The translations under genes were made by a program, and so were the position numbers. Shown here piece by piece: positions 1 through 28,207 of a stretch of DNA of 28,207 nt. Source of the DNA: a virus; IMG/VR virus record IMGVR_UViG_3300042549_010274, positions 1 to 28,207 of that record; one strand, written 5' to 3'. Below the pieces are notes generated by a model. It did not search any database. It saw only the letters and a program-made list of their open reading frames with translations, and was not told the origin of the DNA. Each line of letters starts with the position of its first letter. Within the stretch, counting starts at the first letter, position 1.

Positions 1-587
1 TCGCAATAGCGATGCGTAATGGTAAGCGTTGGAAACTGCTCGGCAAGAGCCTCAATGACCGGCTCGGCTGGCGACCACGCCGTATCAAAGTTGTACGATG
101 TGCGACCCTGCTCGGTAATCTCCTCGGTCGTGCGGTCGTGCCACACTTCGCCGCAGTTCCACTTCGTTCCCCAGTTGGCGCAGTTCCAGTTGTACCACCA
201 GTCGGGGTGTGAGGAAATCTCGCCGAGCTTGTGCGTCGGGCAGACCATTGAGCCGCCGAATCCGGCAGATACAAGGTCTCGAATCGTGCCGTTGTTCAGC
301 ACTTCCTTGACGATAGGCAGGCCATCAACTTCCCAATGGCCTTCAGCCTTCTCGTAGCCTTCCTCGTCGTACTTGCCGACCTGCGCCTTCGTCTCAACCC
401 AAACCTTCTTACAGCCGCAAAGGAAGTTGTTCTGCGTTTCGTTCGCCGAGTAGTGTGGACTATCGGGAACCGGCACAATCTTGGCAAAGTCGAACGCATC
501 CTCGTCGCCCTTCACCAACTCAATGAGCCGCGCGACATCTGCCTCGTCGCCCTTTACATCAACCTGATTCACGCACCAGTTTGGCAT
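1..587 (-). CDS. Api92/DUF1281-like phage protein, 3' end outside window
   Basis: The frame is open from an ATG at 587 to the window edge, giving at least 195 residues; the C-terminus lies outside. The start is set by a strong GTAGTAGGAGG site. The protein opens MPNWCVNQVDVKGD and later carries the Trp/Asn-rich stretch DWWYNWNCANWGTKWN, near residue 135, followed by a segment ending in AWSPAEPVIEALAEQFP. This pattern is the hallmark of the Api92-like/YubB (DUF1281) family found on phages and plasmids, whose N-terminal part has a ferredoxin-like fold; its biochemical role is not known. It is the last gene seen in the leftward accessory group and has its own class A promoter at 609-657. Family assignment is firm, function unknown. 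Confidence 0.85.
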   Translation of the reverse strand, partial: MPNWCVNQVDVKGDEADVARLIELVKGDEDAFDFAKIVPVPDSPHYSANETQNNFLCGCKKVWVETKAQVGKYDEEGYEKAEGHWEVDGLPIVKEVLNNGTIRDLVSAGFGGSMVCPTHKLGEISSHPDWWYNWNCANWGTKWNCGEVWHDRTTEEITEQGRTSYNFDTAWSPAEPVIEALAEQFPTLTITHRYC

Positions 588-608
588 ACTGCCTCCTACT
601 ACATCCTT

Positions 609-657
609 ACTCCAAGTGGAGTGGTACTACCTTACAACCTAGCGACAGACAAGTCAA
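609..657 (-). promoter_or_regulatory. Class A promoter with 5'-terminal hairpin for the Api92-like gene
   Basis: Read on the minus strand: -35 TTGACT (657-652), 17-base spacer, -10 TAAGGT (634-629). The predicted +1 near 622 coincides with the first base of a perfect stem-loop, stem ACTCC/GGAGT with loop ACTT (622-609). A GTAGTAGGAGG ribosome site follows. The same layout recurs before seven or eight other genes here. Confidence 0.65.
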
Positions 658-938
658 GCGTGCCGGTGCGCCTCTACGAAATCGCAGCTTGGCAAGAAGC
701 ACCACCCATCCGCAGCAGCTTGCTTGTCCGACATAAACGGCGGATGGAACTCACACTCGCAAGGAGCGCAGTCCAAGCAGTAGACGAGATAGCCGTCTGG
801 CACACTCCCCTCATACAGCTCGAAGTCAAGCACATCAAAGCGCGTGTACGGCATACCATTCCAAGTGCCGATGACCTTCTCGTCGGCGTAGAACACCATG
901 TCTCCGCACGCAATACACTTATCCATCTGGCCGCTCAT
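654..938 (-). CDS. Small cysteine-rich (zinc-ribbon-like) protein, 94 aa
   Basis: Begins MSGQMDKCIACGDM, so it has an early C-x2-C knuckle, and a second cluster C-L-D-C-A-P-C-E-C near residues 54-60, with further Cys and His toward the C-terminus. This suggests a zinc-binding fold, but no named family was recognised. The start at 938 is chosen over the internal Met because GGGGGAG sits 5 bases upstream; its ATG overlaps the TGA of the upstream gene (ATGA), so translation is probably coupled. The promoter for the Api92-like gene lies across its 3' end. Confidence 0.7.
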   Translation of the reverse strand: MSGQMDKCIACGDMVFYADEKVIGTWNGMPYTRFDVLDFELYEGSVPDGYLVYCLDCAPCECEFHPPFMSDKQAAADGWCFLPSCDFVEAHRHA

Positions 939-1501
939 ACTAGCTCCCCCTCATAGTCCACGATGCCCTTCTTGTAGCGAATCATTGCGTCGGCCTCGGC
1001 TTCTGCTTGGTCGTAGCCAATGATGCCGCCCAACGACTCCACGACTTCCCAAGTGTTCTCGTGCGAGTGAACGCCGCAATCAACCGACTTCTCCAAGATG
1101 ACGCAATAGACCTCGCCACGGAGAACGGAGTCTACGACGCTAATCTCGGATTCGGCCTTCGCCGCAAGCTCCTCCTCGGTATAGGAATCGCCAAGCCAGA
1201 ACTTTGCCTGTTCCTTCTCAATGACATAGAAGCCAATCTGCGCGGAATCCCACTTGTCGGTGAACGGCGCAAGGCTGATGCTCATGCCGGAGTGGGAGTA
1301 GCCATAAAGCTTATGGACATACACCGCATCTGCCGGTGGCGTGAAGGTCGCCGTATTCTCGTCATCGACCGGAAGCTTGACATCCCACGGGAAGCCGTAG
1401 TTTGCGGCCTTCTCTCCGGTATAGAACTGACCTGCGCGGTCGCCAAGGACATCGTAGCCGTCGGCTGTGTCCTGCTCGATTCGTGTCCTATGCTTATCCA
1501 T
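935..1501 (-). CDS. Conserved phage hypothetical protein, 188 aa
   Basis: Starts MDKHRTRIEQDTADGYDV and contains a central segment with GYSHSGMSISLAPFTDKWDS followed by AQIGFYVI. Proteins with a similar 'HSG-x-SIS ... F-x-D-x-WDS-x-Q-x-GF' signature are recurrent hypothetical proteins of phages and plasmids; I know no activity for them. No membrane segment or signal peptide. The start is supported by a TTGTAGGAGGCAGT ribosome site and by a class A promoter directly upstream (1520-1569). Its stop overlaps the next ATG by 4 bases. Acidic overall and likely cytoplasmic. Confidence 0.75.
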   Translation of the reverse strand: MDKHRTRIEQDTADGYDVLGDRAGQFYTGEKAANYGFPWDVKLPVDDENTATFTPPADAVYVHKLYGYSHSGMSISLAPFTDKWDSAQIGFYVIEKEQAKFWLGDSYTEEELAAKAESEISVVDSVLRGEVYCVILEKSVDCGVHSHENTWEVVESLGGIIGYDQAEAEADAMIRYKKGIVDYEGELV

Positions 1502-1519
1502 ACTGCCTCCTACAACAAT

Positions 1520-1569
1520 ACGGCAACTGCCGTGCTAACGATACTAGGGTATCGGTATTACCCTGTCAA
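1520..1569 (-). promoter_or_regulatory. Class A promoter with 5'-terminal hairpin (for 188-aa gene)
   Basis: Minus strand: -35 TTGACA (1569-1564), 17-base spacer, -10 TAGTAT (1546-1541). A perfect stem ACGGC/GCCGT with loop AGTT occupies 1533-1520, starting one base from the predicted +1 at about 1534. TTGTAGGAGG follows. This is the closest match to a sigma-70 consensus in the window. Confidence 0.75.
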
Positions 1570-1839
1570 CTACCTATCGGCAACCTGAAAGATAAGACGA
1601 CCGCCGCCGTTCATCTCGTCGTCTGCCGAGACAATCACCTCGAACTTGTCGCCGTGAATGTCCTCAATAATAAGAACCGGGAATGGGGGGAAGTAATCGT
1701 CGCCTTCCTCAACCCGGCCACCAATAATCCGCGCGCCGCGCAGCGGCTCAAGCATCTCACTGATGATGTAATGAACTTCCCGATCCTCTGGCAGAAGCTT
1801 CTCGCGCTCCTTCACTAGTGCGTCATGATTGACTTCCAT
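1570..1839 (-). CDS. Conserved phage hypothetical protein, 89 aa
   Basis: Small acidic protein beginning MEVNHDALVKEREKLLPED. The C-terminal half reads like a beta-rich domain with 'PFPVLIIEDIHGDKFEVIVS' followed by ADDEMNGGGRLIF; the last part resembles the 'S-x-D-x-E-G-N-G-G-G' signature of small phage proteins of unknown role. Start supported by GTAGTAGGAGG 5 bases upstream and by a class A promoter at 1861-1909. It stands as its own transcription unit between two promoters. Confidence 0.7.
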   Translation of the reverse strand: MEVNHDALVKEREKLLPEDREVHYIISEMLEPLRGARIIGGRVEEGDDYFPPFPVLIIEDIHGDKFEVIVSADDEMNGGGRLIFQVADR

Positions 1840-1860
1840 AACTTCCTCCTACTACTTCCT

Positions 1861-1909
1861 ATCCCAAGCGGGATCTATTTAGTATCTGGGTTGTCTATCA
1901 CCTTGTCAA
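1861..1909 (-). promoter_or_regulatory. Class A promoter with 5'-terminal hairpin (for 89-aa gene)
   Basis: Minus strand: -35 TTGACA (1909-1904), 17-base spacer, -10 GATACT (1886-1881, weaker). A perfect stem ATCCC/GGGAT with loop GCTT spans 1874-1861 and starts exactly at the predicted +1 (about 1874). The -35 lies inside the 3' end of the upstream 67-aa gene. Confidence 0.6.
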
Positions 1910-2078
1910 GTACGAAAGCGAACCGGTAGGCCGTCTTGCTCCTAGGCTTATGCGCATCCTGACAAGCTTCGCACACCCATGCCCCATAAGGGCTTGGTAT
2001 AAGACCATGCTTAACATTGTTCGGACACCTGGGGGCCGGGTCGCCCTGCCACTCGCTAGTTTTTTTCTTCACGCTCAT
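1875..2078 (-). CDS. Small zinc-ribbon-like protein, 67 aa
   Basis: Lys-rich N-terminus MSVKKKTSEW, then Cys at about residue 18 and a C-x2-C at about 35-38 (WVCEACQDAHK), giving a possible incomplete zinc site with nearby His. No family recognised. It overlaps the upstream gene by 23 bases and has only a weak purine-rich ribosome site (AAGAGA), so coupled translation is likely. The promoter of the next gene starts within its 3' end. Confidence 0.6.
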   Translation of the reverse strand: MSVKKKTSEWQGDPAPRCPNNVKHGLIPSPYGAWVCEACQDAHKPRSKTAYRFAFVLDKVIDNPDTK

Positions 2079-2292
2079 TCTCTTCGATTTTCTGTATTAC
2101 CCGGAGCATAAAATCGTCTCCGACTTCCCGCAGCTCTGCCGAGAGATCCTGATATACGCTATCGATAAAGTGCTCGCATGACTCCACTGACCAGTCCGGC
2201 CGCAACCGGCGAACATCCTGAACGCCAAAGTTGACGGTGATGGAAACCACCTGGAGGTTCTGCTTTACCTCGTCATCGCTCATCTCACTCAT
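2056..2292 (-). CDS. Small phage protein with DVxxLRPDWS motif, 78 aa
   Basis: Contains 'FGVQDVRRLRPDWSVESCE' near residues 23-41, followed by a helix ending in a charged tail. Similar 'DV-x2-L/R-P-D-W-[ST]' segments occur in many small phage proteins of unknown function. No metal motif or membrane segment. It overlaps the upstream gene by 8 bases and the downstream gene by 23 bases, typical of a tightly coupled operon. Confidence 0.65.
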   Translation of the reverse strand: MSEMSDDEVKQNLQVVSITVNFGVQDVRRLRPDWSVESCEHFIDSVYQDLSAELREVGDDFMLRVIQKIEENEREEKN

Positions 2293-2554
2293 TCACAATC
2301 ACCAAGCGGCAGTTATCGAACCCACGGGAGCACATCCCCGGCTCATGCGTATATGGCTCGGCAATAGTAGCTCCGCACGACAGACACCACTCCCCGCAAG
2401 GGCAGAAGTCATCTGACGCAAAGATCGGATAGGGCGCATTCCCTTCGTTGTCGAGCGCGGTTGAGGCAAGCTCGGCCCCGAACCGGGACTGGGCGCAGGG
2501 AACACAATTGACCGAACCCTCATAGGAGTAGGCCTGAACCTCCCACGCCTTCAT
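2285..2554 (-). CDS. Conserved small Cys-rich phage protein, 89 aa
   Basis: From the ATG at 2554 the protein reads MKAWEVQAYSYEGSVNCVPC, then DNEGNAPYPIFASDDF and two CxxC-like pairs (CPCGEWCLSC). The order 'aromatic strand, C-x2-C, D-x-EGN-x-(I/Y)P(V/I)F, C-x-C' matches a widespread small phage family of unknown function. A TTG four codons upstream (2566) is possible, but the ATG overlaps the stop of the 20-aa ORF (TAATG), which favours coupled initiation there. Confidence 0.7.
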   Translation of the reverse strand: MKAWEVQAYSYEGSVNCVPCAQSRFGAELASTALDNEGNAPYPIFASDDFCPCGEWCLSCGATIAEPYTHEPGMCSRGFDNCRLVIVNE

Positions 2555-2616
2555 TAAAAGAACCAACTAAACACAATAAAGAAAAACCAAATCCTCAAAC
2601 CAGTACCAATGTCCAT
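2554..2616 (-). CDS. 20-aa hydrophobic microprotein
   Basis: Translation from ATG at 2616 gives M-D-I-G-T-G-L-R-I-W followed by an almost purely hydrophobic half rich in Phe, Ile, Val and Trp. It has one of the best ribosome sites here (TAGGAGGAAGT before ATG), which itself contains the stop of the upstream gene. The stop overlaps the next ATG as TAATG. It could be a single-pass membrane peptide, or a leader whose translation opens the weakly signalled downstream gene. Too short for homology; the signals, not the sequence, support it. Confidence 0.5.
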   Translation of the reverse strand: MDIGTGLRIWFFFIVFSWFF

Positions 2617-2624
2617 ACTTCCTC

Positions 2625-2936
2625 CTACGGCTGTACGATTGTGGAGTCCGAGTATACCAGACCATACGATTCGGGGTCGTGGCCAATACGCGACTCAAGC
2701 TTTAGGGCCGGCATACTGACCTTCCTGATGCTCTCGCCACAGTCATGGCAACGAATCTCGGTAATGTCTGGGTAGGCGTACTCCTCGGGGTTCTGCTGAA
2801 CGGCAATCTGCGCTTTATCACCTTCGCCGATGATGGAGCAGACTACCTCAAGCAGCCCATAGAAGTAGATACCATCCCACCACTCATCGGACGCCCGGGT
2901 CTTGCCGGAGCAGCCCTTATGAAGATAGGCCTTCAT
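2625..2936 (-). CDS. Small zinc-binding-like protein, 103 aa
   Basis: Starts MKAYLHKGCSGKTRASDEWWDG, with an H-x2-C near the N-terminus and a C-x2-C (EIRCHDCGESI) at about residues 63-66, together a plausible H/C-C-C zinc site. The acidic middle and C-terminus match nothing I recognise. The ATG overlaps the upstream stop (ATGA) and an AGG-like site is weak, so expression is probably coupled. Confidence 0.65.
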   Translation of the reverse strand: MKAYLHKGCSGKTRASDEWWDGIYFYGLLEVVCSIIGEGDKAQIAVQQNPEEYAYPDITEIRCHDCGESIRKVSMPALKLESRIGHDPESYGLVYSDSTIVQP

Positions 2937-3184
2937 GATCCACGCTCTAGCTTGTGTGCTCGATCCGTGGCGTCCATGCCGACTCCGGTAAGACGCTGAA
3001 CCTCCGGGCCATCCCCTTCGGCCTCATAGAGCTTCAAGGCATCCCCAAAGGCGATACACGCATCAAGATACTCGCGCATAGCTTTAGGGTTATTCGTTAC
3101 TCGTGCCTGCTCAAAGGCATAGACGCCTCTCCCTGCTAGGAACCCTTCGAGCATGCCGTTCTGATACTTCTGTCCGGTCGCCAT
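2933..3184 (-). CDS. Small helical protein, 83 aa
   Basis: The start is placed at MATGQKYQNGML because GAGGAGG lies 6 bases upstream; a longer open frame (to 3268) has no ribosome site and overlaps the 31-aa gene. The protein is mostly helical, with no Cys, no membrane segment and a charged C-terminus ending AHKLERGS. Function not recognised. It lies between the 31-aa zinc microprotein and the 103-aa gene, and its stop overlaps the next ATG by 4 bases. Confidence 0.65.
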   Translation of the reverse strand: MATGQKYQNGMLEGFLAGRGVYAFEQARVTNNPKAMREYLDACIAFGDALKLYEAEGDGPEVQRLTGVGMDATDRAHKLERGS

Positions 3185-3185
3185 A

Positions 3186-3281
3186 CTAGACCTCCTCACA
3201 ATCGTGGCCATTAAACCACTCATTCGCTTCCTCTGTGTCAAGCAAATCAAACTGCCTGCCACACTCACCGCACCGAGCCAT
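3186..3281 (-). CDS. 31-aa zinc-finger microprotein
   Basis: First gene of the leftward operon, too short for most gene finders. It reads MARCGECGRQF at the N-terminus and ends NGHDCEEV, giving C-x2-C plus a distant H-x-C: the four ligands of a single zinc finger. GTAGTAGGAGG lies 7 bases before the ATG, and a class A promoter with hairpin lies directly upstream. The next gene's ribosome site overlaps its stop. Single-finger proteins of this size usually bind nucleic acid or protein; the partner is unknown. Confidence 0.65.
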   Translation of the reverse strand: MARCGECGRQFDLLDTEEANEWFNGHDCEEV

Positions 3282-3302
3282 ACCGGTACCTCCTACTACA
3301 CA

Positions 3303-3350
3303 CCCCAAGTGGGGCAGTGATACCATAGGGGATAGAGGGCCGGCCGTCAA
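3303..3350 (-). promoter_or_regulatory. Class A promoter with 5'-terminal hairpin for the leftward operon
   Basis: Minus strand: -35 TTGACG (3350-3345), 17-base spacer, -10 TATGGT (3327-3322). Stem CCCC/GGGG with loop ACTT (3314-3303) starts at the predicted +1 (about 3315). The two palindromic operators at 3361-3424 lie immediately upstream of the -35. Confidence 0.7.
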
Positions 3351-3360
3351 ACCTGGCGAT

Positions 3361-3424
3361 GGTTAAGACTCCTTAACCTGCCCAGCGTGCTGCCTGCGGG
3401 TCGATTTGGTTAAGACTGCTTAAC
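3361..3424. promoter_or_regulatory. Pair of palindromic operator-like sites
   Basis: GGTTAAGACTCCTTAACC (3361-3378) and GGTTAAGACTGCTTAAC (3408-3424) differ at one inner base; both are GGTTAAG/CTTAACC-type half sites around ACTC or ACTG. Their starts are 47 bases apart, and the nearer one is 11 bases upstream of the -35 of the leftward promoter. This is the geometry of a dimeric DNA-binding regulator's sites. Confidence 0.6.
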
Positions 3425-3932
3425 AATGCCCCAGTCTGGTATAGAGCTGGAGTAAAAGGCCGGAATAACCGCTAGAAATAACTTGCTGGCATAATAACTT
3501 GTGTGGTAAAGGGGCAGAATAACCAGGAATAGGGGGGTTTGGAGTGAAGGCATAAACGGCCTGGGATAACAGCCAGCGTGCAACCCCCACAGAAACCCAC
3601 TTCCACCCACCACCACCGTATCATCTTTAAGATTCCGCAACCAAACTGCCCACCGAACCCCAACTACAGCAAAGATGTTACCTAGCTAGGCAATAGCAGG
3701 TCATAGCACAGGCAGGGATACCAGTCCCCGGTACAGGAAGAATCAGCCATGATCGAATCTCTTCTCTCCTACTACAATCTCTTAGTGTTTCTCCTTCCCT
3801 ATGGAGCGTATACGGCGCCTGCCTCACGGCACCGTGACCCTCCTCTCACGACTCAGCCGCCTTCGGCGTCTTCGGGCCGAGCCTGAGGCTCACTGGCGTA
3901 GACAACCACAGAGCTGCGCAATGATACGACGG

Positions 3933-3947
3933 TGGTAGAATGCCTAG
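3933..3947 (+). promoter_or_regulatory. Class B (leaderless) promoter with extended -10
   Basis: TGG directly precedes -10 TAGAAT (3936-3941), an extended -10 signal; GCCTAG then separates it from the ATG at 3948 by exactly 6 bases, so transcription would start at or one base from the start codon. No Shine-Dalgarno precedes the ATG. Confidence 0.6.
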
Positions 3948-4061
3948 ATGGAAAAGCATATGGTTGAATACATGAGAGAAGTCTTCGATGAAAACCCCGT
4001 GTTGGTAGCATCTACGCTTGCCGGCATTGTAATCGGCTGCGTGCTGGCGCTAGCAAGCTAG
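3948..4061 (+). CDS. 37-aa single-pass membrane microprotein
   Basis: The N-terminal half (MEKHMVEYMREVFDEN) is charged, and the second half (from about Pro17) is one continuous hydrophobic segment with small residues, ending LALAS. This fits a small membrane protein with its tail inside the lipid. It is the first gene of a rightward unit and is likely leaderless. The next gene's ribosome site (TAGGAG) overlaps its stop codon, so it may share a role with the following membrane protein. No family recognised. Confidence 0.6.
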   Translation: MEKHMVEYMREVFDENPVLVASTLAGIVIGCVLALAS

Positions 4062-4071
4062 GAGATACGCT

Positions 4072-4638
4072 ATGGCATACATATTGCGCAAGTTCTCTGA
4101 AGAACTGATTGTCGTCCTGCTGATTGGCCTTGTCTCGACTACTACCGCCTGGACAGCGATCCAAGCGTCTTTCCATAACAACGCATCTTCTGCCGCCTAT
4201 GGCGACTACCAGCTGATTATCGCTGACGCGAATAATCTGTGGATCACGGCAGAGGTCAAGTACCGGGCCGACCTGCTGGCCTGGGACACCGGCCTTGGTG
4301 GCTCATATGAGTTCAGCGTGTACGCGGTGCCGTGCCAGACCAAAATCTTCCCCGCGACCCAACTGCCAGACTGCGCGGAGTATATGGACGCCGTGTATGG
4401 CCCATATAACGAGATGTATAACAGCGGAGACGAACCCCTTGCGCTCTCTGAGCTTGAAGGCGGCTACAGCAACCGACTACAGGTACTCACGGGCATCTTT
4501 GCCGTTGCCCTGTTTGCCCTGGGTGTCACCTCTCCGATGAAGAGCCGGAAGAACGCCTCGTACCTTGTGGCGTTTGCCGCAGTCCTGTGGGTGGTTGGCA
4601 TTGGCCTGATGGTCACAATCCCCATTATCTTGCTGTAA
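4072..4638 (+). CDS. DUF4337-like membrane protein, 188 aa
   Basis: One N-terminal membrane helix (about residues 12-32, with 'VSTTTAWTAIQASF' just after), a middle soluble domain of about 100 residues containing two Cys, and two C-terminal helices (about 138-155 and 165-187). The N-terminal 'LIGLVSTTTAWTAIQASFHNN' portion resembles DUF4337-type proteins, in which the helix is followed by a Tyr-rich helical region. Function of that family is unknown. Start supported by AGGAG 7 bases upstream. It follows the membrane microprotein and precedes a conserved soluble phage protein, so it may form an envelope-directed phage function. Similarity is suggestive only. Confidence 0.7.
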   Translation: MAYILRKFSEELIVVLLIGLVSTTTAWTAIQASFHNNASSAAYGDYQLIIADANNLWITAEVKYRADLLAWDTGLGGSYEFSVYAVPCQTKIFPATQLPDCAEYMDAVYGPYNEMYNSGDEPLALSELEGGYSNRLQVLTGIFAVALFALGVTSPMKSRKNASYLVAFAAVLWVVGIGLMVTIPIILL

Positions 4639-4647
4639 GGAGAGGGT

Positions 4648-5301
4648 ATGTCATACGTCATTGCAAATATCCCGCCGATTGCCTGCTACGTCCGCAAGGA
4701 GTACCTGCGCGACTTACAAGACAGCCACGGAGAATTCACTCCTGCCTATTGGGTAACCGTCAAGGCAATCCGCCACCGCGCCCTATACATTGAGGCATTC
4801 CTCCCAGAGTACGGCGCCCTGTACGACAAGCTGCCGATCAGCGCCTTTGTCTGGAGGCCGGAGACCCCAAGCCCCGACTTGAAGCTGGGTGACCTGCAGC
4901 TCTGGGACGCTATCTCCCCCCAGCTGAGCGTGATCGAAAAGGCCGTGCTCAAGAATATGCGGTGTAAGTTCCGAACCCCGGCAGGCATATGGGGAGAGGG
5001 GCACTACCTCTTCACCGTTGACATGGTACATACTGACCCGAACGAGATCGACGCAAACTGGGCGCGTGTTCCCTCTGAGCATAAGTCCTATAACTTTATC
5101 CGCCTAGACAACGGGCAATTTGCCGCCCAGCCAAACAACCGGGTGCTGTGGCTTGATGAGGCTATTGTGGCAAAGGAGCCAAAGATGCCGAACTTTAAGG
5201 TCAGCACCAAGGAGTTCTCGGCTGAGGGCGGCCGCTGGGGCCTGGGTGACGAAGACTCGTGGACATATGAGCCGGCGCAAAATAAGGAGAAAGCCAAGTG
5301 A
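4648..5301 (+). CDS. Conserved phage protein of unknown function, 217 aa
   Basis: Soluble protein that reads MSYVIANIPPIACYVRKEYL at the start, then 'HGEFTPAYWVTVKAI', 'FLPEYGALYDKLPISAFVWR', 'LQLWD' and 'NGQFAAQPNNRVLWLD' in order. This succession is a well-conserved hallmark of a widespread hypothetical family in phages from aquatic samples; no activity is assigned. No catalytic motif is evident to me. Start supported by AAGGAGAGGGT upstream. It ends in a Lys-rich tail, and the next small gene overlaps its stop by 4 bases. Confidence 0.8.
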   Translation: MSYVIANIPPIACYVRKEYLRDLQDSHGEFTPAYWVTVKAIRHRALYIEAFLPEYGALYDKLPISAFVWRPETPSPDLKLGDLQLWDAISPQLSVIEKAVLKNMRCKFRTPAGIWGEGHYLFTVDMVHTDPNEIDANWARVPSEHKSYNFIRLDNGQFAAQPNNRVLWLDEAIVAKEPKMPNFKVSTKEFSAEGGRWGLGDEDSWTYEPAQNKEKAK

Positions 5302-5411
5302 GTGACCTTGGGGATTGGGTATGGCTGTTTGCCATAGCCATGGGCGTGCTCATCATTGTGGAACAGGCTCGATACGAGATCAAAGAGTCCCGCAAGAATA
5401 AGCGGCGCTAA
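5298..5411 (+). CDS. 37-aa single-pass membrane microprotein
   Basis: Starts with GTG that overlaps the preceding stop (GTGA), with AAGGAG 8-9 bases upstream. It reads MSDLGDWVWLFAIAMGVLII followed by a basic tail ending RKNKRR. A short N-terminus, one hydrophobic helix and a positively charged tail predict an N-out, C-in membrane protein. The class of very small membrane proteins recurs five or six times in this window. Partner unknown. Confidence 0.6.
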   Translation: MSDLGDWVWLFAIAMGVLIIVEQARYEIKESRKNKRR

Positions 5412-5530
5412 GCCCCTCCCTTTATCCTTCTTTTCTTTATCCTTCCTTCCCTCTCTCCCTCTGTCACCTCCGGGCGTGACTCCGGGCGTGACTCCGGAGA
5501 GCACCGGGGGCCACCTTGGCAAAACCTAGA
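5412..5530. repeat. Pyrimidine tract and 12-bp tandem repeat between operons
   Basis: After the microprotein stop comes a C/T-rich stretch (5413-5470), then CTCCGGGCGTGA repeated at 5468 and 5480 with a partial third copy at 5492. CTCCGG (5480-5485) can pair with CCGGAG (5494-5499). There is no U tract, so this is not a standard terminator, though it separates two transcription units. Confidence 0.5.
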
Positions 5531-5531
5531 T

Positions 5532-5560
5532 TTGACAGTCTGTTTACGGCCTGATACCGT
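5532..5560 (+). promoter_or_regulatory. Class A promoter for the rightward zinc-ribbon operon
   Basis: -35 TTGACA (5532-5537), 17-base spacer, -10 TACCGT (5555-5560). Predicted +1 is near 5567, at the start of a long structured leader. It drives the genes from 5717 on. Confidence 0.7.
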
Positions 5561-5566
5561 TCCTCT

Positions 5567-5716
5567 TGTACCCACCGGGGAACATCAACAACCGGGGAAA
5601 AGAGATGCGAGTCTCTGCTCTCGGAAGTAGAGCGGTTCACCATAACCCGGTGGGGCAGTTGTGTCGGTTGAGGCGGGACTCCTACCCCGTCTCCCGATAC
5701 CTTAGTAGGAGGTGCT
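5567..5716 (+). ncRNA. Structured 150-nt mRNA leader with Shine-Dalgarno-complementary loop
   Basis: By eye the leader folds in two domains. Domain 1: CCCACCGGG (5571-5579) pairs perfectly with CCCGGTGGG (5646-5654), closing a junction with AACCG/CGGTT (5590-5594/5633-5637), AGAGA/TCTCT (5601-5605/5612-5616) and GCTCT/AGAGC (5617-5621/5629-5633). Domain 2: GTGTCGG/CCGATAC (5661-5667/5694-5700) stacked on GAGGCGGG/CCCGTCTC (5670-5677/5686-5693), with loop ACTCCTAC. The loop's CTCCTAC (5679-5685) is fully complementary to the ribosome site GTAGGAG (5705-5711). It therefore looks like a cis-regulatory RNA. Fold and control are inference. Confidence 0.6.
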
Positions 5717-5929
5717 ATGAAAGTTCGAGAACTCAGGAAGCAGGCCCGTAAAGCCGTAAAGCTTCGGGGTCACCAAATTGGTAAGTTCAGCCACCTTATG
5801 GGCACTGGATGGGATGCCCACAGCCTAGCGGTGTGTGAGGCTTGCGGCAGGGATGTTGCCGTATACCCAAGCCCAGCACCCAACGGCATCGATATGGCCG
5901 GAGAAGCCCTAGCGGTATTCTGCGCATGA
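5717..5929 (+). CDS. Conserved small phage protein with C-x2-C, 70 aa
   Basis: Basic N-terminal third (MKVRELRKQARKAVKLRGHQ) followed by a C-x2-C (VCEACGRDV, about residues 39-42) and a glycine-rich beta part, 'NGIDMAGEALAVFC', ending at a third Cys. The pattern 'RGH ... C-x2-CG ... NGI-x-(M/I)-x-G-x-A ... C' occurs in many small phage proteins and suggests a compact zinc-bound fold. Start fixed by TAGTAGGAGG 5-6 bases upstream. It is the first gene of the operon controlled by the long structured leader, and its stop overlaps the next ATG (ATGA). Confidence 0.75.
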   Translation: MKVRELRKQARKAVKLRGHQIGKFSHLMGTGWDAHSLAVCEACGRDVAVYPSPAPNGIDMAGEALAVFCA

Positions 5930-6102
5930 ACCCGTTTGTTTTGCGCAAGGATGAAGAGCCAACAACAGATTTAGCTTGCAAGGATTGCAGCGGCAAGGCC
6001 CGTGCTCTTTGGTGTGATAACGACGGCAATATCCCGTTGTGCGACCCATGTGTATATACACGCCAGACAGCATACCGTGTGAAGCACGGAGACAAGGCTT
6101 AA
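5926..6102 (+). CDS. Small zinc-ribbon protein, 58 aa
   Basis: From the ATG at 5926 (overlapping the previous stop), MNPFVLRKDEEPTTDLACKD, with two CxxC pairs, C-K-D-C and C-D-P-C, at about residues 18-21 and 39-42. This is a classic zinc ribbon spacing. The 'NDGNIPLCDPC' part resembles many phage zinc ribbons. The open frame extends further upstream but without a ribosome site, so the coupled start is preferred. Likely a small nucleic-acid or protein-binding ribbon. Confidence 0.7.
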   Translation: MNPFVLRKDEEPTTDLACKDCSGKARALWCDNDGNIPLCDPCVYTRQTAYRVKHGDKA

Positions 6103-6260
6103 TGAAAGAAAAACAATGCAAAAAGTGCAAGGATTTCTGGCCGTCGGATACTGAGTTCTTCTCTCCGGTAAAGAGCCTTGTCTGCCGAGCTTGCCGCTCC
6201 GAACAGCGCAAGGAGTTCAAGAGGGTGGCAAAAGAAAAGAAGGCAGCCGATGCGGCCTAA
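6102..6260 (+). CDS. Small zinc-ribbon protein, 52 aa
   Basis: Begins MKEKQCKKCKDFWPSDTEFF and carries C-x2-C at 6-9 and C-x2-C at about 29-32, then a Lys/Arg/Ala-rich tail. The 'CKKC-x3-W-P-x-(4)-FF' element matches the common 'endonuclease-like zinc ribbon' found N-terminal to HNH domains, but no HNH domain follows, so this is a stand-alone ribbon. ATG overlaps the previous stop (TAATG). Confidence 0.7.
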   Translation: MKEKQCKKCKDFWPSDTEFFSPVKSLVCRACRSEQRKEFKRVAKEKKAADAA

Positions 6261-6477
6261 CCGACCAGAAGGAGCCCCAACCAGCGATGAGGTGCTCGCG
6301 GCGATTCGGAGCCATCTAAACGACTGGAGCCAAGCTCCAACAATCACAGAGCTGACTACGCGATTAAACTGCGGCAGGAGCACCGTACAAAGGGCGATAG
6401 CTGCATTAGAGCAGGAGCGGTGGATCATTCGAGACCGAAAGAAGACAAGGGGGCTAAAAATTGGACGGATTCGATAA
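6250..6477 (+). CDS. Winged-helix DNA-binding protein, LexA N-domain-like, 75 aa
   Basis: From the ATG at 6250, MRPNRPEGAPTSDEVLAAIR, then 'APTITELTTRLNCGRSTVQ' and 'AIAALEQERWIIRDR' with a final 'RGLKIG'. This follows the LexA DNA-binding domain closely: a helix, the 'PT-x-x-E' turn, a recognition helix, and a wing ending in 'R-x-L-x-(I/L)'. The LexA self-cleavage domain is absent, so it cannot respond to RecA in the usual way. It may be a stand-alone repressor or activator; the palindromes at 3361-3424 are candidate targets, but nothing links them directly. The ATG overlaps the preceding stop by 11 bases. Confidence 0.75.
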   Translation: MRPNRPEGAPTSDEVLAAIRSHLNDWSQAPTITELTTRLNCGRSTVQRAIAALEQERWIIRDRKKTRGLKIGRIR

Positions 6478-6733
6478 GGTCAACATTATCCAGTGCGACT
6501 TTCGGCCGTGGTGCTTGTACTGCAGTAAGCCTATGGATAATGAGCCGGAGGGGAAATGCTGCAGCCCAGAATGCGAAAAGGCGGCGGCGGATCTAGAGCG
6601 CCGCTCCCTAGACGAGATATTGGACGACCGACTGGAGCGAAACGCTCGACTGAAGTTCCTAAATCCAATCAACCCCGACCCGCTCAGGGCGATGGCCGCA
6701 GCAATGAAGAAGCCGAAAAGCGCTAAGTCGTGA
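6461..6733 (+). CDS. Treble-clef-like zinc protein, 90 aa
   Basis: Probable TTG start at 6461 with AAGGGGG 7-8 bases upstream, overlapping the winged-helix gene by 17 bases. The sequence has WCLYCSKPM and KCCSPECEKAA (C-x2-C then C-C-x3-C), a treble-clef-like arrangement where the second pair caps a helix. The rest is charged helix with a basic C-terminus (KKPKSAKS). Such small proteins often bind nucleic acid. Family not named. Confidence 0.65.
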   Translation: MDGFDKVNIIQCDFRPWCLYCSKPMDNEPEGKCCSPECEKAAADLERRSLDEILDDRLERNARLKFLNPINPDPLRAMAAAMKKPKSAKS

Positions 6734-7287
6734 GGATTCGACTTCGCCCGGCGTACTCAGATGCCGACTTAGCCAAGCTTTATCAGGTGCCGCACCAGCA
6801 CGCCCAGTGGGAGGATCACATCCTTAGGGTAAAGATGACCATTGCGCTGGCTTCGTATTTCCCCAACGTCAAGACCATTGCCGACCTGTCTGCTGGAGAC
6901 GCGGCGATCATCAACGCTATACACGCGGAAAAACGGTACATTGGGGACTTTGCCCCGGCCTATGAATTTGTAGGGCCGATTGAAAAAACCATTCACGAGA
7001 TCCCTAATGTCGATCTCTTCATTTGCTCAGAGACCGTTGAGCATTTAGACAACCCAGACGAGGTCTTGGCAATGATTAGCAAGAAAGCAAAGCACCTGAT
7101 TCTTTCTACCCCGGTTGGGGAGATGAACGACCAGAACCGAGAGCATTACTGGGGCTGGGACCACGAGGGCGTGCGCGAGATGCTTTTGGCCTCTGGGTTT
7201 GCCCCCAAAGCGTTTGCCAACTTCAGGATAATGGGTATGGGCTACATGTATCAAGCCTGGGCGTGTGACTCAAAGCAAAGGATTTGA
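6730..7287 (+). CDS. Class I SAM-dependent methyltransferase-like protein, 185 aa
   Basis: GTG start overlaps the preceding stop (GTGA). The fold is suggested by 'TIADLSAGDAAI' (motif I-like, about residues 55-66, with D-x-S-A-G-D in place of the classic glycine loop), the acidic strand 'NVDLFICSETVEHLDNPDEV' near 97-116, and 'LILSTPVGE'. The SETVEHL...P segment is the usual motif IV-like region of methyltransf_11/23 proteins. Substrate unknown; in phages these proteins act on sugars, lipids or nucleotides as well as DNA, and there is no DPPY/NPPY DNA-adenine motif. Last gene of the first leader-controlled operon. Confidence 0.75.
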   Translation: MRIRLRPAYSDADLAKLYQVPHQHAQWEDHILRVKMTIALASYFPNVKTIADLSAGDAAIINAIHAEKRYIGDFAPAYEFVGPIEKTIHEIPNVDLFICSETVEHLDNPDEVLAMISKKAKHLILSTPVGEMNDQNREHYWGWDHEGVREMLLASGFAPKAFANFRIMGMGYMYQAWACDSKQRI

Positions 7288-7334
7288 CAGGCTGATAGCC
7301 ATACCCTAGGATGAACATAACGGGGTTTTCCCGT
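7284..7334 (+). promoter_or_regulatory. Class A promoter with 5'-terminal hairpin for the 137-aa gene operon
   Basis: -35 TTGACA (7284-7289) overlaps the methyltransferase stop; 17-base spacer; -10 TAGGAT (7307-7312). Hairpin ACGGG/CCCGT with loop GTTTT (7320-7334) begins at the predicted +1. TAGTAGTAGGAGG follows. Confidence 0.75.
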
Positions 7335-7354
7335 GTAGTAGTAGGAGGTAGAAG

Positions 7355-7768
7355 ATGAGCTGCAAGTATTGCGACCCGGCAACAAGCACGGAAGTATCGG
7401 TCACGTTCGGCGATGACGCTGAGATGGTGTACCCAGCTAGAATCCGCACGGACTACCGTTGGAACGGGTGGGCCGTTCCCGCCTTTGATTTCAAAACTGC
7501 AATGCGCGTTGCCGCAGACACCCACCTTATGGGTGCCACTTTTGACGACAAAGGTGATGGCGTGGAGTTTGCTTCGTACAACGCCAAGCTTGACGCATTT
7601 GTTATGAGCGGCGGCGGACGTGATGCCACAGATGATCTTGTGGAGATTTACGCCACCTCATGCTGTGGGCGTTATGATATTGGAGCAATGAACTGGACCT
7701 GGATGGAGCACATGCCAGAGCTTGGGAATGAGCCGGAATTTACCGCGACTCTCCCTGTACCAGTCTGA
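7355..7768 (+). CDS. Hypothetical phage protein, 137 aa
   Basis: Starts MSCKYCDPATSTEVSVTFGD: an N-terminal C-x2-C, then a beta-rich region including 'YRWNGWAVPAFDF' and a later CCGRYDIGAMNW. The 'W-N-G-W-x-x-P-x-F' strand is common in small phage proteins of unknown role. First gene after a class A promoter, with strong TAGTAGGAGG 7 bases before the ATG. I do not recognise a family or active site. Confidence 0.65.
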   Translation: MSCKYCDPATSTEVSVTFGDDAEMVYPARIRTDYRWNGWAVPAFDFKTAMRVAADTHLMGATFDDKGDGVEFASYNAKLDAFVMSGGGRDATDDLVEIYATSCCGRYDIGAMNWTWMEHMPELGNEPEFTATLPVPV

Positions 7769-7782
7769 TAGAAGGAGAAATC

Positions 7783-8337
7783 ATGGCAAAGAAGAAGAAG
7801 GTACCTGCGACCATCACCGTTCGCAGGTACGATGAAGAGATGGGTGACTCTTACGACGTAGAAGTCAAGAAGGAGCCAGTAAGCAACTGCGAACTGTGCT
7901 CTTGCGCTGGGTGCCTTGATAGCCGTTGCTGCGAGCACCTGGCCTATTGGGACAACGAGCATGGACAGCCTGCGCGGTACCAGCTTGACCGGCTTGTTCA
8001 AGAAATTAAGAATCGAGATGCTGTAATTGCAAAACTCAACAAGCACATTGAATACCTTGGGGCTGCCTGCGAGCTTGCTCTTGACAGCTTGGAGAAGTCT
8101 CACATTGGGCCGCACCCAGCAAAAGCATTCATTCACGTCATGAGGACTGCTCTTGAGCACGACGTAGCTCATGTGTGGCGACTGTTCACAAAGGATCAAT
8201 ACCTTTGTGAGGCTTGCCGGTGCGATAAGTGCCTGGCCGCCCTCAATGTTGTGTATGGCAATGAGGCAAAAAAGCACGGCTACGCAAAGGTACCGGAGTG
8301 CTGCGGACATAAGCATGTCTCTGCACTGCCGTTCTAG
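7783..8337 (+). CDS. Double Cys-cluster protein, 184 aa
   Basis: A 30-residue basic N-terminus, then cluster 1 with C36, C39, C41, C44, C49, C50, H52, a helical middle with probable coiled coil (about 65-105, including LVQEIKNRDAVIAKL), and cluster 2 with C142, C145, C147, C150, C173, C174, H176. Both clusters have the order C-x2-C-x-C-x2-C ... C-C-x-H, and the same signature ends the 96-aa protein at 9343. This suggests a duplicated metal-binding knuckle. AAGGAGAAATC lies before the ATG. Function unknown. Confidence 0.7.
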   Translation: MAKKKKVPATITVRRYDEEMGDSYDVEVKKEPVSNCELCSCAGCLDSRCCEHLAYWDNEHGQPARYQLDRLVQEIKNRDAVIAKLNKHIEYLGAACELALDSLEKSHIGPHPAKAFIHVMRTALEHDVAHVWRLFTKDQYLCEACRCDKCLAALNVVYGNEAKKHGYAKVPECCGHKHVSALPF

Positions 8338-8354
8338 TGGGGAGGGGAGGCAAC

Positions 8355-8681
8355 GTGGGTCTATGGATTAAGTGGGACGCTAACGCCCACAAGGACGATA
8401 AGATCGCAACGCTCACGGACACGGAGTTCAGGGCGTTCATCACGGCGATCAGTGAGGCAAAGCAGATCCGCAGTGGCGGCCTCTTCAAGAGCCGGGAGCA
8501 CCTTAAGGCGTGCATTGGCAGTCGCTATAGCAAGGCAATCGCTGGGCTTGTAGCAAAGGGGTTGCTGGGGGTAGATCAGATGGGTGGCGTCGCTATATTG
8601 GAATGGCATCGGTATCAGGTTGACCCGACATCAAACAAGCGCCAGGCGGCGTACATTGCCCGGCAGCGCGTAAAGGTATAA
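8355..8681 (+). CDS. Replisome-organiser-like winged-helix protein, 108 aa
   Basis: GTG at 8355 is preferred because the purine stretch GGAGGGGAGG ends just before it. The protein opens MGLWIKWDANAHKDDKIATL and continues with 'EFRAFITAI', 'SGGLFKS', 'GLVAKGLLG', 'VAILEWHRYQVDPTS'. This series, ending in a W-x-x-Y-Q strand and an Arg-rich tail, resembles the N-terminal winged-helix domain of phage replisome organiser/replication initiation proteins. The usual helicase-loading C-terminal domain is missing. Possibly a small DNA-binding replication accessory. Confidence 0.55.
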   Translation: MGLWIKWDANAHKDDKIATLTDTEFRAFITAISEAKQIRSGGLFKSREHLKACIGSRYSKAIAGLVAKGLLGVDQMGGVAILEWHRYQVDPTSNKRQAAYIARQRVKV

Positions 8682-8857
8682 TGGTAGAAGTAGTTTTTAA
8701 CCCTTGCTACCAGCATGACCCGAAGGTGTTTAGTAGTGAGTCATTTGCCTGGCACTGCAACGATTGTTTTAACAATGCGGTGCAAGAGCATAAGTGTGAA
8801 GACTTTTATCTTCCGGACACCAAAGATTGCGAGCTTTGCTGGCTTGCGGAAAGGTAG
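8681..8857 (+). CDS. Small zinc-finger-like protein, 58 aa
   Basis: ATG overlaps the previous stop (TAATG). Translation gives MVEVVFNPCYQHDPKVFSSE, then a CNDC pair, an H-x-C, and a C-terminal C-E-L-C. The ligands (C9, C26, C29, H37, C39, C50, C53) could hold two zinc ions. No family recognised. It is missed by longer overlapping frames because the neighbouring gene's frame extends upstream through it. Confidence 0.55.
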   Translation: MVEVVFNPCYQHDPKVFSSESFAWHCNDCFNNAVQEHKCEDFYLPDTKDCELCWLAER

Positions 8858-8861
8858 GAAT

Positions 8862-9185
8862 ATGATGTGCGAAAAGTACAACGGCTGGACCAACTGGGAG
8901 ACCTGGAATATGGCCCTTTGGATTGGCGAGAGCGACGACGAGAGTATCTTGAACCAAGCACACACAGAGGTTGACGACTTTACCGATGAGGGTGTCGTCA
9001 GCGTCCGCGAGGCTACCGGATCGCTTGCCGAGTGGCTTCAGGCATATTGCGAAGAGGTATACCTCGGCCACTTGAGCCAGGAAGACCTGAGTGGGCCAAT
9101 CAAAGATGCAATCTACTCCAGCTACTGGCCAAAGATTGAGTGGTACGAGATTGCTCAGCACTATATCGAGGAGGCAAACGCGTGA
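8862..9185 (+). CDS. DUF7249-like protein, 107 aa
   Basis: Start placed at MMCEKYNGWTNWETWNMALW, as AGGAA lies just upstream; a longer frame to 8715 would run through the 58-aa gene. The 'NGWTN-(W/Y)-ETWN-x-ALW' opening, followed by acidic helices including 'SLAEWLQAYCEE', is the signature of the DUF7249 family, widespread in phages. Function is unknown. It is part of the dense overlapping operon, with its stop overlapping the next GTG. Confidence 0.75.
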   Translation: MMCEKYNGWTNWETWNMALWIGESDDESILNQAHTEVDDFTDEGVVSVREATGSLAEWLQAYCEEVYLGHLSQEDLSGPIKDAIYSSYWPKIEWYEIAQHYIEEANA

Positions 9186-9346
9186 AGTACAATATTGCGC
9201 AGGACCTTGTTATTGTGGGGGGCGGAGCATTCCTCCTGTGGGCCGGCGTTGCTGCAAAAGAACCAATCAATATTATTCTGGCCGGAGTGTTCTTTCTGTT
9301 TGGTCTTGCAGTACTTAGCGTCGACCTGCGGAGCTGCAAGAAATGA
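9182..9346 (+). CDS. Two-helix membrane microprotein, 54 aa
   Basis: GTG start overlapping the previous stop. MKYNIAQDLVIVGGGAFLLW forms the first hydrophobic segment and a second follows (about 29-47, NIILAGVFFLFGLAVLSV), with a charged C-terminus RSCKK. A helical hairpin in the membrane is predicted. It might be holin-like in shape, but it lies far from any lysis gene and there is no other evidence, so I do not call it a holin. Confidence 0.55.
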   Translation: MKYNIAQDLVIVGGGAFLLWAGVAAKEPINIILAGVFFLFGLAVLSVDLRSCKK

Positions 9347-9633
9347 TTGGGGAGGATATGGACTGGTCGCTTGAGCAGGCATGGAGCCGGTATCGCCTTG
9401 GGCTTCTGAGTCCAGGCGGCGCGATTTGGTTTTCTTCTCACGCTGCATGCGAGTGCGGTAACTCAGATGGGTTCAATTGCTTCAACAGCGATCACCACGA
9501 ATGGCGACGGGTGATGAGCTTGGCGTTTGCCGAAGAGCCTCATCGAGTTGAGCCCCAGGCCTTTGCACCCTGTGACGTATGCGGCTGTGTTGGCTGCTCG
9601 GAGGGGAATTGCTGTGAGCACGAAGGAGTTTGA
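9343..9633 (+). CDS. Cys-cluster protein, 96 aa
   Basis: Overlaps the previous stop (ATGA). The N-terminal half has aromatic residues and a C-E-C then C, while the C-terminus carries C77, C80, C82, C85, C90, C91 and H93, i.e. C-x2-C-x-C-x2-C-x4-C-C-x-H. This is the same cluster as in the 184-aa protein at 7783, including a CCEH end, so the two are likely related in metal binding. Function unknown. Confidence 0.65.
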   Translation: MIGEDMDWSLEQAWSRYRLGLLSPGGAIWFSSHAACECGNSDGFNCFNSDHHEWRRVMSLAFAEEPHRVEPQAFAPCDVCGCVGCSEGNCCEHEGV

Positions 9634-9634
9634 G

Positions 9635-9979
9635 GTGATAGGAATGATCGAACGGATGCGCGGTATCCCGCCAGAAATTTTTCGCACCGTTGAGTACGAA
9701 GGTCAGCAAATCCGACTGCACCAGTACGTGGACAAGTGTGAGGGCTGGGACAATAACACTCTTGAGCCGCATTGCCGGCTTAGCGTTGAGCTAGACGAAC
9801 AAGCCCCTCACGGGTGGTTTTGGCTAAAGGATTGGACCGAGAACGAGGCGTTTGTGGGCTTTCTTATTGAGCAAGGTGCTCTAGAACGCCACCCAACAGA
9901 ATTGCGGTTTATCGGCCATCTCCTGGGCGTTAAGGTTACTGCCGCCCGGCTGAAGGCAAAGGTTTTCCATGAAGATTAG
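9635..9979 (+). CDS. Hypothetical protein, 114 aa
   Basis: Start GTG at 9635, because AAGGAG lies 6 bases upstream and the previous stop is 2 bases before; longer frames overlap the neighbour. The protein reads MIGMIERMRGIPPEIFRTVE, then an acidic beta-rich middle (GWFWLKDWTEN) and helical C-terminus with basic residues. No Cys cluster, membrane segment or named motif. It overlaps the HicA-like gene by 11 bases. Confidence 0.55.
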   Translation: MIGMIERMRGIPPEIFRTVEYEGQQIRLHQYVDKCEGWDNNTLEPHCRLSVELDEQAPHGWFWLKDWTENEAFVGFLIEQGALERHPTELRFIGHLLGVKVTAARLKAKVFHED

Positions 9980-10175
9980 GCCAGAGTTTAAGGAGCTCCT
10001 TGGCACAGCCAAAGACCAGGGGTGGCAGGTTTTTGTTCGGACCAACAACCACCTTGCGTGGGTGTCGCCGACCGGCGCTAAGGTTTTTTCTTCGAGAACC
10101 CCTTCAGACCATCGGGCTATTAAGAACCTTATGAAGGACTTGAAGCATAACGGTATGAGTTTTGGGAGGAAGTGA
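9969..10175 (+). CDS. HicA-like small protein (double-stranded RNA-binding fold), 68 aa
   Basis: The core 'AKDQGWQVFVRTNNHLAWVS' then 'PTGAKVFSSRTPSDHRA' and 'NLMKDLKHNG' follows the HicA/YcfA pattern: a G-W turn, a His strand (HLAW; the catalytic His of HicA toxins), a P-x-G turn and an S-x-TP-S-D-x-R helix start. HicA proteins are mRNA interferases normally held by HicB; no HicB-like gene is beside it. Many phage copies are orphan and not proven toxic. Size (68 aa) is normal for the family. Confidence 0.75.
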   Translation: MKIRPEFKELLGTAKDQGWQVFVRTNNHLAWVSPTGAKVFSSRTPSDHRAIKNLMKDLKHNGMSFGRK

Positions 10176-10176
10176 G

Positions 10177-10386
10177 ATGTCACATGAAGGTCACCTTGAG
10201 GGGCACATCCACGTCGACTGCGACGACAGCGCCGGAGCAACCCGGTACTCGGCCTGCTGGTGCTGCAACGCATTCCTTGACGCGGTCAAAGTTAATGTTT
10301 ACGAGCTACAAGAATCTGCTCGGGCCCAGGGGCTTTGCCCCGGATGCGGAGGTGACTGGTGTGCTGGGGGATGTGATGATGAATAG
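10177..10386 (+). CDS. His/Cys-rich small protein, 69 aa
   Basis: ATG at 10177 with GGGAGGAAGTGAG directly upstream. The N-terminus MSHEGHLEGHIHVDCDDSAG is His-rich; then CWCC at about 32-35, and the C-terminus has CPGC ... C ... C (LCPGCGGDWCAGGCDDE). The ligand supply suggests one or two zinc sites. Function not recognised. The next microprotein starts inside its last codons in another frame. Confidence 0.55.
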   Translation: MSHEGHLEGHIHVDCDDSAGATRYSACWCCNAFLDAVKVNVYELQESARAQGLCPGCGGDWCAGGCDDE

Positions 10387-10465
10387 TAAGGCAACCGATT
10401 TGCTTTTAACCATCCTGATTGGTGGTATCATCTGGTTGCTGGCCTCTGCGGCCGGCTTTAGGTAG
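10376..10465 (+). CDS. 29-aa single-pass membrane microprotein
   Basis: ATG ATG at 10376/10379 follows GGGGG by 5 bases. It reads MMNSKATDLLLTILIGGIIW followed by hydrophobic and small residues to the end. One membrane helix fills nearly all of it. It overlaps the previous gene by 11 bases. Together with the next gene it forms a pair of tandem membrane microproteins. Confidence 0.5.
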   Translation: MMNSKATDLLLTILIGGIIWLLASAAGFR

Positions 10466-10477
10466 CAAGGAGAAATC

Positions 10478-10606
10478 ATGGGTACAATCTATTTGAGCAT
10501 TGCGATTTTGGCCATCGTTGTTACGGGAATCTCTGAGTATCGTCGCTTTCTAAAATCGCAGGGCCTTAAGTCCCGGGTTGTTTTTTCTAAAAAGGGCAAG
10601 AAGTGA
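10478..10606 (+). CDS. 42-aa single-pass membrane microprotein
   Basis: Strong AAGGAGAAATC lies before the ATG. It begins MGTIYLSIAILAIVVTGISE, a membrane helix at residues 3-19, followed by a basic cytoplasmic-type tail ending FSKKGKK. The ribosome site is identical to that of the 184-aa gene, which argues for real translation. Its stop overlaps the next GTG. Function unknown. Confidence 0.6.
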   Translation: MGTIYLSIAILAIVVTGISEYRRFLKSQGLKSRVVFSKKGKK

Positions 10607-10899
10607 GCCACATCTTTACAAAGGAAGACGTACAGGCTGCAATCAACGCCTTGAACCGGCGCAATGGGTTTCCCCCTGGGACCAAGCTCTGGGAAACAGT
10701 TGATGGGAAACAGGTCTCGAAGGTCGGATTTTACCACTCCTGGTACGACGGCGGCATGAAGCTGGTCTGCACAACCAACGACCGTGGTGGGCATCGATCT
10801 GTTCTAAAGCTTCAGGCTAAAAGCAAACGAGAATTTTATAATCTTATCTGGGCGTACATAGCCGGTCTTGACGATGCCACGCCGCGTCACCTACGGTAG
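10603..10899 (+). CDS. Hypothetical protein, 98 aa
   Basis: GTG start overlapping the previous stop (GTGA). Basic, mixed alpha/beta, opening MSHIFTKEDVQAAINALNRR, with 'SWYDGGMKLVCTTNDRGGHR' in the middle and an aromatic helix 'EFYNLIWAYIAGL'. No motif I recognise. It belongs to the coupled operon. Confidence 0.55.
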   Translation: MSHIFTKEDVQAAINALNRRNGFPPGTKLWETVDGKQVSKVGFYHSWYDGGMKLVCTTNDRGGHRSVLKLQAKSKREFYNLIWAYIAGLDDATPRHLR

Positions 10900-11062
10900 G
10901 CCGGCGAGCCCGCTAGGAATCTGCACACATTGCGGCCTGGTCTCACGCGTGTGGGAGTATGGCGCTGATTCTCCAGGAAAGCAAAAATGCATTTGCGCCA
11001 TGTGTATTGAGGTCGTTGTCGATAACCCTGAGCGCGACTGGCCGATCCCGGAAGAAGACTAG
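10874..11062 (+). CDS. Small zinc-ribbon protein, 62 aa
   Basis: ATG at 10874 in the overlap with the previous gene. Sequence opens MPRRVTYGRPASPLGICTHC, a C-x2-C at 17-20, and a second C-I-C-A-M-C near 40-45; this spacing is a zinc ribbon. The C-terminus is acidic (IPEED). Last gene of the rightward operon; its stop TAG shares the CTAG palindrome with the stop of the convergent minus gene. Confidence 0.65.
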   Translation: MPRRVTYGRPASPLGICTHCGLVSRVWEYGADSPGKQKCICAMCIEVVVDNPERDWPIPEED

Positions 11063-11490
11063 CCGACAATTCCTCGTTCTCGTGCAATTTTGCGCACCGA
11101 TGGATAAAACTTAGAGGCGTGTCGCATAGCGTCCTGAACGTACTGCTCGTCCATGTAGTGGTCAGCAAACTTAAAGTATGCCTTTGCCCACTTTGGCGTA
11201 TGGTTTTCATTCGACTTCACATGCGCTAGCTCATGGACAACGGTGTCCACATCATTTGCGCACAGCGTAATCTCTCCCTCCTCGGAGACCGTCTCCCCCA
11301 TGGGGTGCTTCTCCCCAAATCGCTGGCGCGCAGGAACATGGTAATGCAGCCGCACAACGGTCACTTTGACATCAAAGGTCTTCATTGAGTCTGCCAGGAC
11401 CTCAACAGCATCCCGCCAACCAGACATTGCCCGCTTGGGCATTTCAATAGGGATAACAAGCTCAAACGGAAGATTCTTGTACCAGGTCAT
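11059..11490 (-). CDS. Zincin-like protein with HELAH motif, 143 aa
   Basis: The motif VVHELAHVKSNENHTPKWAK lies at about residues 85-104. HExxH provides two zinc-binding His and the catalytic Glu of zincin peptidases; the additional His ten residues after HELAH's first His is a possible third ligand, as in SprT/WLM-like phage proteins. No signal peptide, so it would act in the cytoplasm. The start follows the stop of the ParB-like gene directly (TAGATG), so both are read together. Substrate unknown. Confidence 0.7.
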   Translation of the reverse strand: MTWYKNLPFELVIPIEMPKRAMSGWRDAVEVLADSMKTFDVKVTVVRLHYHVPARQRFGEKHPMGETVSEEGEITLCANDVDTVVHELAHVKSNENHTPKWAKAYFKFADHYMDEQYVQDAMRHASKFYPSVRKIARERGIVG

Positions 11491-11955
11491 CTATCGGCCT
11501 TTCTTGCGCTTTGAGCCACACGTTGGGCAGACATCCCCATCAGGAGACTCATCTGCGTTCAGCTTAGAGAGAAGTTTCTGTATGTCATCCTGGTCAAACG
11601 CTGTGTCAAGCAGGTAGCTGCCGGCGTCTGCTTCCTGGAGCAAGGCTAGCAGCGCGTGATCGTTCCAGCTGGCAAGCTCCGCCGTTTTATTATCCGCAAG
11701 CAGAATTGCCTTGGCCCGTTCATCGTCACAGTCAACCCAGAATACTGGCACCTCTTTTATCCCGCAGATTTTTGCGGCCTGCAAGCGGTGGTTGCCCGCC
11801 AGGACGTAGCCTGTCGACTTTTGCACGACAAGGGAGCCGAACCAGCCATTCTGCCGAATGCTAGTGACAATGGCCCCTATGTCGCCTTCTCGTGGGTTAT
11901 CCGGGTGCAGCGCAAGGCTATCAACCGGCTCTATGCTAACTGGGAGATTGACCAT
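11491..11955 (-). CDS. ParB/sulfiredoxin-fold nuclease-like protein with C-terminal CxxC, 154 aa
   Basis: It opens MVNLPVSIEPVDSLALHPDN and runs 'NPREGDIGAIVTSIRQNGW', 'VLAGNHRLQAAKICGIKEVP', 'AKAILLADNKTAEL'. This is the ParB N-terminal (ParBc/Srx) domain: D-N-P-R ... I-x-x-S-I-x-x-N-G ... G-N-H-R. The GNHR box binds nucleotide in ParB-like proteins; the residues needed are present. The DNA-binding helix-turn-helix domain of plasmid ParB is absent, and the C-terminus has a CPTCGSKRKKGR ribbon tip instead. Typical phage ParB-like nuclease or NTP-binding protein. GGAGGG precedes the ATG. Confidence 0.8.
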   Translation of the reverse strand: MVNLPVSIEPVDSLALHPDNPREGDIGAIVTSIRQNGWFGSLVVQKSTGYVLAGNHRLQAAKICGIKEVPVFWVDCDDERAKAILLADNKTAELASWNDHALLALLQEADAGSYLLDTAFDQDDIQKLLSKLNADESPDGDVCPTCGSKRKKGR

Positions 11956-11987
11956 GGGCCCTCCGTATGATACGCTCTTGGTAGGTG

Positions 11988-12029
11988 ATGCTTACTTATA
12001 AGCATACCTGAGCTAGGAAAAATAGCCAA
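11988..12029 (-). promoter_or_regulatory. Promoter of the ParB-like/HELAH pair with operator over the -10
   Basis: Minus strand: -35 TTGGCT (12029-12024), 17-base spacer, -10 TATGCT (12006-12001). The palindrome ATGCTTACTTATAAGCAT (11988-12005) covers the -10 and the start site, so a dimeric repressor bound here would block the polymerase. Confidence 0.55.
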
Positions 12030-12049
12030 CTGGCAAACCGGCTACGCTG

Positions 12050-12077
12050 TAGACAAATCATGAAGATGTAGTAAAAT
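12050..12077 (+). promoter_or_regulatory. Promoter for the double-psi beta-barrel gene
   Basis: -35 TAGACA (12050-12055), 16-base spacer, -10 TAAAAT (12072-12077). GAGGAGG follows at 12083, so the leader is short and no hairpin is visible. Confidence 0.5.
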
Positions 12078-12094
12078 CGCATGAGGAGGCCCAG

Positions 12095-12793
12095 ATGAAG
12101 CCACAGGCACACAGAGCTCATCGACGATTTTTGACAGTGCTCGTTGTGTTGGCCGTGGCTACGGGAATCCTTTCCTCAGTGGGTTCCTGGAATCAGCCAG
12201 AACCCGCCCAGGAGCCACCGGTAGAGGTCTTTTACGACCAACCCCCTGTCCCTACCAGTAGGCCGCAGAGCTGGGACGCTAAGTGGGACAACGCCATTCG
12301 AGTCAACGGCTTCGGAACGCGCTATGACGCCTACCAGCATGCCGGCTCTTGGTACGACGCCCCCAAGACGTGGGTGTATGCAAACAGGAAAGAGTGCGCT
12401 AAGCGCCCAGAGTGGAGGTGCTACCTTCGAGAGATGGGCGGGTGGAAGGCAAGCGTGCGCCCTTGGGGGACCACCCTAAAGAACATGTACGCCGCCCTTG
12501 GGCCGCTATTGCGCAAGCGCCTTAATCTCCCAGCCTGGCACACAGTGCCCACCCAAAAGCTACTTATCATCTCGGCACACACAGGGAAATCTGTTGAGGT
12601 GTGGATTGCCGACTACTGCGCCTGCCACGGCGCAGACAGGAAGCAGGGAACGCGAGATGATAGCCTGATCGATCTGAGCCCAGAGGTGTGGGCAGCATTG
12701 GGGGCGTTCAAGGGCGGGAAGATTCCTGGGTGGCCGTACGCCAACACAACCCCAGGATTCAAGAACACCATTGAGGTTCGCTTTATCCCCTAA
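12095..12793 (+). CDS. Membrane-anchored RlpA/expansin-like double-psi beta-barrel protein, 232 aa
   Basis: A basic N-terminus (MKPQAHRAHRRF) precedes one membrane helix (about 12-29), then a Pro-rich linker (35-60). The exported domain contains C101, C109, C175 and C177. 'VEVWIADYCACHGAD' followed by 'LIDLSPEVWAALG' is the core of double-psi beta-barrels: a V-x-V/I-x-D strand and the D-L-S-x-(5)-L helix seen in RlpA and expansins, whose Asp is catalytic in lytic members. The likely place of action is the cell wall. It may help degrade or remodel peptidoglycan, or alter the host surface; there is no cleavable signal site or lysis partner nearby. GAGGAGGCCCAG precedes the ATG. Confidence 0.7.
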   Translation: MKPQAHRAHRRFLTVLVVLAVATGILSSVGSWNQPEPAQEPPVEVFYDQPPVPTSRPQSWDAKWDNAIRVNGFGTRYDAYQHAGSWYDAPKTWVYANRKECAKRPEWRCYLREMGGWKASVRPWGTTLKNMYAALGPLLRKRLNLPAWHTVPTQKLLIISAHTGKSVEVWIADYCACHGADRKQGTRDDSLIDLSPEVWAALGAFKGGKIPGWPYANTTPGFKNTIEVRFIP

Positions 12794-12844
12794 TTGACGC
12801 CTGCCAAGGATGAGCGTACTATTGTTTGGTAGAAGAAATCTCTT
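12794..12844 (+). promoter_or_regulatory. Class A promoter for the 123-aa winged-helix gene
   Basis: -35 TTGACG (12794-12799), 17-base spacer, -10 TACTAT (12817-12822). A weak four-pair stem AAGA/TCTT with loop AATC (12833-12844) lies near +5. TTAGTAAGGAGG follows. Confidence 0.6.
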
Positions 12845-12860
12845 AGTAAGGAGGCTTAGT

Positions 12861-13232
12861 ATGGACACCCAGATGGGCTCGGAGCTCGTATTTATTCTTT
12901 CCCAGATTAGCGTGGGCCGCAAGAACGCCATTACCTATAAAGACCTTTCCCAGCGCACCCGGTGGAACAGCCGGGCAATCCAGCTGGCGGTTGAAGAGTT
13001 GCGGAATGTTTGGGAGCAGCCAGTTTGCTCGGCCTCCGACGCCCCTGCCGGAATCTATCTTGCCACCAGCTCTGAGGAGCTTGAGGCCTGGTCGAACATG
13101 CAACGTGAGCGCGCCAGGAGCCTCCTGCGCTCTTCTTGGGCTATCCGAAAAATTGCCAAGAAGTGGAAAGTCCAAGAGGATCAGGCTCGCCGCGACAACG
13201 CAATGCCTGGAGAGGTGACGCTCGGGCTGTAG
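12861..13232 (+). CDS. Winged-helix phage protein, 123 aa
   Basis: ATG at 12861 preceded by AAGGAGG. After MDTQMGSELVFILSQISVGR comes 'AITYKDLSQRTRWNSRAIQ', 'AVEELRNVWEQPVCSASDAP' and 'GIYLATSSEELEAW'. This order, helix-turn-helix, the strand P-(I/V)-C-S, and a wing with G-(I/Y)-Y-L-A-x-(4)-E, is typical of a phage winged-helix family related to HTH_11. A C-terminal basic helix follows. Probably binds DNA; target unknown. Confidence 0.65.
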   Translation: MDTQMGSELVFILSQISVGRKNAITYKDLSQRTRWNSRAIQLAVEELRNVWEQPVCSASDAPAGIYLATSSEELEAWSNMQRERARSLLRSSWAIRKIAKKWKVQEDQARRDNAMPGEVTLGL

Positions 13233-13243
13233 CGTGTTATAGT
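13215..13243 (+). promoter_or_regulatory. Class A-type promoter of the tRNA-like leader
   Basis: -35 GTGACG (13215-13220, inside the 3' end of the previous gene), 17-base spacer, -10 TATAGT (13238-13243). The predicted +1 falls at 13249-13250, the first or second G of the tRNA-like element. Confidence 0.6.
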
Positions 13244-13248
13244 CCCCT

Positions 13249-13320
13249 GGGGCCGAGTAAACGCCAAAGGTCATCATGCCCGAGGGTAACGGCGGGTGTA
13301 ACTCCCGCCCGGCTCCACCA
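13249..13320 (+). ncRNA. tRNA/tmRNA-like acceptor and T-arm element in mRNA leader
   Basis: 72 bases that start GGGGCCG (13249-13255) and end CGGCTCC-A-CCA (13310-13320). The two ends form a seven-pair acceptor-like helix with a G3-U70 wobble, discriminator A and encoded CCA. Directly inside is a T-arm-like hairpin, GGCGGG/CCCGCC (13291-13296/13304-13309) with seven-base loop TGTAACT. The 35 bases in between do not form a normal D arm or anticodon arm, so this is not a standard tRNA; the ends most resemble tmRNA. CTCC (13313-13316) can alternatively pair with GGAG of the ribosome site (13323-13326). Confidence 0.55.
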
Positions 13321-13331
13321 AAGGAGAAGGA

Positions 13332-13556
13332 ATGCCAACTTACGACTACAAGTGCGCAAAGTGCGATATCGTCCGAGAGACCGTCCGCAAGATGAGCGAC
13401 GACTCTAAGGAGCTATGCCTTGTCTGCAGTGGTGAGATGCGCGTCGTTTTCAACGCCCCAAAAATTACCTACAAAGGTTCCGGTTGGGCTTGGCAAGAAA
13501 AAATACCGCAGGAGACTCACGTGATTATGGGCGCTGATCCTTCAAAGAAAGACTAA
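13332..13556 (+). CDS. FmdB-family zinc ribbon protein, 74 aa
   Basis: Opens MPTYDYKCAKCDIVRETVRK and carries C-x2-C at 8-11 and a second C-x2-C (LCLVCSGEM, about 33-36), then 'FNAPKITYKGSGWAWQEK'. This is the CxxC_CxxC_SSSS (FmdB) zinc ribbon: M-P-x-Y-(D/E)-Y-x-C, second CxxC, and the F-K-G-S-G-W end. Members are small putative regulators; activity is largely unknown. AAGGAG follows the tRNA-like element's CCA, so its translation may be controlled by that fold. Confidence 0.85.
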   Translation: MPTYDYKCAKCDIVRETVRKMSDDSKELCLVCSGEMRVVFNAPKITYKGSGWAWQEKIPQETHVIMGADPSKKD

Positions 13557-13884
13557 TCTCTCGGCCTAGGTCAAACATCGCCGCGCCCGGAGTTGAGCCA
13601 CGACCAATAAAAGATACGATTTCCCCAACGTGATTTTCTGGAAATCCTTCAGCCACCCAATGAGGTTCTTTATTGTCGCTGTGCGGCCAGTAAAAAATCT
13701 GCACCGAGGGAAGCTCGCTGTTCTTACCCCAAGCCTGCTCGAATGCTCGCCATCCGCACTCAAGGCAGTGTTCAGCATCTGTCGGCAAACCGTACGTCCG
13801 CAGACCATCCGGACCCTGGATTACCGCAGCTGAATGCAGGCACTCCGCTTTTTCACTTATCAATTTCAACTCCCGTGAATCCAT
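13525..13884 (-). CDS. Hypothetical protein with CxxC, 119 aa
   Basis: Start at 13884 (MDSRELKLISEKAECLHSAA) with GGGGACGGGGA upstream; the frame runs further upstream without a ribosome site. It has C-L-H then 'HCLECGWRAFEQAWG' (C-x2-C), a probable zinc site, and a C-terminal 'VGEIVSFIGRGSTPGAAMFD' segment. It converges on and overlaps the FmdB gene by 32 bases, which is unusual, but the protein composition looks real. No family recognised. Confidence 0.55.
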   Translation of the reverse strand: MDSRELKLISEKAECLHSAAVIQGPDGLRTYGLPTDAEHCLECGWRAFEQAWGKNSELPSVQIFYWPHSDNKEPHWVAEGFPENHVGEIVSFIGRGSTPGAAMFDLGREISLSLKDQRP

Positions 13885-13923
13885 TCCCCGTCCCCCGTCG
13901 CCCTTCGCCCCAATCCCCCCCAA

Positions 13924-14213
13924 AAAGTTCTTGGACTGCGCATCCTACACCACGAAAGATCGGAGTGCCAACTTTGCGTGTGTCCTGCTTAAAAAAATAA
14001 AACGCGCCCAAATTTGAGCACAAAAAGCACTTGTTCCCTCCCAAGAGAACTAGGCCCCAAACACAAAGGTAGTTACTAACAAATACTATTCCCCAGAACC
14101 CAGAGTCCCTGAGCCCCCATCCCCCCCTCTCCTTAAAGGTTCTCCCCCCCTTCCCCAAAACAGGCCACAACAAAAAGTTGCACAGAGCTGACTTCGTGGA
14201 GTATGATCCCGGC
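13924..14213. other. Intergenic region, C-rich, with leaderless promoter at its end
   Basis: Nearly 290 bases with long C runs (14112-14160) and no convincing ORF; a long minus-strand frame here is low complexity and rejected. At the right end, TTGCAC (14178-14183), 18 bases, then -10 TATGAT (14202-14207) and exactly 6 bases (CCCGGC) precede the ATG at 14214. Confidence 0.6.
14178..14213 (+). promoter_or_regulatory. Class B (leaderless) promoter of the first glycosyltransferase gene
   Basis: -35-like TTGCAC (14178-14183), 18-base spacer, -10 TATGAT (14202-14207), then 6 bases to ATG. No Shine-Dalgarno lies in range, so a leaderless mRNA is implied. Confidence 0.6.
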
Positions 14214-15029
14214 ATGGGAAATAAAAAGCAACGGAACAAAGACCAAAAGGCAGACCAGCCCCCCAAGGCCTCGCCCTTATCTTTGTATTCGGTCACGCCA
14301 ATTATCGACGGGAAGGTGAACCACGGATACGTGCATTCGCTCCTGGGGATTCAGCAAGCCTGCTTAACTGTTGGCGTGCCATTCTCCTGGTCGTTTGTCA
14401 TCGGCAACTCCATGCTGGTTGCAGCTCGGAACCGGTGCGTCGCGCAGTTCATGGATGAAACAAAAGCTACCCACATGCTGTTTCTCGATGCTGACATTTC
14501 AGTGCATTGGGAAGATGTCATGATGGCAATGATTGCGGACAAGGACATAGTGGCGCTGCCATGCCTTAAGCGAGCCATTGACTGGGACCGAAGTGTTGGG
14601 ATGATGCGCAAGCATCCGGAGGTTTCTGCCGAAGCAATTCAGGGAGTCCTTGGTATGCCAAACTTTGTGTTGGACCCCGCCGCACCATATCCCACAAAGC
14701 AGGATGAAGAGCTAGGCCTGCTTGAGGCCACGCACGCTGGGACCGGGGCAATGATTATCTCGCGGCGAGCTTTCGAGAAATACCAGAAGGCCTTTCCGGA
14801 CCGCTGGTACCTTGAGGATGTCGGCAGCGTGACCCATCGAACAGTTGAGTATTTTCGTTACGGCCGGCGAGATAATCACTTCATTGGTGAGGACTACACG
14901 TTTTGTGACGACTGGCGATCTATCGGTGGTAAGATCTATGTCAAGTTGAATGCTCGGTCGACACATGCCGGCCAAGTCAACCTAAAGTACGACCTGGAAG
15001 CCCTTAGGGCTCTAGCTCGAGAGGAGTAA
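14214..15029 (+). CDS. Glycosyltransferase-like protein (GT-A fold), 271 aa
   Basis: A basic N-terminal tail of about 20 residues precedes 'SVTPIIDGKVNHGYVHSLLG'. 'GNSMLVAARNRCVAQF' (about 64-79) and 'THMLFLDADIS' (D92-x-D94) provide the nucleotide-sugar and metal-binding elements of a GT-A fold, and 'FIGEDYTFCDD' gives the acidic G-E-D motif expected near the catalytic base. The same order occurs in the paralogue at 15243. Such proteins are widespread in phages; they could decorate the host wall, phage DNA or virion proteins. Substrate unknown. Confidence 0.75.
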   Translation: MGNKKQRNKDQKADQPPKASPLSLYSVTPIIDGKVNHGYVHSLLGIQQACLTVGVPFSWSFVIGNSMLVAARNRCVAQFMDETKATHMLFLDADISVHWEDVMMAMIADKDIVALPCLKRAIDWDRSVGMMRKHPEVSAEAIQGVLGMPNFVLDPAAPYPTKQDEELGLLEATHAGTGAMIISRRAFEKYQKAFPDRWYLEDVGSVTHRTVEYFRYGRRDNHFIGEDYTFCDDWRSIGGKIYVKLNARSTHAGQVNLKYDLEALRALAREE

Positions 15030-15030
15030 C

Positions 15031-15243
15031 ATGGAAGTCGCACTATTTATTGGCGGAACACTTTTTGGGGTTCTTATCGGCTCGGTAGCTGGGTTTGGTT
15101 CGGCCATGCCAAGGATTGAACAAGCCCGGCAAGAAGGGTTCATGATGGCATTTGCAAACTTTGCTGAAGCAGCTCAAAAGGCTATGGAAGAGCAGAAGAC
15201 AAAGGGCGCCGGATTCACCTCAAGCCACAAGAAGACAAACTAA
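15031..15243 (+). CDS. Single-pass membrane protein, 70 aa
   Basis: N-terminal membrane helix (MEVALFIGGTLFGVLIGSVAG, with GxxxG spacing), then an amphipathic helical part and a basic C-terminus (SSHKKTN). GAGAGGAG precedes the ATG and overlaps the end of the previous gene. It sits between the two paralogous glycosyltransferase-like genes; anchoring one of them at the membrane is an attractive idea but is only inferred from position. Confidence 0.65.
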   Translation: MEVALFIGGTLFGVLIGSVAGFGSAMPRIEQARQEGFMMAFANFAEAAQKAMEEQKTKGAGFTSSHKKTN

Positions 15244-16040
15244 TGCCGGCAAAGAAGTACCCTAAGCTAATGTTGGCAACGCCAACCCTAGACGGGCGCG
15301 TGTCGGCAGAGTATGCACAATCTTTGTCGGGGCTAAAGACGGCGCTTTATCAAAGCAGCATCAATTTTTCTATGCAGCTGCACATTGGCAATTCGCTGCT
15401 TGCTGGGGCGCGAAACCATTTAGCAGACGACTTTCTTAGGAGCGAAGCTGACTGGCTGCTCATGGTTGACTCTGATATTGCATACCGGCCAGAGGATGTC
15501 CTTGCGGCGTTGCCACACTTGGAAGACGCAGTAATTGGATTTCCGTGCTCAAAGAAGTTTGCCAAGTGGGATCGCGTTGCTAAGACCCTTCGGGACAACC
15601 CAGACTTTCCGGCAGACGGAATCCCCGCCATTCTTGGAGATGCAAACTTTCACCTTGGGGTTAGCGATTACCTTCGCCCAAATGATTATGGCCTGGCAAA
15701 GGTCAAGTGGATCGGCACCGGTGTGATGCTTGTAGCAAGGAGCACACTGCAAAAGATTATGGCAGACAACCCGGATGACAAGACCATGGTGAACGGAAAA
15801 ATCATTCACGAGTTCTTCCGGTACGACATGGAGTGGGCCGAAAAAGATGGAGTAAAATACAAAGACTACGCCGGAGAAGATGTATCTTTTTGCAACCTTG
15901 CAAGGAAGTCCGGATTCAAGGTGTACGCAAAGCTTGACGCGCTAACAACGCATGTTGGGTTTAGCTTGTACCGCTTTGATGCTACGGCAGTAGCTCGTCT
16001 AAAGAACGTTCCAAGCCAGCTGGAATCGCAGAAGAAGTAA
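15243..16040 (+). CDS. Glycosyltransferase-like protein (GT-A fold), paralogue, 265 aa
   Basis: It shares the layout of the 271-aa protein: 'LATPTLDGRVSAEYAQSL', 'HIGNSLLAGARNHLADDFL', a DxD-type 'WLLMVDSDIAYRPEDVL' (D76, D78), 'WIGTGVMLVARSTL' and 'YAGEDVSFCNLA', ending with 'FKVYAKLDALTTHVG'. All presumed key residues are present. Tandem duplication with later divergence is likely. ATG overlaps the stop of the membrane gene (TAATG). Its 3' end overlaps the convergent minus gene by 59 bases. Confidence 0.75.
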   Translation: MPAKKYPKLMLATPTLDGRVSAEYAQSLSGLKTALYQSSINFSMQLHIGNSLLAGARNHLADDFLRSEADWLLMVDSDIAYRPEDVLAALPHLEDAVIGFPCSKKFAKWDRVAKTLRDNPDFPADGIPAILGDANFHLGVSDYLRPNDYGLAKVKWIGTGVMLVARSTLQKIMADNPDDKTMVNGKIIHEFFRYDMEWAEKDGVKYKDYAGEDVSFCNLARKSGFKVYAKLDALTTHVGFSLYRFDATAVARLKNVPSQLESQKK

Positions 16041-16476
16041 CCCGGGCCTCTTTTAGGGGATAGGCGTATACAAGCCAGTCTGACCTAATCTCTCGACCAG
16101 GAAGGTCCTCCCCTTCAATAATAGGTATGTAAGCGCAAACATTTGGGAGCTTTGATAGTTCCCGCAGTGCCTCATGCGCCTTCTCCCTGGTTGTCTCAAG
16201 GATTTGATCAGGCTTGGGTATAAGGCCGATCTTTGACCAGCCAATCATGTGCTCAGAAACGGCATCGCCAAAATCAAGGGCAACAATCATTGGCTGGGGG
16301 AGTATTACCGTTGTGAACTCTTCCTCTGCGCGGATTCCCAAATTATGCAAAATAAAAGAAACGCGCTGCTTGCTAATGCCCATCATCCTGCCAATCTCGT
16401 TGGCGGTATAGCCGTCTAAGAAAAGCTCGCCGATTTCTAGGTTCCGCTCGACCTTAATGCCCTTACGAACAGTCAC
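15982..16476 (-). CDS. Helix-turn-helix protein with unknown C-terminal domain, 164 aa
   Basis: GTG at 16476 is chosen because TGGAGG lies 6 bases upstream; ATG at 16500 is an alternative. 'RNLEIGELFLDGYTANEIGR' followed by 'MMGISKQRVSFILHNLGI' is a sigma-70 region 4/ Sigma70_r4-like helix-turn-helix near residues 11-48. The remaining 110 residues hold 'PMIVALDFGDAVSEHMIGWS' and may be a ligand or partner domain, unlike any I know. It overlaps the glycosyltransferase gene convergently by 59 bases, so expression of the two may interfere. Confidence 0.65.
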   Translation of the reverse strand: MTVRKGIKVERNLEIGELFLDGYTANEIGRMMGISKQRVSFILHNLGIRAEEEFTTVILPQPMIVALDFGDAVSEHMIGWSKIGLIPKPDQILETTREKAHEALRELSKLPNVCAYIPIIEGEDLPGREIRSDWLVYAYPLKEARVTSSAIPAGLERSLDELLP

Positions 16477-16633
16477 CGCACGCCTCCACAGACCCTTCAT
16501 GCTCCGGGCACACAAAGAAAGCAATCAAGCAGACTTCACATAGGCGGGAGACAAGGTGCTCGGCGCACGGGTCGCCACAGCCCTCATCTTTCCACTCAAG
16601 GTCGTCCAGGGTCACTTCTGTTCCTGTGGTCAT
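16463..16633 (-). CDS. Cys-rich zinc protein, 56 aa
   Basis: ATG overlaps the upstream stop (ATGA). Translation gives MTTGTEVTLDDLEWKDEGCG, then C-x3-C, C-x2-C, C-x2-H and a final C-x2-C, with ligands C19, C23, H26, C32, C35, C42, H45, C52 and C55. Two or three zinc ions could be held. It overlaps the start of the helix-turn-helix gene. No family recognised. Confidence 0.6.
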   Translation of the reverse strand: MTTGTEVTLDDLEWKDEGCGDPCAEHLVSRLCEVCLIAFFVCPEHEGSVEACGDCS

Positions 16634-16815
16634 GAGCACTTCTTGTGTCTGTGGATGTAACGCTTAGTGGCCGAGCCGGCCGCGCTAATAACAATTGACA
16701 AAATAGTAGTAATTTCATTAGAAAACATAGGCTTGTCGCAAGACGCGCAGCGTTGGCCGGTCAGGGCCGGAGCCTTTTTCTCTTTGCTTACCGAAGTTTT
16801 ACCTTTTGGTGCCAT
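16630..16815 (-). CDS. Small basic protein with one CxxC, 61 aa
   Basis: Start at 16815, MAPKGKTSVSKEKKAPALTG, preceded by GGAGGAGCT. One C-x2-C (QRCASCDKPM) and a later Cys near a basic H-R-H-K-K-C end could complete a zinc site. A hydrophobic stretch (36-47) is too short and polar to be a sure membrane helix. First gene of the three-gene minus island; preceded by a long structured leader and a class A promoter. Confidence 0.6.
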   Translation of the reverse strand: MAPKGKTSVSKEKKAPALTGQRCASCDKPMFSNEITTILSIVISAAGSATKRYIHRHKKCS

Positions 16816-16971
16816 AGCTCCTCCAGTATTGGCGGAGGGCAGCAATTACGGCCCGGCAGTTCGTCCGTCGACGTACCTTGGCCAATTACTCACCCAACCG
16901 ACTGGGTTGAACCCCCCGCCTCACCTTGGATCAACGTCCAAGGGCGCCGTATCGCGGTCGGAAGGCGATAC
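16816..16971 (-). ncRNA. Structured 156-nt mRNA leader
   Basis: On the minus strand, three perfect hairpins follow one another: GTATCGC/GCGATAC (16971-16949, starting at the predicted +1), CCTTGGA/TCCAAGG (16943-16924) and ACCCA/TGGGT (16907-16892). Near the end, CCTCC (16838-16834) can pair with GGAGG (16824-16820) of the ribosome site, hiding it. Translation control by folding is inferred. Confidence 0.55.
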
Positions 16972-17006
16972 CAAACCAAAGTACCGATACCAATAGTCTG
17001 GGTCAA
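16949..17006 (-). promoter_or_regulatory. Class A promoter with 5'-terminal hairpin for the minus island
   Basis: Minus strand: -35 TTGACC (17006-17001), 17-base spacer, -10 TACTTT (16983-16978). The seven-pair hairpin at 16971-16949 begins exactly at the predicted +1. Confidence 0.6.
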
Positions 17007-17030
17007 CAAACGCAAAATCTACGCTAGCTG

Positions 17031-17045
17031 TGGTATAGTCCAGCC
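17031..17045 (+). promoter_or_regulatory. Class B (leaderless) promoter with extended -10
   Basis: TGG then -10 TATAGT (17034-17039), then CCAGCC and ATG at 17046. Extended -10 and 6-base gap equal those of the promoter at 3933. Confidence 0.6.
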
Positions 17046-17273
17046 ATGAATCAGCACACACCGCCCACGCCTAAGGCAGCGGCAATCTGGTACCTGTGGT
17101 CTTCGGCATTTCACATGTCGATGAAGCTTGAGCCGCGATGGCCAGATGACCTAGAGCCGTACTCTGTGCAATTTCCCGGAAACTATGATTCGGGAGATTT
17201 TGTTCGGCTTTCTGAAGCTGAGGCCCAATGGCTTATTGAAATCAAAACTAGGAGGGACCATGGACAGGCGTAA
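17046..17273 (+). CDS. Hypothetical protein, 75 aa
   Basis: Opens MNQHTPPTPKAAAIWYLWSS, has an aromatic-rich first half and an acidic second half ending in 'EAQWLIEIKTRRDHGQA'. No Shine-Dalgarno; initiation would be leaderless from the promoter directly upstream. No homologue recognised. It overlaps the next gene by 14 bases and may serve partly to start that operon. Confidence 0.55.
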   Translation: MNQHTPPTPKAAAIWYLWSSAFHMSMKLEPRWPDDLEPYSVQFPGNYDSGDFVRLSEAEAQWLIEIKTRRDHGQA

Positions 17274-17916
17274 CCTACTTATTGTGCCCACAAGGAATCG
17301 TCCGGAAAGCGCACTAGAGCTTCTTCATGAATTCAATAAAACAGCAGTGATGTCTGACATTGTTTTTGGGCTTGATGACGACGACGTCAGCGACTACTCT
17401 GCAGAAGTCCTTGAGCGCTCCGAGCGCAACCCGAGGCTTCGGATGGGTGGGACGCTCAACCTTCTTGCAGTTAAGTATGCGGAAAAGTACGACTATTTAT
17501 CGTTCATGGGCGACGATCACCGGCCTCGAACCAAGAGCTGGGATCTTCGCCTTGCAAATATGATCGACGAAGGTCCTGGGCTTGCATATGGCAACGACTT
17601 GCTTCAGGGGGCAAATCTACCAACAGCTGTGATGATGTCGGCTAGCATTGTTGAGGCCATCGGGTACATGGTGCCGCCAGTTTTGGTCCACATGTACATG
17701 GATAACTTCTGGAAAGATCTCGGCACGGCGCTTGGCTCGCTCTGCTACCGTCATGACGTAGTCATTGAGCATATGCATTACCTGGCCGGAAAATCAACGA
17801 TTGATGCCGGATACAAAGAGGTCAATCACCAAAGTGTTTATGAAAAAGACGAAGAGTCTTATCGTAAATATACGGAAAGCCAATTCCAGAAAGATGTAAG
17901 GAAAATCCAAAAATGA
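17260..17916 (+). CDS. Glycosyltransferase-like protein (family 2-like), 218 aa
   Basis: Start at 17260 with AGGAGGGACC upstream. 'NLLIVPTRNRPESALELLHE' is the classic GT2 opening (V-P-T-R-N-R-P); 'IVFGLDDDDVSDYSA' supplies an acidic metal site, then 'YLSFMGDDHRPRTKSWD' (G-D-D-H-R-P). The middle 'AYGNDLLQGANLPTAVMMSA' and 'HMYMDNFWKDLG' follow the pattern of sugar-transfer proteins. Third GT-like gene in the cluster but of a different subfamily. It overlaps the epimerase gene by 4 bases, so both are co-translated and may act in one pathway. Confidence 0.75.
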   Translation: MDRRNLLIVPTRNRPESALELLHEFNKTAVMSDIVFGLDDDDVSDYSAEVLERSERNPRLRMGGTLNLLAVKYAEKYDYLSFMGDDHRPRTKSWDLRLANMIDEGPGLAYGNDLLQGANLPTAVMMSASIVEAIGYMVPPVLVHMYMDNFWKDLGTALGSLCYRHDVVIEHMHYLAGKSTIDAGYKEVNHQSVYEKDEESYRKYTESQFQKDVRKIQK

Positions 17917-18788
17917 ATATCCTCATTACCGGACACCGTGGATTTGTTGGCAGGCATTTTCAGAAGTTTTACGAAGAGCAGGGGCACACCATTCTTGGGG
18001 TAGACATCGTTGACTCAATGGACGTGCGAAAATTCTTTAGCCTGGCAAACCACACAAAGTTTGATCTGGTAATTCATCTTGCTGCAGTCGTTGGCGGCCG
18101 GGCGAAGATTGAGGGGCATCCGCTATCGGTTGCCGTTGATCTTTCTATTGATGCAGAGATGTGGCAGTGGGCCATTAGGACGAAGCAGCCACGAGTTGTG
18201 TACTTCTCCTCATCGGCAGCCTACCCAATAAAGCTTCAAACAAAGCAGTCGCATAAGAAGCTTAGCGAGTCAGACATTAACCTTAACGACATCAGCAACC
18301 CAGACCTGACCTACGGCTGGTCAAAGCTTACAGGGGAATACCTGGCGCAATTCGCGGAGGCAGAGGGCGTGCGCACGCACGTATTCCGACCGTTCTCCGG
18401 CTACGGCGAGGATCAGGCGCTTGATTACCCATTCCCATCATTTATCCAGCGAGGGAAGAATCGAGATAACCCGTTTGTGATTTGGGGCGACGGAACGCAA
18501 ACGCGGGATTTTGTGCATATTAGCGACATAGTTCGGTGCGTTGACGCAGCCGTAAAGCAAGATTATGTCGGGCCCTTAAACATCGGCACTGGTCACCCGA
18601 CAAGCTTCCAGCAGCTTGGAGAAATGGTGGCTAAGGCAGAGGGCTATTTCCCCAAGTTCCAATTCCTCACCGACAAGCCCGAAGGGGTGAATTGGCGGGT
18701 GGCCGACATATCCTCTATGCTGAAGCTATACACGCCAAAGATTGACCTTGAAACAGGGATCAAGCGCGCACTTAGCGCAAGGGAGTAG
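17913..18788 (+). CDS. NAD-dependent sugar epimerase/dehydratase (extended SDR), 291 aa
   Basis: N-terminal Rossmann motif 'MNILITGHRGFVGRHFQKFY' (G-x2-G-x2-G), 'VIHLAAVVGG', the catalytic 'YFSSSAAYP' Ser region and 'YGWSKLTGEYLA' (Y-x3-K), then 'RPFSGYG', 'VIWGDGTQTRDFVHISDIVR' and 'LNIGTGHPTSF'. All hallmarks of the extended short-chain dehydrogenase/epimerase family are present; length is typical. It probably makes or changes a nucleotide sugar for the neighbouring glycosyltransferases. Substrate cannot be told. Confidence 0.9.
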   Translation: MNILITGHRGFVGRHFQKFYEEQGHTILGVDIVDSMDVRKFFSLANHTKFDLVIHLAAVVGGRAKIEGHPLSVAVDLSIDAEMWQWAIRTKQPRVVYFSSSAAYPIKLQTKQSHKKLSESDINLNDISNPDLTYGWSKLTGEYLAQFAEAEGVRTHVFRPFSGYGEDQALDYPFPSFIQRGKNRDNPFVIWGDGTQTRDFVHISDIVRCVDAAVKQDYVGPLNIGTGHPTSFQQLGEMVAKAEGYFPKFQFLTDKPEGVNWRVADISSMLKLYTPKIDLETGIKRALSARE

Positions 18789-18789
18789 C

Positions 18790-19209
18790 ATGAAGACTGT
18801 TGATTACCCAGAACTTGTAGTTGGTGGAATCTCCGCGCCAAGGGGTAGCTTTGAGGAAGAGTTTCAAGCGATATTCTCCGAGGCCCTCAATCTTCTCATT
18901 CGCAAGCAAGCGCGCTACGGAAATACAAACATTGACCAGCTGGGAATTCATGGTGTTGTCAGCAGGATCGCGTTTGACAAGGTCTCACGAGCGCAAAAGT
19001 TTCTTCAGGGCCGGGTCATTGATGGCAAAGTGGTCCTTGACGAAATTGATGGCGAGACAGAAGAATCCCTTGAGGACACCTTGATGGACATGGCAAACTA
19101 TTCTCTAATTGCAATCTCTCTTCTGCGAGGCACCTGGGGAAAGCCACTTGCGCTCGGGGAGACTGACGATCTATTCCTAGAGGGAGAATCTGAGGGCGAT
19201 AGCAAGTGA
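18790..19209 (+). CDS. Nmad1/DUF1599-like nucleotide-modification-associated protein, 139 aa
   Basis: Start at 18790 with AAGGGAG upstream. 'FSEALNLLIRKQARYGNTNI' then 'LGIHGVVSRIAFDKVSRAQK' and 'ESLEDTLMDMANYSLIAI' match the DUF1599 pattern: K-x-x-x-YG-x-(2)-N, L-G-x-x-G-x-x-x-R-x-x-D-K-x-x-R, E-D-x-x-D-x-x-N-Y. The family is linked by genome context to nucleotide modification or nucleotide pyrophosphohydrolase-like folds. Its acidic residues could bind metal. Placed after the sugar genes. Confidence 0.8.
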   Translation: MKTVDYPELVVGGISAPRGSFEEEFQAIFSEALNLLIRKQARYGNTNIDQLGIHGVVSRIAFDKVSRAQKFLQGRVIDGKVVLDEIDGETEESLEDTLMDMANYSLIAISLLRGTWGKPLALGETDDLFLEGESEGDSK

Positions 19210-19640
19210 GCTCTTTGATGACCTTTGACGACCTTGAGCAAGAGCTTGAACTCATGTTCCCGGGGACTAGCCGAAAAGTTTCGGCTGACAAACTTGCGGA
19301 AATTATGCCTAACTTTACGGCCCGAACCATCCAGGCATATATTTATGGGCACAGGAATATCGTCGACAGGTTCAAAGACGAGTTTATCCAGGTTCTGCAG
19401 GCAAAAAGCCCTGAGCGCGCAAGCGTCCTGCGTGAAAGGTTTGCATCAAGGCCAAAGGACGTGCAGGAAATTGCTTCCAGCGCTCGGCACACAAAGCTGC
19501 AAATGGCGATAGATAAGATGTGTATATCTTGCTCTGGCAATACCCCCGACGACGGCGGCTACTGCTGGGACAAAACCTGTCCGCTTGCAATGTTTACAAA
19601 AATGCCGCTACGGCACGAGGTCCCAGATGAAGATTTTTGA
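19206..19640 (+). CDS. Phage protein with C-terminal zinc ribbon-like end, 144 aa
   Basis: GTG start overlaps the previous stop. Opening MSSLMTFDDLEQELELMFPG, then a helical region with 'TARTIQAYIYGHRNIVDRF' that could be a DNA-binding helix-turn-helix, and an end with 'KLQMAIDKMCISCSG', C-x-W and 'CPLAMFTKMPLR'. The ending 'K-x-C-x-x-C-x-G ... C-x(4-5)-C-P-L' is known from many phage proteins as a metal-binding C-terminus. Function unknown; DNA binding is possible. Confidence 0.65.
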   Translation: MSSLMTFDDLEQELELMFPGTSRKVSADKLAEIMPNFTARTIQAYIYGHRNIVDRFKDEFIQVLQAKSPERASVLRERFASRPKDVQEIASSARHTKLQMAIDKMCISCSGNTPDDGGYCWDKTCPLAMFTKMPLRHEVPDEDF

Positions 19641-19827
19641 AAGCGACAAAGAGGACTATTACCTAATTTTTGAGAAAGAACCCAAGACAGGGTTGACTCT
19701 TTGGGCCGTATTTGATACAAGTACTCGAACATTTAAGGCAACGGGTTTTTCTGAGAAGTGGGACGACGCGGCTGTTCATGCTCGTGAAGTCATGAGGGGG
19801 AATGCAAATGAAGCCAAAAACCCTTAA
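19627..19827 (+). CDS. Hypothetical protein, 66 aa
   Basis: ATG at 19627 overlaps the previous gene by 14 bases; a purine-rich GAGGTCCCAG precedes it. The protein opens MKIFESDKEDYYLIFEKEPK and continues with beta strands and a helix, 'AVHAREVMRGNANEAK'. No motif recognised. Confidence 0.55.
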   Translation: MKIFESDKEDYYLIFEKEPKTGLTLWAVFDTSTRTFKATGFSEKWDDAAVHAREVMRGNANEAKNP

Positions 19828-20155
19828 AACAATGCGTGACGCATTTAGCATGTCCGGATATTCACGTCGCCCAGATACAACCAAGGAAATCCATAACACG
19901 AGCGACGACATCTTGGAATTTGTTGACATGATGGCGCACGTAATTTCTTTGAAGAGCGCTATTGGCGGCCCATCGCAGGGCATGTGCACCATTCAGAAAA
20001 ACAAGAAAACCTCAAAGCTGCACATGTATGTCGGCGTTACGATTGGCTCAGACCATCGAGGCTATGCGGCAAAGCACTCGACCCTGGAGGATTGCGAGCT
20101 GGCCGCCTACATGTGGATTAACCAAGTTGCTGCTTCATACCAGGCCCCGGCATGA
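19808..20155 (+). CDS. Hypothetical protein, 115 aa
   Basis: ATG at 19808 is favoured over 19802 because GAGGGGG is 7 bases before it. Basic N-terminus (MKPKTLKTMRDAFSMSGYSR), a helix with 'DDILEFVDMMAHVISL', and a strand-rich C-terminal half, 'KLHMYVGVTIGSDHRGYAAK', ending in a helix. No named family. It overlaps both neighbours. Confidence 0.55.
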   Translation: MKPKTLKTMRDAFSMSGYSRRPDTTKEIHNTSDDILEFVDMMAHVISLKSAIGGPSQGMCTIQKNKKTSKLHMYVGVTIGSDHRGYAAKHSTLEDCELAAYMWINQVAASYQAPA

Positions 20156-20508
20156 GCGACGTTGTAAAAAGCGCAGTCCTAAAAATGCTTAAAGATCGAG
20201 AAAATACCTGGGTGCCCCAAAGCCTTATCCAAAAAACACTAGGTAAAGATGAGCGTTTTGCCCCGGCAATTGCCCAGCTGCGAAAAGAAGGTCACGAGAT
20301 TGCCAATAAACATAGCAGCGTAAATGGCAAGCAGATGTGGGAATACATGCTTGTAGCACGAAAGACCGCCATAGCTCCAGGGTGGTACTGTAGCTCCTGC
20401 AACGGGCGAGTTGCGCCAGCAGATATGCAAGCAAATACGTTGTCAGATCGGCACTCAAACAATTACTGTGTGTCGTGTGCGAAGAAGCGCTTATTTACTC
20501 TGAGGTAG
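20152..20508 (+). CDS. Winged-helix plus zinc-ribbon protein, 118 aa
   Basis: Starts MSDVVKSAVLKMLKDRENTW at an ATG overlapping the upstream stop. Residues 1-65 fit a winged helix ('VPQSLIQKTLGKDERFAPAI', 'IAQLRKEGHEIANK', wing 'WEYML'); residues 75-110 have WYCSSCNGRVAP and NYCVSCAKKRL, two C-x2-C pairs. The fusion suggests a small nucleic-acid-binding regulator. The role is unknown. Confidence 0.65.
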   Translation: MSDVVKSAVLKMLKDRENTWVPQSLIQKTLGKDERFAPAIAQLRKEGHEIANKHSSVNGKQMWEYMLVARKTAIAPGWYCSSCNGRVAPADMQANTLSDRHSNNYCVSCAKKRLFTLR

Positions 20509-20510
20509 AA

Positions 20511-20846
20511 ATGATAGAAAAAATTGAAGACGTCTTGTACGCTGACGGGTGGGAAGAGTGCCTTGTTGGGCACGGCACAATCTTTCATGGAAGCGACGGG
20601 CCGAAAACCGTAGCCATCTATGACCGAGACAAGATGGTCAGGAAGATGGCCCAAGAGATTATTGAGCAGGAGCAGAGCCGCGACCAAGATCAGGCAGAAG
20701 ACTTTGACCCGTACCTTGAGGCTGACGAATACATCTCGTTCAATGTAGAGGGGGCATTCATTCAGCCCGGAATGCCGGTATTTGCCACATTTGACGAGCA
20801 GGTAGATTTTACTAAGGTAGCTACATGCGAATGCGGGAAATGCTAA
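20511..20846 (+). CDS. Acidic hypothetical protein with C-terminal CxCxxC, 111 aa
   Basis: ATG at 20511, MIEKIEDVLYADGWEECLVG, with GAGGTAGAA upstream. The protein is acidic throughout, with a helix 'MVRKMAQEIIEQEQSRDQDQ' and a terminus 'KVATCECGKC'. No family is recognised. The protease gene begins inside its last 22 bases. Confidence 0.6.
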   Translation: MIEKIEDVLYADGWEECLVGHGTIFHGSDGPKTVAIYDRDKMVRKMAQEIIEQEQSRDQDQAEDFDPYLEADEYISFNVEGAFIQPGMPVFATFDEQVDFTKVATCECGKC

Positions 20847-21826
20847 CAAAGATTATTGCGGCCATCGCAGTGATGGCAATGGCAACGCCCCCAGTCACGC
20901 AGCAGGATGTTGTTTTTTCCGGAGAGGACAACTGGGGTCTTGATCGAATCTATCAACCGCAAGGTGACGCCTGGATTGGCGGCAGGCTTTTCCGCAGCGA
21001 TGGTTTTGATTGGGCCGGAGAGGGCTATGGTGGCGGCATTGTTGTATATGTTGTTGATAGTGGCATAAACAATGACCAGCTGTTCAATGACGTGGGCGCC
21101 GGTTTTGCCGCAGTAGGCAAATCTACGGCAGACTGCGGAAATCTACATGGCACAAAGGTCGCCTCTCTCATTGCTGGAATTGGCTACGGGATTGCCGAGC
21201 AGGCAACAATTATTCCGGTGCGTGTGCTGAAGTGCAACGGGGCAGGAACGCAAAGCGCCATAGTTGCCGGACTAAAGTGGATATTAGCGAATGCAGACCC
21301 CACAGTATCCGTGGTTAACATCAGCGCTGGCGGATCAAAAAATAAGGCCATCGACGCCGCTGTAAAGAAGTTAACTAATGCCGGAATACCCGTAGTGATT
21401 GCCGCCGGGAACAACGGGTCCAACGTAAACCGCTACAGCCCAGCCCGGGTAAGCTGCACGGAAGACCTTGCAATCTCTGTTGGCGCATCAACACTTTTTG
21501 ACCTGCCCTGGACAGGTTCAAATTATGGCGACTGCCTAACCCTTTATGCCCCAGGGGTCAGCCTGGTTGCATCCTATGGTGCAGGGGACACAAATGTAAA
21601 CGGAACTTCGTTCTCTGCCCCATATGTCTCTGGGGCAATTGCTGCCTACGCATCCTTTTACGGGATTTCAACGGAAGACGCTTTCTATGAAATGGCAAGC
21701 TACTTTGATCCGTCAATCACCATCGCGGCCCGAAGGGACACCACCAGCTCGGTCCTGCAAATGTTCCCCATTGAAGATGATTGGTCTGGCGATTATTGCT
21801 GGGAGTATTACGGTTGCTGGCCTTAA
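20825..21826 (+). CDS. Exported subtilisin-like serine protease (S8), 333 aa
   Basis: A signal peptide-like N-terminus (MLTKIIAAIAVMAMATPPVT from residue 6) precedes the catalytic domain. The triad is visible: Asp78 in VVDSG, His108 in HGTKVASLIAG, Ser262 in NGTSFSAPYVSG, with oxyanion Asn196 in AAGNNG. Cys residues at 104, 137, 211 and 237 could form disulfides outside the cell. No pro-peptide domain of usual size is present: only about 45 residues lie between signal and catalytic core. Start uses AAGG before ATG at 20825. A phage-coded secreted protease is unusual. It could act on host surface or competing phages; unknown. Confidence 0.9.
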   Translation: MRMREMLTKIIAAIAVMAMATPPVTQQDVVFSGEDNWGLDRIYQPQGDAWIGGRLFRSDGFDWAGEGYGGGIVVYVVDSGINNDQLFNDVGAGFAAVGKSTADCGNLHGTKVASLIAGIGYGIAEQATIIPVRVLKCNGAGTQSAIVAGLKWILANADPTVSVVNISAGGSKNKAIDAAVKKLTNAGIPVVIAAGNNGSNVNRYSPARVSCTEDLAISVGASTLFDLPWTGSNYGDCLTLYAPGVSLVASYGAGDTNVNGTSFSAPYVSGAIAAYASFYGISTEDAFYEMASYFDPSITIAARRDTTSSVLQMFPIEDDWSGDYCWEYYGCWP

Positions 21827-23250
21827 TACCTTCGGGCAGAAGTAAAGTAAAAGCCAGATCCGCCAAGATCAGAAGCGTAAACAAGCGCATCAACCAAGTC
21901 GTCATGAGAGCCGTTTGGGAATGCCATCATTTCGGCCTCAAGCTCATCAATGCCCGGAGCATTGCTTACGTGGAAAACCTTCCCCCCCTCATACCGTGCC
22001 GCAAGCGCCCGTGAGCGCGTCACCTTATCGCGGTCCGGTCGAACGGGTCGGGCAGGCAGGGTAGTTGCTGAGAGCATTTCTCGCACAAAAGTGCTTTGGT
22101 GCTGCACAGCTTCAATGTTTAACGACTCAAAAAATCGAGGATCTTCAGACTCCGGGTCAAGCCCCTTGATGGCCAAGAGGCGCTGTGGCCAGCCCATGCG
22201 TGGGCCACGTGCGTCATTGATGCTTCCGTCGTTGTTGAAGCCGGTAAGCCAAGCACGATGGCCCTCAGTCAGCCGGGCCTTCCAGGCCCCAACGATGTAA
22301 AGGTTATGCTCAGAATCCTCAACTACCTCTACTGCGGAGGTGTAGTCGCTTCGTTCGCTAGCTGAGGATGCAAGGTCAACGCCAATGCGCCTAGCGCCTT
22401 CTGGGACGCGGTCAACCCGCTTAAACCACTCGTATCGGAAGATGTTCCCGCCCATCGATGTAACGTCATTCTGAAACTGCAACATAAAGATTGGCGTGCC
22501 AAGCTCCATGCGTTTCTGCTCCATGTCGGCGACCGTGTACATTTCAGGCCAAAGGACTTTGTCCTCCTCAAGGGCTCGGCGCTGATAGTGGGCTACATGC
22601 TTGGCGATTAGTTCGGCGTAGAAATCATCCTCGTGCCAACGGGTTCCGATGTACCAGCGTTTTGATTTTGGCACAAGCATTGGGTCAACAACTTGCCAAT
22701 ACGTGTCGCTAGCTTTCTGCCGCTGCATGGCGGTGGCATTTTCCTTCATGCCAACCATGTCGTCCGCAAACAAGATGTCAAGACGCGCGCCAGGCTTGAT
22801 TGATCCAAGGCCGTCGGCGAAACATGTTGAGTCTTTGCCAAGGTTTGCTCCCTTTACCGTCCAAACTTCATCAGTCCACTTTGAACCAATAACGCCATCT
22901 TGTGCCCACGGAAAGATTTCAGCAAAATGCGGGGACTCAATGAGAGATTTAATTGCCCTGGATCGAGCAAGCGCGTCAGACATGACGGCAGTAAGAACCC
23001 CAATGCGCACTTTTCCTTTGGTTACCCCAATCATCCGAGCAGCCCGGTGGATAAGCTGAGTAGTCTTTGCGTGGCCGCGAGGCATCAAAACAAGACCACG
23101 GTCGTTCTGGTCAAGGAACTGTTCCATTTCTCGCAAGTGGCGAGGAAAGACCAGGCCGCTCATATACTCGGCAAACGCAGCATCCGATGTTTGCGCCTTG
23201 ACGCGCAACCATTCCCGATAGCTATTGTTAACGCTCTTCGGCTGTTCCAT
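21823..23250 (-). CDS. Terminase large subunit, 475 aa
   Basis: The ATPase motor and nuclease that packages phage DNA into the prohead. Walker A-like MPRGHAKTT (56-64, a common terminase variant), Walker B LDILFADD (157-164), and 'YIGTRWHEDDFYAEL' (motif III/coupling region). The RNase H-fold nuclease begins at 'RIGVDLASS' (Asp292) and ends with 'HDDLVDALVYA' near 452. Length is typical. ATG at 23250 (a TTG at 23253 is possible). Its stop shares the TTAA palindrome with the protease stop, convergent. It overlaps the small terminase gene by 23 bases. Confidence 0.95.
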   Translation of the reverse strand: MEQPKSVNNSYREWLRVKAQTSDAAFAEYMSGLVFPRHLREMEQFLDQNDRGLVLMPRGHAKTTQLIHRAARMIGVTKGKVRIGVLTAVMSDALARSRAIKSLIESPHFAEIFPWAQDGVIGSKWTDEVWTVKGANLGKDSTCFADGLGSIKPGARLDILFADDMVGMKENATAMQRQKASDTYWQVVDPMLVPKSKRWYIGTRWHEDDFYAELIAKHVAHYQRRALEEDKVLWPEMYTVADMEQKRMELGTPIFMLQFQNDVTSMGGNIFRYEWFKRVDRVPEGARRIGVDLASSASERSDYTSAVEVVEDSEHNLYIVGAWKARLTEGHRAWLTGFNNDGSINDARGPRMGWPQRLLAIKGLDPESEDPRFFESLNIEAVQHQSTFVREMLSATTLPARPVRPDRDKVTRSRALAARYEGGKVFHVSNAPGIDELEAEMMAFPNGSHDDLVDALVYASDLGGSGFYFTSARRY

Positions 23251-23743
23251 CAATCACCTGAATTTGATCCGTAAGCTCGCTGGCCCACATAGTAAGACGC
23301 TTTGCTAGGTCCTCAGGAGCAAGCGTATCAATTTCATGAATGTTTTGATTAATCTGAATAGCAACATTTGTACTCCCTGTCTTGATTTGGGCAAACTCAT
23401 TGGTATATGCGCCCGTGAGCTTTGCCAGTCGATCAATGACTTCAAGCTGCAACTTCAGAAACATGGCCTCTTCCTTGGTGCCCCGAGCCCGAGCGGCTCC
23501 CCCAGCTGCCATTTTCCCAACCAGGTTTGCCCGCTGTATAAGCTCCATGCGGCTAGAGGCGGCATCAGGGCCCTCTTCTGACCATTGCTTTCTAATCACA
23601 TAAATATGCTTTCGCACAGTTTCTGTAGATAATTGCATCGCCGTGGCGATTTCCGGCAAAGGCACACCTTGGAGGTGCAGGCCCTTAATCTTCTCCCTTA
23701 GAGCAGTTAGCTGCTCAGCGCCTACGCGCCCACGCTTTGCCAT
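23228..23743 (-). CDS. Terminase small subunit, 171 aa
   Basis: Opens MAKRGRVGAEQLTALREKIK, then 'LQGVPLPEIATAMQLSTETV' (helix-turn-helix near 25-45), a central helical region with a basic Gly/Ala stretch, and an acidic C-terminus that probably contacts the large subunit. Directly upstream of and overlapping the large terminase gene, as expected for TerS. It has no Shine-Dalgarno and appears leaderless from the shared divergent promoter at 23741-23766. Confidence 0.8.
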   Translation of the reverse strand: MAKRGRVGAEQLTALREKIKGLHLQGVPLPEIATAMQLSTETVRKHIYVIRKQWSEEGPDAASSRMELIQRANLVGKMAAGGAARARGTKEEAMFLKLQLEVIDRLAKLTGAYTNEFAQIKTGSTNVAIQINQNIHEIDTLAPEDLAKRLTMWASELTDQIQVIDGTAEER

Positions 23744-23766
23744 AGTCGTAGTATACTTGCATCATG
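23741..23766. promoter_or_regulatory. Symmetric divergent class B (leaderless) promoter
   Basis: The palindrome AGTATACT (23750-23757) supplies -10 TATACT on both strands: plus 23752-23757, minus 23755-23750. On each side exactly six bases follow before an ATG: plus TGCATC then ATG 23764; minus ACGACT then ATG 23743. Neither gene has a Shine-Dalgarno. No clear -35 is seen. Confidence 0.6.
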
Positions 23767-24012
23767 ACTGAAAGCAGGTCCTGTAATTTCTGCGGTGGAT
23801 CTTCCCCTGATGTTGCCTTTAAGTGTATAAAGTGCAAAAAATACAGTGACTCGTGCTCATTTCACGGCAAGGAGAACGCAATATGCTACGATTGCCGCCA
23901 TACGGATGCCCTGGTGCGGACTTGCCTGAACTGTGGGCAACAGATGCGAGACGAGAAGTGCAAGCTGGTTTGCCAATGTGGCTACTTTGCTTCGTGCTCG
24001 GATTATTATTGA
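23764..24012 (+). CDS. Cys-rich multi-zinc protein, 82 aa
   Basis: Begins MTESRSCNFCGGSSPDVAFK, then C-x2-C, C-x2-H-type, C-x2-C, C-x2-C and terminal C-x-C ... C, with at least fourteen Cys. This looks like two or three zinc ribbons of the double-zinc-ribbon sort. It is first in the tail operon, leaderless, opposite the small terminase. Its role is unknown; transcription or assembly factor are both possible. Confidence 0.65.
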   Translation: MTESRSCNFCGGSSPDVAFKCIKCKKYSDSCSFHGKENAICYDCRHTDALVRTCLNCGQQMRDEKCKLVCQCGYFASCSDYY

Positions 24013-24019
24013 GGTGTCT

Positions 24020-24361
24020 ATGATTCGAGTGGCAATCACCGGGGGCGACCTCCAGCGCATACTTGCAAGGGACTTTGCCCAATACCCAAGCATAAAAGAG
24101 GCTTGCGAGCATGCCTGCGCTGAATACGGGCTAACAGCCGAGACCATGCGCTGCTATGCGTCCGGGGGCGTGCCTATGAGGAGCCGAGCCTACCCAAAGA
24201 TCCGAAAACGACTGACGGAAATTGAGCAAGAAGAGGTCACGGCCATGGTCAGCGTGACCGTGGCAAGCAAAAAGCTAGTTGAGTCTCTTACGGCCCAGAT
24301 TCAAGCATACGAGACAGCAGCCGATTCCCTGCGTAAGATTAGGGACAACATCGCCCAGTAG
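24020..24361 (+). CDS. Hypothetical helical protein, 113 aa
   Basis: Start at ATG 24020 with GAGGTG upstream. Opens MIRVAITGGDLQRILARDFA, then 'YPSIKEACEHACAEYGLTAE' and 'YASGGVPMRSRAYPKIRKRL', with a helical C-terminus that could form a coiled coil ('SLTAQIQAYETAADSLRKIR'). No motif recognised; position suggests a small virion or assembly-related protein. Confidence 0.6.
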   Translation: MIRVAITGGDLQRILARDFAQYPSIKEACEHACAEYGLTAETMRCYASGGVPMRSRAYPKIRKRLTEIEQEEVTAMVSVTVASKKLVESLTAQIQAYETAADSLRKIRDNIAQ

Positions 24362-24379
24362 TGCATAGAGGAGTCCCCC

Positions 24380-24727
24380 ATGGCTGCATCAACATATAAT
24401 ATTTCTGCCGAACAAGGCACGGACTACACCGCTGCCCTTACGTATGCCAACTCTGCCGGAACCGCCATTAACATTACTGGCTATACCGCCAGGATGCAGG
24501 TTCGGCGAACTGCTGGTTCTCCAAACGCCGTCTTGACGCTAACAAATACGAGCGGGATTACTTTGGGCGGAGCAGCAGGAACGGTTGCCATTGCGATCCC
24601 TGCCGCTGCGTTGGCTATTATTGACTCAGGAAACTATCGATATGATCTTGAGCTTGTCTCTGGCGCTGGGGTTGTTACCAAGCTAATCTCCGGAGACTTT
24701 GTAGTCACCGGAGAAGTAACGAGATGA
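24380..24727 (+). CDS. Phage tail/baseplate-associated beta-domain protein, 115 aa
   Basis: Starts MAASTYNISAEQGTDYTAAL, then 'ITGYTARMQVRRTAGSPNAV' and 'SGNYRYDLELVSGAG', ending 'LISGDFVVTGEVTR'. The sequence 'G-Y-x-A-x-M-Q-V-R ... (I/L)-x-x-G-x-Y-x-Y-D-L-x-L ... L-x-G-x-F-x-V-x-x-E-V-T-R' is a recurrent, beta-sandwich structural protein at tail-fibre loci of many phages. It overlaps the collagen-like gene by 4 bases, supporting joint function. Confidence 0.7.
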   Translation: MAASTYNISAEQGTDYTAALTYANSAGTAINITGYTARMQVRRTAGSPNAVLTLTNTSGITLGGAAGTVAIAIPAAALAIIDSGNYRYDLELVSGAGVVTKLISGDFVVTGEVTR

Positions 24728-25176
24728 GCCCGGATGTAAACATTGTCGACATCAATCTAACCGTCACCGAAGAGGCAGACAATACGGTTAGCGTCGCTCA
24801 GACAAGCAATGCCATCACTGCGGTCGAAACAACCAATAGCGTTACTGTGGCATCTGTTGGGCTTCAAGGCCCTAAAGGCGACACCGGATCAACCGGATCA
24901 ACCGGAGCAGCCGGATCACAGGGGCCACAAGGGCCACAGGGTGAGACTGGATCCCAGGGCCCGCAGGGAACTGGAGCTTCTCACACCACCTATACGCACA
25001 ATCAAAACACTGCCTCGTCTACCTGGAGCGTTACGCACAATTTGAATTGTTTTCCGTCTGTCATGGTTGTAGATTCAGCCGGTAGTGTCGTTTACGGCAA
25101 CATTGAGTATCTTGACAACAACAGCCTGCGGCTTACGTTCGTTGCCGCCTTTGGCGGTAAGGCATACCTAAACTAA
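24724..25176 (+). CDS. Collagen-like tail protein, 150 aa
   Basis: An N-terminal segment of about 45 residues is rich in Thr/Val ('NTVSVAQTSNAITAVETTNS'), then thirteen G-X-Y triplets (residues 46-84, codons 24859-24975) with Pro, Gln and Asp, and a C-terminal beta domain containing 'WSVTHNLNCFPSVMVVDSAG' and 'FVAAFGGKAYLN'. Collagen triplets in phage tails form trimeric stalks; the C-terminal domain is a likely tip or receptor-contact domain. The triplet run is short and so forms a short stalk. Confidence 0.85.
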   Translation: MSPDVNIVDINLTVTEEADNTVSVAQTSNAITAVETTNSVTVASVGLQGPKGDTGSTGSTGAAGSQGPQGPQGETGSQGPQGTGASHTTYTHNQNTASSTWSVTHNLNCFPSVMVVDSAGSVVYGNIEYLDNNSLRLTFVAAFGGKAYLN

Positions 25177-25185
25177 GGGGGAAGC

Positions 25186-26961
25186 ATGAAGTTCTTAACC
25201 AATCTTGACCTTCAGAAAAATGAGCTGCAGAACGCCACGCTACAGAACCTTGCCACCGACCCGGCATCGCCAGTTCAGGGCCAGATTTATTACAACACCG
25301 CCTCTGACGCCATCAAGGTCTACGACGGTGCCGCATGGATTACATTGGCCACCGGCGGCGGAACAGTTACTTCGGTAACCGCCTCCAGCCCGCTCGCCTC
25401 TTCCGGCGGCAATACGCCAAACATTACTATCCAGGACGGCACGACCAGCCAAAAGGGTGCCGTACAGCTTGAAAACTCCACCTCCAGCACCTCAACGACC
25501 ACGGCTGCTGTTCCGGCCTCCGTCAAGTCTGCTTACGACCTGGCCGCAAGCAAGGCAAGCACCTCAAACAAGTTAAGTGATTTTGCAGCAACCTCTTCTA
25601 CCGAGCTTGCTGGCGTTATCTCTGACGAGACCGGCACAGGCGCTCTGGTGTTTGCCAACAGCCCAACGCTCGTTACGCCTGCACTTGGCACGCCATCAAG
25701 CGCTACCCTTACAAATGCAAGCGGTCTTCCAATTAGTACTGGTGTTTCTGGCCTTGGAACCGGTGTTGCCACGTTCCTTGCAACACCATCTTCTGCAAAT
25801 CTGATTTCTGCTATTACCGATGAGACCGGGACTGGCGCGCTAGTTTTTGCCAATACCCCAACGCTTAACGGCGCGACTATTACTGCAACAGGGCAGACGC
25901 CAACAATTCACGGTATCTACCTGCCAGAAACGCACGGTATTTACTTTGAGGGCGCAACTGCTGACGCTCACGAGACATTCCTATACGTTGTAGACCCAAC
26001 CGCAGACCGAACAATTACCCTTCCAGATGCGACGGGTACGGTTGCGTTGACCGCAAACAAGCTGAGCTCCTTTGCAGCAACTTCTTCAAGCGAACTCGCT
26101 GGTGTCATCTCCGACGAGACGGGCACTGGTGCGTTGGTATTTGCCAATACGCCAACACTCGTTACGCCAAACATTGGAGCAGCAACCGGAACAAGCCTTG
26201 TTCTTTCTGGAGATCTAACGGTAAACGGAACCACGACAACCATCAACTCAACCACCCTTACGGTGGACGACAAGAATATTGAGCTTGGATCAACGGTAAC
26301 CCCAAGCGATGCCGGTGCGGACGGCGGCGGTATTACCCTCAAGGGAACAACGGATAAGACCCTCAACTGGGTTGACGCTACGGACGCATGGACTTCTTCG
26401 GAGCACTTCAACCTGCTCACCGGGAAGAAGTTTTATATTGCGGGGACTGAAGTTCTTAGCGGAACGACCCTTGGCAGCGGAGTCACCGGCTCAAGCCTGA
26501 CCTCTGTCGGCACAATCGCCACCGGCGTGTGGAACGGCACGGCGATTGCCATTGCAAACGGTGGTACTGGCGCAACTGACGCTGGCGCTGCCCGCACGGC
26601 CCTCGGCCTTGCAATCGGCACGGACGTCCAGGCATATAACAGCACACTTGCTGCCGTTGCTGGTGGAACCTATACCGGAGATGACAGCATTACAACCGTT
26701 GGCACGATCTCTGCTGGTACGTGGAACGGCACGGCAATTGGTGCCAACTACGGCGGAGCGCTTCGCTACAACACCAGCGCCACCTGGACTGCTGGAGAAG
26801 CTAAGACGGTTACCCACAGCCTTGGAACCAAGGCAGTAGTCGTTTCCGTGTACGATTCTGGCGATGCGGCAGTGATTTGTGACGTAGTAACGGCCACGAC
26901 CGACACCCTGACCGTCACGATCAGCCTGGCCGGGACGTATCGAGTCGTCGTTCTAGGGTAA
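25186..26961 (+). CDS. Tail fibre protein with internal repeats, 591 aa
   Basis: Starts MKFLTNLDLQKNELQNATLQ with GGGGGAAGC before ATG. An N-terminal anchor with 'PVQGQIYYNTASDAIKVYDG' (adhesin head-like) is followed by Thr/Ser/Gly-rich beta repeats. Repeats of 'ELAGVISDETGTGALVFANT' type occur at residues 130-165 and 293-328, with a shorter copy at 206-227. Later motifs 'GDLTVNGTTTTINST', 'GTWNGTAIAIANGGTGATDA' and 'LGTKAVVVSVYDSGDA' are typical of long fibres of phages from aquatic samples. Likely a trimeric host-binding fibre. Confidence 0.9.
   Translation: MKFLTNLDLQKNELQNATLQNLATDPASPVQGQIYYNTASDAIKVYDGAAWITLATGGGTVTSVTASSPLASSGGNTPNITIQDGTTSQKGAVQLENSTSSTSTTTAAVPASVKSAYDLAASKASTSNKLSDFAATSSTELAGVISDETGTGALVFANSPTLVTPALGTPSSATLTNASGLPISTGVSGLGTGVATFLATPSSANLISAITDETGTGALVFANTPTLNGATITATGQTPTIHGIYLPETHGIYFEGATADAHETFLYVVDPTADRTITLPDATGTVALTANKLSSFAATSSSELAGVISDETGTGALVFANTPTLVTPNIGAATGTSLVLSGDLTVNGTTTTINSTTLTVDDKNIELGSTVTPSDAGADGGGITLKGTTDKTLNWVDATDAWTSSEHFNLLTGKKFYIAGTEVLSGTTLGSGVTGSSLTSVGTIATGVWNGTAIAIANGGTGATDAGAARTALGLAIGTDVQAYNSTLAAVAGGTYTGDDSITTVGTISAGTWNGTAIGANYGGALRYNTSATWTAGEAKTVTHSLGTKAVVVSVYDSGDAAVICDVVTATTDTLTVTISLAGTYRVVVLG
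25573..26169 (+). repeat. Three codon-diverged repeat units in the tail fibre gene
   Basis: Units at 25573-25680, 25801-25866 (partial) and 26062-26169 code nearly the same amino acids, but third codon positions differ widely, for example GAC-GAG-ACC, GAT-GAG-ACC and GAC-GAG-ACG for the D-E-T core. Confidence 0.8.
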
Positions 26962-26970
26962 GATACCCCT
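26959..26970 (+). promoter_or_regulatory. Class B (leaderless) promoter of the appendage gene
   Basis: -10 TAAGAT (26959-26964) and then ACCCCT precede ATG at 26971, the same 6-base gap. The surrounding GGGTA-AGA-TACCC is a small inverted repeat over the -10. The -10 overlaps the stop codon of the tail fibre gene. Confidence 0.55.
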
Positions 26971-27693
26971 ATGGTAAAAATTCTTAGCGACGTTCAGCTT
27001 GACGCAACGACGGACGATCTGACCGTTGATGGAACAATTGTGGCCACGGGCGGGAACGCCACCACAGAGACTGATACCGCAAGCATTAACGCCGTTGGGT
27101 ATAACCAACGCGGTGGTGTTGGCTATCACGGATTCCTTGACATCAAGAATACATATGGGTCTGCAACAAACCCCAAGAAGTTCTTCAGGCTCAACTCCTC
27201 TGGGGCAATTGAGATTATCAACAACGCCTACACGACAAACCTTTTTACTCTTGATAACGACGGAGACCTTACCGTCCCGGGTTATATTAAAAGCGGCATG
27301 ACTGCCCAGCGATATAACAACGGCGGTAGTGTAACAAACACAACTGGGGTTGGCACTAGTTACGTTGATATTGCTGGTCACACGGTAACGTTTACGCCAA
27401 ACTATGTTGGTCAGCGGTGGCTGATTACCTTCACGGGGGCATCTTACACAAATACAAACACCGACCAATATATTATTTATCAAATTTTTGTTAACGGCTC
27501 TAACCTTTTCTATACGAGAACAGTCAACATTGAAAGCGGAATTAACTACTCAACCAACGTCAGCGGAATGGATGTCTACACATCTGTTGGCACAACCGCA
27601 GTAGAAGTTACGGTTGGTGTTCGTATGCAGACAACAACTAACGTTACCGTAAGCACAACATATGCTCGTCTTAACGCCGTACCGCTAACATAA
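26971..27693 (+). CDS. Tail appendage protein, 240 aa
   Basis: The N-terminal part (MVKILSDVQLDATTDDLTVD) is followed by 'LFTLDNDGDLTVPGYIKSGM', a common phage fibre beta-repeat module, then a C-terminal beta domain of about 130 residues rich in Asn, Thr, Tyr with 'GQRWLITFTGASYTNTN'. No Cys. It likely builds a side fibre or tip beside the main tail fibre. Starts without a Shine-Dalgarno. Confidence 0.75.
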   Translation: MVKILSDVQLDATTDDLTVDGTIVATGGNATTETDTASINAVGYNQRGGVGYHGFLDIKNTYGSATNPKKFFRLNSSGAIEIINNAYTTNLFTLDNDGDLTVPGYIKSGMTAQRYNNGGSVTNTTGVGTSYVDIAGHTVTFTPNYVGQRWLITFTGASYTNTNTDQYIIYQIFVNGSNLFYTRTVNIESGINYSTNVSGMDVYTSVGTTAVEVTVGVRMQTTTNVTVSTTYARLNAVPLT

Positions 27694-27702
27694 GGAGGGG
27701 CC

Positions 27703-27867
27703 ATGAGCGAGATTGCTTTGATTATTACAGCTACGTGCAAAACCCCTGGGTGCAGCCAGCTTGGTATTGCTAACGTATTTGAGCAGGAGTCCGGCATTGA
27801 TTTTGTGGTACACTGCGGACAGTGTCAACATGCAATTGAAGACATCACAGCGACACCAAAGGAGTAA
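27703..27867 (+). CDS. Small zinc-ribbon protein, 54 aa
   Basis: ATG at 27703, TAAGGAGGGG upstream (overlapping the previous stop). Opens MSEIALIITATCKTPGCSQL, with C-x4-C at residues 12-17 and C-x2-C (HCGQCQHAI) at 38-41, a zinc ribbon of the small type common in phage tail-end operons. Function unknown. The next ribosome site overlaps its end. Confidence 0.7.
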   Translation: MSEIALIITATCKTPGCSQLGIANVFEQESGIDFVVHCGQCQHAIEDITATPKE

Positions 27868-27869
27868 TC

Positions 27870-28046
27870 ATGGAGCAACGAGTAACAACTGAGCAGCTGA
27901 TTTACAAAATCGGCGCACTTACGCTAGAAAACGATATCTTGCGCGCGCAGATCGAGCAGCTGCAGAAGCAAATCGCAGCTCTTCCAAAGCCAGAAGAACA
28001 TGTTCATCCAACAACAACGGTGAGCTTCAACAGCATCAGCGATTAA
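27870..28046 (+). CDS. Small coiled-coil protein, 58 aa
   Basis: ATG at 27870 after AAGGAG. Opens MEQRVTTEQLIYKIGALTLE and then 'NDILRAQIEQLQKQIAALPK', giving heptad-spaced Leu/Ile typical of a short coiled coil; the end is Pro/Thr/Ser-rich. Similar small coiled-coil proteins lie near phage structural operons, but its role is unknown. Last gene before the terminator. Confidence 0.65.
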   Translation: MEQRVTTEQLIYKIGALTLENDILRAQIEQLQKQIAALPKPEEHVHPTTTVSFNSISD

Positions 28047-28070
28047 TTAGTTAATCGTTTTGTATTAAAG

Positions 28071-28100
28071 AGTCTGTCGGTTTTTGCCGGCAGACTTTTT
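28071..28100 (+). terminator. Rho-independent terminator
   Basis: Stem AGTCTGTCGG (28071-28080) pairs with CCGGCAGACT (28087-28096), with one G-U, loop of six bases, then a T tract that continues into TTTTATTTG. It ends the tail operon. Confidence 0.9.
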
Positions 28101-28178
28101 ATTTGTTGTTCGTTACGTTTTCATTATGTATATTGTGTACGTCAACCCCTGCTTGCGCTAAATGTTTGAGGTACAGAT
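28101..28178 (+). promoter_or_regulatory. Possible promoter region before the last gene
   Basis: AT-rich 78-base stretch after the terminator. TTGTTC, 17 bases and TATATT can be lined up as a weak promoter in 28106-28134. GAGGT near 28169 may be the ribosome site. Confidence 0.35.
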
Positions 28179-28207
28179 GTGACTGCCAACCAATCCCAAC
28201 AAATTCT
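28179..28207 (+). CDS. Start of a further gene, cut by the window edge
   Basis: GTG at 28179 opens a frame reading M-T-A-N-Q-S-Q-Q-I to the edge, with GAGGT about 9 bases upstream. Only nine codons are seen, so no function can be assigned. Gene order after a tail operon gives no firm guess. Confidence 0.35.

What the first reader, a model, noticed from the sequence alone, without database searches (positions are those of the whole stretch)
609..17006. Recurring promoter design with an RNA hairpin placed at +1
At six sites (609-657, 1520-1569, 1861-1909, 3303-3350, 7284-7334, 16949-17006) a -35 near TTGAC(A/T/G) or TTGACC, a spacer of exactly 17, and a -10 are followed by a perfect 4- to 7-pair hairpin whose first base lies within one or two bases of the predicted start of transcription. 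The sequences of the stems differ completely (ACTCC, ACGGC, ATCCC, CCCC, ACGGG, GTATCGC), while the position and, in five, the small NNTT-type loop are kept. That is covariation in structure. 12794-12844 is a weaker seventh case. 5'-terminal stem-loops are known to protect mRNA from 5'-end-dependent decay in bacteria; here the phage appears to have built one into every accessory-gene promoter. A recognition role for a phage RNA-binding protein is also possible.
Basis: partly seen in the sequence, partly recalled or inferred. Interest (0 to 1): 0.82.

Follow-up and report, generated by a model that had tools for sequence, protein, structure and literature searches.

The report
Phage promoters with 5'-end RNA hairpins
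A group of uncultivated bacterial viruses starts many of its small-gene messages with a tiny RNA hairpin placed where transcription should begin, and its shape is conserved although its letters are not; it probably shields the start of the message from decay, but this has not been tested in cells.

Summary
Five of the six sites (657-, 1569-, 1909-, 3350-, 7284+; named by first -35 base and strand) are one module: TTGAC, 17-base spacer, -10, a 4-5 bp hairpin at predicted +1/+2, a linker, a strong Shine-Dalgarno and a start codon. The 82.5 kb sister record (identical over the window) has 13 on the minus strand and one on the plus strand. In related uncultivated phages 110 of 253 nonredundant promoter leaders have at least 5 Watson-Crick pairs there, against 5.0 +/- 2.3 in shuffles. 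Stems change on both sides; single inner non-Watson-Crick pairs are 16 G.U, 0 A.C, 6 other; 58 of 64 distinct tetraloops fit RNYU. Orthologous genes that keep the promoter nearly always keep the hairpin. Site 16949-17006 is the first helix of a different, larger leader, and 12794 is not conserved, so 'every accessory promoter' is wrong. Best reading: a 5'-terminal stabilising stem-loop (about 0.5). The constrained loop suggests an added recognition role. No 5' ends are mapped and the host is unknown.

The parts
609..657 (-). Module A: -35 TTGACT (657-652), spacer 17, -10 TAAGGT (634-629), +1 hairpin ACTCC[ACTT]GGAGT (622-609); SD 601-592, ATG 587
1520..1569 (-). Module B: TTGACA (1569-1564), spacer 17, TAGTAT (1546-1541), hairpin ACGGC[AGTT]GCCGT (1533-1520); SD 1515-1506, ATG 1501
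1861..1909 (-). Module C: TTGACA (1909-1904), spacer 17, GATACT (1886-1881), hairpin ATCCC[GCTT]GGGAT (1874-1861); SD 1854-1845, ATG 1839
3303..3350 (-). Module D: TTGACG (3350-3345), spacer 17, TATGGT (3327-3322), hairpin CCCC[ACTT]GGGG (3314-3303; with a basal G.U pair 3315-3302); SD 3298-3289, ATG 3281
7284..7334 (+). Module E: TTGACA (7284-7289), spacer 17, TAGGAT (7307-7312), hairpin ACGGG[GTTTT]CCCGT (7320-7334); SD 7339-7348, ATG 7355
16949..17006 (-). Not the same module: TTGACC-17-TACTTT, then a 7 bp hairpin with a 9-base loop that is the first helix of a longer leader reaching an SD near 16824-16818
12794..12844 (+). Rejected seventh case: promoter TTGACG-17-TACTAT with SD, 4 bp hairpin not at +1 and not conserved

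Best explanation
The five sites are copies of one compact expression cassette used by a group of uncultivated tailed phages: a sigma-70-type promoter whose transcript starts at a purine that is itself the first base, or one base before the first base, of a short G+C-rich stem-loop, followed by a linker and a strong ribosome-binding site. Shown from sequence: the position relative to the -10, conservation of pairing with changing stem sequence, and the joint presence of hairpin and promoter. Inferred: that RNA polymerase starts there, that the hairpin folds in the cell, and that by leaving at most about one unpaired base at the triphosphate end it slows removal of pyrophosphate and 5'-end-dependent attack by host RNases (RppH with RNase E, or RNase J, according to the host), so that these messages live longer and are translated more.
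For: Peak of hairpin starts 6-7 bases after the -10, with a purine at base 6 in 209 of 253 leaders and T before it in 110 of 253, the usual look of a start site. 110 of 253 leaders with >=5 WC pairs against 5.0 +/- 2.3 shuffled, largest 13 of 500. Changes on both sides in orthologous promoters, e.g. gene E ACGGG/CCCGT to GCGGG/CCCGC, gene C ATCCC/GGGAT to ACGGC/GCCGT. Among distinct RNYT-loop stems with exactly one non-WC pair in the inner four: 16 G.U, 0 A.C, 6 other, with A and T about equally common in both arms of the perfect ones, so pairing is on the transcript strand. First 22 nt fold at -6.1 to -8.5 kcal/mol at the five sites. That 5' structure stabilises mRNA because RppH and RNase E rely on single-stranded 5' ends, and that a 5' hairpin stabilised bla mRNA, was seen in passages of PMC3997798.
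Against: No mapped start site, half-life or host. A plain 5' block needs no special loop, yet 58 of 64 distinct tetraloops fit RNYU. Not all promoters of these phages have it: other promoters of the window use long leaders. In gene A orthologs L069, L074 and L075 the hairpin is present without a promoter I could recognise at the right place. At site 1569 the best 75-nt fold lacks the 5' hairpin. PMC3997798 also says that some mRNAs are not affected by sequestering the 5' end.
Confidence: 0.5

Rival explanations
1. The hairpin is a recognition element: a phage or host RNA-binding protein reads the RNYU loop on a stem at the 5' end and so marks, activates or shuts off this set of messages, as coat or repressor proteins do on other phage RNAs.
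For: Loop far more constrained than stem sequence: 58 of 64 distinct WC tetraloops are RNYU; hexaloops TGCTTG, TGATTG, TACTTG and TAGTTG (10 distinct hairpins) are the same loop on a U.G pair. In G005 7 of 8 hairpins at 19.4-25.3 kb have tetraloops of the NNYT kind and 0 of 8 at 13.2-19.0 kb, as two regulons might.
Against: No binding protein identified. Other loops (GACTT, ARRTG, 9-base loops) occur at the same place in the same genomes. In L065/L111 the loop types are interleaved. The loop could be needed for folding alone.
Confidence: 0.3
2. The hairpin mainly helps translation: it sequesters the first bases so that the linker and Shine-Dalgarno stay open, or acts as a standby or insulating element.
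For: A strong SD follows in the set by definition, mostly 6-12 bases after the hairpin; mean unpaired probability of GGAGG 0.40-0.80 at the five sites.
Against: The hairpin's place is tighter relative to the -10 than to the SD. The comparison is soft, because the set was chosen with both elements within limits.
Confidence: 0.12
3. The inverted repeat works as DNA, as an operator at +1 for a repressor or activator.
For: It is a palindrome at +1; a few relatives also have long inverted repeats around the -10 (L010 near 14767; L030 near 5109 and 7172; read by eye). Just outside the maximal stem, G.U (59, expected 26) and A.C (17, expected 7.3) exceed base-frequency expectation by the same factor, so that count does not favour RNA.
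Against: Stems differ from promoter to promoter in one genome, which one DNA-binding protein would not read; inside the stem single non-WC pairs are 16 G.U and 0 A.C (33 and 10 by a looser count), an asymmetry that DNA would not give.
Confidence: 0.05
4. Chance, or copies of one ancestral module without selection on structure.
For: Records are related and modules may spread by duplication; counts are of strings, not independent events.
Against: Shuffles, position profile, the broken-arm scan (41 stretches for the pairing pattern, 1 for the same pattern with the 3' arm reversed), and differing stems with retained pairing.
Confidence: 0.03

Closest known systems
5'-terminal stabilising stem-loops of bacterial mRNAs (papA, engineered bla: passages and reference titles seen in PMC3997798; ompA recalled)
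   Same: Short stem-loop at or next to the 5' end, followed by an open leader and ribosome site; sequence of the stem not essential to the idea
   Different: Here one design recurs at up to about 15 promoters in a stretch, with a preferred RNYU loop and fixed spacing to the -10; stabilisation not measured
SAS/ESAS elements of cluster K mycobacteriophages (passages seen in PMC3203893, PMC11373665, PMC12699233)
   Same: Repeated element at many small-gene starts, joining SigA-like promoter, inverted repeat and ribosome-site motif
   Different: SAS has a fixed 13 bp sequence and ESAS 17 bp repeats with a sequence consensus; the 2011 paper says that departures do not generally support RNA pairing. 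Here sequence varies and pairing is kept
Cluster M mycobacteriophage intergenic elements (Bongo; sequence seen, the paper is recalled and not held)
   Same: By eye, stems that vary between genes upstream of the ribosome site, in an array of small leftward genes
   Different: No TTGAC promoter with SD was found in the 50 kb of Bongo scanned, so position relative to +1 is not comparable
T7 gene 10 leader stem-loop (recalled)
   Same: Stem-loop beginning at +1 followed by a strong ribosome site
   Different: T7 RNA polymerase promoter, fixed sequence

Membership tests
5'-terminal stabilising stem-loop | Stem-loop with at most a few unpaired bases at the 5' end | tested here: inconclusive
   Met for the predicted start; no start is mapped
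5'-terminal stabilising stem-loop | Structure, not stem sequence, is conserved | tested here: met
5'-terminal stabilising stem-loop | Lengthens mRNA half-life through 5'-end-dependent decay | not testable with these tools
   needs infected cells or reporters
Cluster K SAS/ESAS | 13 bp GGGATAGGAGCCC at gene starts | tested here: not met
   1 match with 2 mismatches in the window (5676-5688, -) against 0.59 expected, not at a module start
Cluster K SAS/ESAS | 17 bp inverted repeats with a sequence consensus, pairing not kept | tested here: not met
   4-8 bp stems with free sequence and kept pairing; definition from PMC3203893
Intrinsic terminator | G+C-rich hairpin followed by a T run | tested here: not met
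   Each of the five is followed by a TAGTAGGAGG-type SD and not by a T run (read)
N4-type hairpin promoter (recalled) | Hairpin upstream of +1 read by the virion RNA polymerase | tested here: not met
   Hairpins start at predicted +1/+2, downstream of sigma-70-type -35 and -10
DNA operator repeats | Sequence shared among sites for one protein | tested here: not met
   151 distinct hairpins among 242

The most novel reading that the evidence does not exclude
A phage structural 'cap': these phages mark a set of their messages with a 5' hairpin carrying an RNYU loop that a dedicated protein (phage or host) reads, so that phage messages are spared or selectively translated while other RNA is destroyed; in G005 two loop types would then be two timing or regulator classes.
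Probability: 0.22. Interest if true: 0.85.

Novelty: new variant of a known kind. Interest (0 to 1): 0.62.

Why it matters
5' stabilising stem-loops are, as far as I know, described one gene at a time. Here a phage group appears to use one as a standard part at up to about 15 promoters in a row, giving a natural library of more than 100 distinct hairpins at one fixed place. That allows direct tests of what a 5' hairpin must have (stem, loop, distance from +1) and offers ready promoter-leader parts. The constrained loop gives a handle on a possible new RNA-binding regulator.

Tried and rejected
Terminator, N4-type promoter, operator and SAS/ESAS readings were considered and set aside (membership table). 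Loop pairing with the linker or SD was considered by eye and dropped: loops ACTT, AGTT and GATT would need different partners and none is constant. MAFFT alignment of 50 of 76 chosen tetraloop leaders (list) misplaced the stems because the letters share too little, so no covariance model was built; ungapped counts were used instead. Those ungapped sets were chosen for having a hairpin, so their pair tables describe them and are not tests of its existence; the tests are and 79/81. The looser count of 242 of 299 has no shuffle of its own. Host: WhiB was absent in 17 of 17 records, which does not exclude an actinobacterial host; tblastn in cultured phages gave distant or partial matches or none; one genome scan gave one Vibrio contig, 35% identical. 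Module D has no ortholog test, because my query for its second gene was out of frame (0 rows); its relatives are seen only. Control phages are few: hairpins of >=5 bp at 0 of 11 promoters in SPO1 1-24 kb and 1 of 10 in Pumpernickel 1-50 kb (>=4 bp: 1 and 2), and no qualifying promoter in Bongo 30-80 kb; with the looser SD of that script the window gives 9 promoters, 6 with >=4 bp, one of them in coding sequence (25112).
Full report
WHAT THE WINDOW IS. The window is a 28,207-base virus record. It lies at 100% identity inside an 82,523-base IMG/VR record, G001, at 2977-31183. It has a terminase and no megablast match among 50,697 phage records for its first 8 kb. tblastn of the terminase and of the portal finds only relatives below 30% identity in the rows shown. 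The host is unknown.

THE OBSERVATION. Five share every element: TTGAC, 17-base spacer, a -10 with A at position 2 and T at position 6, 6-7 bases, a 4-5 bp perfect hairpin, a linker, a TAGTAGGAGG-like SD and a start codon. Four have an NNTT tetraloop (ACTT twice, AGTT, GCTT); 7284 has GTTTT. Of six window promoters with a strong SD and start, five have the hairpin; no shuffle in 20,000 reached five. Short folds of the first 22 bases give -6.1 to -8.5 kcal/mol for the five and -0.9 for 12794; in the longer fold of 1569 another structure wins.

RELATIVES. Scans with genes next to the modules gave related IMG/VR loci (11, 11, 48 and 16 loci, with overlap). Promoters were defined without reference to hairpins (TTGAC, spacer 16-18, -10 with at most three mismatches, SD and start). 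Among 299 distinct strings, hairpins of at least 5 WC pairs begin 6 or 7 bases after the -10 in 47 and 74 cases, against 0-7 at each position outside 5-8. A purine stands at base 6 in 209 of 253 nonredundant leaders, so base 6 is most likely +1 and the stem begins at +1 or +2. 110 of 253 have 5 or more WC pairs against 5.0 +/- 2.3 in 500 shuffles, largest 13. With at least 4 WC pairs and one internal G.U or A.C allowed, 242 of 299 have a hairpin (no shuffle for this rule). Of 48 loci found through gene A, 34 hold at least one such module and 31 at least three. The 14 without are 11 loci at 37% identity or less and three at 46-49% (L069, L074, L075), which keep a gene A hairpin but no promoter I could recognise. 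In L076, L066 and L078 all 15, 15 and 14 called plus-strand promoters of one stretch carry a hairpin. In G001, 13 lie on the minus strand at 77.1-82.5 kb and 0.4-6.3 kb and one on the plus strand at 10.3 kb, so the window holds one end of an array. One further hit of that scan (28088) is window 25112, in coding sequence, and I discount it.

ORTHOLOGS, NOT CHOSEN FOR HAIRPINS. Gene A: 19 sites with promoter and hairpin, 1 promoter only, 8 no promoter, of 28. Gene B: 10 of 10. Gene C: 12, 2, 12 of 26. Gene E: 10, 1, 3 of 14. The phage's own copy is one row for each gene. Three of the 'promoter only' sites (L076, L089, L116) have the hairpin starting one base earlier than the limit; the fourth, L075, has a misplaced promoter call and does carry GCGGG[GATGT]CCCGC. 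One positive in gene C (L077) is a spurious call in coding sequence. Stems change entirely between orthologs: gene A has ACTCC, GCTCC, GCGGG, GCAGGG, GCCGC and GTCC with matching 3' arms; gene B keeps ACGGC in close relatives and has GCGGG in distant ones. Gene F (12794): 4 of 8 with promoter, none with a hairpin at +1. Gene D was not tested (frame error).

RNA OR DNA. Among distinct stems of four pairs on an RNYT loop, 40 are perfect and 22 have one non-WC pair: 9 T.G, 7 G.T, 0 A.C or C.A, 6 other. In the perfect ones A and T are about equally common in both arms (9-10 each), so base composition does not explain it. A looser count over 151 hairpins gives 33 G.U and 10 A.C, many at the basal pair. 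Just outside the maximal stem both kinds exceed expectation alike (59 against 26; 17 against 7.3), so that count is neutral. A DNA palindrome would not favour G.U inside the stem.

THE LOOP. Of 64 distinct WC tetraloop hairpins, 62 begin with a purine, 61 end in T and 58 fit RNYT; five-base loops include GACTT seven times among 25. This is more than a plain 5' block needs. A second loop type, longer and purine-rich, is found in G005 at 13.2-19.0 kb (8 of 8), while 7 of 8 at 19.4-25.3 kb are NNYT tetraloops. In L065/L111 the types are mixed, so the two-block view is not general.

BREADTH AND CONTROL. A scan of all viral contigs for the promoter followed by CGGGGCTTCCCG gave 41 stretches, with CCCCACTTGGGG 18, and with the 3' arm of the first reversed (CGGGGCTTGCCC) 1. 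Of the 48 loci newly numbered there (L128-L175; many from contigs already seen), 43 hold at least one promoter with SD and hairpin and 5 none. Cultured controls with sigma-70-like promoters: 0 of 11 in SPO1 1-24 kb and 1 of 10 in Pumpernickel 1-50 kb with 5 or more pairs; among the distant loci L097, L098, L099, L103 and L106, 1 of 16.

WHAT DOES NOT BELONG. 17006: the ~150 bases after this promoter are kept at 92% in L115 and 83% in L117, where the hairpin stays with one G.U; in L113 and L114 only the part after the first arm aligns. 12794 is rejected above. 5532, 11948 and 13232 are other promoters with long conserved leaders. So the genome has at least two leader designs.

MECHANISM. The position ties the hairpin to the 5' end; the wobble asymmetry ties it to RNA; the free stem sequence ties it to structure. 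From known biology (PMC3997798, passages), RppH and RNase E rely on single-stranded 5' ends and 5' hairpins stabilise some mRNAs but not others. Protection from 5'-end-dependent decay is therefore the most likely use, at about one half. The loop constraint is the main fact it leaves unexplained, and it keeps a recognition role open.

LITERATURE. I saw no description of this architecture in the listings of searches, which cover open-licence PMC papers only and of which the best-ranked rows are shown. Passages were read in PMC3203893, PMC12699233, PMC11373665 and PMC3997798. The cluster M phage paper, which I recall as describing repeated regulatory sequences, is not held, so overlap with it cannot be excluded.

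Noticed in passing
13249-13320 (+): A 72-base tRNA-like RNA: 7 bp acceptor-like stem ending in ACCA and a T-arm-like hairpin; ARAGORN finds no tRNA in the window, Rfam gives only a weak tmRNA match (10.6 bits, gathering 47). The 146 bases around it are 83-98% identical in six relatives, with by eye a two-sided change in the T-arm-like stem of L115.
   Followed up: partly
5532-5712 (+): Promoter TTGACA-17-TACCGT followed by a conserved leader of about 135 bases with several inverted repeats, ending in a TAGTAGGAGG SD; no Rfam match up to E 1.
   Followed up: partly
16818-16971 (-): Leader of about 150 bases after promoter 17006, with by eye a possible pairing of the first loop (CCGAC) with a downstream GTCGG; no Rfam match up to E 1.
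   Followed up: partly
11948-12095 (+): Promoter-like TTGACC-17-TACGCT, hairpin ATGCTTACTTATAAGCAT 11 bases after the -10, and a leader to the gene at 12095 that is 96% and 87% identical in two relatives.
   Followed up: no
L010 near 14767; L030 near 5109 and 7172: Some module promoters in relatives also carry, by eye, long inverted repeats flanking the -10, which could be DNA operators of the ESAS kind.
   Followed up: no
4648-5301 (+): Gene of PHROG 3704 (listed as ferredoxin; annotated among others as PurM, ferredoxin or hypothetical in cyanophages and pelagiphages), up to 53% identical.
   Followed up: no
3186-3281 (-): The first gene after module D is a 31-residue peptide with three cysteines, two of them in a CGEC pair.
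   Followed up: no
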